A DNA stretch of 64,000 nt from Haliotis asinina (lineage: Eukaryota; Mollusca; Gastropoda; Lepetellida; Haliotidae). Location: assembly GCF_037392515.1 (NCBI RefSeq), contig NC_090295.1, forward strand, positions 18,053,501 through 18,117,500, in the 5' to 3' direction. Below are positions 1 to 64,000 of the stretch, piece by piece. Position 1 is the stretch's first letter. Each line of letters starts with the position of its first letter. The notes under the pieces are model-generated. The model had not been told where the DNA came from and did not search any database. It was given only the letters and a program-made list of their open reading frames with translations. The position numbers and the translations under genes were made by a program.

Positions 1-3000
1 GAACGTGCTCGCTTTTTCGGGACACGGGGAGCCAGGGTAGCATTGTCTGTGATTTTGTCATCTGTGGTATCTTCGTCTGTGTCACAGATGAATAAAATTT
101 CACTTACAACACACACAGAGAATATACAGTGTGCAAGTCACAATACACACAATGAATGCATTGTGTTGAAATTCACTTACAAGACACACAGTGATTGTTA
201 AGTGTTCAAATGCGGTCACAAGACACTGAGAGGATGTTCAGTGTTGAAATACCATCAAAATACACACGTGTTGAAAAGCACTAACAATACATACAGTGAA
301 TAAAATGTGTTGTGATGCAGTCACAATACACACAATGAATGTATCATGTTTCAATGCAGTCACAATACACACAGTGGATTGTGATGACGTCATCAGCCTC
401 ATGTGAAACGTTCATTGGATGCTCATGATGCAATAGTGTGTTTTTGGTGCTGAGGAAATGCCTTTAGTAAGTCGAATATATGAATGCATGTTTTAAGTGC
501 AGAAAATAGCTTTTTACCTGTCTTAGAAACAGTTTTGCCTTTGCCTTTCCTTGATTTATGTTTGGTCTTGTTTCTTGCATGTGCGGCTTTGACCTTTTTA
601 GAACGTGCTCGCTTTTTCGGGGCACGAGGACCAAGGGTAGCTTTGTCTGTGACTTTGTCACCTGTGGCATCGTCGGTTTCACAGATAAATAAAAGTTCAC
701 TTACAATGCACACAGTGATTATACCATGTTACAACGAGGTCATAATACACACGATGAATGCATCATGTTAAAATTCACGTACAAGACACACGGTGAATAT
801 TAAGTGTTACAATGCAGTCACAAGACACAGAGTTGATGTTCAGTGTTGAAATACAGTCACAATACACAGAGAGAATATACAGGGTTTAACTGCAGTCACA
901 ATACATACAGTGAATATACATGTTCAAAAGCACTTACAATGCACTCTATGGATGTCTGTGATGCAATGATGTGTTTCTGGTGCTGAGAAAATGCCTTTAG
1001 TAATTCGAACATCGAAATGTATACTTTAAGAGCAGAAAATAGCTTTTTACCGGTTTCAGAGACAGTTTTGCTTTTGCCTTTCCTTGATTTATGTTTGGTC
1101 TTGTTTCTAGCACGAGCGGCTTTGACCCTTTTAGAACGCGAGCGCTTTTTCGGGGCACGAGGAGCAAGGGTAGCTTTGTCTGTGACTTTGTCACCTGTGG
1201 CATCTTCGTCGGTTTCAATTGCTGAAGATTCTTCTCCTCCTTTACACGTGGATGAAAATGAGAAACTAATCAAAAACCATGTTAACATTACTAGCAGAAC
1301 ATGTAAATATGGCAATAGTATAGGCAATTAAAGCCAACATATGCAATGTCAGAGTGTATGCATACATCTGTAATACGCACACTGTAGTGAATGTCAAAGT
1401 GTACCCGCAATGTATCTTTACTATTCCTAATGTGTGCCTCAGTATTGAAATATATATTTCTCCCGTAAACGGAATGAGTCACAAATCACACAGTGTGCAC
1501 TTTTATAATATACAACACAGTCTCTGAATGACATGTGTTGAAATGAACTTACAATACACACAGTGAATGTGCCATGTTGAATCTGTCAAAATACACAGTG
1601 AATATAGACACAGTTATACTGAGATGACGTCGTGAAGGCTATGTGAAACGTCCAGAGAATTCCATTAATGCAATAATGTATTTTAGACATTGTGAAATGC
1701 TTTTAGTAATTGTATGTGATTGTACATTTAAGAACAGAAATTAACACTCACCTGTTTCAGAGACAGTTTTGTCTTTCCTAGATTTCCGTTTGGCTTTGAT
1801 TCTTGCAAGAGCAGCTTCGGCTCTTTTTGAAGGATTTGCGGCGGTGACATTTCTGGTTAGTCCTTCAACAAACCGATGAAAATAACAAAAACAATTAAGA
1901 CCAATGTTCTTTATACAACACATAGTACATTATCCAAGGGGTTTTTTTTGTCAAACGAAGCAAAGTCCTTCTATGTCGAAATGTGTCCTCAGTATGTGCA
2001 CTGTATCATTGTATGTCGAAATGCATTTCCAGAATGTACGGTGTATCCCCTTATGTAATGCATGCACACACACGCACGAACGCACGCACACACACGCACG
2101 CACACACACACACACACATACATACATACATACATACATACATACATACATACATACATACATACACATAGATTATGCCACTGTATTAAAGTCCGTCGAC
2201 AAAGCGGTACACGTTATCTAGAATTCTCCTCTGACGTTAATCTGAACCATGAAGGAGGAATATGTCTATATCAGACTCTGTTGCAGACTTTTTATTCCGC
2301 ATGGAACATACCTTTCACATGTGCAGCACGGGAAATACCTGAAAGAAGAGACTATCTTAGCATTACAATTCAACACAAACAAGCCTTTCAAGATCAGTAT
2401 ACTGATTAACACCACATCACAAAAAGGACGAAAGTTGGACACCGTGATTGAACATCTATACGGACAACCTCAAGCATCTATATATCGTTTCACAAGCACA
2501 TACAATTGTTTTGAATGTTTACATTTAAATGTGGCATATTTACAAGCAGAGGCAATTTACTTAAACACTTTGAATTTTTCACGAATATTTCAGACCGTAA
2601 TTTGTGTTATTTATGCGTTATTAATATATTTCATGAAATTATTCAATGTGTATACCTACATTGTATACACAAGGTCCTGCCGATACCGTTCTCGACAACG
2701 TTCCAAGCAATAGTGGCGTTGGTATAGCAACATGGTTAAAGCGTTCGCTTGTCACGCTGAATACCTTGGTTCGATTTCCCAGATGGGTAAAATGTATGAC
2801 ACCCATTAATGGTGTGTAGCGCTTTGATATTGCTGGAATACTGCTGGAATATTGCTAAAAGCGGAGTAGAACTCACTTATTCATGATAATGTACACATGA
2901 TTTATTTCAAAATATAATCGCTCTACCATTAACTACTTAACAGTGTTGGCGAATTCAGTTTTAACTGGACGAATAGACTGACGAATTTAGAATCCAGAAG

Positions 3001-6000
3001 AACTTGATAACGTACTGTTGGAGCGTGGCATTTTGCATCTTCAGCGACATATGATTTGTGAAAAGTGTCATTTTACACAACGCATTGAGCTTAATTTGAA
3101 ACGTCAAACTGACATTTTATATTAAACCGCACAAAAGGGCACCACGCAGTGAATTCAACAATGTTTGAATCTACGGTCCAAACAGCTGCGTAACAAACAT
3201 GTCAGTTCCAACCGAAACAATCAGACAATGACCTTTTCAGCCGATTTGAAGTTTCTTGTGTGAGAGTGAAAAGAGACACTACAAACACCTATTATTTCAC
3301 GAAATCCCAATTCTTTGTTTCATAAGGACATGGTATTTACAAATGAACTTTAATTGTTAAACTTTAACAAAATATTTCTATATTTTATTGCGAGGTTTAG
3401 GCAGCAATACCTTAACTAAGACCTCATCGACTGTGCCAGTTTTATGATGTCGTAAAATGATTGATAATTCATCTTGCTCACTGGTTACACCTGTTATTGG
3501 TACTTTGCGCTTAATCGGTGTATTCTTGTAACCTATGATGTGGTTGATATAATATCAAGATTTTCGGACCCGTGGAGGTCCGGGGTAGAATAGGCGACTC
3601 AGTTTGTCGTAAGAGGCGACTAACGGGATCGGGTGGTCAAGCAAACTGATTTGGTTGACACATGTCATCGGTTCCCAATTACGCAGATCGATGCTCATGT
3701 TGTTGATCACTGAATTGTCTGGTCCAGATTCGATTATTTACATACCGCCGCCATATAGCTGGAATATTGCTGAGTGCGACGTAAAACTAAAACTCCCTCC
3801 CTCCCTCCCTCACTCAAGATTTCCGTTGTCAGAGAACGACGTGTATGTAACGATTAGAAGGGGAGTAGTGTGACAATATACAAGTCGGTAGATGTATCAA
3901 ACAATACTGATCAATATTTTTATACCCCTTGAATGAGTTGGACATTTAATCGATGATGTCTCTAACTGAAATGGTGCGAGATCAAACAATTACAATTTGC
4001 GACCATCTTTATGGTTTGATGTTGCACTCCTCAATATCCCAGCCGCATGGTGGTGTGTATAAAAATCGAGTCTGAATCAGACAATCTAGTGATTGATATC
4101 CCAAGATGACGATGACACTGTATGCTTGATGTATCACCTTCAGGTAGCGATGATATTTGCTTTTTGTTTCGTATCCTAAGCCATCTGTGACATCGTTATA
4201 AACAAAACCAACGGCAAATTCAGCGTGAAAATTATCTGGAACGCATGGTTCCTAAGAAAGAATGGATCTGACATATTTTTTCTCACTCATGCATCTAATT
4301 TGAAATAGAAATAGAAATATTTGAAAGCATCACTATGGCTTTGAACGTTGAAACGCTGATAGAAAAATGACAAGAGTGGGATGAGTCTCATTGAAATGTT
4401 TGCAAAATGACCACACTCGACTGCAACTCAAAGGTTGTCAATGGCTAACACTAAAGACTGCAACTCAAAGGTTGTCAATGGCTAACACTAAAGACTGCAA
4501 CTCAAAGGTTGTCAGTGGCTAACACTAAAGACTGCAACTCAAAGGTTGTCAATGGCTAACACTAAAGACTGCAACTCAAAGGTTGTCAATGGTTAACACT
4601 AAAGACTGCAACTCCAAGGTTGTCAATGGCTAACACTAAAGACTGCACCTCAAAGGTCAGTGGCTAACACTAAAGACTGCAACTCAAAGGTTGTCAATGG
4701 CTAACACTAAAGACTGCAACTCAAAGGTTGTCAGTGGCTAACACTAAAGACTGCAACTCCAAGGTTGTCAGTGGCTAACACTAAAGACTGCAACTCCAAG
4801 GTTGTCAGTGGCTAACACTAAAGACTGCAACTCCAAGGTTGTCAGTGGCTAACACTAAAGACTGCAACTCCAAGGTTGTCAGTGGCTAACACTAAAGACT
4901 GCAACTCAAAGGTTGTCAGTGGCTAACACTAAAGACTGCAACTCCAAGGTTGTCAGTGGCTAACACTAAAGACTGCAACTCCAAGGTTGTCAGTGGCTAA
5001 CACTAAAGACTGCAACTCAAAGGTTGTCAGTGGCTAACACTAAAGACTGCAACTCAAAGGTTGTCAGTGGCTAACACTAAAGACTGCAACTATTGGAATA
5101 TTGCTCGACTTAAAAGGAGATTAGACATCGGGAAAGTAGACGTCATCCCTTTTGTCACGAGGCCGTCCTGGTAAATGTGGACCATTGCTCTGAGCTGAGT
5201 TAAATAACAAACAATTGACAACAAACTAACAAACAATTGTATGTACATTGACACTTGGTTATTTTGACCTTGACAACATTTTTGCATCTTTCAAGCAATG
5301 AGGTAGCTTTGTGGTTAAAGCGTTCGCTTGTCACGTTTAAGACCCGGGTTTGAATCCCATTTCTGGTGTCTCCTCACAAACCCACCCCACCCCCGCCGTG
5401 ATATTGCTGGAATATTGCTAAATGCGGCATAAAAGCAAACTCACTCACTCACTCACTCACTGTACCTTTCATGGCGATTTCAATGAATCGCAATCTTCTT
5501 TGGTTGTTCCTTGTTGCTGCTCTGTCGTTTTTCATGGTCTTACTGAAACCTATTAAAACGACAACAGGACGTCAATCCAAATGCGCTGCTATGGACTTAT
5601 GTGGTTCTACACTTATCAAGAGGGAGTCATACGCCCGAGATATTCTTGTAGTTATAAGAGGTCTCACCGAACATTCCATACCAAGAGTTGTGGCGGATTA
5701 GTCAAGTCGTCAAAGCGTTCGCTCGTCACGCCGAGGACACGGATTCAGTTCCCTACTTGGGTACAATGTGTGAAGCCCATTTCTGATGTCTCCCGCCGTG
5801 ATATTGCTGGAATGTTGGTAAATTGCTAAAAGAGGCATAAAACCAAACTCCCTCATTCCAGTGGGTTAACCAATATAGCGGTTTACCAATAAATATATCA
5901 CATCAACTTGACCACCACACACAAGATCGGTAAGCCTTGTGGATTAAGTGCCCCCTCATCACGCCGAAGACCCGGGTTCAATTCCCTACATGGATATAAT

Positions 6001-9000
6001 ATGTGAAGGCCATTTCTGGTGTCTCCGGCATGGTATTTCTGGAATATTGTTAAAAGCGGCGTAAAACCATACTCACTCGCTGATGCGATTTGGTGAAAAA
6101 GGACTTACCTGTCAGTTGTTTTTCAAACTCAGCAGAACGTGCGTCCATATCCGATTTGAATGTGTCCAGATATTTCATCTTACGTTCGAGATTCCTCACT
6201 GCATATAAGAAAGGAAAATGCTGAAAAGCTCGTTCACGTAATGTGACGTAAAGAATATGACACTCTGCATCAGTAAGAAGTACATATTTATGAAATGGGG
6301 TAGCCTAGTGGTTAAATCGTTTGCTCGTGACGCCGAAGACCTGGGTTCGATTCCCCGCATGGGTAAAATGAGTGAAGTCCATTTCTGGTGTCACCCGCCG
6401 TGACATTGCCGTAACATTGCGGCGTAAAACCATATTCACTCACTCACTCACTTATTAAATCCGGCTTGACTCGCCGTGAGATAATTACTGTTCCAAACTT
6501 CGAAAGTTAAGACCGTACGGTGTCCTTCGTAATGGAAGTCTCTATTTTGTGACCTGATGGTCAGATTCTATTGGTTGTAAGGTGAATAGACAAAGAAGCT
6601 AGATGGTGTGTGGTCATGCTCAAAGAACTCGTGTCATAATCAACTGTTGGGTGGATAGTGTTTGGATGGGTGACCGTGTTTGGCTGTTTGACTCATTAGA
6701 GTTTTAAAGAATTCAGCCTTCTCCACAACAAAGCATGTGTGATATATGTGTTCTCACCTTAGGTATGTGAGTGTGTTCACATTGCGTCTGTTTCCCAGCA
6801 GAAAATGGGTACCCGGTGGGATAAGTCGTGTGTCTATTATCCCGGGTAAATACAATTCTGCGCTATGAGTTGTCGATATGTAATCCATCAAAATGGACTA
6901 ATTATTGTCACCATTATTACATTGTTGAGTGCTGGTTGGTGAAAGCTTACATTTATCAGATATCTTTATTTCCGCTTTATCTTCTGGTCCTTGGACCTCT
7001 GCCGATGGAGATTCTTCTGTCTCATGTTTGTCCCCTGAAATAAAATGTATAGTCACCGCAGTTATTAAAGGGCCACCCATATGAATGAGTGGTAGAAATT
7101 AAAACTGCTTCAATCACATGTAGGTTGTCCCACTTCATCCTTGTACATACTACCAATAAGGCCCACTCCCACTTGTCTCTTATAAACTTGTTACATGTTG
7201 CCGCTGTTACCACAACAGCCACGTCTGGATTAACACTCCCTCGCTTCCCTTGTCCATTATACCCACCCCATCTGGCTTCCTATTGTTTGTCTTACCAATC
7301 ATGTCTGCGTTAACAACCCCGCCCCCGGGCTTCCACTCCTGTCCACCCACCAATTAACTGTTGGCTTCCTTTGTCATAATGTCGTTGTTTCTACATGTAC
7401 ACATATAGCTCGGTGTACTCCATTGTTTTATTCATCTGATGAAGAAGTGAGAATATACTTCGAATCGTCGTGACTCTTCACAATAAAGAAGTTGTCATCC
7501 ATAAAAACTCGTGTCCTTACATGTAGAGTTGACATTAGGACGAAAGTTAGTTCTGAGAGGTTACAATCATGATTAACGACTGTGGCATTAGTACAGGGAA
7601 AAACGTTTAAACCTATGAAAATAATGAAAAAGGTAAGCAGTGACTTTAATTCCAGTAACTGAACGTAGATTGTTATAATGAAACGCAAAACTATCACACA
7701 CAGGGGACAAGAAGGTGCTTTACGGCTTCGTTGATGTTAAAAATCCACTTGAAAAAATGCGTGGTGTTTTGAGAATTGAAAATCGAGGTCAAGCAATTAG
7801 CATGCTCGAGGCGACTGGTAGCCAACGTCAGGCTGCTGCACAGTTTAACGTCACTCAGAGTGTGACTGGGAGACTGTATCAGCTGCTTCGGGGGACTGGA
7901 ACTGTTGCTTATGCCTTAAGCGCTGGGCGCCCTAGGGTTACCACGCAGAGACAGGACCGTTTCCTTGTCAACCTTGCTCTATGCAACCGATTTCTGACGT
8001 CACGCTAGTTGAGAGATGACCTCTTAAAGCCACCAACGTCCGCATTAGACAACAGTAAGAAGAGATTACATTCAGCTGGTCTCCGTTCTCGATGTCCTGT
8101 TCGTCCACCACTGACTGCACGTCACCGCCAAGCACGTTTACAATGGTGCATGTAAGCACCGTTGTAATCACCGCCAGTGGTCGTCAGTGTTGTTTACTGG
8201 CGAAAGCCGGTTTAATGTTTCATTTCATGATGGTCGTAGGGGAATCTGCAGACGACGTCGGGAACAGAAGCTGATGTTATGGTCCATGATTGTTTCAAGG
8301 GTAGTTCCATGATGGCGTGGGGTGGAGTTACAGCTACAGAACGGACACGACTACACGTCACAGTGGGAAATCTCATTGCGCTACGCTACGGAGAAGAGAT
8401 ATTGCCTCCATGTTATACCATAGATGAAGTACATGCGTCATTGCAGAGGTCCCCCGATCCTCTAGATTGCTCGACCACACCGTGGACACGTCTTCAACGA
8501 CTTCATTCAGCAACAGGGCGTTAGGAGACTGTACTGGTCTTCTTGTCTCCCCGACTTTATTGCCATAGAAAGTGTATGGGATGAGCTGGGCCCCCCCGTT
8601 TACCGAAGACACCCTGCGCCACAGTCTCTGGGAACACTGCAGAGAGCTCTTCTCCACGAGTGCGATGCCATACCCAAAGCCTTCATAATGGGCCTGGTAA
8701 GGAGTCTGAGGATAAGTTGCACAGAAGGGATCAGCAGCAGGTGGTTGCTCCAGATACCGTCTCTGTGCTGCCATCAGCAGTTTTGACTACTGTGTGTGAA
8801 CTTGCTTATGAAGGATACACTTTGAACTGTGCTAGTCGCAAACATCCTTTTGCATTTGTGATTTTTTGGTGTGATCACGGTTGAAATGAAACAGCCTTCA
8901 CTGTGTTTGTTTTAATTTCTCGGCAGATCCATGTATTACAGGCTACCCTTTAATACGTGAGCTGAGTATACATGATCAATAGGGTTTGTACATAATTACA

Positions 9001-10138
9001 TTGATTCTTGTTGTAACATGTCATCCACATTCAGGAAGTAGAATTTAAAGTCAAAGGAAGAAATTCATAGACAGTACGTGGAATCATCCGTATTTCTAGT
9101 CATGCAGTGCTAAAAAATAGAACTGGTAAACAAGTTTCAACAGGAATAAGCAAGTGTCTCTAAAATTTAGGGTAACGGTCGGGTAGGCTAGTGTTAGGCC
9201 CATCTCTGCTCTCCTCCGCCTAGATACTGCTGGAATATTGCTTAAAGACGACTCAAAACTAAGCTCACTCGCTCACTCGAAAGTGATTGTTCATGAAATT
9301 GTTACTGTTGATTGTCTTGAAAGAGAAACGTTTCTCGTCTTTCATTTTCTAATATTTTTGGGAGTCGGCAAAAATTCAGTCTTTCCAGGTAAGAGTCAAA
9401 ACTGCACTTAGAAATTTGATTATAAATCTGTGACGTCGCAAAAGGTCTCAAATCGCCCTTTCTTCTGTTGTTTTGGCATTGTCCTATCCCGAAACGTCTC
9501 TACCAAACAAGACTGTTATGTTTATGTAAACAAGAAAAGAAAGCAGAAAGCTCAGTCCTAAATCTGGACAGCTCAATTCGTTGCATTTGACTGCGGTTTA
9601 AATCCATGATATCTCTTAGTACCTTTCAATGAAAGGTAATTTCTTTCCTTCATCTGGTGACAACTGCGATGTGCTGAAACAACTCACGCTTCCCAACACC
9701 CGCTGTATTGCAACAACCACCAAGAAGCACGCGAAGAGAGTATGTGTGTATGTGTGTGTGTATGTGTGTGTGTGTGTACATACATATATATATATATATA
9801 GAGAGAGAGGGAGGGAGAGAGACGGATATAGAGATACAGAGACACAGATAGAGAGGGCGAGATGGCGAGAGAGAGGGAGACAGGGACAGAGAAAGAGAGA
9901 GAGACAGACAGAGAGAGAAAGGAGAGAGATCTCTACCCCTGAGAGGCCACACGTACTTTCACAGACTGATAAGTACTGATACAAAAATAATTTACGGTCC
10001 GTCTTTGGTTAAACGTCATTACTTTGCTGAACAACATACGTTTCACTAACCTTCTTTTGTTGGGGCCTTCTTGGACGTCCCCAGCTGAGCCAGGACGACC
10101 ACCAGGAGGATGAGAACAGCCAGCCGCGCCATGCTCAT
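1..10138 (-). CDS. Secreted Lys/Arg-rich protein with amplified basic exon (3' end outside window)
   Basis: I do not recognise this gene. Exons rebuilt from GT-AG sites (minus strand): 10051-10138, 6951-7034, 6109-6198, 1752-1862, 1051-1239, 518-661 and 1-76 (continues off the edge). Every junction is phase 1, so whole exons can be added or lost without changing frame. The first exon starts MSMARLAVLILLVVVLAQ, a clear signal peptide, then a basic stretch. The 84-nt exon is acidic (Glu-rich) and the 90-nt exon has a helical, charged pattern. The last four exons are related to one another: an acidic lead (EDATGDK type), then APKKR and KTKHKSRKGK motifs ending in SET. Some 260 residues are visible. 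It could be an extracellular matrix or shell-associated basic protein, or a cationic defence protein; the sequence does not decide. More exons could hide in the 4.2-kb intron from 1863 to 6108. Confidence is high for the repeated exons and the signal exon, moderate for the joining. Confidence 0.72.
80..430. repeat. Degenerate short tandem repeat between amplified exons
   Basis: Imperfect units of roughly 35-45 bp share the core cacaatacacacagtgaatg followed by catgttgaaa. The same repeat recurs at 690-930 and around 1490-1620, always in introns flanking the copied basic exons, so it probably took part in or was carried along by the exon duplications. Confidence 0.7.
690..930. repeat. Degenerate short tandem repeat, second block
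   Basis: Same cacaatacacacagtgaatg-type units as the block at 80-430, lying between the second and third basic exons. Confidence 0.65.
1490..1620. repeat. Degenerate short tandem repeat, third block
   Basis: A few diverged copies of the same unit between the 1051-1239 and 1752-1862 exons. Confidence 0.5.
2063..2168. repeat. Microsatellite (CA/CG)n-(CATA)n
   Basis: Compound simple repeat in an intron of the Lys-rich gene. It opens long reading frames in several frames that are not genes. Confidence 0.95.
2713..2882 (+). mobile_element. SINE-A copy (tRNA-headed), diverged
   Basis: Head with ggttaaagcgttcgcttgtc, B-box-like ggttcgatttcc, then the conserved body gatattgctggaatactgct and the tail. 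Antisense to the Lys-rich gene, in its large intron. Confidence 0.8.
3562..3815 (+). mobile_element. SINE-B copy, nearly full length
   Basis: Starts at ggacccgtggaggtccgggg, carries the diagnostic middle gatcgatgctcatgttgttg and ends with the shared tail gctggaatattgctgagtg plus a (CTCC)n/(CACT)n run. Confidence 0.85.
4419..5090. repeat. 37-bp minisatellite, about 18 copies
   Basis: Near-perfect head-to-tail units containing aaagactgcaactcaaaggt; the main variants are cca/caa and tcaatgg/tcagtgg, and one unit is shortened near 4651. It lies in the large intron of the Lys-rich gene. Variants cluster (the cca form dominates the right half), suggesting recent local expansion. Confidence 0.95.
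5299..5461 (+). mobile_element. SINE-A copy
   Basis: Head ggttaaagcgttcgcttgtc, body gatattgctggaatattgct and a (CACT)n tail. The region after the B box is altered by a C-rich insertion. Confidence 0.85.
5471..5701 (+). other. Candidate short reading frame with signal-peptide-like start
   Basis: 76 codons beginning MAISMNRNLLWLFLVAALSF, which would score as a signal peptide, then a few Cys. It lies antisense in an intron, its 3' end runs into a SINE, and no splice partner or family is recognised. Probably chance, possibly a relic first exon. Confidence 0.15.
5690..5856 (+). mobile_element. SINE-A copy, diverged
   Basis: Contains caaagcgttcgctcgtcacg and ccgtgatattgctggaatgt, with a CTCCCTC-type tail. 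Confidence 0.8.
5930..6081 (+). mobile_element. SINE-A copy
   Basis: Contains cacgccgaagacccgggttc and a tail from aaaagcggcgtaaaaccata. It ends 28 nt from the donor side of the 6109-6198 exon of the Lys-rich gene. Confidence 0.85.
6298..6452 (+). mobile_element. SINE-A copy, well preserved
   Basis: A box tagcctagtgg and B box ggttcgattcc are intact pol III promoter elements. The tail is a CACT run. Confidence 0.9.
7750..8810 (+). pseudogene. Decayed Tc1/mariner-like transposase
   Basis: Translation in shifting frames shows the family order: an N-terminal helix-turn-helix (GQAISMLEATGSQRQAAAQF), a GRPRVTT linker, QDRFLVNLAL, PPLTARHRQARLQW, MAWGGVTATERTRLHV, then a VWDELG-type block near 8575-8590. 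Stops and frame changes break it into at least four pieces, so it is dead. I could not see clear terminal inverted repeats. It lies antisense in the first intron of the Lys-rich gene. Confidence 0.85.
9177..9278 (+). mobile_element. SINE-A 3' fragment
   Basis: Only the second half remains: cccatctctgctctcctccg, tactgctggaatattgctta and a (CTCA)n tail. Confidence 0.65.
9739..9927. repeat. Compound microsatellite (TG)n-(TA)n-(GA)n
   Basis: Simple repeats of three types in sequence, in the first intron of the Lys-rich gene. They produce spurious reading frames on both strands. Confidence 0.95.
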
Positions 10139-10207
10139 GTTCTCGAACAACTGGAACACAATCCACCGTCGGATACTGTTAGCGTATCTACACCCATTTC
10201 AAACATG

Positions 10208-10218
10208 CATTTATTATT
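10208..10218 (-). promoter_or_regulatory. Weak TATA-like element upstream of Lys-rich gene
   Basis: Minus-strand aataataaatg about 70 nt upstream of the ATG at 10138. The position suits a core promoter but the match is weak. Confidence 0.25.
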
Positions 10219-10507
10219 CACCGGCCAACGCTGCAATTGAATGACATTGAATGACACTTCACCTTAACCATAAAAAACCCCCCAAAAACCAGATTGATTG
10301 TGTCATTTTTCCAATGTCAAGACTTTGACAGTTCAGCTGATCACAACTCCAGGTACGTGGGCATTCCATAGGTCTTTGCGTATACATGTCAGTGATCAAC
10401 AAAGTATGCAACTTTTATTACGAAATGCCAGCTCAATGTGGCATGCAGTTCGATCTTGAAGTGACGCAAGGTGATGGTAATTTCTGAGGCTCGTTGGTTT
10501 TGTTTTT

Positions 10508-10686
10508 TTTTATTAATATTCCAGCTATATTCCAGCCGAATCTTGACCAGTGATCAACGACATGAACATCCATCTACGCAGTTGGGATTGGGTGACATGC
10601 GTCAACCAGATCAGCGAGCCTGACCACATACTCCGTTAGTCGCCTCTAACGAAAAGCATGGGTTGCTGAAGACCAGCTATGAACCG
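10508..10686 (-). mobile_element. SINE-B copy, partial
   Basis: Reverse-oriented SINE-B: aatattccagctatattcca near its tail and ccagtgatcaacgacatgaa in the body. Confidence 0.75.
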
Positions 10687-10897
10687 GATGTTTAGGGGTT
10701 TTAAAGAGCTTCATACCACTGCTTTTCGCCAGGTTTTTACCACACTAACAAATTCCAAGTACTATTTTCGAGATCTTAGTACACCTTTCAGAAAGGTTTG
10801 TGGTAGAAAAGATTTTGGATTCTTCCGAACCTGGGGCATTAGTAACAAAATGTTGTCCGATGCTTTTCCCACCATAAAATGTCCTAGTCATTTAGAG

Positions 10898-11069
10898 GGT
10901 GGTGGGGTACCCTTAATTGTTAAAGCGTTTGTTCGTCACGCTGAACACACGGTTTCGATTCCCCACATGGTTTCAATGTGTGAAGCAAATTATTCTGGTG
11001 TTCCTCGCCGTGATATTGCTGGAATATTGCTAAAATCGGCGAAAAACTAACCTCACTCGTCTCACTCGA
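10898..11069 (+). mobile_element. SINE-A copy
   Basis: Contains aaagcgtttgttcgtcacgc, cgccgtgatattgctggaat and an irregular CACTCG tail. Confidence 0.85.
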
Positions 11070-12490
11070 CTTACTGGTCCTATAGCTAATCGCTTGTCTT
11101 GTCTATTTGCGTATTTCTAAAGGGTAGCTGACATTTGTTTGCAAACGTCTTGCGTTAATACCAGTCAGTATTGATTCATATTCATGATGCAGTTAGAATG
11201 GTGCAGTCAACTTTTTTAACACGTTTATTTCCATTGAATGAATATTATAAGTTATTTAATGTATATAGAGGATATTCAACGTACATAGAGGATTCACCGA
11301 CCCATAATGCCGAGGAACCAGAGGACAGTGTATTTATCTTACAGAACACCTTAATGTTAATTCTGAGCGGTTTGAAGCACCGGTATCCGGTCACAATAAT
11401 GATTACCAGAGTTAGGCAATTAGCCAATACTAGATTTTCACAAATTTAGAGTTGTCTCCCTTCCATCTATCTGCATTCGCAAAAAGGTAATTTCCGTACA
11501 TCATACAGTTATTCGAAAAAAGGAATTACTAACACTATGTACCAAATGAAGTGAGACAGCTCGGCATTTCCGGCGAATGTCAACGAAAATGTTACTCGTT
11601 TGTAAGATGGACACATTGAAAATAATAGCAGGGTGCTGAGACAAACAGAAAACGACATTGATATGGGAGGTAAGACAGTTATCGTGGTAGTAGTTTGCAA
11701 TCTCCAACACAGCCATGCTGGTCATACACAGTCATGCTGGTCATACACAGAGCCATGCTGGTCATACACAGTCATGCTGGTCATACACAGTCATGCTGGT
11801 CATACACAGTCATGCTGGATGACAACATTGCACCAGCCTACTGAGGGTGATTTCTCAACGCTTCCTGAACAAGATGAACGAGAATTTGAACAGTGGTGTT
11901 ATTATAAGAGGTGTGACGATACAGAAAATTCACGATACGATACCTATATCGATATCTTGGAACGACACGATTCGATTCGGTGCACATCAAGATATGATAG
12001 CTTTAGTTATGTTCTTTATAACGTGTATTTTAATATCAAGTAACGGTGTAAATTTTGACATAACCGCCAATTTCTAGTGAAAATTAACAATTTTGAGATC
12101 AATAATACGTATCACGATACAAAAATGATCGATATATTTATTGTCCTATAAAGTATCACGACTATTGAGACTACGATGTGTCGTCACAGTTCTGTATGAT
12201 TATAAAGTAACGTGTCGGTGTCAGTACGCATGTTGTACATCTCTTCAAGCAATGCCACAGAACTGGGCTTCACACATCGTACCCTTGCGAGTCTTTAGCC
12301 TTACGGGTGAACGCTATGATCGCCTGGCTACCTCACAGCCATTTGTCAACTTGAACCCAAACTGAGGGTCCGGGTTCGATTCCCAATATGGATACTATAC
12401 GGCAAATACAATTTGTAAAATTCTGTTATCGCGTCCATGTTGATCCAACGCGTGGACCCATTCACTTGGGGTGATTGTATTACCTTGGGA
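11070..12490. other. Spacer between the Lys-rich gene and gene 1
   Basis: No supported gene. It holds the minisatellite at 11713-11818 and a stretch (about 11900-12150) rich in cgatac/cgatat words that looks like part of a degenerate foldback element. Confidence 0.5.
11713..11818. repeat. 19-bp minisatellite, about 5-6 copies
   Basis: Tandem catgctggtcatacacagt units with two copies spaced by an extra agc. Confidence 0.9.
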
Positions 12491-12631
12491 GGCGGTGGGG
12501 TAGCCTAGTGGTTAAAACGTTCTCTCGTCACGCTGAGGACTCAGGTTCGATTTCCCATATGAGGAAAGACCATTTCTGGTGATATTGCTGAAATATTGCA
12601 AAAAGCGGCAAAAGATTCGCCCATTCACTCA
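12491..12631 (+). mobile_element. SINE-A copy, internally shortened
   Basis: Head ggtagcctagtggttaaaac and B box ggttcgatttcc are intact. Part of the middle is missing before ggtgatattgctgaaatatt. Confidence 0.85.
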
Positions 12632-12719
12632 TCGAATTTGTGAGAGAACAGCTGGAGATATATTGTTCTGCTGCAGGTCACACAATACGTGAAATACATA
12701 TTTAAGAGAATATATACAC

Positions 12720-12725
12720 TTTATT
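12720..12725 (-). terminator. Candidate poly(A) signal for gene 1
   Basis: AATAAA on the minus strand about 530 nt after the gene 1 stop. Other A-rich hexamers (a TATAAA form near 13246) lie closer, so the choice is open. Confidence 0.35.
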
Positions 12726-13253
12726 AATACGTATTTTACTATGTACAATATACAAACAAACTAGTTTAACACAGATGGTTCAGGAATTATTGCAGACAAT
12801 ACAAGAATTATGTACTATTGCTTATCAAAGTTGATTTCAATCATGTTTTATATACATTTAATGTTATTTCGAAGCTAGGAACATGGACACCAGTCAGACA
12901 AGTGTCTTCATTCCGTTGCCCTGATCACAAGACTACGAGGAACTTCATACACTTTTGTAATGATAACGCTGATCAATTGTCATCATTTCAGTTCCGAAAC
13001 ATTGTTTTGTTAACAAGATGATAGCACAGAGCAAATACAGTCGAACGTTTAGCGAACAACTTTACATTCATATCAAAGTATAACGAAAACAAAATCTCTA
13101 CTCAAGTATAAACACAATCATCACTGTCAGTTTCGGTTGTCCATTTTCCTGATGTGTTTCTTTACAAGCATTTTCATTTTCTTTTCAGCGTTGTTCGATA
13201 CTTAGCAACTTTTGAGACAAATAAATTACATTCCTGGTCAAAAATTTATATTT

Positions 13254-16200
13254 TCAACGAAAAAGAGTCACAGAAAACAAAATGGCTGCCACGAGAAAGC
13301 TCGAGACTGTAATGGCGGCACTTCCGCCTTTTGTGTTATCCCCGCCGCCTGGAATTTCCTTAGTGACAATATGAGGTTTCTCGGGTGTAGTGACAACTGG
13401 TCTGGGAGTGGTGTGCATTGTGGGTGGGGTAGTGGCCGCCTGGCACATCTGTCGAAGACCTGCCTGGAATGATGGCTCCTGAAGACAAGGCTGGGGGAGA
13501 ATGGTACACTCAGCTTGGTTCCTCAGATTTGTCTCGGAAGCCGCACATGTTCCCCTGAAGGCCTGGAGCTCGCAGTTCACCTGGCTTAGTCGCACTCTGT
13601 ATAAAAGAAATCATATTATAGACACAATGAAAAGAAAGCGATTTTTATTCCTTTAGGTATATTATTTACAGAAACGTTTAATAACACAAAAAACGCAGGA
13701 TAATTTCGACAATTCTTCCACAGTGTACCTTTGGCAAGGGCAAAGTCAGAGTTGTAGTGTTGGAAAACTATTTGCTGGCTAATTTAATTTGTAGATAAAC
13801 CGTTAGGGTTCGTGAACATCTCAGTTATATGTGAGTGAGTGAATTTTGTTTTACGCCGAGTCTGGACCAGACAATCCAGTGAGTAACAGCATGAGTATCG
13901 ACCTGTGCAATTTGGAAACGATGACATGTGTCAACCAAGTCAGCGAGCCTGACCATCCGATTCCGTTAGTTGCATCTTACCACAAACATAGTCGCCTTTT
14001 ATGGCAAGCTTGGGTTACCGAAGGCCTGTTCTATCCAGGACCTTCACTGATCTCCGGGTTATATGTAAGTTTTGTTCCGATTTTGCATGTTCTTCTGGAA
14101 ATCAGGATGCACTCGCCATTGTATGTGATAGTGATTCATTCATTAAACTTGGATCACAATAACACAAAGAACTCGAGTGAGTGAGTTTAGTTTTACGCCG
14201 CTTAGCAATATTCCAGCAATATCACGGCGGACGCCAGAAATGGGCTTCACACACTGTACCCATGTTCGGAATCGAACCCGGTCATCAGCGTGACAAGCGA
14301 GCGCTTTAACCACTAGGCTACCCTATTTTGATTATGGGTGAGGTTCGAAACGTATATTTTTGCATTCCATGCAAGATTCTAATTTTATGGTTAGTGACTG
14401 AGAACAAGTGAAAGAGTAAGCAGTTTTACGCCGCTTTCAGCAATATTCCAGGCAGGGGACAACAGATATGGGTGAGGCTGAGAGTAATGACAAGATCAAC
14501 GCATACATACCCGCAGAGTCTGAGGACAAACTGTGATGGGGTTACAGATCCTGTTTCCATACGACCAATCACAACTTCTCTCAGTTGAGTGAAGGTCTGC
14601 TGTGCGCACGTGGCAATGCCTTGGTTTTGAGTGAAGAAACACTGGAAGGCACTCAGATAGGCTGAAAAACACATGTGACATTTAGTGAGTGAGTGAGTGA
14701 GTTTAGTTTTACGCCACACTCAGCAATATTCCAATATGGCGACCCGCGTCAACCCGACAGTATCTTATTGTCATCTATTTTGCAATCTTTTGCTTGGTTT
14801 CGGGCTATCATTTTATTCGGAACCAATAACTTCCAGGCATATCCTAGCTCGACTGGCTAGCAAAATGTGTAAACTGTTTCACTCACTCACTCACTCACTC
14901 AAACACTCACTCACCCATTCACACCCTCAAGATTTAGACAACGGCAAAAACCGTCAAAGCATGTTGACATCCACAATATTGCAACGATAAATTCCATACG
15001 CCTTTGTGAAGGCTGGGTTGCTGATTTGAATGACGATAAAACATTTAACTCACTGTCTCTTTCTCTGCACAGGAGATTGGCAGTTCTCTCCATAGCCACA
15101 ATATCGATGCCCATCTCATACAATCTGGGTAGAGTAGTGGGACAGCTCTGTCCGACTTGCTTTAAACACGTAAACAACTGCTGACGAACTCTGAAAAATA
15201 ACATTATTTCATCTATTAAACATTCTTTACGCCAGTAAATAGCATTTATAACCAGCAAGCATCCAGGACTTAGTCCATGTTTACACTTTTTTGTATAGTG
15301 GTATATTTGATGAATGAGTATGTAGTGAACTACGCGAGTGTTAGAGAAATACAATGCTATACACTGTTTCAGTTGATGAATTATAATTTCTCTCTAGCTC
15401 GAAGTATGTAAAAATTTACACTGTCTCTGAAACGGCCCCTCCAAATCCGAAAGTATCCCCAAACAGAACGTTCAACAAATCCTACCTACTGACACATTCT
15501 TTTAATATCGCTTAACAGAGCCTTCCATACTTCACCAGTCTGTGGTACAGACAGCGAGAGCAGACATACGGCATTACACTGGGGTTACAAAAGAAGTGGG
15601 CGTTGAATATTTTCCACATTCAACATCCACGAGTTTTGTGATCTATTTGATTCAACCAGGACGGAAAAAAGTGTGATCCATGATGAAAAGCGGACGATGC
15701 CGAATGCAACCCAAACGAAACGGAGATTACTCTGCCACGACTTTCTAGATGAAAGAAACAGTTGAAATATTACATAAAAAATAATACTTATCCCCAGGAT
15801 ACGGAAACTGAATTTCAATTGTCAACAAACCCGGTGTTTTGTTTGACTGATATGTTTGGATAGAAACTGCTTGAATGGAATTATGATTTTAACTTAAGAT
15901 ATCGTGGTAGAAACGGAGTGAGTGAGTTTAGTTTTCGCCACACTCAGCAATATTCCAGCTATATGACAGCGGTCAGTAAATAATCGAGTCTAGACCAGAC
16001 AATCCAGTGATCAACAATATGAGCATCGATCTGCGCAATTGGGAACCGATGACATGTGTCAACCAAGTCAGCGAGTCTGACCACCCGATCCCGTTAGTGG
16101 CCTCTTACGACAAGCATAGTCACCTTTTATGGCAAGCATGGGTTGCTGAAGGCCTATTCTACCCCGGACCTTTCTGACGTCACTATCGTTGAACAACATG

Positions 16201-19200
16201 GTTTGGTTACACAGCACTCGTTCTATAAGCTTCAAGTGGTTACGGAACGCCTGTTTCAAATGACCACCATTATCTCATAAAGTTCCACTTGTGGTTGTTA
16301 AAACACAGGAGGTAAAACACATACCCGCAGAAGCGCTCTGTTTCGGCGCTAGTGTTGCCAATGAAGGAGAACTTGTCCCCTGTCATGGAGGTGTTCAGAG
16401 TTCTGTCTGGGTTGATCTGGGCTGACACAAAACACCCAGACAAACTTTGCATCGCGTTCCTTTCACAAGCTGAAGCAGAAAATATCAGCTGCAAATCACC
16501 CACTTTCAGTTTTGAGTGAATAAGGTTCGCGTCTCTTTTAGCAATATTACAATAACATCATAGTAGTGGGGTACAAGAAATGGGCTTCATGCACTGTACT
16601 GTCAAAACATTAGACATCTCATAATATTTCTTGTTTTGCATTAGACTGCTAACTCTATCACTCCCGATTTGTGAAACTGTGTATCTCGTGTAAACATTTC
16701 ATAATTATCCATTTTTAATTTATTGACCAGTTTCTTGATTAAACATCTTTTAAAATATCTATTTTCTTTTGATTACTATCAAAATAATATGCATTTTGTA
16801 ATATAGACCCCGGGCTTAAGTATGGTTAAAAATATTTCGGTGATTTTCAGTATTTAAGCCAGGGGTTTAAATACCGGAATTCCCTGTATCTGGCACTTAC
16901 GCTCCATGCAGAGTTGTTCTAGAATCATCAAGAGTGATCTCCCGCTTGTATCAATCATGGTGACTTCATCTGCAGTGCATGTTGCATTGGTGAACTGGGC
17001 CTTCAGTTGTAATACACAGGGGATAATGAAATCCAGATCGGCCGGCCTACAAGGAAAACATTTCTGTATTAATACATCTGCCCAAATACATTACAGTGAC
17101 GCAAAAGGCTAAATGAAAATCAACTGGAACACCCAATAGCATTGACAAGTGAGGCGATGCAGTCAGGAGAATCAAAACTATGAGCGCTTCGTTACACAGT
17201 CGCAGCTCGCCGAAACTGTTACGGGTTCGTTCACCCAAAGGATGGTAGCGTTACGATTGTCATAAATGTCTGAACGCTGCGATCGCTTTGTGAAATTGTG
17301 CCATTGTGCTCGTTTCACGTACGCTACGACACACTCGCCCCTTTCCGTAACCGCTATTCGGCTTGTTCCGGAATAAGACGAGTTGGTCACGAAAGGCTAC
17401 GACAGTCCTAACTCAACGATAAAGTATGGGAGTTACGATTTTGCTTGTCAGGTACAATGCGACGCTCTTGGTACTGTGTGTAAAGCTGAGACGAAAACGT
17501 AGTGGTTTTAGGGTTACCCAAAATTTTGTTCTTTTAAGTGGTAGTCCCCTTCAAAAGTTGTAACTCCACTGAAGTGAGACGATATTTTCTCTAATCACAT
17601 TTTTAAAAACTTGCTAAGGACAAAAATTGGAATTGCATGCGCGTTTTGTTTTATCTCACCAAGTTGTAGAACCAGAAATCAGACAGAACCAAGGGAAAGG
17701 TTGAAGTTTGGTTCATCATGTTTTCTCACGATTCGATTACTTACAGAACGCCATCATATAGCTGGAATATTGCTGAGTGTGGCGTAAGATTAAACTCACT
17801 TACCCACTCATCCTGTTTTCAATCCTTGATTCCTTTTCAGTTATGTAAACTTTATAAACTTTATTTAAATCCCGGCCACCAGTACACCCAATACACTGTA
17901 TGTATTTGGTATGTATCTGTTTGGGGTGTTGTTACATACCTGCAGACTTTCGTCCTGTAGGCGGGGACAGTTTCCCCGGGGGGTAGACTCCCGGATACGT
18001 TCTGGGTGATGAGAAACAACACTCCCTGGAAGTCCAGCCCCCTCGGGTCAAAACATCGTGGACTGAGTTGCTGGTCAAAGCTCTGCATACATTGGCCGCC
18101 CTGGGGTGGTTGCTGCTGAGCTAATACGATAGACACCAGGGATATGGCGACTGAAAAATAGAATGAATTAAAACAACTATTTATTTAACTGTATATATAT
18201 ACAGCAAACGTCCATTTCTTAAATGTCAAGGGGCGGTGTGGTAGCCTAGTGGTTAAAGCGTTCGCTCGTCACGCCGAAGACCCGGGTTCGATTACCCACA
18301 TGGGTATAATGTGTGAGGCCATTTTCTGGTGTCCCCCGCCGTGATATCGCTGCAATATTGCTAAAAGCGGCGTAAAACGAAACTCACTCACTCTTAAGTG
18401 TCAAAGAAACTGCGATGGAACTTCATCTGTCATTCAATCAGGACTGTCACATGACACCATCAAAACGTCATCCACTGTTTCATTTCAGATAGCTTCAGCT
18501 TATTTACAGACTATAATATGTACTATTTTTAACGGTTAAGTAAACTAATGTCCCCAAATTCTAGGAATCACAGTTAACGAAAATATGTTACTAAGGAATA
18601 GTTAAACTGAAACACCGGGGACCACAAATGATTTCATCGTAACCAAACCCGATGGGTACTGGGTTTATCTCAGGAAGCAAGCGTTAAATGTCTGTATATT
18701 AAAACCACTGGTTAAACAGAATCCATGACGGTTGCCAGGTTTATCGCGTTGAAATTTTAATTACATTACAGATTACAATATTTCGTAATATTTCCTCCCA
18801 TTTAACATTGCAATATGATAATTTCTGTGTGATTGCCTGTGTAAACAAATTCCAAATTATTCCTTTCACTCATAAATTGTCGAACGGTAATTTTTAGATA
18901 TTGTTTTTACATTTTGATTATTTTTTTCAAGCAATATGTACATTTAATTATTTCTGGTGGCTAGGTTCTCTTCAGAATACTTTCATATTCATGTCAATAT
19001 GCGACAATTCTACAAGTGGCAAAAATATGCGTTACAAAATAGGGCGTTGATGCTTATACAGTAAGTCGTCTTTATGGTGAGAATCAATTTGTCTACTCCG
19101 TATTAATTACATGTGTAATCATGCCCCCCAGCAATCTATCAGCATGATCAACGATGTTGCCCCTGGCCACTTAACCCGGTAGTGCGTTCAATGTGCAAGG

Positions 19201-21273
19201 ATGTCGTGACGTCGCGACAGGACAAGCAATGAGTAGGCAAATTTTAAATTTTCAGATTTTTTTTAAAGTTTAGTTTTAATTTCTAACAAACCTGAAGTAA
19301 TACGGAACTATTTCAAAAGGAAAAACTAACCTTAAACTGATATTGTTTTTATAAAATACGAAAGTGAAGAAATGGAGGACACAGTTGACTCGAGTGAGTG
19401 AGTGAGTTAAATTTGAACGGTATTTCAAACAAAGGCCGGTAGCGTAGTTGAGGGGTAAAGCGTTTGATCGTCACGATGATGCCTGGGTTCGATTCCCACA
19501 TGGGTAAAGTGAGGCCCATTTCTGGTGTTCCTCGCCGTGATATTGCTGGAACATTTCTATAAGTGACGTAAAATCATACTTATTGAATTGATGCCGGTCT
19601 CAGGCGTCTATGTGTGAAATGACTGGAACATTGCCAGTTATGCCGTAAGACCATGTTTACTCACTCACAGAGGATGAGTGTCACAAGTGTCTTGTTTTGC
19701 CAGGACAGGAATCACAAACCAGGACGAATGAGGAAAACTAGACCCAAAGGTAACAGGATCCTGACTAGCCTAAGGGACGCGACTCTTCACAACGATATGT
19801 GCCCACCCTTTCCCCAACATGATCAAGAACAGGAATGAGAACATTACCATGCGTATTTTAGGATATGTTCATTCGAAAACATTTTTTGGTCTAAATAGTT
19901 GTCCATGTTCTTGAAAATCCATTTTGTCCAAATAGGTTTGTTCATGTTCTTGAAAAATTAGTTTAGTCCAGTATTTGTTCATCTTCTTTAAAATTCGTCT
20001 TGTTCATGTTCTTGAAAATTCGCTTTGTCCAAATAGTTTTGTTCATGATCATAAAAATTTAGTTTTGTCCAATATTTGTTCACGCTCTTGAAAATTCGTT
20101 TAGTTCATGTTCTTGAAAATTCGTTTTATTCAAATAGGCTTGTTCATGTTCTCAAAAGAATAAATTTTTTCAGTATTTCCTTGTGTTCTTGAAAATCCGC
20201 TTTGTTAAAATAGTTTTGTTTATGTACTTAAAAATACGTTTAAGTTCAATTTTAACCCCGATTAACTTTTCATCTTGATTATTAAATAATATTAACGTAT
20301 ACATTATCCATGTCCTGGTGTCGTTAGGTATGCTTTTTATGTCATCATCGACATTAGATTTTCTGTATTTTCCAATTCCATACAGTTTTATGAACAGTGC
20401 TGACCACTGTTTGTAAGTACGTCGTCGGCGACTTCGAAATAGATAAGCATAATTCCTATTTGAAAAATATAGGAATTAAGTGGTCGCGTTGATATCATTC
20501 ATCAATGTAATTTCTCCGCGTAATATGGACTCTGAACCACCCGAACTAAAGATAGGAATGTACCCACTGTTAGTTTCTACAGCAAATGTCAAATCACCCC
20601 TGATCTGAATCACATATACACTGAATTCGAAAACTAACATAACTAAGATTAATAAGATCATTAAGAAAAATGGTATAAATGTCATATCAATGCCTAATGC
20701 AGGTTACAGAGACAGAAGAAAGTCGATGGCATACAGTCTGTTATTTTCAATGTAGTTACCTTGTTTTAAACATTCGGAAATTTTCTGAACGATTGAAAGG
20801 TACTTATTTTTCGACAGTATGCAACATGTTCTGATGTCGTATCTAATCGCGACTCATAGTTGAATTCGTAAGCTCAGTGTTCTTCATGCTAATACTCAAT
20901 GCAGTTCAGTTCTTGAACAGAAGATATTTTTCAAGCAAGAAATTTACTCAAGACAAAAAAAGATACAGAAACTTAAAAGAACTTGATTAAACTTTCAAAC
21001 ACTCACATGAAGTCAGTAGTTTAGAAAATTACGTTACTTGTAGAAGTTATAGGAACATTCTATACGAAAAGAATGAGTTTATCAATGATAATGTTATTCA
21101 AAACTTTTGAGAATCCTAAAAGATAAGCCTCATTAAAGGATGTCACACTCAAACAGATTTTCACTCTCTAAATCCAAATACAAGATCCCAGGATACAGAC
21201 ACTGAATATGAAGCAAAATAAACTCGCTGTACTCACCAAGTGCAAATCCCAGAAATCCCATTGTCGTTTTCAT
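13254..21273 (-). CDS. Gene 1 of array: secreted, probably GPI-anchored Cys-rich three-module protein (389 aa)
   Basis: Function unknown. Exons: 21237-21273, 17940-18150, 16901-17046, 16325-16469, 15054-15190, 14511-14661 and 13254-13596 (37, 211, 146, 145, 137, 151 and 343 nt). Intron phases are 1,2,1,2,1,2 and the reading frame is continuous to the stop. The signal peptide runs MKTTMGFLGFALVAISLVSI across the first junction and ends at VLAQQQ. Each later exon carries a C-x(10-13)-C-x(23-35)-C-like set. N-glycosylation sequons include NVS, NAT and two NTS. Unlike its three paralogues it has a Thr/Pro-rich stalk (TTPPTMHTTPRPVVTTP) before a GGSAA-type site and the hydrophobic end FLVAAILFSVTLF. 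It is the most diverged copy and the leftmost of the array. The start was chosen because the upstream TATA box and the hydrophobic exon 2 continue this ATG in frame. Confidence 0.88.
13830..14049 (-). mobile_element. SINE-B copy with internal gap
   Basis: Tail (gtgagtgagtg, gttttacgcc) joined directly to gagtctggaccagacaatcc; the usual segment between them is missing. It lies downstream of exon 7's acceptor side, in intron 6 of gene 1. Confidence 0.85.
14173..14323 (-). mobile_element. SINE-A copy, full
   Basis: Reverse copy with tail gagtgagtgagtttagtttt, B box complement ggaatcgaaccc and A box complement ccactaggcta. Intron 6 of gene 1. Confidence 0.9.
14406..14475 (-). mobile_element. SINE-A 3' fragment
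   Basis: Tail and caatattccaggcaggggac only. It ends 36 nt from exon 6 of gene 1. Confidence 0.65.
14684..14733 (-). mobile_element. SINE-B tail fragment next to a splice acceptor
   Basis: Tail plus ttacgccacactcagcaata. In the transcript this pyrimidine-rich CACT run lies about 20 nt before the exon 6 acceptor of gene 1. Confidence 0.7.
14881..14925. repeat. (CACT)n microsatellite
   Basis: Isolated run of the SINE tail motif, probably left over from a decayed copy. Confidence 0.8.
15916..16175 (-). mobile_element. SINE-B copy, nearly full length
   Basis: All SINE-B landmarks are present in reverse: tail, caatattccagctatatgac, tctagaccagacaatccagt, gagcatcgatctgcgcaatt and ggcctattctaccccggacc. 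Intron 4 of gene 1. Confidence 0.9.
16526..16600 (-). mobile_element. Decayed SINE-A fragment
   Basis: Weak match: cttttagcaatattacaata and aatgggcttcatgcactgta. Confidence 0.5.
17709..17808 (+). mobile_element. SINE-B 3' fragment
   Basis: Contains catcatatagctggaatatt and gctgagtgtggcgtaagatt followed by an irregular CACT tail. Intron 2 of gene 1. Confidence 0.75.
18231..18394 (+). mobile_element. SINE-A copy, well preserved
   Basis: Near-consensus copy: gtggtagcctagtggttaaa, cacgccgaagacccgggttc, aaaagcggcgtaaaacgaaa and a CACT tail. Intron 1 of gene 1. Confidence 0.92.
19434..19581 (+). mobile_element. SINE-A copy, diverged
   Basis: Contains gtaaagcgtttgatcgtcac, ggttcgattcccacatgggt and cgccgtgatattgctggaac. 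A second tail-like piece follows to about 19668. Confidence 0.8.
19865..20246. repeat. Diverged tandem repeat of about 38 bp, roughly 10 copies
   Basis: Units share ttgttcatgttcttgaaaat followed by tcgttttgtccaaatag. Copies differ by many substitutions, so the array is old. Intron 1 of gene 1. Confidence 0.85.
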
Positions 21274-21285
21274 GATGATGTGCTT

Positions 21286-21327
21286 GTGTTCTATGCTTGT
21301 GATACAACTAACCTGTGTTCTATGCTT
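21286..21327. repeat. Short direct repeat in gene 1 leader
   Basis: The word tgtgttctatgcttg occurs twice, 26 bp apart, between the ATG and the TATA box of gene 1. Confidence 0.75.
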
Positions 21328-21348
21328 GCACCAACGAAATGAGTCTGC

Positions 21349-21355
21349 ATATATA
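21349..21355 (-). promoter_or_regulatory. TATA box of gene 1
   Basis: Minus-strand TATATAT about 76 nt upstream of the gene 1 ATG. All four array genes have such an element at a comparable distance. Confidence 0.65.
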
Positions 21356-22212
21356 GCCAGGGACCATTTTGACTTAAAGCGCTGACGTTATTACTCATAG
21401 CTCTGACGAAGTTCACATGTGGGTGCAGTCACGTGATGTCAGCGGAAGAATACAAGATGGCCGCTGGGTAAGTGATTGATTAACGAGTTGTCAAACACTG
21501 AAGCTCCGATCTATATGAATCGAAAACGGATGGTCCTTAGGGGAGTGCAGCGTGTACGGTCAGTCCCAAAACAAGGAACGTTTCCTCAGGGCCCACTTGA
21601 TTTGTTTCGGTAATGCTTTAAACTTACTTTATCAGCTTGAAGGTGTGTCCAGCAATGAGGATAATCAATGTAGCTTTGCGTAATTAGTTGTTTATTCTCA
21701 CTGACCACCCTTTGATGTAAAAGATAAAGTGTTTAATTGCTTCCTCATTTACGAAAACGGGGCACCAGTGATAGTAGCATCTACAGGTAGGTTCCCATCA
21801 ATTTACTACATGGTTGTAAGTGAGATGTGAACTATGGATGCATTGTGTCTACTTCCGGAGTCTACTTGACCTTGAAGCTCTTTCTGGTTTCTGTTCCTTA
21901 TATTGTTATCCAGCACCTAAACTGTTTACGTAATGCTATCAATTAGCAATTTCTACATACTATGAATGATGTGATATCGCTTCCTGCAGTAATAATTTTG
22001 GTACTGTGAAGACTTTGAAATCGATGCGCAAATAGTGATGAAGAAAGTACAGTTTGTATATATTTTCTGGACATATGTGACAAGTAGTTCGAATCTTGTG
22101 TTCAATTGAAACTCAAATGCATTAAAAGGTCCACCCGAACGATAAGCGTGTGTCCACAACCTCATAACGTCATCCGTCATTTATGAGTTAATGTCGAGCA
22201 TGCTGCTAAACG

Positions 22213-22279
22213 ATTGAGTGAGTAAGGTTTTACCCCACTGTTAGCAATATTCCTGCCATATCACGTCTGGGGACACCAC
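22213..22279 (-). mobile_element. SINE-A 3' fragment
   Basis: Tail gattgagtgagtaaggtttt and tgttagcaatattcctgcca, then truncated. Confidence 0.65.
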
Positions 22280-22739
22280 AACTTGTAAACAACATGCACG
22301 TTACGACAGAAACATCTTAATAAAGCATGAACGGCAAAACATCCCACAGTTTCCCACGTTCTCAGGGTGTGATCCTCGAGTTTAAAGATAATTATTATGA
22401 TCTCTGTTAACTGGTACTTACGTCAAGCGTGTTGACTCTGCTCATAGTACTGTTAGGATTTACTCGAATATCATTGTTTGCGTATGAACAAACCATGCAC
22501 GTCTGCAAAATGCGGAACGTTTGTCGGCACGATGGAAGATGGGATCAATCATTGTCCAGGAGCCAAACTCACAGTCTGTGAGAATTATCAGGCTAAGAAA
22601 CAAGCATCATCAAACGACGATGTTGACTGTTGGCCTCGTTTAAGGCATCCTCTGTCAATGACAAAAGTACACGATCCACTGATTCATAATGTTCCACGGA
22701 ATCAAGTTATAAATGTGAATCAAATCTTCGGGATACTTC

Positions 22740-23110
22740 GCGTCAGTATGGGTTCGATTTGGCATCTAACAGACGATTTGGCACGTGTTGTGCCGCCCTT
22801 TACAAAAGGGCATATTGTCAACAGACGTCAGTGGCAAACACAATCTGGAAACTTGGGAAATCGCCTCTCTGATCTTGTGTCACGTTTTGAGATGAGTGCC
22901 TTGGCATACCTGGTCGTTTTTGACGACGTCGAAATGAAAGTGATACCAATGTCACAACAGTTATGGCGGTGGATCGGTTTTTGTGTGGGGTGACTGTGAG
23001 AATAACACTCACTGAAAGAAAGGTGACTGGACATCGGGACAACATACTGATATCCTTTGCCGTCCCGTTTGCAAGACGTGTTTCACCACCGGTTGCAACA
23101 TGTTCTTACC
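22740..23110 (+). pseudogene. Decayed Tc1-like transposase fragment
   Basis: In changing frames: RRRNES near 22925, GGGSVFVWG near 22965-22990, then LTERK, HRDNIL and AVPFARRV up to about 23090. The order matches the middle of Tc1-family transposases (VWGG block, then the RYRDEIL..PFARR block). The upstream half (22740-22900) is only a guess. Broken by frame changes. A 169-codon frame starting at 22484 crosses it and is not a host gene. Confidence 0.5.
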
Positions 23111-24562
23111 TTGTTTTTGTATTATAATACCTCTATTAGTTGTTATTCCCGAGTATCCGCCTTTTGTGAAGAATTGCTGACTATATGTGAGTGAAGAGTT
23201 GTTGTTGCAGGTTTCTGATAAATACTGCCGACATCAAAGAAGAAATCATTGTAAGTTCCACGATAAGATCCCAGACGTGCGTTCACGAATCACTAGGTAT
23301 AGTGACAACATCAATGTAAGTGAGAAAAGATCAAATTCCTATATTCTGACTTTGCTAATCTTATTCAAATCAATGAGGAAACGTGGAAAAGGAAGTTTGT
23401 CGTGATTCTGCAAATATGATTCATATGGGTTATTAAACAGGTCAGGAAAGAGGAGGCCACACAGAGATGCCAACCTCTACGATTTTATCGTAGTCGCTAC
23501 GAAGTTTAACTTCAACCTACGCCAGTACGATTCCACTAGAAATTCTACGAAAATTGAATAAAATGCATTGAAATTCGGATATATTGACAAAAACATACAT
23601 TTTCAAAGATGAAATACACTTTCGGACTTCACGTACCTTCCATTCATCAATTTTAATGACATATTTGAACTGGAATGATTGCAAATAACAAACGTAATTT
23701 TAGCGAAGCTGATTTGAATACCTTTGCGATTTGACACATTTAGTTCCAGTGGAAATAATTTAACCACGTGACCGTAATATCATTCATTTTTTCTCAGAAT
23801 GCATCATGGTTTTGTCTATTTAGTTGACTACTAATTTTATGGTCAAAGTACTAATTTTGAACGTTGAAACTACTATTTGCAACACTTTGGGGTTGGCATC
23901 TTTGGGCCTTGAAATGGCCACTGATTTCATTTACAGCAGTTTACTCAGCCACCAAGACCTTGAAAATACCAACCTTTAGTGAAAATCGTGTGCAGATAGG
24001 AATGCCGTTTTCCTGTAGGATGCTCTTGCAGTGCAGCAATTACAAAAGTTGTAAAATCCAATAATTTGAAATGTCGGAAATCAGTTTGTATCAGACAACC
24101 CAAACTGTCTTTGTGTTTACTTTCTGTTTAAATTACGAATTCAGCTCTTTTGGTGTATCAATCAGTGTCTAATATCGGTAATAAGGGATGCTTTTGGTGA
24201 ACCTAGCAATGTGTTTTATATAGATTTGTTTAAACCATGTACACCAAATAGAAAGATATTAACTTGAGATTTTAGATCAAGTCAAACGTTGTTAGAACTG
24301 ATATGGGTTTGACACATTCCTCTCAGTTGACCGGGTGTGTTTTTGTTTATTTCACAAAACAAACATTTCTAGTATTACCCACAATGGCAATGATATGTAA
24401 GACCTAGTCAGTGCGAACAGCTGCAGACCTGTCATGTCACTGGGCTTGACTCTCGATGACAGTTGTACAGAATGGGCTTATGCCTGCTATTCGGTTGTGT
24501 CTTTTTCAGTTTGTTCTTTCCAACACTGATATTATGTAAGGACATGCAACGGGACTGATCAG

Positions 24563-25184
24563 AAAGAAAGTCACAGGAAAAAAATCACGGAAAAAAAGTC
24601 ATTTTGGCTAGGTACAAAAATCACAGGAAAAAAGTCCTAATGATCAGTTTTATTAAATTCAATACGCTATGATAATTAATCGTGCATTTTAATAAAAGGA
24701 TACATTCAAGCACTGAGATGTTTAATTCGATCATGGTAATTGATACAGGTTCACAGTTCTACTAGCTTTCAAAGATCAGAGATCACGTTGAAGGTTCCAC
24801 CCAACCCCGTACAAGCAATCATCACAATAATACATTCAAGCACTGAGATGTTTAATTCGATAATGGTAATTGATACAGGTTCACAGTTCTACTAGCTTTC
24901 AACGATCAGTCAAAGATCAGATATCACGTTGAAGGTTCCACTCAATCCCTTACAAGCAATCATCACACAAAGTGGTTATAATGCTTTTATAACACTTACA
25001 AGCTACCCAGTAATTGCTATATTAGCAAAGCAGTGCCAAAGTAATATGCTAAGTAACTGATTAATTAAGAAACCGTTAATAGCGGGTGTTCTTTTTGCAA
25101 CTTACAATCCACTTATATACATTTTAGCATTGTGACTTTTCCTATGTGAGTTTCTTTCCTGTGACTTTCTTTCCTTACTTTCTC
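24563..25184. mobile_element. Non-autonomous element with terminal inverted repeats
   Basis: The left end (agaaagaaagtcacaggaaa) and the right end (read on the other strand, ggaaagaaagtcacaggaaa) are inverted copies. No coding capacity. Inside is a 130-bp direct duplication (24701 and 24831). Confidence 0.55.
24701..24968. repeat. Direct duplication, period 130 bp
   Basis: The segment beginning tacattcaagcactgagatg occurs at 24701 and again at 24831 with a few substitutions and a small insertion. Confidence 0.95.
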
Positions 25185-25367
25185 AACAGGTTACATCTCT
25201 CTATTGATTTTTAAACCTCGTGCCTTGTCTATATTCAAGACAGCTTTAAAATCAAGATTTGAAATCGGTATGAAGATGCTTACAAAACGTTGGTCCATAG
25301 TTGGTACTGGCGAGATTTTAACACCAATAGGCAGGTGGCAGTTTTGGTAGGTAAAACTACTATCAAG

Positions 25368-25484
25368 TGAGTGAGTGAGTTTGAGCAATATTCCAGCAAT
25401 ACCACGGCGGGGGACACCTAAAATGGGCTTTGGATGTTGCTGGAATATTGCTACACACGGCGTAATACTATACTCATTCACGAA
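25368..25484. mobile_element. Two SINE fragments back to back (inverted pair)
   Basis: A minus-oriented piece (gtgagtgagtgagtttgagc, accacggcgggggacaccta) abuts a plus-oriented piece (gttgctggaatattgctaca, ctcattcac) at about 25431. Confidence 0.7.
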
Positions 25485-25766
25485 CTATCTCCAGCTCTCA
25501 CTGACATTTTTTAAATAAATAAGGATATCCTTGCGTTTGTTTGAAATGTGTTACGGATGAGCTTTTTCCCTGCATTAACAAGTACTCGAAGGATTTATTT
25601 TTTACAATTATTTTACTTTATTTTTTTGTGTTTATTTTTTTTATTAAAGAATAATTATAACAGCGAACAATGTCCTTTGGAACTTTCCTTCAATCTGCAA
25701 GGCAAGGACACATGTTTATTGTTTACAATACGCTTCATATGTAAATCGTTTTCAATGGCACAAACA

Positions 25767-25872
25767 GTGAGTGAGTATGGTTGTATGCAGAATCTAACAA
25801 TATTCCAGCAATATCACGGCGGTGGGCACCAGAAATGGACTTCACACATAGTACCTATGTGGTGCTGGTCAT
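25767..25872 (-). mobile_element. SINE-A 3' half
   Basis: Contains gtgagtgagtatggttgtat, atattccagcaatatcacgg and atggacttcacacatagtac. The head is absent. Confidence 0.75.
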
Positions 25873-25892
25873 TACTTATGTACTTCGAACTA

Positions 25893-25893
<1 letters not shown>

Positions 25894-25924
<31 letters not shown>
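25894..25924. repeat. Poly(C) run of about 31
   Basis: Uninterrupted C homopolymer directly before a SINE-B head. The length in an assembly is unreliable. Confidence 0.9.
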
Positions 25925-25925
25925 A

Positions 25926-26204
25926 GTCGACCCGTGAAGGTCCCGGGGTAGAATAGGCCTTCAGCAACCCATGCTTGCCATAAAAGGCGACTATGCTTGT
26001 CGTAAGAGGCGACTAACGGGATCGGGTGGTCAGGCTCGCTGACTTGGTTGACGCGTGTCATCGGTTCCCAATTGCGCAGATCGATGCTCATGTTGTTGAT
26101 CACTGGATTGTCTGGTCCAGACTCGATTATGTACAGACCGCCGCCATATAGCTGTAATATTGCTGAGTGCGGCGTAAAACTAAACTCACTCACTCACTCA
26201 CTCC
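25926..26204 (+). mobile_element. SINE-B copy, full length (best copy in window)
   Basis: Runs from gtcgacccgtgaaggtcccg through ggccttcagcaacccatgct, gatcgatgctcatgttgttg and gaccgccgccatatagctgt to (CACT)n. Good reference for the family: about 280 bp. A possible tRNA-related segment (gactaacgggatcgggtggt to the cggttcccaatt word) lies in its first half. Confidence 0.92.
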
Positions 26205-26346
26205 TCCCCAGTCCCACAACCACTCAACCCCGACATCCTAATCAAATGTTTGGTCCTTAAAGATTTAAAAATTCCAGAACATTTAAAACATGTGATATTT
26301 CCTTGTCGCGAACACTCTCGATTTTCAATAATACTTTCATATTAAT

Positions 26347-26706
26347 GTAAGCGTAAGTGATGACTAAAAGGATCGGGTTGTCAGGGCCTAGATTTTCGAA
26401 GCTCTCTTAGCGCTAAGACAGTCGTAAGTGCCATACATTAATATCAATTTACGACAATCTTAGCGCTAAGAGAGCTTCGAAAATCTATGCCCAGGTTCTG
26501 TGTCCACGGCCCGTCCTGCAAAGCGTTCGTAGAGCTACGACTGTCGTAAGTCTATGCTAAAGTATGGAATTTTAACGATCACCTTAGGGCGACCGTCGGT
26601 TTGTTGAACAGTGCCCATGATGACCGCTTTTCACTGCATTCCCACTGCGTGGACTGCGCTAATGGTGCAGATCATTGGCTTGTCTGGTCCAAACTCGATC
26701 ATTTGA
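26347..26706 (+). mobile_element. SINE-B copy interrupted by foldback element(s)
   Basis: The front (gactaaaaggatcgggttgt) ends near 26383. A SINE-B rear piece (ttggcttgtctggtccaaac) reappears near 26670. Between them lies the foldback at 26384-26492 and a second related sequence. Confidence 0.45.
26384..26492. mobile_element. Foldback (palindromic) MITE-like element
   Basis: The left arm containing gattttcgaagctctcttag and the right arm containing gagagcttcgaaaatctatg pair over about 33 bp around a 37-nt loop. The motif cttagcgctaag is itself palindromic. Confidence 0.8.
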
Positions 26707-27190
26707 CGAAAAAAGTTGCCACAATGATTCACTGTTATTACCATTGACTGTTGATTTATTGATATACGTACATGAATTGTTTTCACTTTCACTTAATTTT
26801 CACGATTTGCTTGTTTGATCCAATTAAACGGACGTCTCGCTATCCAGGCGATTTTCGAGTTAAACCAAAACGTCCGGATAAACGGGGTTCGACTGTATCT
26901 TGCTAGTTAAAGAGATCGCTATTTCATCACTATTTTGGCTTTTACCAACACTGGAATATTAGACAATAAGTTCACTGCCCAAATCATTTGATATAGTTCC
27001 TATAACGTAATTTACAAATGAAAGATAACTCTCTCGCGTTGACTTTACGTAAATTAATATGACTTGTCCGATGTTTTGTCAAAGTGAAAATCGAATGTTT
27101 CATGATACGTTCAGTGACATGTTACATTGGAGCTAATACAAATTGGTGCTGGTATTTATTATGTGAACGTTTGTTTGTTTGTTTATTGTT

Positions 27191-27353
27191 TAACGTTTGA
27201 TATGCGAGCGATATGGCTGCAGTGTGAAACTAAGACCTGGGTCAAACAACCAGTGATCAACAGCATGAACATCAAACAATGTAACTGGACTACAATGACG
27301 TGTCAGTCGAGTCGGTCAACCGGACTACCCGATCCCGTTATGATTGCCGTTTT
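27191..27353 (-). mobile_element. SINE-B copy, strongly diverged
   Basis: Only core words remain: ccagtgatcaacagcatgaa and ctacccgatcccgttatgat. Confidence 0.6.
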
Positions 27354-28329
27354 AAAAGCATGCAATACTGGAGGCCAAGTCCAACCCGTCCCTGCACAGG
27401 TATAATCATATTAACGCTTAGTTGGGTCTGTTATATATTGACAATACAAACATTATGGGAGTAAAATAAACGTTTGGTGAGCTGCAAGCTCAGTGTCAGA
27501 ACCGATAGATATGTGGCACAAAATCACGTCACTGTCAGGATAGTCTCACAAGAACGACCAAAATGCAAGTGCAGTGCATTTACACGGATTATTTCAACTT
27601 CAGGGCGGATATTGAAGCACGAATCTACATGGTTGAGGTACACGTGAATGTGTTGCCATTATGTCATGGTTTAGTCGTATTTTAAAATGAAAAAAAAAAC
27701 TTTTTGTTTTACAAGATCCTTTAGTTATTATGTGAAATTTCATACATGTGAATGTGCCAGTCATTCCTGGAAAGACAAAACGTTTGCCTAAGAAAGGGTT
27801 TTATCGCTTTCCTTTGTTGAATACACGGCAGTGTTGTTGGTCGTAGAGTAAATGTGCATACCCGAAATATGCTCATTATCTTCATGCACCGAACGACTTC
27901 GCCTGTTGATGTGAACACTATATTCCTGCATTTTGCCGTGTCTTTGCGTGTGTTTCTGACGGGTGCAACCTGTCAGAATCCAAATCGAGCACAAAAAAAT
28001 TCCCACCCACCTCCGCAAAAAAACCCCAAAACACAAAAAGAAAACAGAAAATCTGTGAAATATATTTATTGTTTTCAGTTATAAATTTATAAAACTAAAG
28101 TACTCCATCCCATTAATGCAATTCATTCAACTTCACATTGCAACGCGACAACTTGAGCGTATAATGGATGTTGTTCATTGCATTCAGTTCCCTTGATAAA
28201 AATAAACTGACCAATAGTCAAACACAAATACACATCTATTTATGAGACAGTTCTCCCTGCATTTAAGAAAGAAAAAATAATGAAATGAAACAATGAGTAT
28301 GAGAAACAGTGAAGTCGAAGTGGTGTTTG

Positions 28330-28850
28330 ACTAATTTCCTGCTCAACAGCAAATTGATACACTTCTCAGCAGCAGGTTTATGTAGTGGTCAACAGCAAAT
28401 TGATATATTGCTCAACAGGAAACTGATATACTGGTCAACAACGAATTGATATACCGGTCAACAGCAGTGTATGAAATAAGGTCTGTCCGACCGTCCAAGA
28501 CAGGTTAGATTTCTGACGGATTGGTCTAAATTTACAGCTAACCAGCCCGATGGTCTGGAAATTTTTATAGATGTTCCAGATATCTTTGGTTCTTTGGGTA
28601 AATCGTTTTTGGCCTGGTAGCATTATGATGTCTGGATGGGTTTTGGGCTTATTTCATACCATGTCAACAGTGAATGGTATACTGCTAAACAGCAAACTGA
28701 TATACTGTTCAACCGCTAATTGATATACTGGTCAATAGCCAATTAATATACAGAGAATTGATATACCTTTCAGCAGCGATCGATATACTGGTCAAAAGTG
28801 GATTGTTATACTGACCAGCAGCAAACTGATATCCGGGACAACAGTCAGCA
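28330..28850. repeat. Degenerate 22-23 bp tandem repeat, two blocks
   Basis: Units like ctggtcaacagcaaattgat occur at about 28330-28460 and 28670-28850, separated by unrelated sequence. Confidence 0.8.
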
Positions 28851-29089
28851 TTAAATCTCGACATAGCGAATCTCGTTATTCGATAATCCGGTCATCTCAA
28901 CATTTGGATGGTAAGTCAAAGGAATCCATTTGGGGGACCAACAGTAACCCATTTATCCGGCCATTCTTCTATTAGCCCACTAGAATAGTAATTGTAACAA
29001 TCCGATCTAAGATTAAAAATTCTGCCATTCAAAATGATAATCACCCGCTGTCATGAGGTTTGTGATTTCAGATCACTTGCATGGAGTAG

Positions 29090-29211
29090 TGATTCACCTA
29101 AAATAGTGGTTCACCTTCACTCGTCACGCTGTAGGACCGGGTTCGAATCTTCAAATGGATACAATGTGTGAAACCCGTTTCTTGCGTAAACCTACACTCA
29201 CTCATTCACAC
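29090..29211 (+). mobile_element. SINE-A copy, decayed
   Basis: Contains cttcactcgtcacgctgtag, B-box-like ggttcgaatct, atacaatgtgtgaaacccgt and a CACT tail; most of the body is deleted. Confidence 0.65.
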
Positions 29212-29467
29212 ATGTGATCGAATTAGTACTGACATATCAATTTGCACTCACATTAGATGAGGATTCGTCCAAATTTAAATTCATTCCGAAAGACTAAAAC
29301 CTGTGGTACAATGTGGATGCCCCAAGCCAACAAACTAGATCCATCGTTCAGATTAACGAGATTCGCTGTAACCTTTAGCAGTTATGATGTCAGTCATATG
29401 ATCAAGTAGGATATGAACAAAGAGATGATGATAAATCAAAATCACAACATTCTTATATACACACTGG

Positions 29468-32400
29468 TTACACAACGTTGTTCAAATGTAAAAACGTAAT
29501 CCATGTGAGCACTATATACACTATGGAAGTAGTTGTACATCTGCCAGCACCATTACCATAGTTATCCCTGTGTTGGGTGTTGAATTTATCATCAGCACAC
29601 ACGCGTTGGTACCGGTCTCCTAACGCATCTCTACATTCTTCTGGCATCAGTTTACAGTCCAGCTCCGTCTTCATGCCAATAACAGCAGGGTTGCATGTAT
29701 CCAGTTTATGCATCTTCCAGGCATCGAGATCACACTGAACATGATCCAGGCGAATTCTGTTGACAAAAAGATTATTGTCACGCTGTGGCCTTTCAAAAAT
29801 ACCTTCATCCTTTGAAATACATGTGTATATTATCAGTTAATCAGTCTGTCCTAATTGGTTTAAGGCTCAAAACGTCTGTTGACTTTTAAAGATGGTTTCT
29901 ACCAACTTGATCCCATTGGCCATTTGGTGAAAATGGGTCAACCAATTTTACTTATTCTCATCAGCAACTGACTTCCGGTTCTGGTAAACCAATTCTTCAA
30001 AATGTCTTTTGAGTTCTGTCATTGCATCTGCATGTAACACTTGACTTCAATGAGTGATTGTAACTCTCATCTGACTTCACATGCGTATTAGTTTTACGAG
30101 CTGAACCTTACCGACAGAAGTTTACGAGGAACTCCTGCTGGGACATCTGTTGCCGTTCCGCAGTCACACCAAGCTCCACCACCTTTTGGTTCTGACTCTG
30201 TATGCACCTCTGTACATCTCGGGTCGGGGTCGAGAAACACTCGAGACTGTCCAGGTACACTGAATGGAAACAGAACAATTTGTCAGTCTAGTAAAAAGAT
30301 GACAGAGGAACAAGGTTCTTTGTTGGTATGTTGTTTATCGCCTCACTAAACAATATACCACCCGTTTGGCGGTGGCCTATAGATTAGACCAATCTATCCA
30401 GTGAACCAAATCATATGCATCTATCTACGCTGTTACGATACAATTACGTGTGAGCCAGGTCAGGGAGCCAGACAACTTCTTTCGACAAAAATGGGTTGCT
30501 GAAGAATGGTTCTAATTCTACCCGGGATCTTCACAGGTAGAGGTATATGGAACATACATGCCAGTCGATAAAAGCGGGGACGTTAAGAATAGAACCATCT
30601 CTGATGGGTGAAGTGTACTGGACCCTTCCCTCTGTTAAGCCGTCCGTATTATTTTTCTGTGTGTCTCACCTCTCGAACGACCCAAATTTCCCTCTTAACC
30701 TAGTAAGTCCTTGAAAGTATGAATCAACTTGTGTAGTTGGTACAAATCACATTTCTTTTTTAATATTTTCAAATCTAGCAGGTAACAAACGGGTCGTGTT
30801 ATATTTTCACACAGAGCACCAAAGAAACACAGTGCAAGGAGACAAGACAACAGTCTGATATTAAGAGGCATGGCTTTCGGAGGAATGTATTGATACCACA
30901 TTAACCCATAATCGTAAGAGGCAACAGACAACGTCTGATGAGGCTCCCTGACGTTGTTCACCCATGCCATTGTACTCATGTTACGTTGATCCATGCTCAT
31001 GTTGCCGAGCAGTGGACTCTCTGATCCAAAGTCGATAATATACCGAAATCAGTCATATACATGGAATATGATGTAGGTTGACCTGGTGGTTAAAGCGTTC
31101 GTTGCTCTCCTCGAAGGCCCGGGTTTGATTCACCACATGGGTACAATATGTGAAGCCCATTTCTGTCCCCCGCCTTGATATTGCTGGAATATTGCTAAAA
31201 GCGGCGTAAACTCACTCACTCACTGACTGACTATTACCTTTCGGATGCTGACAGAGGACGTTGACAGTAATGTCGAGCGAATTAAGGTCAAGGCCGATGT
31301 TACGCATGACAATTGGAGATTCAGGGCATACTCTCTGCTCCTTCTTCATACACTGAACAAGTGGGTTCCTCATTCTGTGAAAGAAACGAGTCTGAAGCAC
31401 AAGTCCTGTAAAAGTGAAGTTATGTGTCCCAATCCTATGACGTAATTAAAAGCAGATCAGTCACGGCTCTGTGCATTATATTTGCAATTTGATTTTTACT
31501 TTTAAAATAGGTAATTGTGACACAATTTCACAACGTTGTTTAGATTTAGTCACGTGTAACGCAGGGCTGTATGAAGCGCGCCTTGTGTTCTAATCTTATG
31601 ACGTCATTAAAAGCGACACTTGTGTCCCTACGTGTATCTTTCCCACGTTAATGCTACCGTTTTTAATCAGGTTGCGTGTTTAGTCTGGGCGAAAATACAG
31701 GTAGTGTAACGCTGACAGGCATTTATTCAAAATTTGCGTCTCAGTCTGAAATAAGTCATTGTGTTACAATTTCAAAATGCTGTTTTGATTTGGTCACTTC
31801 TGATGAAGGTTTGTATAAACGATATCTACGTAGATCAATGACCTCCTATGTCAGGAAGAAACATAATTAAACCTTAGTGGAAGTTCAACACAGATATCAT
31901 GACAATCAGAAACTCCTTCAACCTGCGGGATTTACATGCATTTAGTTACTACTAAGTCAGTGCACGTGTAATTATGAACATCATATGTCTAATATAAGAT
32001 TATAACATATGTTAGATGTTGTCTTTACAAATACGCTAGTAAATATGCCCATTTCCAATTACATTTCATAAACAGTTTAAATTTAATAAAGATGTTTTAA
32101 CCTTTAAGCTGAAAACGTATGTTGTACATGAATCTTTGCGGTAAGACAACTTCAGTTACACTGATAAGTCTCGATTTCCCAATGGTTAGCAGTTCTGAAA
32201 AGCTAAAAGGACCTTTGAAATAAACTTTTATAAGTTGTGCTTCTCTTTGTCTTGATGACTGTTTGATGTAAACATGATTCTCATCTCCATGTTCAGTCTG
32301 CACTCACTTGCAAAACGCATCCACTTCCATTAAAGTCTCACCCAGCATGTTACCCCCGGGCCGAGAGTTATTGGGCATAAATAAATCAGGCTCAAGTTTT

Positions 32401-35400
32401 GACTGTGAATAGCAGCCCCTCAGCTTGTCCACAAGTGAGAAACGGCATGCTGCAAAATATGAAATAATACATTTCGTTTACGTTGTTGTCTAAGCTTTAT
32501 TGTATAGGAGGTGATTCAAAGTGCAAAATCTCTAGAGGATACTGAATGAGTTTTCGGGACCATAGTTCAGTAAATGATGAAAATCAGTGAAAATTGGCAA
32601 ATTCTGAACTAAACTGTACACCAAAAAAGCCGCAGCTTTTCACATGCACGACATTTACACATGCTTTTTTTCGGAATTTAATGCATCATCTTCGAGCAAT
32701 TCATCTGCATAAAATTTACAGTTGATTCCCCTAAGTTGGAGAAATTCATTTTCATTTTCGATGAAACTTTATGTCTTTTATACGTAACATACAGTGAGTG
32801 TTTTAATTGAGGCTAAACTTTTGATGGGTAGCATATGAAATACTTACGGTGAGCACAGATTAGGTCGTATGGCTGGAATATACTGCCGAAGAAGTTGGAA
32901 ATGGAACTCTTCTCCGCCAGGGGACAGGCTGAGTTATTGAGCAAAGTGTCCCTGACCCTGAGGGAGCAGTTGAAGATATTCATATGCTGACTGAAACACG
33001 AAGGTTTGGAAGAGTAGATGTTTTTGATGGATCAACTCTTGTCAGCGGTATGAGTATTATTTTGAACGTGCACATGATGCAATGTACAAGTAAAATAGGC
33101 AAATCAGTGGTTGATAGCATGAGTAACGATCCACGTGACAAGATAACAAGTAAAATGCAGGTCATGACCATCAGTCCCCACGAGTCGCCAGATACCTATA
33201 CAATGCGAAAACGACATCTTTAGGGGCCGTTCATTAATGGCTAGAGCAGGGGAAGGGGAGGGGGAGGGGTATGATTGTTATTACAGTGAAGCATGTACAA
33301 CGTGGATGTGCTCCTTAAAGTGTATGTAAAAGTAAGTGACCCCACTGCATGTTACGTACAAAATATGTGAACTCTCTCTCCTCAATAAAGTTCAAGCAAA
33401 TTAGTTTTAGTATTTCTGTTTGCAATCCCAATTAAAATTGATTAATCCTGCTTCTCAAAACAAAATGGTCACGCACACCTCCACACACTCAAAAGTCATA
33501 ACCACCACACCAACCAATTTGTATTCCAGTTGTGAAGATATATGCTCATGCTGTTGATCACTGGATTACATGTTTACCATATAGGTCGTATATTACCGAG
33601 TGTGACGTCAATATAAGACGTACCTGCAAGCTTGATCGTGAAATACGGTCATGTCCGACGGCTGCGTGCCAACTGTTCCGTTTCTTGTGAAGTAGAGTAT
33701 GTGTTGCGGGTTCAGCGTGACATTCTGTATGCACTGGTAAAACTGGGTGAGAAACACTGTCTGGCACTGCTGCTGAGACTGAGCTCCCACCAGGCTCAAC
33801 ACGGACACTGTCGCCAACGCTGTTAGGAGAATGGATTTAATACAGCAACCGTTCAGAACTGCCTTTGATACTCATGCTTATCACTTGCTTTCTGAAAGTG
33901 ACTTTTCTGTTTAGTTTAAAATCTATATGGCAATTTGCGATTTTGAAAGTTACATATATAACCAATGGTATTATCATAAACTGTTCTTCATTGTGTTAAC
34001 TCGTCCGCCACTTTGCAATTACTACCACACATGATGATACGGGTTAGAACTGATCTTCACTAACCCATGTTTATCGTCAGAGGAGACTAACGGGATCGGG
34101 TACTCAGGCTCTCTGTCTTGGTTGACACTTGTCACTGTATACCAGTTGCGAAGATCGATGCTTATGCGTTTGATCACTTGAGTGTCTAGTGCAGACTTGA
34201 TTATTTGCAGACTGCCGCCACATAACTGGAATATTGCACCTATCCAACCAACTATACTGAACCGCAAAACAAATGCAATTTTGGTTTTTGTCAAGCTTTT
34301 GAATCGAAGACATAAACATGAACGCTAACTTTTCTAAGATTTAACTTTTTCGAAGGTTGCGTTTCTTTTGCTGTTCAGTATACTACCACTGCTATTACCA
34401 GGGTCATGCCTGCAACTACAAATACAGTGGTTTCGAATGCCAGATTGCACCTGACTATCATCGACTAGCACGTGTATTTTTTCAACATGACAAAAAAGTG
34501 CACACATACGTCAAACTGTGTGTTTTTAAATCTACAATGTCATGAATTCAAAGAGAGATAGGCGTTAGAAGTATTGATCGGCAGAGACTGCTATTTGCTG
34601 GAATTTATTCTTTTCACGCAGCGAATCGTAGGATAAAAGTACGAAACAGTTCCAGTCTGTATTTCAGAATCATCATACGTTTGTCTTTTCTTGTAAAACG
34701 GAAAAGGGTATGTGGGGTAGCCTAGTGGTTACAGCGTTCGCTCATCACTCCGAAGACCCTGGTTCGAGTATCTGTTCTTCAAATAGGAATATAACCATCC
34801 TTTGGGTGGTTATATTTTACGAATATTCATTTTTGTTGTCAATAGTGTCATGCATTGCGTAGCAATTACAAACAACTAAAGTAACTTAAGTCGCTGGTTA
34901 GTTGTCCAGAATGTAGTGTGTGTGCCTGCAATATTAATTCATGGGAATCACCAGAAATTGTCTCCATAAAATATATAACAGTTGCAGTTACAAACAACCC
35001 GTAAACTAACTTAAGTCGCTGGTTAGTTGTCCAGAGTGTAGTGTGTGTGCCTGCAATATTATCACCAGAAATGGTCTTCAAAATTAAATTGTACCTAGAG
35101 AAAACTGTATGAAACATAAAAGAAACATACGAAAATAAGACCCACAAAAAATTGCGAACAATAAAAATAATAATTAAAAACCGGTTCAGTTCAAATCCAT
35201 GGTTTTGTGGTTGTGATGTTCAATTGTACCAAGGACGCCATGCTGTAGTTAAAATTACAGTTGTACAAGCATTTATCCGTGTAATCTTATAACTAGTCTC
35301 ATTGTCTTAAGATACACCCTACCTTGAGATGGAAACGTACAAGTACATAGCATGATTGGGCGTGGCATATATAGTTAAGAAGTAATTAATTTCCGATACA

Positions 35401-35434
35401 TTTCCACGTACTTACCAATTAGCACCCGCAGCAT
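29468..35434 (-). CDS. Gene 2 of array: secreted, probably GPI-anchored Cys-rich three-module protein (357 aa)
   Basis: Function unknown. Exons: 35416-35434, 33624-33819, 32848-32990, 32308-32449, 31238-31374, 30112-30259 and 29468-29756 (19, 196, 143, 142, 137, 148 and 289 nt), phases 1,2,1,2,1,2, continuous frame. The signal peptide MLRVLIALATVSVLSLVGAQ spans the first intron. Six Cys-bearing segments follow, with sequons NVT, NGT, NCS and NNS. The last exon opens RIRLDHVQCDLDAWK, nearly the same as in gene 3, and ends in a Gly/Ser-type stretch and a hydrophobic tail (SIVYIVLTWITFLHL), which fits a GPI-attachment signal. The tail carries one extra Cys. Exons 5 and 7 are closest to gene 3, so genes 2 and 3 look like the younger pair. 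No clear poly(A) signal was found close to the stop. Confidence 0.9.
30340..30541 (-). mobile_element. SINE-B copy, diverged
   Basis: Contains aatctatccagtgaaccaaa and aaaatgggttgctgaagaat. Intron 5 of gene 2. Confidence 0.65.
30890..31071 (+). mobile_element. SINE-B copy, diverged
   Basis: Contains taatcgtaagaggcaacaga, gatccatgctcatgttgccg and tggactctctgatccaaagt. A SINE-A copy follows at once. Confidence 0.7.
31071..31231 (+). mobile_element. SINE-A copy abutting exon 5 donor of gene 2
   Basis: Head ggtggttaaagcgttcgttg, body ttgatattgctggaatattg, tail CACT. It ends about 5 nt from the GT of the exon 5 donor (31236-31237). Confidence 0.88.
33538..33612 (+). mobile_element. SINE-B 3' fragment abutting exon 2 donor of gene 2
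   Basis: Contains tatgctcatgctgttgatca and attaccgagtgtgacgtcaa. It ends about 10 nt from the donor of exon 2. Confidence 0.65.
34036..34250 (+). mobile_element. SINE-B copy, tail lost
   Basis: Contains gactaacgggatcgggtact, aagatcgatgcttatgcgtt and ccgccacataactggaatat. Intron 1 of gene 2. Confidence 0.8.
34709..34770 (+). mobile_element. SINE-A head only
   Basis: ggggtagcctagtggttaca and ctccgaagaccctggttcga, cut off after the B box. A 5' fragment is unusual, since these copies normally lose the 5' end. Confidence 0.75.
34870..35080. repeat. Direct duplication, about 120 bp
   Basis: The segment with acttaagtcgctggttagtt and gtagtgtgtgtgcctgcaat occurs twice, 118-121 bp apart, slightly diverged. 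Intron 1 of gene 2. Confidence 0.9.
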
Positions 35435-35496
35435 GTTGAAAGCTAGGAAATGGGTGAACGTGATCAAAATTTACAACCCCCAGATCTAGTTGAGGC

Positions 35497-35503
35497 TATT
35501 TAT
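35497..35503 (-). promoter_or_regulatory. TATA-like box of gene 2
   Basis: Minus-strand cataaatag about 63 nt upstream of the ATG at 35434, the same distance as in gene 4. Confidence 0.55.
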
Positions 35504-36001
35504 GTTTCCATAGATTAGCTATATGATTCTTATCTAAACACGAAACGTCACGTCTTGTTAACCAATGAAAATTAAAAGATTTTAACTCCAGGGCCTGTCA
35601 TGTAACATATATGATTGACAAGAAAAGTGGGGTTGCTGTAGGGTTTATTAATTTATTTCTTCCGCATTAGATAATAGCCTTGAGGAAAATATCATCTGGT
35701 CAGAGCAAGGACTTGGTCGAGTGGTTTTTACGTGTGCGCATGGTCAAAACTGAGCACCCGTCTACATGTGTATGTTACTGATGGTGTACAGGTTTGTTGA
35801 AGCGGGACGCTGGCTATACGAAGAAATGAGTGGGTGTTCTGCGTGTTTGTGGAGAGTGTTTTGGGAGGGTTATAATCAATCATAGTTAAATATTTTGGAC
35901 CTGTCAAATACTATGATAACATGTATCTCTGCAAAACATTCTTGTGGATTTAAGATGGTTAAAATTTAGCTGGCGTAATGTTTTCGTCCATGCATTGAAA
36001 T

Positions 36002-36152
36002 AGGGAAGTATGGTTGTACGCCACTTTTAGCAATATTCCAGTAATATCATGAAGAGGGACACCAGAAATTGCCTTTAGATATTGTAAGCTTGTTGGGAAT
36101 AGAACCCGATTCTTCGGTTTGATATTCGAACGCCTTACCATTGAGGCTACCC
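36002..36152 (-). mobile_element. SINE-A copy, diverged
   Basis: Contains cttttagcaatattccagta, gggacaccagaaattgcctt and ccattgaggctaccc. Confidence 0.85.
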
Positions 36153-36714
36153 GAAATGGTTTAGTCTCATCGCATGCATCTCAATTCGCCTACGTCTCCA
36201 ATGAACCTTCTTTTTTTAGAAGTGATTATTTTTATAAATGGCCTAATGTGTCAAAATATAAGCACATTTTTAAGTTTTTATGTCCAAGAGATACATGTTA
36301 GCTTGATCGCCCTTTGCAAAGGCAATAAATTTTAATAATTTGTAGTATTTTGTATCGTACTTTTGATTGGTGAATGTTTGTTTTAACTTCTTTTCTACTC
36401 ATAGTGTAAATATTCTTCTACATTAGCTAGGCATATAATGTTTGGAGGTTGTTAATTTTCTCCTTGAAAACAAATAATATATTTTGTTATGTTAATTCAA
36501 TTTGTCCTTCGCCCAATATTCCAAGCCATGAGGACAATTCGGTCCATACTCCTTTTACAAACATACACTCAGATGAAGAACTGTGAAAGTGTTTTTCCGA
36601 TTCTATATATTTTTGGAATTTCAGCATGCCCACTCCTTGGACTTGACGTATTGATTTCTTACAAATAAAACTTGTTTATGTTAGGTATACAGCGTTGTAT
36701 CTCCAGCAGTGACC

Positions 36715-36912
36715 TCAAGTTAATCGAGAATGGGAATATGCTGAGTCAGCTGATTCGAACTTCCCGTCAAATGACAGTACCTTGTAGTATTCCACCATTG
36801 CCGCCAGACAGGGGGATAGCATAACATTTAACTGTGGGGTGAAGTCCACAAGTGTGTTGTTCTCTGCAAATCTCCACATTGCGACCACAGAGTATAGCGT
36901 ATGTTTGTGACT
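36715..36912 (-). other. Orphan open frame, possible exon relic
   Basis: 65 codons between stops. The part reading AMWRFAENNTLVDFTPQLNV then MLSPCLAAMVEYYK has an amphipathic, protein-like composition unlike random translation. No start or partner exon found and no family recognised. It may be a piece of a retroposed or old gene, or chance. Confidence 0.2.
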
Positions 36913-37950
36913 TTAAACAGGCATGATAGGGATGGGTATTGGGGAGAATTTTCATTTGCGATATATTGCGATACGGAAGCAAACATTGTGATGTTTTTTT
37001 ACCCAATATACTGCAAGAAGTTTTTTTCAACAAAATACTATTTGTAATCGAGTTAATGCTTGCCTTATAAAACGCAACAAAATAATTATGCCTGATTAAG
37101 CTTTAATGAAAACTTTTAATCATGACAAAATGAAAATGTAAGTAACATTAGTATTTGGCAGAAACAAGGAAAGCAACAATTTAACACCAACACAGAGGTT
37201 GGTAACTTGGACAAGTTTCTACACTATTAAAAAAAGCCCTTATATTCTAGTCCTTAGGATATTCAGATCCAAAACATAGTGAAACACTTGAACATTAAAA
37301 TTAGGAACACAACTTCAAACCGAACTTACATTTACTTCAGGAGTGAAAAACAGAAATATCCGAAGATTTCCGAGTGCAACAAAGTTTTCCGAATGCATGT
37401 CAAAATAACGGTTGCCGATCAGTTTATCGCAACAGGTATCGTTTTCATGTCTGAACCGGTTAACCGGTATTATCGTCCACCCACATGGGATGATGCCAGG
37501 TGACATAAAGATGCGGCTTCATCAGTAGTCGGTTCGGCTATCACACCATGTGTTCATGAATCACCATCAAATGCAAATATAAGGCCAAAACATATCGCTC
37601 AGCTGAAGGCAAGTCGCAAACAGTCACAACAGCGGAACTGCACGGGATCGTATTTTGTCACCCATGCGTCAAATTTGGAATAGTTATTTATGTGCCTGAT
37701 ATATACACTGTTTCGAAAATGCCCTGAATTTCGGTAGAAACTAGTCAGAAAGAGCATTCTCACTAAATGATCCTTCTCAAAGTAAATGTTAAAATCGAAT
37801 TGAACCGGATCCTCGCACAGCTAAGGGATGCAACTGTACACAGTAGACTACAGCAGTAGTGCTCGGGTCAGGCTAGATAATTTCAACGACAGAAAATGGT
37901 TCCATGATTACAACTGTACTGAAAGTTCTTGAAATTTATAGCCACTAGTT

Positions 37951-38017
37951 CCTGGGGCAGTGCCGGGCCAGGTCACCTTACCGTCTGTGGCTTTGAAGCC
38001 GCGACCTCTGCCCCAGG
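37951..38017. other. GC-rich 67-bp inverted-repeat element
   Basis: cctggggcag and ctgccccagg form perfect 10-bp arms around a GC-rich middle with its own small stem (ggcttt..aagcc). It looks like a folded RNA or a small foldback element. There is no B box, so it is not an ordinary tRNA. Confidence 0.35.
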
Positions 38018-38089
38018 ATATCACGTCTATTTTAATGAAAATTATGATTTTGCAATTCATATGGCCTATATTGGTGTAGGGGTAGTTTC

Positions 38090-38455
38090 TATCATTTACA
38101 TTATTTACGAGTTTGCTTCTGCTATTGACAGGAAGTTGCATTGATACCACTTCACAGTTTGATATCCTAAAAACCAAACATAGGCATATCTCTGTTTGCT
38201 TCTACTATTAGCAGGAAATTGATTCCACTGCACTCTTTTTATATCCTAAAAAGACAATAGACAAATCCAAGTTTATTTCTACTATTGACAAGACGGTGAT
38301 GTCATTATCCTGTTGATTTCTGAAGAGACAACGCAGACACATCTGAATATGTTTCAGCTATTGACAAGACGATATCACTATCCTGTTTGATTTCTGAAGA
38401 GACAACATCGACACATATAAATTTGTTTCATCTGTTGACAAGCCGATGATATCAT
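38090..38455. repeat. Diverged tandem repeat of about 70-75 bp, 4-5 copies
   Basis: Repeated words ctattgacaagacg, tatcctgtttgatttctgaa and gagacaac with regular spacing. Confidence 0.75.
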
Positions 38456-39105
38456 GATGAAAGTTTGAAAGAAAGTTGATATGTTTGATTTAAAAGACAT
38501 ATTTGATCTGTATTGTATAATTCAATGCTGAAGATCTCTGGCAAGATGATCCTTGGGTTTACTTAGATTGTCATAAGAAAATCAGACAAATGACATTAGG
38601 AATATGCGAAGATCGTCATTTGTATGTTAAGGTGTTATGAGGACATGGAACCATTCATGGATTACAACCTTTTCATTCTCTGGAACTAACCATACCGATC
38701 CTTGTCCTTCTTGCTGTTGAATAAGTAAGTATAACAGGAGAACTGTGTATTCGCTTGATAAAAGAACAGAAAGTAGCACTGAAACGTTATTGTAAAGAAA
38801 AAGAGACGTTATCAGTGAAACGTGTAAAATAACAACCAAACAGACAGAGCTCGGTCCATATTTTATTATTCCAGCATCGTGACCTGACAAGATGGCGGCA
38901 CCACATCCGAGACAGCGACATTCCCAAAATTAATACCTAAGATAAAACGAAACATAACCACTGGCAATTCTAAAACGAAATAGGATCATATTACAAAAAG
39001 GGAAGTATTTAATGACATATCACTGACGAAGAAGAACCATTGTCTTCATGATCTTTACGAACACACTGAATTTCAACGGTGGGCAAACACGAAGTTTCTT
39101 CAGTT

Positions 39106-39336
39106 CAACATATGTCATATCTGGGATTTCACTTTCTTAGTAAAGTACAAATTCTAGTACGTTTTTCGGTTGAGTCCCATCCGGGATTCGAACCCGCACC
39201 CTCAGAGTCAGGCACCTAATCGCCAGCACACAAAGTCAGCCGCCTAGCCCGCTCAGCCACCGCGACTTCCAACCGAAAAAAGTACTAGAATTTGTACTTT
39301 ACTAAGAAAGTGAAATCCCAGATATGACATATGTTG
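39106..39336. mobile_element. 231-bp element: 67-bp inverted arms around a tRNA-like core
   Basis: Left arm 39106-39172 and right arm 39270-39336 are inverted copies with one mismatch in 67. The 97-nt centre, read on the minus strand, carries ggtggctgagcgggc (A-box match) and ggttcgaatcc (B-box match), 3' of which ccgg closes a T-arm-like stem, as in a class II tRNA-derived sequence. The acceptor stem pairs only partly, so a working tRNA is unlikely. No target duplication is obvious. Near-perfect arms imply a recent origin or gene conversion. Confidence 0.85.
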
Positions 39337-40326
39337 CATTTGACCACTTTCTAAATGGCATCGTGTAATCATTTCTTCAGTTCGGTAATAATCTTTAATG
39401 ACTTCATGACTTACGTGGCGTGACTTCTGTTGGTCCATTCATCCAAAGAAGATCACCTGTGAATCTGCGTTGTATGAATCAGTGGATTTAGACAGAATTG
39501 ACTCTTGCTTCCATCTATACCATTAAAGACAGAAGTCAGAATAAAAATATAAATGTATAATAACGATCCTATTTGTTTACGTGATATACGTAGGCCACAG
39601 AATCTTCAAAAGACATTTTACCTATTTGCCTTAACGGGCGAAAACTTTATGAAGATCACTTGAATGGAAAACTGAAAATTAGATGAGCAGCAGAAGATGG
39701 ATGGTGTCAGAGGTGCGCGACAGTTATGGAGAGAGTTCATGCACAATTCTTTCAACAGCGACTTTCGGATTTCTGAAAGGAGGAACACTTAATCGTGTTT
39801 GAAGCTGTAGGAGTATTTCATCATATATGTGCACTCGTTTCATACACACACTACAAGAAAAACCAAACTGGGTCAAAGACTTTGTAATGTTATGATCCAG
39901 ATTTCTTTGGTTCAGAAGCTGCCATACGTAACATCATTCTGCTGGAATGAACAAGAACAGATTTAAACAACAAATAAACAAACTTTACGAACGAGAGTAT
40001 AGGTATTTTGTTAATGAAGAAAGTCCAAGGACTAGGGATCGTACTAATTCTTGCAGGGGAAGGTACAGTTTGCGTATTGGTCGTTTCATATGTTATTCAG
40101 TACGTAATAAAAAGTGGATTCAGACCACCTTCCACCTACCTTCTTTTTATCCACTCTTGAGTTTCATCACTTCACTTCACCCTTGAGGGAACATGGCCCA
40201 GAGATGGTGGGCACGGAAAGAGACAGACCCGTAGTCTACTCCATGTGGGTTTTATGTGTGATTTCTATTTAGCGTGTTTGTTGCAGCAATGTGAACTGAA
40301 CTTTACATTCTCGTTCATCTCACCAA

Positions 40327-40495
40327 AGGGGATAGCGGTGTCGTCTAGTGGATGAGGCGAACGCTCGTCACGCCAAGGACCTGGGTTCAATTCCCCATAT
40401 AGGCACAATGTGTGACGCCTATTTCTGGTGTTCCTCGCCTTGAGATTGCTGGAATATTGCTAAAGAAAAACTATACTTTCTGACTCACTCACTCG
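40327..40495 (+). mobile_element. SINE-A copy
   Basis: Head gtgtcgtctagtggatgagg is variant, B box ggttcaattcc, body ttgagattgctggaatattg, CACT tail. Confidence 0.85.
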
Positions 40496-41674
40496 AGCGA
40501 ACTCTTAAACCATGCATCTCAGTCCCCTCTATTTTCACCTTTCAATAGATGTAATTACCTCCCTTTACCATTGCATACCACTAAGGAGAAAGTACTTTCT
40601 CTCTTATTCACAATGCATTCAACCGAGCGAAACATCATTTCACCTTTCAGTAGAAAGACAATGTAATCAAACTCTGCTAAATGTGGGAGTGCCTGTCATA
40701 TGACAGTTAACATGACTTTGTGATCATCTCTTGCGGATTGTATGACAGAATTTTCAAAATGGGACCATCATTATCAGCACTACAGAATAAGTATTTTTTA
40801 CATGCTTGATTTACTGAATAACAAAAGTTTTTCGTTCTGTTTGCATTTAGATGGGCCACTGCCAGTTGGTTCCTTTGCAGTGATTAATGGTAAATATGGT
40901 GAGGAGAGAAAACAGGGTGTAGGGGTACTTCTTTCAGTGTATATACATGAGACTGTATCTTTGCGTGTCTCAGAAGAGGTCTGCCCTCGTTCATGAAACC
41001 AGGATTTTAGAAACAACTGCATGTGGTTCTTCCCTTCGTCTGGTGTACGGGTGGTGCTGATGCAATTCCACTCGCGATCTTTGTCCCCAGTAAGTACTGT
41101 ATAAAGGCACAGGCAAATGGTATTGTGTCATTTTGTGTTGGTGATCTTTTGACTTATTTGTTTAGATTTGATCCAAATAAAGGATATGATTACATGGCAG
41201 TTGTTCCGATTGTTCGAAGTTTGTAAGATGACTGACATAATAGAGAAAATAGCCGGTACGTTAAAACGCAAGTACGCCGCTTATCAAAATGAAATAGAGC
41301 CTTAGGTATGTTTTGTCTGATTCCTTGTTGCGATTAAACATCAATACAATCAATCATCTGGAACCTTTTCACCAAAACACTCAAGTGGCGCCCACCAGTA
41401 ACAAGCCAACGTCAGGTCGGTTGGATTCGAACCACGCACCTCTGATACACCCACCGACTCTTACACTCCGTACAATACCTGGCAACCGAGCTGTACTTGA
41501 AGGAACAGTGCAACGACGCCGACGCGCCTACGATATCTGAGCAAGACGCCCATCCCCAAGACCCAATTCTGATACCAGTACAACGTCTGTTAGTAACTGG
41601 TGACAGTGACGTGGCAGGACTTCGTGACCTTTCCAAGAACACCCGCATGTAGTATCATTACTATTTGATTGTGA

Positions 41675-41829
41675 AGATCCGGGTGAGAATTGATCTTCAG
41701 CAATTTGCGTAGATCGATGCTCATGCTGTTGATCACGGGATTGTTTGGTTCAGACTCCATTATTTACAGACCGTCGTCATATAGATGGGATATTGCCAAG
41801 TGCGGCATAAACTGATCTCACTCACTCAA
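41675..41829 (+). mobile_element. SINE-B 3' half
   Basis: Contains tagatcgatgctcatgctgt, ggttcagactccattattta and a CACT tail. Confidence 0.8.
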
Positions 41830-42810
41830 TTAATCAATCATCACAGTTAGATTGTGATTATGCAATTAACTCTCACATTTTGTTAAGAATGTGAATTTTT
41901 TGAAAACATGAAACAATGGAATCTTTAATCCTACGACTGTAGTAGGAGCAAATTCTACAACTATCAAAGTTTAAGGATTTACATTTAATATTCATATCTT
42001 GTACACATAGAATGACACATTTTTGAAAGCCTTTTTGTTTATTTCTTATTTACAGTCATGTGTGACGCAACACTTCATCACAAACAATACAGCAACTGCT
42101 AACACAAGAAAGGAGCATTTTTGCATAAAGCAATGCGAGGCATGCATATTTTGTATGCATACATAATAGCTGAATGGATTACTGTACAGATCCTTTGAAT
42201 CAATGCTATTATCTGACAGTGATCATAAATCACTTCCCATCCACGAAAACATATGACCAGAGTACTAAATCTACTGTTAAGAAGAAAAACCGAAAGTTGC
42301 ACGAACAATTCGCACATCGGTCGCAGTGAAGAGAATTTTTCTGTGGGGAAAAATGCATTAATTAAAAGTGCCTCAAACGCGACCTTGACGCGACAGATAC
42401 GCGCGTCGTTCCGATCAAGAAACAAACTTGCAGCTGAGGCATACGTTGGATATACTACTGTCATTGGGTTCCACTGAACTAGGGGAAATATGTCCTCAAT
42501 TTGAATAAATATCTGTTTTAAATGCAAGACTATTTACAATGGGACCTTAGCACTACTGTCCTTGACGCGGACAACGAAACAGCAATTGTATGAGCAAACG
42601 CATGGGGATAAATGTAAATAGGTCAAAATGGCAAAATGTTTATTGACCGCAATAAATGTACTTTGTACTTTATATAAAGAGTAAAAATAGAATCTGCAAT
42701 ATATATTTCTCATTTCAAGCGTTGTTTGTAACTCAGCACCAGTAATAAAACACAAACAGCACATTTCCTTTTCTCCGTTATTATAACTTCATCAGGATGC
42801 TTGTCTCTGT

Positions 42811-42816
42811 TTTATT
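42811..42816 (-). terminator. Poly(A) signal of gene 3
   Basis: Minus-strand AATAAA 53 nt after the gene 3 stop. Confidence 0.55.
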
Positions 42817-42868
42817 AACCATTGCTCAGCAATCTCTTACTCCGAAACACTTTCGGTAGGGAGTGACT

Positions 42869-45800
42869 TCAGTGATTAAAAATGGCGGCAATCAACACAA
42901 ACGGAAGTGTTGCCATGGATACGTAAGCGGAAGTTGCACCACCCCCGGGTCTTTTGTCTCGATTGAAGTTGTCGATGTGGCATATTTTATCGACGGTGCT
43001 CTTCAGGCTCTCTTTGCAGACATCCGGGAGGAGGTTGCACTCCAGCTCTGTCCTCAGGCCCAACACTGCTGGGCTACACGACTTGTGCTTCTTCCTACCC
43101 CAGGCGTCAAGGTCACAACCAACGTGATCCACACGAATCCTGAAATAAGTGATCACGGGTAATGATGCATAATAAGGTGCGCCTGTGATAAGTAATATAT
43201 GTATATTACTTCATGAATCAGCTCCACTGCATCGGGTAGTTTAGTAGTTAAAGCGTTCACTCGCATGGCGTAACTACCATATTGAGAAAAATGTCCAGGC
43301 TTACACATGATTGCCGCTAAAATGTTTGGGCAAGACTTCAGTACTATCTAAATATTAAGCATGGTAACCGATCGGACTTATACGAATAAACTGACGCGCT
43401 ACTCGCCGGGCTCGTCACGGTGAAGGCACGGGTTCGATTCCCCACATGGGTTTAGTGAGTGATCTGTCATCTGTCCCCGCCGTGATACTGCTGTAACATT
43501 GCTCAAAGTGCCATAAACTAAACTCACTCATTTGCTCAAATGGATGCGAAAAGGGTTTTGTTTATAAGCCGCCGTAGCATGACAGGGATTTCGTGAGGAA
43601 CTAGGCAATAATCAAATAAATACTTTTGTGTATAAATTGTGAGAGTCTACCAGGCCGGGGTCTGATTAGAGAATAGTGATTAGCAATTGTCTGATCAGTG
43701 ATTTTCCATGATTACTTCGTATATACTGAACAGCGAAAGAAACGCAAGTTTCGAAATTATGAAATCTCATAAAATTAAGCGTTTATGTTTATGTCTTCTA
43801 TGTAACAACTGGACAAAAACCAGTTCCGTTTCTTTTTTTTCAGTAGTATATACTATGGGGTTTCTAAATCAGAATAATTGTGACTGTTATTTCACCCTTT
43901 CCGCCCAATGGAAGCAGTTTCGGACGATAATCGAGAATGTTACTCTCAAGCTTTGATGTTTTATGTTGTCCCACAATGAAAGTCATAGAGTATTGTGAGA
44001 AGCCGTGGATATACATGTATATATGTATGTGCATTTGGATCTTACCTATATATACCATTCACAAAATGTAGGGGATATTAGACTTACACGCTTGATAAAA
44101 TGCAAATAATGAAACCGTGGAGGAAAATATCGATCACCATTTATTCCATTCCTTTGGAAATGTTTCATCTGTGTGGATATTACAAAACTGCTATGATATA
44201 TATTACTTTTTCTCGCATGCACTGGCATTGGCTAGTAGTATATTCGCAAAATGGAATGTCCCCTGCTATTTTATAGAGTATATATGTTTGTGCATCGGCA
44301 GTGCAGTGACTGAAGTTTGGATAACGCCGCGTTTAGCAATATTGTACCCGTGTGGGGAATTGAACGTTATAGGCTTCGGGTTGACGTGCGAACGCTTTAA
44401 CTCTTAATTTTCGCACATGTGTATGCAGTTGTATGCCTGTTTGCATCTCTTTGCATGTGCATGTAAATATGACTTACTGGCAGAATCTGTCCATAAACTG
44501 CTGCTCATCCAACCTCTCTTGCTGTGAGGCCACCATCAGCTGCACGGTGTCCTGGATCTGTGACTGTTGACATTGCAAAACTGATTCTGTCTGTTCAGCG
44601 AAGCAATCAATACCGATGAGGTACACTGCAAGACAACACAGAGAACATCGTAATGGAAAAGTGAGTGACTGTGATTTTACGCCGCTGTCAGCAGTATTCC
44701 AGCATCATCTCGGCAGACGGAAAAATTGGGCTACATTGTACCCATGTGGGGAATCGAACCCGGGTCTTTTCGGCGTGACGAGCGAACGTGATATTGCGTG
44801 TCTCCCACCGTGATATTGCTGGAACGACGTAAAAAACTAAAACTACTCACTCACTCAAATTACGATTGCCTCTTTTCAAGAACAACATGTCAGGGGTTTA
44901 CGTTTATTGGCTGGATGCTTTCATGACATGACGTCTTCAGGGGCAACAGTGATAAAACCCAAGAACAGAGAAACTCTTTGCCAATAAATCTTTCGGTTAT
45001 ATTTTCCTTCATAATAAGCGGACACCTTGTGTCATCATTGATTTTCAATTATTCGTTGATATCATTTTAAAGGATGTGTTTCCTTTCAGCTCTGGAGGAA
45101 TTTGATCTGATGTCAGTGAATACGGCGTAATGTTTCCGTTGAAGAGACATCTCGAGGACATGAAATGTGACCAGTCCAGTATGGGTGCATTACAAGCGGA
45201 AAATCGCTTTGGGTAAGCAAATGAATCGCTTATTTGGGGCTTGCAACAGCTCGACGCGTTTATCGCTCTTCCCAAAATGGCAGAGCCATTACCGTTTTTT
45301 CGTCTGGCACTAATAGAGAACGTAATAGGAGAGTCTCAATGACGAGTGATGAATTTACGATTGTTGGTTACTACATTGTACCTGTGGAACAAACTGAGGA
45401 TGCTGGAATGTAAGCTGTTTTTTGCCAATTTAACAGCCGAACAATTTTGATCAGCCTTCGAATTCAAACTTTCCTTAGCCGCCATTTTGGTTTGAGAACG
45501 AAGCAACATCATCCAGCGATTGATGCGACTGCAAGTGGCTGAAAGTTAGCACTCCGTTGTGAGGCGAATCGCTGTACATCGCTTGCAAGCGATTGTTTTT
45601 TTTTTGTCTGTCTGAGGATATACTTACGGTCAGTATGCTTGCACAAGACTCCCACACCTTTCTCCATGGAATCAATGTCCAGGCCAATAGCTCGCAGTAC
45701 AATTGGTGACTCCGGGCAGTCGTCTCGCCTCTTTTTCATACACGTGACAAGAGCGTCCTTGTTTCTGGAATGAGATTTACATAGCATTCCCGAACCATAA

Positions 45801-48800
45801 TACATATTTAAGCACTTTCAAACACGATCCGATCCCGAAACGACTGCCTCGTTTATGTAACTTCAACGGGGGAACAGACGTTTGTGAGTTTCCGTACGTT
45901 TGGTCTGCTGATCCTGCGGTCGAATCTCAAGCCAACCCTAATTGTGATCCTTGGTCAGCACTGTACACGTGCTGTACTTGTAACTTTTACGAGTTTTTGT
46001 TTTGTTTGCTTGTTGTTTGTTGTTTTACGCTCGCTCTCACAATATTCCAGCTATATGGCGGCGGTCTGTGAATAATCGAGTCTCGACCGGACAATCCAGT
46101 GGTCAACATCATGAGCACAGCTCGACGTAATTGAGATACGATTACATGTGTAAGCGCACCTGAACACCTAATCCCATTTGCCGCCTCTTAGAACAAGCAG
46201 TGTTGCCGAACATCAGATCAGTTTGAGAGCCACCGATTAGCTGTTCTACATCCTCATTTGATATGCGTTAATGAATGTTTAATATGTTAGAGTCAGAACC
46301 ACGTAAAGGACCCTCAGGTGAGATTTTTTACGATTAAAGAAACATTTTTGTCGCATTATTATGATTATCATTATTGGGATATTTATTTTAGTACTTTTTC
46401 CCCAGAAGAGTGAAATGCCTGCCACGTAAACAACCTTTGTGTGTTTGTGGTTATTATCCAAAGTAAGCAGAAACTCCATTATTTAACTTGAAGACTTTTC
46501 AAAAGCGTGTAAGAAAATTCCAATCAGGAAAATGATTCAATAGTGATAACGCCCTCACGAATAGATGCGTAAGTGACAGAATCACTGTATATATACTCTC
46601 CCCCAAAAGAAACGCACAATGAAAATTGCAGTGTCATGTAGCAATGAATTAAAACGTGATTCATTTTACAAAAGGGTTTGCACTGTTTATGAGTGCTGTG
46701 GTGTTTATGTCTTGAAACATCACACCAAAACGCACATCCGTAAAATAGCCTTATTTAGCCGCATGATTTCCAATTTCGGCGTGTAGTGTCACAGAATACA
46801 CAATTCACATGCAATGCTCGTGAAAGTTGGGGATCAGATAGTCTCAATGATGGGTATAAAAGGTTCATCGCTGTTTGTCGAGTATCCACTGTATTTGGAA
46901 TATTGTTGACGAATGCAAAATGCCACGTCTAAGTAAATTCAACCGTCATATCGCCACTGGTATCCTTGAAGCTGGTCATTATCAACGTGCAGTTGCCCGA
47001 CGCATGAATGTTCACCAAATAACCATTTCACGGCTCAGGAAGAGATGTCGCCGGCAGAATTCGGTAGCAGATGCCCCTCGTAGTGGGCGACCTCGAGCGA
47101 CCACTGCCGCGCAGGATCGCTACATCCGGGTACATCACCTGTGTCATCGAACAGCTACAACGACCAGTACCGCTCAACAAATACCCGGATTGAGGCGGCG
47201 TCCTGCACAGACCGTCGGGAACAGGATGGTTTACGTGCCAGAAGACCTTATTTTGGCCCTGTGCTTCGACAACAACATCGTGGACATCGAGGTGAATCGT
47301 GCATCAATGTTCAGGTCTGGAACCTACCGAATTGGCGTAGAATCAGGTTCAGTGATGAATCACGATTTCTACTGGAACGACGCAATGGAAGTATGTACAG
47401 ACGTCGATGTGAGCATTTCGCCGACGATTGCGTTCCCCAGGTGGATAGATTCGACTAGGGAAGTGGTATGATGTGGGGAAGGATCACCTGTCGTTCGAGA
47501 AGTGATTTGGTGATGATCCAGGGCAACCTGATTGCTGAAAGGTACTGTGACGAAATCCCACGCCCATCCCTCCTTCCAATCTTTGGTCGCCAGAGGGAGT
47601 TGTTTCAACAGGACAATGCCACACACAGCACATCACACTAGAGACTTTCTCCAGAACCACAACATCAGTGTGCTCCCCTTTCCCTCAAGATCACAGGGCT
47701 TAAAATCGATCGAACAGTTGTGGGATGCCCTGGACAGACGGTTACGACGTCGTAGCCCTCAGCCCCAGACACTTCAGCAACTTGCACATGCACTACAGAC
47801 AGAGTGGGCTGCGATTGGGCAACAAGATGTTTCAAAATAAACAGTTGAAATTCCTATATGCGTTTCTTTTTTGGGGGTATATTTTGACCTTTTAATTTGC
47901 GTTTTTAGCAGGCTCATGTATCCCTATTGAAGGAAAAATATTGGAAATAACTGTAAAATAGTCATCAATAGACTTCCGTTGGCCTTACTTCCTGACACCT
48001 AGACTTAAGCTGCAATCCAAGTCACTCACTCACAAATTCACCTCAATCCTCAGTCGCTACAACTGACTGACAGACTATGGAAGGTGAGGCATTAAAAAGT
48101 GTCAACATCATCACCGTCATTTGAAGTAAAATGAGTTACTCACTTGCAGAATGTCTCGGCCTGGTCATCTGTCGTCCCGATTACAGCGCCACGCCCCATT
48201 GTGGAATTGGACAGGAATAACTCCGGGTCAAGATGGGACTCAGTGTAACAATTTCGTAAGTCTGTTGTAAGCGTTTGGCGACAAGCTGTGAATAGTCAAA
48301 AACACAAGTAAGATACTGTAAATAAAAAAAACCATTTTATAGCTTGCAGAATCGCGTCAATAGTTTGCAGAAATACTTCTGCAGTGCGCAGAAACATTTC
48401 CAAAGTTTGCAGAAATACTTCTACAGTTTGCAGAAGTGATTTCTTTCAAATGAATTATTGAAAAAAAGTACTGACCTGAAAAAGGACACAGGGAAACAGT
48501 TCAGTGGTACATTCATAAAGCCATGAAATATAAACTTGAATGAAACAATTTACTGTTGTGCAGGAATATGTCGAATCATGATACTAAGCATTTTGGAAGC
48601 TGACGAGATGGACACTTTAACATAGATTCTTGCTTGACGACAATATTAGAATTTATGGCGAAACATCGCCTGTACAGAATAAGGAAATTGTATATTCGTA
48701 AAAGAATTGTCCTCATTCTTCACGATGCTACTTCTTGAGGTTAATTCTGCAATTCAATGTTGAAGAAATAACCATTATATGGTACTTACGATGAGCACAA

Positions 48801-51369
48801 ATTTGATCAAAAGACCCAAACAAAGCCCGGAACTGCCGGTCAATGAGTGGACGCTGGTCTTCGGACTGAGTCTGGCTGGGACTGCACATTGAGGCATTGA
48901 TCAGCTCTCTCATGAACACGATGCTGCACTTGACAAGTTCTTCTTGTCGACTGAAATTAACACCATCCGTTCAGATTGGGTGATACAAGCTGTAACAAAA
49001 CACTTCAAGCTCCGTTGTTGTGACCTGCAGTCAATCTTCTGCACGTTACAGTTATCAATTGTTGAAGTAAAGTAAAGCTGATTACAGCTGAAGTTTTTGT
49101 GGCTTTGGTTGTGACATTCAGCTCCAGATTTTCCTCAGTCTACACTTCTTTTCTCTCCCAAGTTTGCCTTTGAGGACATCATATTTTACATGTTTCACGT
49201 TGCAACAAAATTCTGAAATTTTATTATATCTTTTTTTGTTTGTTTGTTTGTTTTTTGCGGGTGGGGTTGTGTCGGCAATAAAATCAGAATGATGGGTCGA
49301 GCGATAGCACAGAAAATAAACATTCTGATGTAATGCAGACGTTCTGTGGTTTGCCTATATTCCTAAGTATGCATAGAGTGCGCGATGGCCATGAACTGTC
49401 CTAAATACACTGGCTGTTTCATCCTCCTTTACCATCACTTTATACATGAAAATGTTGCGTTGCTGAGCTCCAAGAATATGACAATATCAATGGACTCAAT
49501 AAGGAGAATTTGGATTTAATCATAGTGATAGTGATCTGTGCAGAAGACATCCAGGATAATAACCATCCTCTTTGTTATGAACATGGCAAAATGTATTTAA
49601 TGACAAATACAAGCAGGACCTATAAAAGCGCCCTGCATCACGCCTACTGTTTCCAAGAAATAATTCTAACAACTCATTGATAATGTTTTAACACAACAGA
49701 CTAGCTACCAATACTTGTGCGAATAACAGCATCAAGACATACCACCGTATAACTTTGGACTTTCGGAACTTTGAATTACAATTTTAGACTGAATCCGACG
49801 TTGTGGAATAATTACGACTACCTAACTTTTACATGAACATTACTATTGAAATCCTCCAACTCTAGGTGGGAAGAGGTTGCAGTTACTGTCTAGAGACTAC
49901 CAGTGTTTCCAAAACCTTTCACTGAAATCCATGGCAGCTGCCTTATGATCCGTGTTATTTGATTGGCTGTTGGACATCATTTGTGGAACGATTTTTACTA
50001 CTTTTCCCTGACCAGTTTCATTTTGTACACACTGTAAAAATCTTGGCAGAATCAAGATGTATATTTAGTCCATTTGTTTTGTTGTCCTTTATATTTTCCG
50101 CTTGAAGTTTTGACGTTTTGGGAATGATTGCCAGGAGGAAAGTAGGTCCAAGCAATAACTCACTGATAAGCAATGGTTAGCCAGGGATATATCGTTTCCT
50201 TATTATTTCTAATAATTACTAGTATAATGCTAAAGATGTCCATCACTTAGGCGATAATGAAGTTGATGATGAAAATTATGATAACTTCGGTCTCTTAGTG
50301 CTCACCCACCTGCCTGTGTATTGAATGTGTTTGGACAATGGTGCTGTTGATGACGATTATTTACCACCCTGTGCCACGATCACCCGACCCCTCCCTGTGC
50401 TTTGTTTTCCAAGTGCTCACCCACCTGCCTGTGTATTGAATGTGTTTGGGCAGTGATACTGTTGATGACGATTATTTACCACCCTGTGCCACGATCACCC
50501 GACCCCTCCCTGTGCTTTGTTTTCCAAGTACTCACCCACAAGCCTGTGTTTTGAATGTGTGTGGATCAGTGTTGTTAGGGGCTTGACCATTGGTTCTGTT
50601 GGTGACCAGCCAGAGAAAGTTGTTTACGTCCATGTTGCTGTGTCCAACACAGGCATACAGCCGCTGTAGGAAGGTCTGCTGACAGGTGGTCATTCCAGTG
50701 GACTGACCAGTTGCCATGGAGATGAGTGTCAAAACAACACAACCTATACGGCGATTGTAAAATTAAGAAAGTCATGTTGGTGCATTATGATTTGAAACAA
50801 ATGTTATACAAAATGATATTCACGTTGTAAGTGAAATCTCCTGTGGGACTACTGTTATGGTGGAAACTTCCGTTCTTCTGGGAAAACGTGTGAGATTATC
50901 GGCCTGGAGGCATCTCTATCGTTTTCATGCGCTTAGCACATTTTCTTGAAAACGCTTTACTGTTATACACAAACTATAGATACACTAACTGATAGTGATC
51001 ATGATAATGAATGTGATGTTAAAATGTGAAAGACCATCAACAGGGTTAAATTATGGTATATTGCGCTTTCTTAAATTTCCGATTCCTTTGCTCCAAAGTG
51101 GAAAATATATATTTATGTACAAATATGTGTGAATATATTATCCCCGTGTGTTAAATAGACATTCTCAGAGTAAATAGATGTAAGATTTAAAGTCATTCAC
51201 ATGTGGAATATACCGGCATTCACACGTGAATAACAACAGTGCACCGGAAAGTTTTTCTAAAGTGTTTGAAATGTCCTCGTTACGATGACAACAATCGGCC
51301 ACAATATTCACAGAAAAAGCAAGTGGGAAAGGTCAAGCAGTTCTCACCGGTTATTAGTTTGGCCAACAT
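42869..51369 (-). CDS. Gene 3 of array: secreted, probably GPI-anchored Cys-rich three-module protein (362 aa)
   Basis: Function unknown. Exons: 51348-51369, 50536-50743, 48790-48950, 48144-48285, 45628-45764, 44478-44625 and 42869-43139 (22, 208, 161, 142, 137, 148 and 271 nt), phases 1,2,1,2,1,2, continuous frame. Exons 1, 2 and 5 have exactly the lengths found in gene 4. The signal peptide MLAKLITGCVVLTLISMATG spans intron 1. Exon 3 is 15 nt longer than in gene 4. Sequons NRT, NAS and NST. The last exon reads IRVDHVGCDLDAWGRKKH, keeps the Cys set, and ends in a PGGGATSA stretch with the hydrophobic tail MATLPFVLIAAIF, a good GPI-attachment signal. Intron 4 contains a Tc1-like transposon. 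Intron 2 has two partial copies of the end of exon 2. Confidence 0.9.
43225..43533 (+). mobile_element. SINE-A copy split by about 140 bp of other sequence
   Basis: Head cgggtagtttagtagttaaa to about 43270. The rest resumes at about 43411 (ctcgtcacggtgaaggcacg) and runs to the CACT tail at 43533. Intron 6 of gene 3. Confidence 0.7.
44305..44407 (-). mobile_element. SINE-A copy with internal deletion
   Basis: gccgcgtttagcaatatt joins directly to gtacccgtgtggggaattga; the central part is missing. Confidence 0.75.
44658..44857. mobile_element. SINE-A copy (minus) fused to an inverted 3' piece
   Basis: A reverse copy occupies 44658-44790 (tttacgccgctgtcagcagt, ggggaatcgaacccgggtct). From 44791 a forward piece (ccaccgtgatattgctggaa plus tail) follows. 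Just upstream of the exon 6 acceptor side of gene 3. Confidence 0.75.
46019..46215 (-). mobile_element. SINE-B copy, diverged
   Basis: Contains aatattccagctatatggcg, accggacaatccagtggtca and cctaatcccatttgccgcct. Intron 4 of gene 3. Confidence 0.8.
46593..47882 (+). mobile_element. Tc1/mariner-like DNA transposon with recognisable ends
   Basis: About 1.29 kb, flanked by TA. The left end tactctcccccaaaagaaac and the right end (reversed, ataccccc..aaaagaaacgc) are inverted repeats of about 25-30 bp. The transposase starts at the ATG at 46920 (MPRLSKFNRHIATGILEAGH), with a helix-turn-helix, GRPRATT and QDRYIRV. After a frame change near 47220 come RRPYFGPVL and FSDESRFLL (catalytic Asp), then MMWGRITCRSRSD and FQQDNATH (second Asp). 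At least one frame change and two stops, so inactive. TATA-like ggtataaaagg lies at about 46854-46864. It lies antisense in intron 4 of gene 3. Confidence 0.9.
48335..48440. repeat. Short tandem repeat with tttgcagaaatacttct units
   Basis: Four or five imperfect units of about 25 bp in intron 3 of gene 3, just before exon 4. Each carries a ctgcag/tgcag word. Confidence 0.7.
50298..50575. repeat. 115-bp tandem duplication including the end of exon 2 (gene 3)
   Basis: Copies start at 50298 and 50413, and a third partial one at 50528 overlaps the true end of exon 2. Each copy carries the last part of exon 2 and its donor region (gctcacccacctgcctgtgt against ctcacccacaagcctgtgtt). Confidence 0.92.
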
Positions 51370-51422
51370 CTTGGTGTATCCTGGGTGTGTGGGTGTCCCT
51401 AACCCGTGTGAAAACACTGATC

Positions 51423-51431
51423 AAAAATATA
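51423..51431 (-). promoter_or_regulatory. TATA box of gene 3
   Basis: Minus-strand tatattttt about 54-62 nt upstream of the gene 3 ATG. A tgacgtca word, a CRE match, lies at about 51477-51484. Confidence 0.5.
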
Positions 51432-51838
51432 GCGATACTTTCATTTAAAGATTTAAACATGTTATCCCACAGCCTGTGACGTCACTGAATGAAAACGGAC
51501 GCATCCAATCAGGGAAGTGCATAGCACACCGTCACTAATACTTCGTGCGGATCGTGAGAGAGTGTTGACAGGTGATGGATGTAATTGATTACTTCTGGGT
51601 GCTGTAGATCACTTCGGGCATGGCGCCACTTTGTAGTGATAAGATCTGCACATGATAAGTACTTGCGTAACATTGCTGATTTTATAAACCACACTAATAC
51701 ATTTACTTTACATGAACGTTATATGAAATATATTTTCAGACAATACTGAGGGCATCGAACCTTTCAGTCATATAATACAATGCACTTTACTATATCATAC
51801 TCTGCCTTCAAACATAGGGGACATTATAAGGAGTGAAT

Positions 51839-52012
51839 GTAAGAGTATAGTCTTACGGTGCTTTTAGCAATATTCCAGCAATATCACGGCAGAGGACACC
51901 AGAAATTGGCTTCACACATTGTACCCATGTACCCATTTACCCATGTACTAATGTGGAAAATCGAACACGGGTATTCGGCGAGACGAGCGGCCACGTTAAC
52001 CATTAGACCACA
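51839..52012 (-). mobile_element. SINE-A copy with small internal repeat
   Basis: Contains cttttagcaatattccagca and aatatcacggcagaggacac. The word tacccatgt is tandemly repeated inside. Confidence 0.85.
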
Positions 52013-52263
52013 TTATAAGAAAGATTTACTATTTCTGTATATTAACCATTCTCGTATTATACTTCCTGCATATTCTTATTTACACATGCAACTGAGACCA
52101 TTCAATCTCAAAAATGGCATAAATTTCATAAATTTGAAAAACAAAAACAAAAACAAAAATAAGCAAGCGAAGAAGAATCTGATAGGGCATTATATGAAAA
52201 CGGCAATATGCTAGATTTGCTTTAATTTTCCATGTCAGTCAATTTGGACCTATGCATAAAATG

Positions 52264-52316
52264 AAAAAGAGAATAAGAAAAGAGAATAAGAAAAGAGAAT
52301 AAGAAAAGAGAATAAG
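52264..52316. repeat. Short tandem repeat (gaataagaaaa)n
   Basis: Four to five units of about 13 bp, A-rich. Confidence 0.9.
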
Positions 52317-52732
52317 TTCGTACTCTAGATTTTATATGTATAAACAGTATACGAACAAACAGTTTAATCATTTCCGTTGTTTAACAAATTTAATTATATT
52401 TAACACTTTTCCATATAACCTTTTTTCTGACACGGCAATCTCGCAATATAACGATGTATAATGTATTTCAAATTCGTTATTTCGTGGTGTTTTGGTAAAG
52501 CGATATCGCCTACAGGTTACGAATGTACATGGAACGACACTCCTTGTTGTAGCCTGGGGATTCTGCTTCATGTGGTCTCAAACTTTCTCACGATACCGTC
52601 TGGTTGTAAGCTATATATAGGGAATCATATCATCCTGGTCGAAGAGAGCTTGGCTTGTCTGTAAAGATGATGGACATGGAATTACTGGAGAACCAGCTTG
52701 TGGATTTCATTTTGGAAGAAATAGTAGTTTAA

Positions 52733-52941
52733 TACAGTACTCAACAATATTCCAGCAATATGATGATGATCTTTAAATATTCCAGTCTGGACCAACCAAT
52801 CCATTGATCAACATAATGAGCATCGTTCAGCTGAGATAAATCAAAATCATGTGTCAATCAAGTCAGCGGGCCTGACCACTGGACCCCGTTAGTCGCATTG
52901 TACGACAAGCATTGGTACCTGAAGGCCAGTTCAAACCCGGT
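52733..52941 (-). mobile_element. SINE-B copy, diverged
   Basis: Contains caatattccagcaatatgat, tccagtctggaccaaccaat and tgaccactggaccccgttag. Confidence 0.75.
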
Positions 52942-53734
52942 ATATATTCTTGTCCATGAAACAGCCATACACCGTGTGTGACCAACTCTGACTGAGTAAA
53001 AGCTGTGTATCCCTCATATTCGGTCACCATTTTGTGGATCTGCAGTATATACGCGTTTCTCTTCACCATCGACTCTTTGATGTCTGGCTGCAGTTCTTAT
53101 ATTCTTCTTTCCATTATCAACCAAGAGCGAAGTAAGCCATTGTTTTCGTGTAAGGCCGATTGTTTGCAAGGGTTCGTTGTATTACGGGCTTGACCAGCTT
53201 TTTCAACAACAATCAGGTGTAAACCAGGGCTTTTTTATTATGGTAGCTACGACCCTTCCAACTTTTTGTAAATATGGGAACATATGAAGATTTCAGTTCT
53301 TCAAAGCGATTCTATCAAGACTAAAATGCAACGTCACTTCCAGCGATATGATTTTATTCTGCAGGAGATCTTTTCAGAGCCATCTTTAGCATGGAACAAT
53401 GGGAATTCTGTAAACACCTTTGGCGCCTTTAAACCGTCCCTAACTGCGTAACTCCTTCCATATATTGTATTAAATGCGTTAATGAAGAGATTTTAGAAGA
53501 TAATCGAAATTGCAATGTCAGTTCCTAGTTTATGGAACCTTCCTCATCCGAAGAATACAACGATAGCTGATTGGTATTGGTACATTTACAAGTAAATATT
53601 ATCAGCAAAATGTCGTTATCGGGGCTTAAGACCCAGTTCGAATCTCCATATTTTGACAAAGTGTGACCTCCGGAAAGAATCAGGTTTAGTTAGTCTTCAC
53701 ACATGGTCATGTGGAATCGTTTGATGTGGTTCGC

Positions 53735-53865
53735 TCACTTGGAATGTATGTCATCGCATACAATTTGTCTAGATCGCTGTTGATGATCATAATCACTTGA
53801 TTTTCCGGTCTAGAGTCGAATATTTACAATGCTGGAATATTGCTTGGAGCAATGAGTTCAGGTTA
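53735..53865 (+). mobile_element. SINE-B 3' fragment, decayed
   Basis: Contains tctagatcgctgttgatgat and aatgctggaatattgcttgg. Confidence 0.55.
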
Positions 53866-53869
53866 GTTT

Positions 53870-53950
53870 CAGAACGCTTCTAGTAGTATTGGATCTACAT
53901 CACAGAGGGTGACACCAGAAACGGGCTTCACACGTTGTATCCATGTCGAC
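53870..53950 (-). mobile_element. SINE-A fragment
   Basis: Contains ggtgacaccagaaacgggct and tcacacgttgtatccatg. Confidence 0.55.
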
Positions 53951-54603
53951 ATGACTAGTGTTTAACAACAAACAAAAACAACACACAAACAAAACTAATA
54001 CGGTGTCCAGGTGCGATTTTGCATGAACATGTGTAAAACGCAGCACGTCCATAAACCGATGAATGAGGGTGACGTGAAAGTGGATATAAAATAGGCAGGT
54101 CATCTTACGAAAAATTGCAAAGTTGATTTAGAAATCCCATATAAATCTTTAATAATCCATTCATTTAACTGCAGCAAAAGGTTCGCCCTCTGTCTTTCAA
54201 CATTCACTCCATATTGCTCGTAAGAATTAAATATGTTGAAAACAGGCTTTGTTACGTGTTGGTGTTCCTGATGAGGTATTGTAGATGAATTATTTACAGC
54301 AATGTTTGGCAAACAGTATCCTTTTTCATGCTTGCATCGGAATTCTTAGCTGACTGAAGAACAGTGGTGTTCTCAATGATAAGCCGGAGAATGCTTGGGG
54401 CTCGGACCCAGACCTAACGTGATATCCACAACGTGAATGCCCTAAGGTCATTGCGGGTTGAAGTGTGAAGAGAATGTGTGACACATCACCTGGTCAGTCC
54501 AGGCTGACACTGATGGCCACACGCCCATAATCTGTCTCCGTCCCTTGAAACAGGAAGTCAATACTTGCAGTCCTTCACTGGTGGGATGCTTCGCTTCCTA
54601 CAG

Positions 54604-54779
54604 CGAGTGAGTGAGTGAGTGAGTGAGTGTGGTTTTATGCCGCTTTTAGCAATATTCCAGCAATATCACAGCCGGGGACACCAGAAATGGGCTTCATACA
54701 TTGTACACATGTGCAGAATCGAACCCTGGTCTTCGGCGTAACAAGCAATCGATTTATCAACTTACCTACATCACTGCCC
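54604..54779 (-). mobile_element. SINE-A copy, full length
   Basis: Tail (gtga)n, gccgcttttagcaatattcc, gggacaccagaaatgggctt and the B-box complement gaatcgaaccc. Confidence 0.9.
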
Positions 54780-55192
54780 CACACCACGTGTGTCACAAAC
54801 ACACACAAAAGGAAGTGCTCTTAACATCAAGAACATTCTTTACATTTCTTATTGATACAAGCGTCATAAACTTACGGATGGAGTGTACTATGACACCAAG
54901 TACATACGAATATTCAGTTGATACTGTAAGCATGTCAGACAGTAGTCACCGTTTAACATGATCTGCTGCATAAGCGGTTGTTGAGTTGAGCAGACATTAA
55001 CATTCAGATTTTTTCTCAGTGTATTTTTCATATGTGAGGCATGTCTGATCATCCCTGGCATTCCACCAAGGTTACTTCAGCCCCTTTGCAAGTATTCAGT
55101 ATGAGGTAATTCAACCTCAAACGCATTGTGATGATTAATAATAGTGATGTTAATCTATTTCCACAGCGCCGAGCTAGGATACTCACAGGCAT

Positions 55193-55412
55193 GTACGTAC
55201 GTATGTACGTACGTATGTACGTATGTACGTACGTACGTACGCATGTATGTATGTATGTATGTATGTATGTATGTATGTATGTATGTATGTGTGTGTGTAT
55301 GTATGTATGTATGTATGTGGTTATGTATGTGTGTGTGCGTGCGTGCGTGCGTGCGTGTGTGTTTGTCTGTCTGTCTATGTGTCTCTGTGTGTGTCTCTAT
55401 GTATGTATGTTT
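55193..55412. repeat. Microsatellite (GTAC/GTAT)n-(GTGC)n-(GTCT)n
   Basis: Long compound tetranucleotide repeat. It produces spurious frames rich in Met, Tyr, Val and Cys. Confidence 0.95.
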
Positions 55413-55493
55413 TTTGCTGACAAACTTGTGAGATCCATATTGATGATATTACGGATTTCCCTCTGACTTGAGTAAGTTAGAAGGGCGTATATT

Positions 55494-55564
55494 TTGAGTG
55501 AGTGAGTGAGTGGGTGTGTGGGTGGATGTGTGGGTGAGTGAGTGAGTGAGTGAGTGAGTGAGTG
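55494..55564. repeat. (GTGA)n microsatellite
   Basis: Same motif as the SINE tail in reverse orientation; no SINE body is attached. Confidence 0.9.
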
Positions 55565-55825
55565 TAATTTCAGTCATATCAGGACATGTCAGCTGAGTGT
55601 AAAGCCAAAAGTGGAATATGGGTTTTGACCTGTTCGTAAATCATTATTATCAAGGCAAACTACTTTTGAAGTCAACTCAGCAGTGCGACATGTGGGGTTA
55701 AAAAGACAGCAGCATTCTTTTCCCCTTAGGTAGAGATGGTCACAAAAGATCCAAACATTTTTTTGTGTCAGCCGATTTTCTGACACGTATAAAATTCACA
55801 ATTCGTTTATGAACAAAATATTCTT

Positions 55826-55831
55826 TTTATT
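55826..55831 (-). terminator. Candidate poly(A) signal of gene 4
   Basis: Minus-strand AATAAA about 320 nt after the gene 4 stop. Confidence 0.4.
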
Positions 55832-56146
55832 CAAAAATAGCTCAACACTAACGAAACCATATTTACATGTATTGCATATGCGCGGCATCAATTCAAACAG
55901 GATTTGGTTATGCACAAGAATATTTCATTTTCCTCGATTTACGAAAACAACTGAAGCCTTTGGGGAGCAATGAGACATGAACCTATGTACAGCAATGGGT
56001 AGACGATCCTGGATAGCGGTAAAATATTATGATAAAACCGAATAAAGGGAGAATTAAATTCTTCATGGCCGTCATACTCCACTTGTCTATCAACGATGAT
56101 CAACTTCATCAGATTTCGGGCCAGATCTGGTGGATTTTCTTGAAAT

Positions 56147-59100
56147 TTACTCGGCTGAGAAAATGGCGGCCATGACCAAGATGGCGAGGGTCGACCACGT
56201 GACCATTACGACTCCAGCGCTTGCGTACCGTTCACGTTCGTCGAGGTGGAAGTTCATTGGGTTGCAGAGTCTTTGGTACAGCTGCGGGTGGGTCTGCATG
56301 CAGAGACTAGGGAGGATCTTACACTCTAATTCGTTCCTCAGTCCAATGACGGCTTTGTCACATCTGTCGTGCTGACGGCGGGCCCAGGCTCCCAACTCAC
56401 AATCAACCTGCTGGAGACGAACGCTGGAAAGGAGAAAGTATATTGTTAGTTTCTTCATCCACGGACCTAGCAACTGATGACTATCAAATGATGAGGTTTC
56501 ACGAGAATGCCCATCAATACGATTGACCATAGTTCGTAACTTTTGTAACGTTGATACTTAAACTGTTGCACGAAGAGAAGGATCTATAACATCATATCAA
56601 AATAAAATTTCCTTGCTTTACGACAAAGTCATTCTATTTCACTGTATCTGAATTTACAAATGGGTCGTGTTTGGATTCAGTACAGCTGACGGATGTCTGT
56701 CTACAGGCAAGGTTGCGTTATATTCCCTGCCCTTGTAATATTAAAATTGGGGCATGATAAATTGTTTTCAAGCCATGAAAAAGATAATTTGTTCGAATGA
56801 ATATTTTAGATATATAACACCGTGTCAGACAAATATAGGCGCAAAGCCCGATATTACGTGTTTAGAGACCTTTAAAAGGAAATCCAAGAGCGCTGAAATA
56901 TTGCTGACAAGCCTAAGAACATAATCGTTCTGGTTGTGGGAGTCGAGCTGACGATCATAGCATTAAGGAAGGCGTGAGGTGCACAAGTCTGCACAAAGAA
57001 TTGTGACCTCTTGGAAGACTTTATTCCCAGTTTAGTTCAAGGTTACGGCTCCTAGCGCTATATAATTAAAAAATGTAAACCTATAGACGGGGACGCACCT
57101 GCAGGTCTGCAACTTGAACTGCTGCTCTGCCATGGTCTGTTGCAGGAGTAGCTTCATGTTCTGCATCTTCATGTTCCCGTCCTGGAGGCACATCTTCACC
57201 TCGGGGGTGGGGCTGGTGAAGCACCCAATACCGGCCAGGTAAACTGAAAGGGAACGTATCGTTGAATAATCCAGAAAAAGGACAATATTTAAAGACCATT
57301 TTGAGGGATATGATCTCAACTACGCTTCATGAAAAGCAGCGTACACCGTCCTTTCAGCAAAATGATTGCCATTGTTTTATCCAAGAAGACAGAGACCATT
57401 GTCGGCATTTATCAGTTATTGCCATATAAATTTATCCCATACTTGTTTAATTAAATTTACCAGATCTTTTGAATTTAGATCCACGTACAGTGAAAGCTGT
57501 CTAAAACGGCACTCATTGGGACTGAAGAAATAATCCGGTATAGAGCAAGTGAACGACTGTAGAGCTGATGGTAAACGTACAAGCCATGGATGGGGCTGAG
57601 ATTTTATCCCGCTGTTGACAACTTGCCGGATTGGACAAGTGCCGGTTTTGACAGCTTCTACTGTATGTTAAATTTTGTTTCATATATAACTGTTTTTCTG
57701 TTACAGTGAGTAATGAATCGAAAGAGATGAAATTAATGTTACCTCTTGGTGCCTGGCAGAGAGTCTCAATTCCCTTCTCCATTGACAGGATGTCCATTCC
57801 TATTCTGTAGAAGACGGTAGCGGCATCAGGACACATCTGGGACTTCTGACGAATGCACTGCATCAGCATCTGTCGGTTGCTGTGAGATAAAGGTCAAGGT
57901 GAACGTTTGCCATGGTAATTTGACAACTGTTTTTTTTAACGTCCAAATTAATAAAATCATACTTTTTGTCAGGAAGACAAAGTTAAAAAAGAAAACATTC
58001 AGGACGAAACTTAATACTTAGCACGAAGTGGCTAGAGAATTTCTCCTCGGAATAAAATGAATTTAATACGTTTTGGAACATCATGTGGTGTATTGAAAAA
58101 CACATTCCTACCTAATCCAGCCAACATGTGCAATGATATTGATATTGTACATACTTGCAAAATTTGAAGACTTGCTCTTCATTTGTGCCAATGACTGCTC
58201 CCTGTCCCCATGCTCCGTCAATGAAGGTCCTGGGGTCAAGGTTATTGTAACTGAAGCACTGACGGAGTTCATCCAGAAGGGTGTATCTGCAGGCTGAAAT
58301 AGATGACATTTTTTACCCTATAATTTTATTTTTCAAATGAACATTAGTTTATTCGTGTATATTTTTGATATAATGAAATGTTCTATTTTCATGTTCAATC
58401 GAGGGTAATAAAATATTTGTTTCTAGAATAAGCTAATGAACACGGTTCTACGGTTGGCTTTGGAATATCAAGAGAATCAAATATTTGCAGTTGCTCTTCA
58501 TTGTAATCACGGATTTATTTCAATTACTGACGTTTGTAAAAACAGGTTGTTTCAACAATAAAGGTATTTATTTCCAATCGATTCTGCCTTTAGCAGTGAT
58601 TATTTTTGTGAATGTATCAAGGGTTTTGTCGTTCTTATTAATGATGATGGAAAGTATTTTTGAAATACTCACGATGGGCACAAACCCTGTCGTATTCCCC
58701 AAATATATTCTTAGCCTTGAGCATCAGTTGTTGTTTATCCAAGGCGTTAATACAGAGGGAACTGTTGACCAGTCTTGACGAAACCAACTGACCACACTGG
58801 TCAATCTGTAGACGGAGGCTGCGGGTAAAGAATATTGTTTCTTGAGTGAGTGTTTGGTAAGGAATGATGCACTGGCAATATGTGAGGCATATTGCCGCAG
58901 GAAAGGAAATTCGAACTCGGATCCTCTGCGTGACGAGCGAGCACGTTAACGTCTACGCTACCTATCACCCTCGTCTTTCACCGTCATACCTAGATTGTCT
59001 CCCATTGCATGACTGCATATTTCGGCCTTATCAGAGTGATTGGCTTCTGGAATAAGAATCCGTTATATGGAACGAGGATAATGGAGTTTGGGATATGCAG

Positions 59101-60229
59101 CATGGCAGGTGTAACCAATTCGTGGGTTCCTATCAGTCGAAACGGGTAAGACAGAATCATGGTGTTGACAATTTAAGTATGGGAGAATTTTGTTCATGTT
59201 TCCCAGCACATAAATATGACCAACGGTTCGTATTTACAATGGGCATTAACACTTGACACCGACTTTTTATGATTTCTTGTTTGGACAAACATACTGGAAG
59301 TTCCTTGAGCATTGAAACATGCGCAGGTTCTCACAGCGTGAGTGAGTATGGTTTTAGACCGCTTTTAGCAATATTCCAGCGATATCACGGCGAGGAACAC
59401 CAGGCATGGGAATCGAACACGGGTCTTCGGCGTAACGAGCAAACGTTTTAACCACCAGGCTAACCCACAGCCCAAAATAGAAGTAAGACCTAAGGTCAAA
59501 GCACACATACTTGCAGGCTCGGAGCTGGAACTGTTGGATTCCTTCCGGTGGCATCTGGCCTGTGGTGCCATTGCTGGTGACGTAGGTCAGGTGGTTGAAG
59601 TTGATGGACCCGTTCTGGACACAACTCATCGCGCTGGCCAAGAAGGTTCTCTGACACTGGGTGGCCTGTTGGTTTTGTTGGCCCCAGACTTGTGACGTCA
59701 TGGCCAGAAGAACCACGGCTGGAAATGTAACGGGGAATTAGTGAGAAAATAGATGGGAGCGAATATTGTGTCTGTCTGGTAAAAGTGAGTGGACGAGTGT
59801 TGTTGTTTATATACATTCAAGAAGTATGATAATAAAGATGGTTTTCATAAATAGAATTATGAGTGGACTGGTATGTCGTTGCATCGTATTTAACAAGTAT
59901 TAAAAAGAAAAAAGCAGCTTTGGGGCACTTAACCCGTCTAACATAGCTTTCATTTGATGCATTCATTTTAAAACGGAGATAACATTTTTGCAGAATGTCT
60001 AGCTATTTTAAGAAATACATCATACTAGAATGATCTAGAATATGAAATTAATGTACCGTTAGTGAAATGTGTTTGATACTGTATGACATTGATATAAATA
60101 TAACGTGTAACCTTAAAAGACTGTTTTGTTAAAGACATTTAACTTGTTTGTCAACTTAACACATACTAGCAGACGAATAAGACCTTAAGTGTGTCAAATT
60201 CACTCACCAACTGCGAATCTGTAATCCAT
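56147..60229 (-). CDS. Gene 4 of array: secreted, probably GPI-anchored Cys-rich three-module protein (357 aa)
   Basis: Function unknown. The most compact member. Exons: 60208-60229, 59511-59718, 58673-58818, 58155-58293, 57743-57879, 57099-57243 and 56147-56423 (22, 208, 146, 139, 137, 145 and 277 nt), phases 1,2,1,2,1,2, continuous frame. The signal peptide MDYRFAVAVVLLAMTSQVWG spans intron 1. Cys spacings by exon are C-x10-C-x35-C, C-x13-C-x23-C, C-x10-C-x32-C, C-x7-C-x24-C and C-x10-C-x28-C. The last exon has five Cys. Sequons NGS, NGT and NSS. Exon 6 has a Met/Gln-rich helical stretch (MKMQNMKLLLQQTMAEQQ). After the last Cys come an acidic/basic linker, a YASAG site and the tail VVMVTWSTLAILVMAAIF, fitting GPI attachment. 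SINE-A copies sit in introns 1-2 close to exons 2 and 3. Confidence 0.92.
58842..58966 (-). mobile_element. SINE-A copy, decayed
   Basis: Contains ttgagtgagtgtttggtaag, gcgtgacgagcgagcacgtt and a weak B box. It starts 24 nt from exon 3 of gene 4, on its acceptor side. Confidence 0.7.
59336..59468 (-). mobile_element. SINE-A copy
   Basis: Contains gtgagtgagtatggttttag, gcaatattccagcgatatca and gtcttcggcgtaacgagcaa. It lies 42 nt from the donor of exon 2 of gene 4. Confidence 0.88.
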
Positions 60230-60291
60230 TTTACTGTTGTTGTACAAGAGACCACGAAACTGGAATGGTCATGTTCAGGTCAAAGTGTAGC

Positions 60292-60298
60292 TTATATA
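60292..60298 (-). promoter_or_regulatory. TATA box of gene 4
   Basis: Minus-strand ggtatataagc, 63 nt upstream of the ATG at 60229. The best TATA match in the array. Confidence 0.7.
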
Positions 60299-60689
60299 CC
60301 CGTGTGTTAAATGTGCGGAATGTTAATTACGTGTGAGGTATTCCTATTGATCTATATGCATCATTCACGAAACAGACACGTGTGTCATCGAAACAGAATT
60401 AATCGGGTGAAATATGACCGTATTAATTAATGACTGACGCGTGCTCATTACCACTAATTACTTTACTATAGATGTAGATAACACGAGCAGCGTGTCCGTA
60501 ATAGTTCGCGATTTCGATTGTGACGCAACATTAAATATGCCCTTGTGTCCAGCGGCAATGTGTTGGATCCACAAGAAAAAGCGTGTCTTTCTCTTTATTT
60601 TTGTTTCCTTTCTTGAACAAAGTGTTATTTATTCTTAGAATGTGTTGACTGTACGTGTAAAAATTATAATATTATATAGCATCATATAT

Positions 60690-62820
60690 ATTTATTTTCT
60701 CTTCGTAATATAAAATCGGATTAAAATTCTTTTCACTTCCTAATATGAGGTCAGATTTGTATACTTTTCTCCTCTTAATATTACATCATATTTGTAATCG
60801 TTTCTCTTCAGGATATAGCATCATATTTGTACTCTTTCCTCTTCATAACGTAACATCAGATTTGTATTCTTTCCTCTTCATAACGTAACATCAGATATGT
60901 ATTCTTTCCTCTTCATAACGTAACATCAGGTTTGTATTCTTTCCTCTTCATAACGTAACATCAGATTTGTATTCTTTCCTCTTCATAACGTAACATCAGA
61001 TTTGTATTCTTTCCTCTTCATAACGTAACATCAGATTTGTATTCTTTCCTCTTCATAACGTAACATCAGATTTGTATTCTTTCCTCTTCATAACGTAACA
61101 TCAGATTTGTATTCTTTCCTCTTCATAACGTAACATCAGATTTGTATTCTTTCCTCTTCATAACGTAACATCAGGTTTGTATTCTTTCCTCTTCATAACG
61201 TAACATCAGATTTGTATTCTTTCCTCTTCATAACGTAACATCAGATATGTATTCTTTCCTCTTCATAACGTAACATCAGATTTGTATTCTTTCCTCTTCA
61301 TAACGTAACATCAGATTTGTATTCTTTCCTCTTCATAACGTAACATCAGATTTGTATTCTTTCCTCTTCATAACGTAACATCAGATTTGTATTCTTTCCT
61401 CTTCATAACGTAACATCAGATTTGTATTCTTTCCTCTTCATAACGTAACATCAGATTTGTATTCTTTCCTCTTCATAACGTAACATCAGATTTGTATTCT
61501 TTCCTCTTCATAACGTAACATCAGATTTGTATTCTTTCCTCTTCATAACGTAACATCAGGTTTGTATTCTTTCCTCTTCATAACGTAACATCAGATTTGT
61601 ATTCTTTCCTCTTCATAACGTAACATCAGATATGTATTCTTTCCTCTTCATAACGTAACATCAGATTTGTATTCTTTCCTCTTCATAACGTAACATCAGA
61701 TTTGTATTCTTTCCTCTTCATAACGTAACATCAGATTTGTATTCTTTCCTCTTCATAACGTAACATCAGATTTGTACTCTTTCCTCTTCATAACGTAACA
61801 TCAGATTTGTATTCTTTCCTCTTCATAACGTAACATCAGATTTGTATTCTTTCCTCTTCATAACGTAACATCAGATATGTATTCTTTCCTCTTCATAACG
61901 TAACATCAGATTTGTATTCTTTCCTCTTCATAACGTAACATCAGATTTGTATTCTTTCCTCTTCATAACGTAACATCAGATATGTATTCTTTCCTCTTCA
62001 TAACGTAACATCAGATTTGTATTCTTTCCTCTTCATAACGTAACATCAGATTTGTATTCTTTCCTCTTCATAACGTAACATCAGATTTGTACTCTTTCCT
62101 CTTCATAACGTAACATCAGATTTGTATTCTTTCCTCTTCATAACGTAACATCAGATTTGTATTCTTTCCTCTTCATAACGTAACATCAGATTTGTATTCT
62201 TTCCTCTTCATAACGTAACATCAGGTTTGTACTCTTTCCTCTTCATAACGTAACATCAGATTTGTACTCTTTCCTCTTCATAACGTAACATCAGATTTGT
62301 ATTCTTTCCTCTTCATAACGTAACATCAGATTTGTATTCTTTCCTCTTCATAACGTAACATCATATTTGTATTCTTTCCTCTTCATAACGTAACATCAGA
62401 TTTGTATTCTTTCCTCTTCATAACGTAACATCAGATTTGTACTCTTTCCTCTTCATAACGTAACATCAGATTTGTACTCTTTCCTCTTCATAACGTAACA
62501 TCAGATTTGTATTCTTTCCTCTTCATAACGTAACATCATATTTGTATTCTTTCCTCTTCATAACGTAACATCAGATTTGTATTCTTTCCTCTTCATAACG
62601 TAACATCAGATTTGTACTCTTTCCTCTTCATAACGTAACATCAGATTTGTATTCTTTCCTCTTCATAACGTAACATCAGATTTGTATTCTTTCCTCTTCA
62701 TAACGTAACATCAGATTTGTACTCTTTCCTCTTCATAACGTAACATCAGATTTGTATTCTTTCCTCTTCATAACGTAACATCAGATTTGTATTCTTTTAC
62801 CTTCACATCATACCATCATA
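60690..62820. repeat. 35-bp minisatellite, about 56 near-identical units plus degenerate edges
   Basis: Units read ttcctcttcataacgtaaca then tcagatttgtattct. From about 60840 to 62795 they are almost identical, with recurring single-base variants (atatgt, actctt, caggtt, catatt). The flanks (60690-60840 and 62796-62900) hold older, diverged units, as expected for a satellite that expands from the middle. It begins about 390 bp upstream of the gene 4 TATA box. There are no spacers, so it is not CRISPR-like. Confidence 0.97.
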
Positions 62821-62899
62821 TTTGTATTTCTTTTCTCTTCCTAATAAAATATCATATTTTTTTATCGTTTCTCTTCATTATATAACATCCAATTTGTAT

Positions 62900-63517
62900 T
62901 TGTCATCTTCATCAAATAACATAAATATTATTATTTATATATTTTCACATCTCGGTCGTATCACAATTAAAATGTTGACGTATCTGACTTCACGACCCAG
63001 AGATATGAATATGATTTGTTGTTGTATAGCAAATGATATTATAATAATGTTTTCAAGTGAAAAATATCGAAATATGAGATTTGTTCTATTCCCTATTGGG
63101 GATGTACAAAGAAGCAACAAAACACTTTCCACATCCATGAGAAATCTCTGCTAAAATTGAAGTCAGTTGTACAATTGTGACAATACCATGAGTATATATT
63201 TGTGTCATCAGTATTACAGCTGATGTACAACATTTTTAAAGGGGGAAAGTTTAAACTGATATGTTTAATCCACGTCGTCGTCACTGATCTGATTCTTGCA
63301 AAGTAATCGTGATACATAATCTGCCAAGTAGCCTCCAGACAGTTATGCTGGTGAAACGCAACTGTTTGATCAGAGACGATATCTGGACTCTATTTTTTTA
63401 TATTTAAGGCTTACGCATCCGAAGAAATCCTTCGTTTTTTATTTTATAATTTTAATTCTTTGTTCATGTATATATACGTACATTGCATATTTCCTTGGTT
63501 CAAATAGCTGTTTCACG
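62900..63517. other. AT-rich stretch without a recognised feature
   Basis: Short frames on both strands have low-complexity composition. I see nothing else in it. Confidence 0.5.
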
Positions 63518-63668
63518 GATTGAGTGAGTGAGTTTCGTTTTACGATGCTTTTGCGATATTCCAGTAATATCACAACGGGAAATATGCTTCATACATTGTA
63601 TACATGTGAGAAATCGAACCCTGGTCTTCGGCATGACGAGCGAACACTTTAACCACTAAGCTACCCCT
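63518..63668 (-). mobile_element. SINE-A copy, full length
   Basis: Tail ggattgagtgagtgagtttc, atattccagtaatatcacaa, B-box complement aaatcgaaccctgg and A-box complement ccactaagctacccc. Confidence 0.9.
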
Positions 63669-63839
63669 ATACAAATGAAACCCCAACCCAACATTTTGTG
63701 GAAGATTATTAACAGGAATGCAGTCATTGTCATATGATGTGTGGTGTATGATTTCTAAAGTTGATTTTAAACTGCAGATATGTATTCTCTTTCAGCTGTC
63801 TTCTATAACGTGTAGCGAATAATGCTGAATATTTCAACG

Positions 63840-63950
63840 GGATTGTGGGGTAGCCGATATGGGTACAATGTGTAAAGTCCATTTCTGGAGTTCACCTCTG
63901 TGATATAGCCACTTCTGTGTTCAAAGCGGCGTTAACCCCGACTCGTTCAC
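63840..63950 (+). mobile_element. SINE-A copy lacking the B-box region
   Basis: ggggtagccgatatgggtac shows the head joined straight to the middle, deleting the B box, followed by a decayed body and tail. Confidence 0.7.
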
Positions 63951-64000
63951 AGGATATAACGCAAAACAAACTTACTGTACGAATATGGATGTAACGTGTG

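Follow-up and report, generated by a model that had tools for sequence, protein, structure and literature searches.

A stretch of 64,000 nucleotides of Haliotis asinina DNA (NC_090295.1), hereafter the window, carries at positions 13254..60229 four neighbouring minus-strand paralogues, genes A to D. They are read here, with somewhat more confidence than doubt, as a tandem array of long standing, whose four intact, strongly diverged genes encode GPI-anchored, three-module surface proteins built on an undescribed six-cysteine domain. The array itself and its shared exon plan are confirmed: rebuilding from splice sites returned the four minus-strand genes described in an earlier note, with products of 389 aa (gene A), 357 aa (gene B), 362 aa (gene C), and 357 aa (gene D), each encoded by seven exons with intron phases 1,2,1,2,1,2 and with GT-AG borders in all 24 introns. 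The ends assigned to the array were likewise recovered, position 13254 being the last base of the gene A stop codon and position 60229 the first base of the gene D start codon. The gene models rest on homology, splice sites, frame and cysteine pattern, and identity among the four paralogues is 24–37%. Since all four models are open and their introns are GT-AG, pseudogenes can be rejected.

Gene Models and Exon Support

In each of the four genes, a predicted signal peptide is followed by three tandem six-cysteine domains, with two exons per domain. Exons 2 to 7 were evaluated with leave-one-out profiles, from which one gene was omitted and which were compared with all frames of at least 22 aa in 264 kb (2,500 bases of which are N). 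Twenty-two of the 24 left-out coding exons were recovered with E < 0.01, and 23 of the 24 ranked best in their own gene, above every off-family match. In what follows all exon coordinates are on the minus strand, and the E-values in brackets are those obtained when the gene concerned was left out.

Exon 2 encodes the signal peptide (in gene A its remaining part) and Cys1–3 of domain 1, at 17940..18150 in gene A (3.1e-06), 33624..33819 in gene B (2.9e-11), 50536..50743 in gene C (4e-13), and 59511..59718 in gene D (5.3e-13). Exon 3, with Cys4–6 of domain 1, lies at 32848..32990 in gene B (0.00011), at 48790..48950 in gene C (3.4e-06), and at 58673..58818 in gene D (0.0098, against 0.028 for the best off-family match); the acceptor was picked to retain Cys4 in genes B and C, that of gene C being weak (score -1.3). 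Exon 3 of gene A (16901..17046) was not recovered by the left-out profile in the 264 kb and its placement depends solely on the splice sites, the reading frame and the arrangement of its cysteines. Cys1–3 of domain 2 can be found in exon 4 (gene A, 16325..16469, 0.0016; gene B, 32308..32449, 3.9e-10; gene C, 48144..48285, 1.5e-15; gene D, 58155..58293, 5.7e-10) and Cys4–6 in exon 5, which is 137 nt long in all four genes (gene A, 15054..15190, 1.2e-09; gene B, 31238..31374, 3.8e-17; gene C, 45628..45764, 6.2e-19; gene D, 57743..57879, 9.1e-15). Exon 6 provides Cys1–3 of domain 3, at 30112..30259 in gene B (1.4e-10), 44478..44625 in gene C (2.1e-07), and 57099..57243 in gene D (1.6e-06), while the recovery of its counterpart in gene A (14511..14661) is weak (0.42 vs. 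0.69 for the best off-family match). The last five cysteines of domain 3, the GPI-like tail and the stop codon are encoded by exon 7, at 13254..13596 in gene A (1.2e-05), where a Thr/Pro-rich stalk is also included, at 29468..29756 in gene B (2e-23), at 42869..43139 in gene C (9.7e-24), and at 56147..56423 in gene D (2.3e-23).

Exon 1, with only 19–37 coding bases, is the weakest part of each model. The search for it covered 4.5 kb and required an ATG together with a phase-1 donor of score above 2.5; a single donor was obtained for each of genes A and D. In gene A (21237..21273) this GTGAGT donor goes with two in-frame ATGs, and the exon holds the start codon and the first part of the signal peptide; in the other genes exon 1 is noted for its start codon. 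In gene D (60208..60229), the ATG and its GTGAGT donor form the sole combination above threshold. Two additional combinations, both with a lower donor score, were found for gene C (51348..51369, GTGAGA donor) and four for gene B (35416..35434, GTAAGT donor). Three of the four alternatives in gene B have higher donor scores (up to 5.7, vs. 4.3 for the exon taken), which was nevertheless chosen because it gives a short, hydrophobic N-terminus.

Across the six gene pairs, the differences at codon positions 1, 2, and 3 are 0.51–0.62, 0.36–0.52, and 0.63–0.70, respectively, a pattern that fits selection on the protein. Together with the leave-one-out recovery it excludes chance open frames for the exon sets, although within gene A this support is lacking for exon 3 and slight for exon 6.

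With full profiles, no further copy of the family was found up to 100 kb on either side, and the top off-family match, a 28-aa frame at 68060–68143 (E 0.026), was taken as a chance one. A genome search (E up to 0.001) with a 52-residue query from exon 2 of gene A matched only itself and missed genes B to D; it is therefore uninformative on distant paralogues. A SAMD9-like open frame is located about 16 kb beyond gene D. A repeat of a kind present in abalone DNA, the head of which was not encountered in the literature searched, agrees with a molluscan source.

A Three-Fold Six-Cysteine Repeat

The internal three-domain repeat does not figure in the earlier note. Six cysteines are invariant across the eight copies of domains 1 and 2, and the four copies of domain 3 have the same six invariant cysteines plus two more, i.e., eight. 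The proteins are indeed cysteine-rich, as previously proposed, with 20 extracellular cysteines in each, common to all four. A phase-2 intron falls in the codon directly following Cys3 in 12 of 12 domains, and the spacing is C-x10-C in 11 of them (C-x11-C in the remaining one) and C-x8-C in 11 of 12.

Profile-profile comparison supports a repeat relationship at the level of sequence, with scores of 24.9 for domains 1–2, 21.9 for domains 1–3, and 18.6 for domains 2–3. Shuffling the columns attained these scores in 0, 0, and 1 of 150 trials, respectively, or in 0, 0, and 2 of 150 when the cysteines were kept fixed, such that the support is least for domain 2 vs. domain 3. A rule by which same-domain pairs would always score above different-domain pairs was rejected: of the 18 same-domain pairs, 15 lie above the highest of the 48 different-domain pairs, and the other three all involve gene A. 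Among genes B, C, and D, identity from Cys1 to the last Cys, shared cysteines omitted, is 21–30% in domain 1, 28–44% in domain 2, and 31–39% in domain 3; this modest gradient of conservation may be mere relaxation. A Chou-Fasman estimate gave mixed strand and helix and was too weak for use.

Secretion, Glycosylation, and the GPI-Like Tail

Secretion and surface anchoring by GPI, as put forward in the earlier note, are likely judging from features at both ends of the proteins. By eye, all four N-termini are hydrophobic, most weakly in gene D, and are followed by a putative cleavage motif in which Q is preceded by a small residue (-1) and position -3 is A or V. N-glycosylation motifs number 16 vs. 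8.5 expected, and one site, just before Cys5 of domain 1, is common to all four proteins (0 of 2000 shuffles). These features favor the secreted nature of the products. As regards the tail, a C-terminal hydrophobic stretch with no basic cluster after it is present in four of four proteins (hydropathy and inspection by eye), the final residue of the gene A protein being one Arg, and this agrees with a GPI-like signal. The C-terminus may instead be a membrane-spanning tail, or the protein a cleaved secreted form.

Searches of Family and Structure Libraries

That the family is an unrecognised one, as the earlier note had it, is supported by the library searches. Neither the four proteins nor the 12 separate domains gave a Pfam match above cut-off, no NCBIfam match above cut-off was obtained for the family proteins, and PDB sequence searches returned no credible relative. 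The Pfam scans, run to E 10 with single sequences and small profiles as queries, operate within HMMER filters that drop most matches above about 0.1. In the literature searched, no publication was recognised as describing this six-cysteine family. Predicted relatives in other species probably exist.

Several weak matches were examined and rejected, each confined to one paralogue or domain and below the curated cut-off where shown: DUF842 (E 0.16 and 0.032), DUF7356, Polyoma_coat, and DUF6974 in Pfam, and YedA and primosomal protein N'' in NCBIfam. LRRC51, a PDB match at E 1.6, was also rejected as weak. A match of the domain profile to TNF ligand 13/13B (E 0.0016) was taken as chance because the linked chain carries the matching stretch twice (9.4 bits, E 12 each); single-copy chains gave E 1.1–1.3.

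Comparison with Known Systems

The plan of the genes resembles that of PLAUR, the gene of the human urokinase receptor (uPAR), in which each domain is encoded by two exons. PLAUR comprises seven exons, and its homologous domains number three (PMC12563076). In a typical Ly6 gene, exon 1 specifies the signal peptide and the final exon the GPI signal, and the LU domain adopts a three-finger beta fold with a particular arrangement of disulfides (PMC4839075). The genes reported here likewise have seven exons and three tandem homologous extracellular domains, with the predicted signal peptide first and the predicted GPI signal last, and the length is similar (335 aa for uPAR vs. 357–389 aa). Unlike the LU domain of Ly6/uPAR, each domain here has six cysteines with C-x10-C…C-x8-C spacing, and UPAR_LY6 is not listed for the four proteins or the 12 domains in Pfam at E up to 10, within HMMER filters. 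The PLAUR-like plan is a feature of construction and no proof of kinship.

GFR-alpha, too, has several cysteine-rich domains in tandem together with a GPI anchor, the latter predicted in the present case, and its domains are characterized by a set of ten cysteines (PMC3527400). Here, however, there are six in domains 1 and 2 and eight in domain 3, so that membership in GFR-alpha was rejected; the Pfam scans, run to E 10, did not list the GDNF profile PF02351.

Saposins have a six-cysteine spacing with C-x2-C near the N-terminus, in contrast to the C-x10-C that comes first in 11 of the 12 domains, and no saposin-like Pfam profile matched (E up to 10). Saposin-like conotoxins and con-ikot-ikot are small disulfide-rich domains with all introns in phase 1, the saposin-like class has ten cysteines, and the authors could not point to a convincing endogenous precursor (PMC10437998). 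Small disulfide-rich domains and phase-1 introns can be found here as well, but phases 1 and 2 alternate. Kinship was rejected on the disagreement in intron phases and cysteine number, and the two are judged unrelated; no such chain was listed in the PDB searches at E up to 10.

Proposed Origin and Possible Functions

The preferred account of the array starts from an ancestral two-exon module which, because it is flanked by phase-1 introns, would be duplicable in frame. Triplication of this module within one gene would have been followed by duplication of the whole gene, generating the four-gene array, and the product would be secreted, N-glycosylated and held by GPI on the outside of the cell membrane. 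The parallel with uPAR and GFR-alpha makes it conceivable, at rather less than even chances, that the ligand-binding ectodomain of a binding or adhesion co-receptor is made up of these three domains, in which the distal, diverged domain 1 would distinguish the paralogues and domains 2 and 3 would be more constrained. Three domains with GPI can also be found in adhesion, matrix, and decoy proteins, and a receptor role is not proven thereby.

Cysteine-rich, glycosylated, tandem-duplicated secreted proteins are frequent as components of mucus, shell matrix, and egg coat, and the Thr/Pro-rich stalk ahead of the tail in gene A would suit such a structural or protective role, with a transient or cleaved tail and disulfides serving stability. 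This is nonetheless improbable, considering that the hydrophobic C-terminus, needless for a purely soluble protein, is retained in four of four proteins at 24–37% identity, and that no repetitive matrix-like segments were seen by eye in the four models. An array for innate immune or gamete recognition, whose paralogues diversify for different microbial or partner ligands, would account for tandem copies that are strongly diverged, somewhat more so in the membrane-distal domain, and the SAMD9-like neighbour points the same way, a single neighbour being little proof. Fast-turnover immune arrays differ, however, from this set of only four old copies, with no younger duplicates or fragments found within 100 kb, and this reading is equally unlikely.

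Nematode DUF19-type proteins are another cysteine-rich family and candidate distant kin. Together with GFR-alpha and saposin-like proteins they raise the prospect, of similarly low probability, that genes A to D are far-diverged members of a known family, beyond the reach of sequence profiles. Small tandem domains with paired cysteines speak for it, and scans by single sequences and small profiles could miss distant kin; yet GFR-alpha domains have ten cysteines (PMC3527400), a number not matched here, the C-x2-C of saposins is absent from the spacing, and Pfam at E up to 10 gives unrelated weak matches only, within HMMER filters.

Set beside these alternatives, the GPI-anchored three-module surface proteins proposed at the outset are preferred. 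A bolder and doubtful version is that the domain is a new extracellular family that has converged with uPAR and GFR-alpha on a GPI plan of three disulfide modules, starting from a two-exon module with phase-1 and phase-2 introns, its members being lineage-restricted receptors for immune or gamete recognition in this animal. Undescribed tandem families are frequent in little-studied animal genomes, and the surprise of novelty is therefore only moderate. If confirmed, the array would add a domain family with no counterpart found here in Pfam, NCBIfam, or PDB sequences, and a GPI receptor plan in which three units of an unrelated module are combined. How such receptors originate through duplication of exon pairs in frame could be clearly tested on this two-exon module with its phase-1 flanks, and the four genes would lend themselves directly to studies of expression and binding.

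Gene models and extent of the array

The four minus-strand paralogues, genes A to D, were rebuilt independently of the exon list in the earlier note: minus-strand open frames were first compared with one another, which gave six sets of similar frames (gene A being weak or absent in some), splice sites were scored around each frame in the phases proposed by that note, a short first coding exon was then sought upstream, and the products were joined. All of the architecture that had been claimed, namely products of 389, 357, 362 and 357 aa, seven exons, intron phases 1,2,1,2,1,2 and a span of 13254-60229 (gene A at 13254-21273, gene D at 56147-60229), was reproduced, with exon 5 measuring 137 nt in all four genes. 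For exon 3 of genes B and C, a weaker-scoring acceptor was taken because it keeps a conserved cysteine, a choice based on homology. The models are least certain at exon 1: within the 4.5 kb searched, a single donor lies above threshold in genes A and D, and alternative donors are present in genes B and C, the one taken for B not being the top-scoring.

Support beyond chance comes from a leave-one-out test, in which each of exons 2-7 of each gene was sought with a profile made from its three paralogues among reading frames of at least 22 aa in 264 kb (the window with 100 kb of flank at either end). In 23 of 24 cases the withheld exon gave the best match in its own gene and outranked any match outside the family, and in 22 of 24 its E was <0.01. 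In the 264 kb, profiles of B, C and D did not recover exon 3 of gene A and gave exon 6 of that gene only E 0.42; A has diverged most of the four copies, with 24-27% identity to B, C and D, which share 35-37% with one another. The third codon position differs most among the copies (0.63-0.70) and the second least (0.36-0.52), which argues for reading frames under selection on the protein. As four-copy profiles revealed no fifth gene across the 264 kb (2,500 bases of which are N), the array seems complete.

Three tandem domains

An internal repeat, missed in the earlier note, can be found in each product: three tandem six-cysteine domains of about 90-105 residues, encoded by exons 2+3, 4+5 and 6+7, respectively. 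A phase-1 intron marks the entry to domains 2 and 3, the one preceding domain 1 falling inside the signal peptide, and in 12/12 domains the codon that directly follows the third cysteine is split by a phase-2 intron. Except in gene A domain 1, the Cys1-Cys2 and Cys3-Cys4 spacings are ten and eight residues, respectively (11/12 domains each). Domain 3 harbors two additional cysteines between Cys5 and Cys6, and the 20 extracellular cysteines are all common to the four proteins; the additional cysteine of protein C is in the signal peptide and that of protein B in the tail.

Profile-profile scores are 24.9 for domains 1-2, 21.9 for domains 1-3 and 18.6 for domains 2-3, and were reached by 0/150, 0/150 and 1/150 column shuffles. 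With cysteine columns fixed, the counts are 0/150, 0/150 and 2/150, so that non-cysteine residues also carry the repeat signal. Between genes, shared cysteines being left out, same-domain pairs have a mean identity of 25.8% (n=18) vs 11.9% for different-domain pairs (n=48), and 15 of the 18 same-domain pairs exceed the best different-domain pair (18.3%), the remaining three involving gene A. Domain triplication, judged from these identities, therefore most likely preceded the gene duplications.

Predicted secretion and membrane anchoring

All four proteins have sequence features that fit the signal peptides and GPI-like tails proposed earlier. At the N-terminus, a hydrophobic run, least marked in gene D, is followed by a small-residue cleavage motif before glutamine. 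At the C-terminus, a hydrophobic stretch has no basic cluster beyond it, the last residue of gene A being one arginine, and the tails thus described have, judged via hydropathy and by eye, the shape of a GPI signal. N-glycosylation motifs number 16 vs 8.5 expected, and one, immediately N-terminal of domain 1 Cys5, is common to the four proteins at one column (0/2000 shuffles).

Search for relatives

The earlier note had regarded the family as unrecognised, and the Pfam profile check that it asked for, run with the four whole proteins and the twelve separate domains, agrees: only weak matches were obtained, none common to paralogues within one search. NCBIfam likewise gave weak matches only, none common to paralogues. 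Among PDB sequences, no credible relative was found, with no match to the whole alignment and a best E of 1.6 for domain 3. TNF ligand 13/13B, matched by domains 1+2 (best E 0.0016), was taken as chance: its chain holds the matched stretch twice, and E is otherwise 1.1-1.3. The array of four genes is real, old and apparently intact, and its family was found in none of the libraries searched (Pfam, NCBIfam and PDB sequences).

Surroundings of the array

About 16 kb beyond gene D, a single minus-strand open frame of 1430 aa (2503-6792 of the flanking stretch L003) resembles SAMD9, with a PDB sequence match over residues 521-656 (E 1.3e-08); Pfam gave nothing for it at E up to 0.01. ARAGORN, run with the bacterial code, called a tRNA-Thr (TGT) at 39172-39266; it is probably a tRNA-like repeat, since Rfam gave no match at gathering score anywhere in the window.

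Satellite arrays can be found at 4419-5091 (37-bp unit x 18) and at 60751-62912 (35-bp unit x 62). The latter starts upstream of gene D, at a distance of about 0.5 kb. A lysine/arginine-rich frame recurs in tandem three times on the minus strand, at -105 to 41 (across the adjoining stretch L012 and the window start), 492-674 and 1025-1210, near 39-bp tandem repeats; the copies share 84-97% identity with a composite sequence made from two of the three, and the one searched against Pfam gave nothing at E up to 0.01. Plus-strand pieces at 46860-47837 and 7682-8783 resemble, by eye, broken transposases of the Tc1/mariner type; among three frames tested, weak helix-turn-helix matches below cut-off were given by the first and none by the other two. 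The head of a dispersed repeat known from abalone (Haliotis) sequences occurs at 11 places in the window (2 exact, 9 with 1-3 mismatches; shuffles mean 0) and may point to a vetigastropod. At about 86.7-101 kb in window coordinates (L004-L005), long frames cluster on both strands and look by eye like those of a Polinton/Maverick-like element (polymerase, integrase, ATPase, capsid-like).

Comparison with known receptors and proposed function

The plan of a signal peptide, three disulfide domains, a GPI-like signal and seven exons is like that of the urokinase receptor gene, for which three homologous domains and seven exons are reported (PMC12563076); in typical genes of that family, the first exon encodes the signal peptide and the last the GPI signal (PMC4839075). 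GFR-alpha receptors likewise combine a GPI anchor with tandem cysteine-rich domains but differ in having ten cysteines per domain (PMC3527400). The domain of the array matches neither type.

With the observation in the earlier note confirmed and its interpretation supported in the points examined, the analogy suggests that the proteins are most likely co-receptors or adhesion proteins, whose three domains would together make up an ectodomain that binds a ligand. The domain that bears the conserved glycosylation motif, domain 1, would be farthest from the membrane. It is less conserved among B, C and D (21-30% identity without shared cysteines) than domain 2 (28-44%) and domain 3 (31-39%), which would be expected if its partner differs between paralogues. 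Relaxed constraint on domain 1 would give the same lower conservation.
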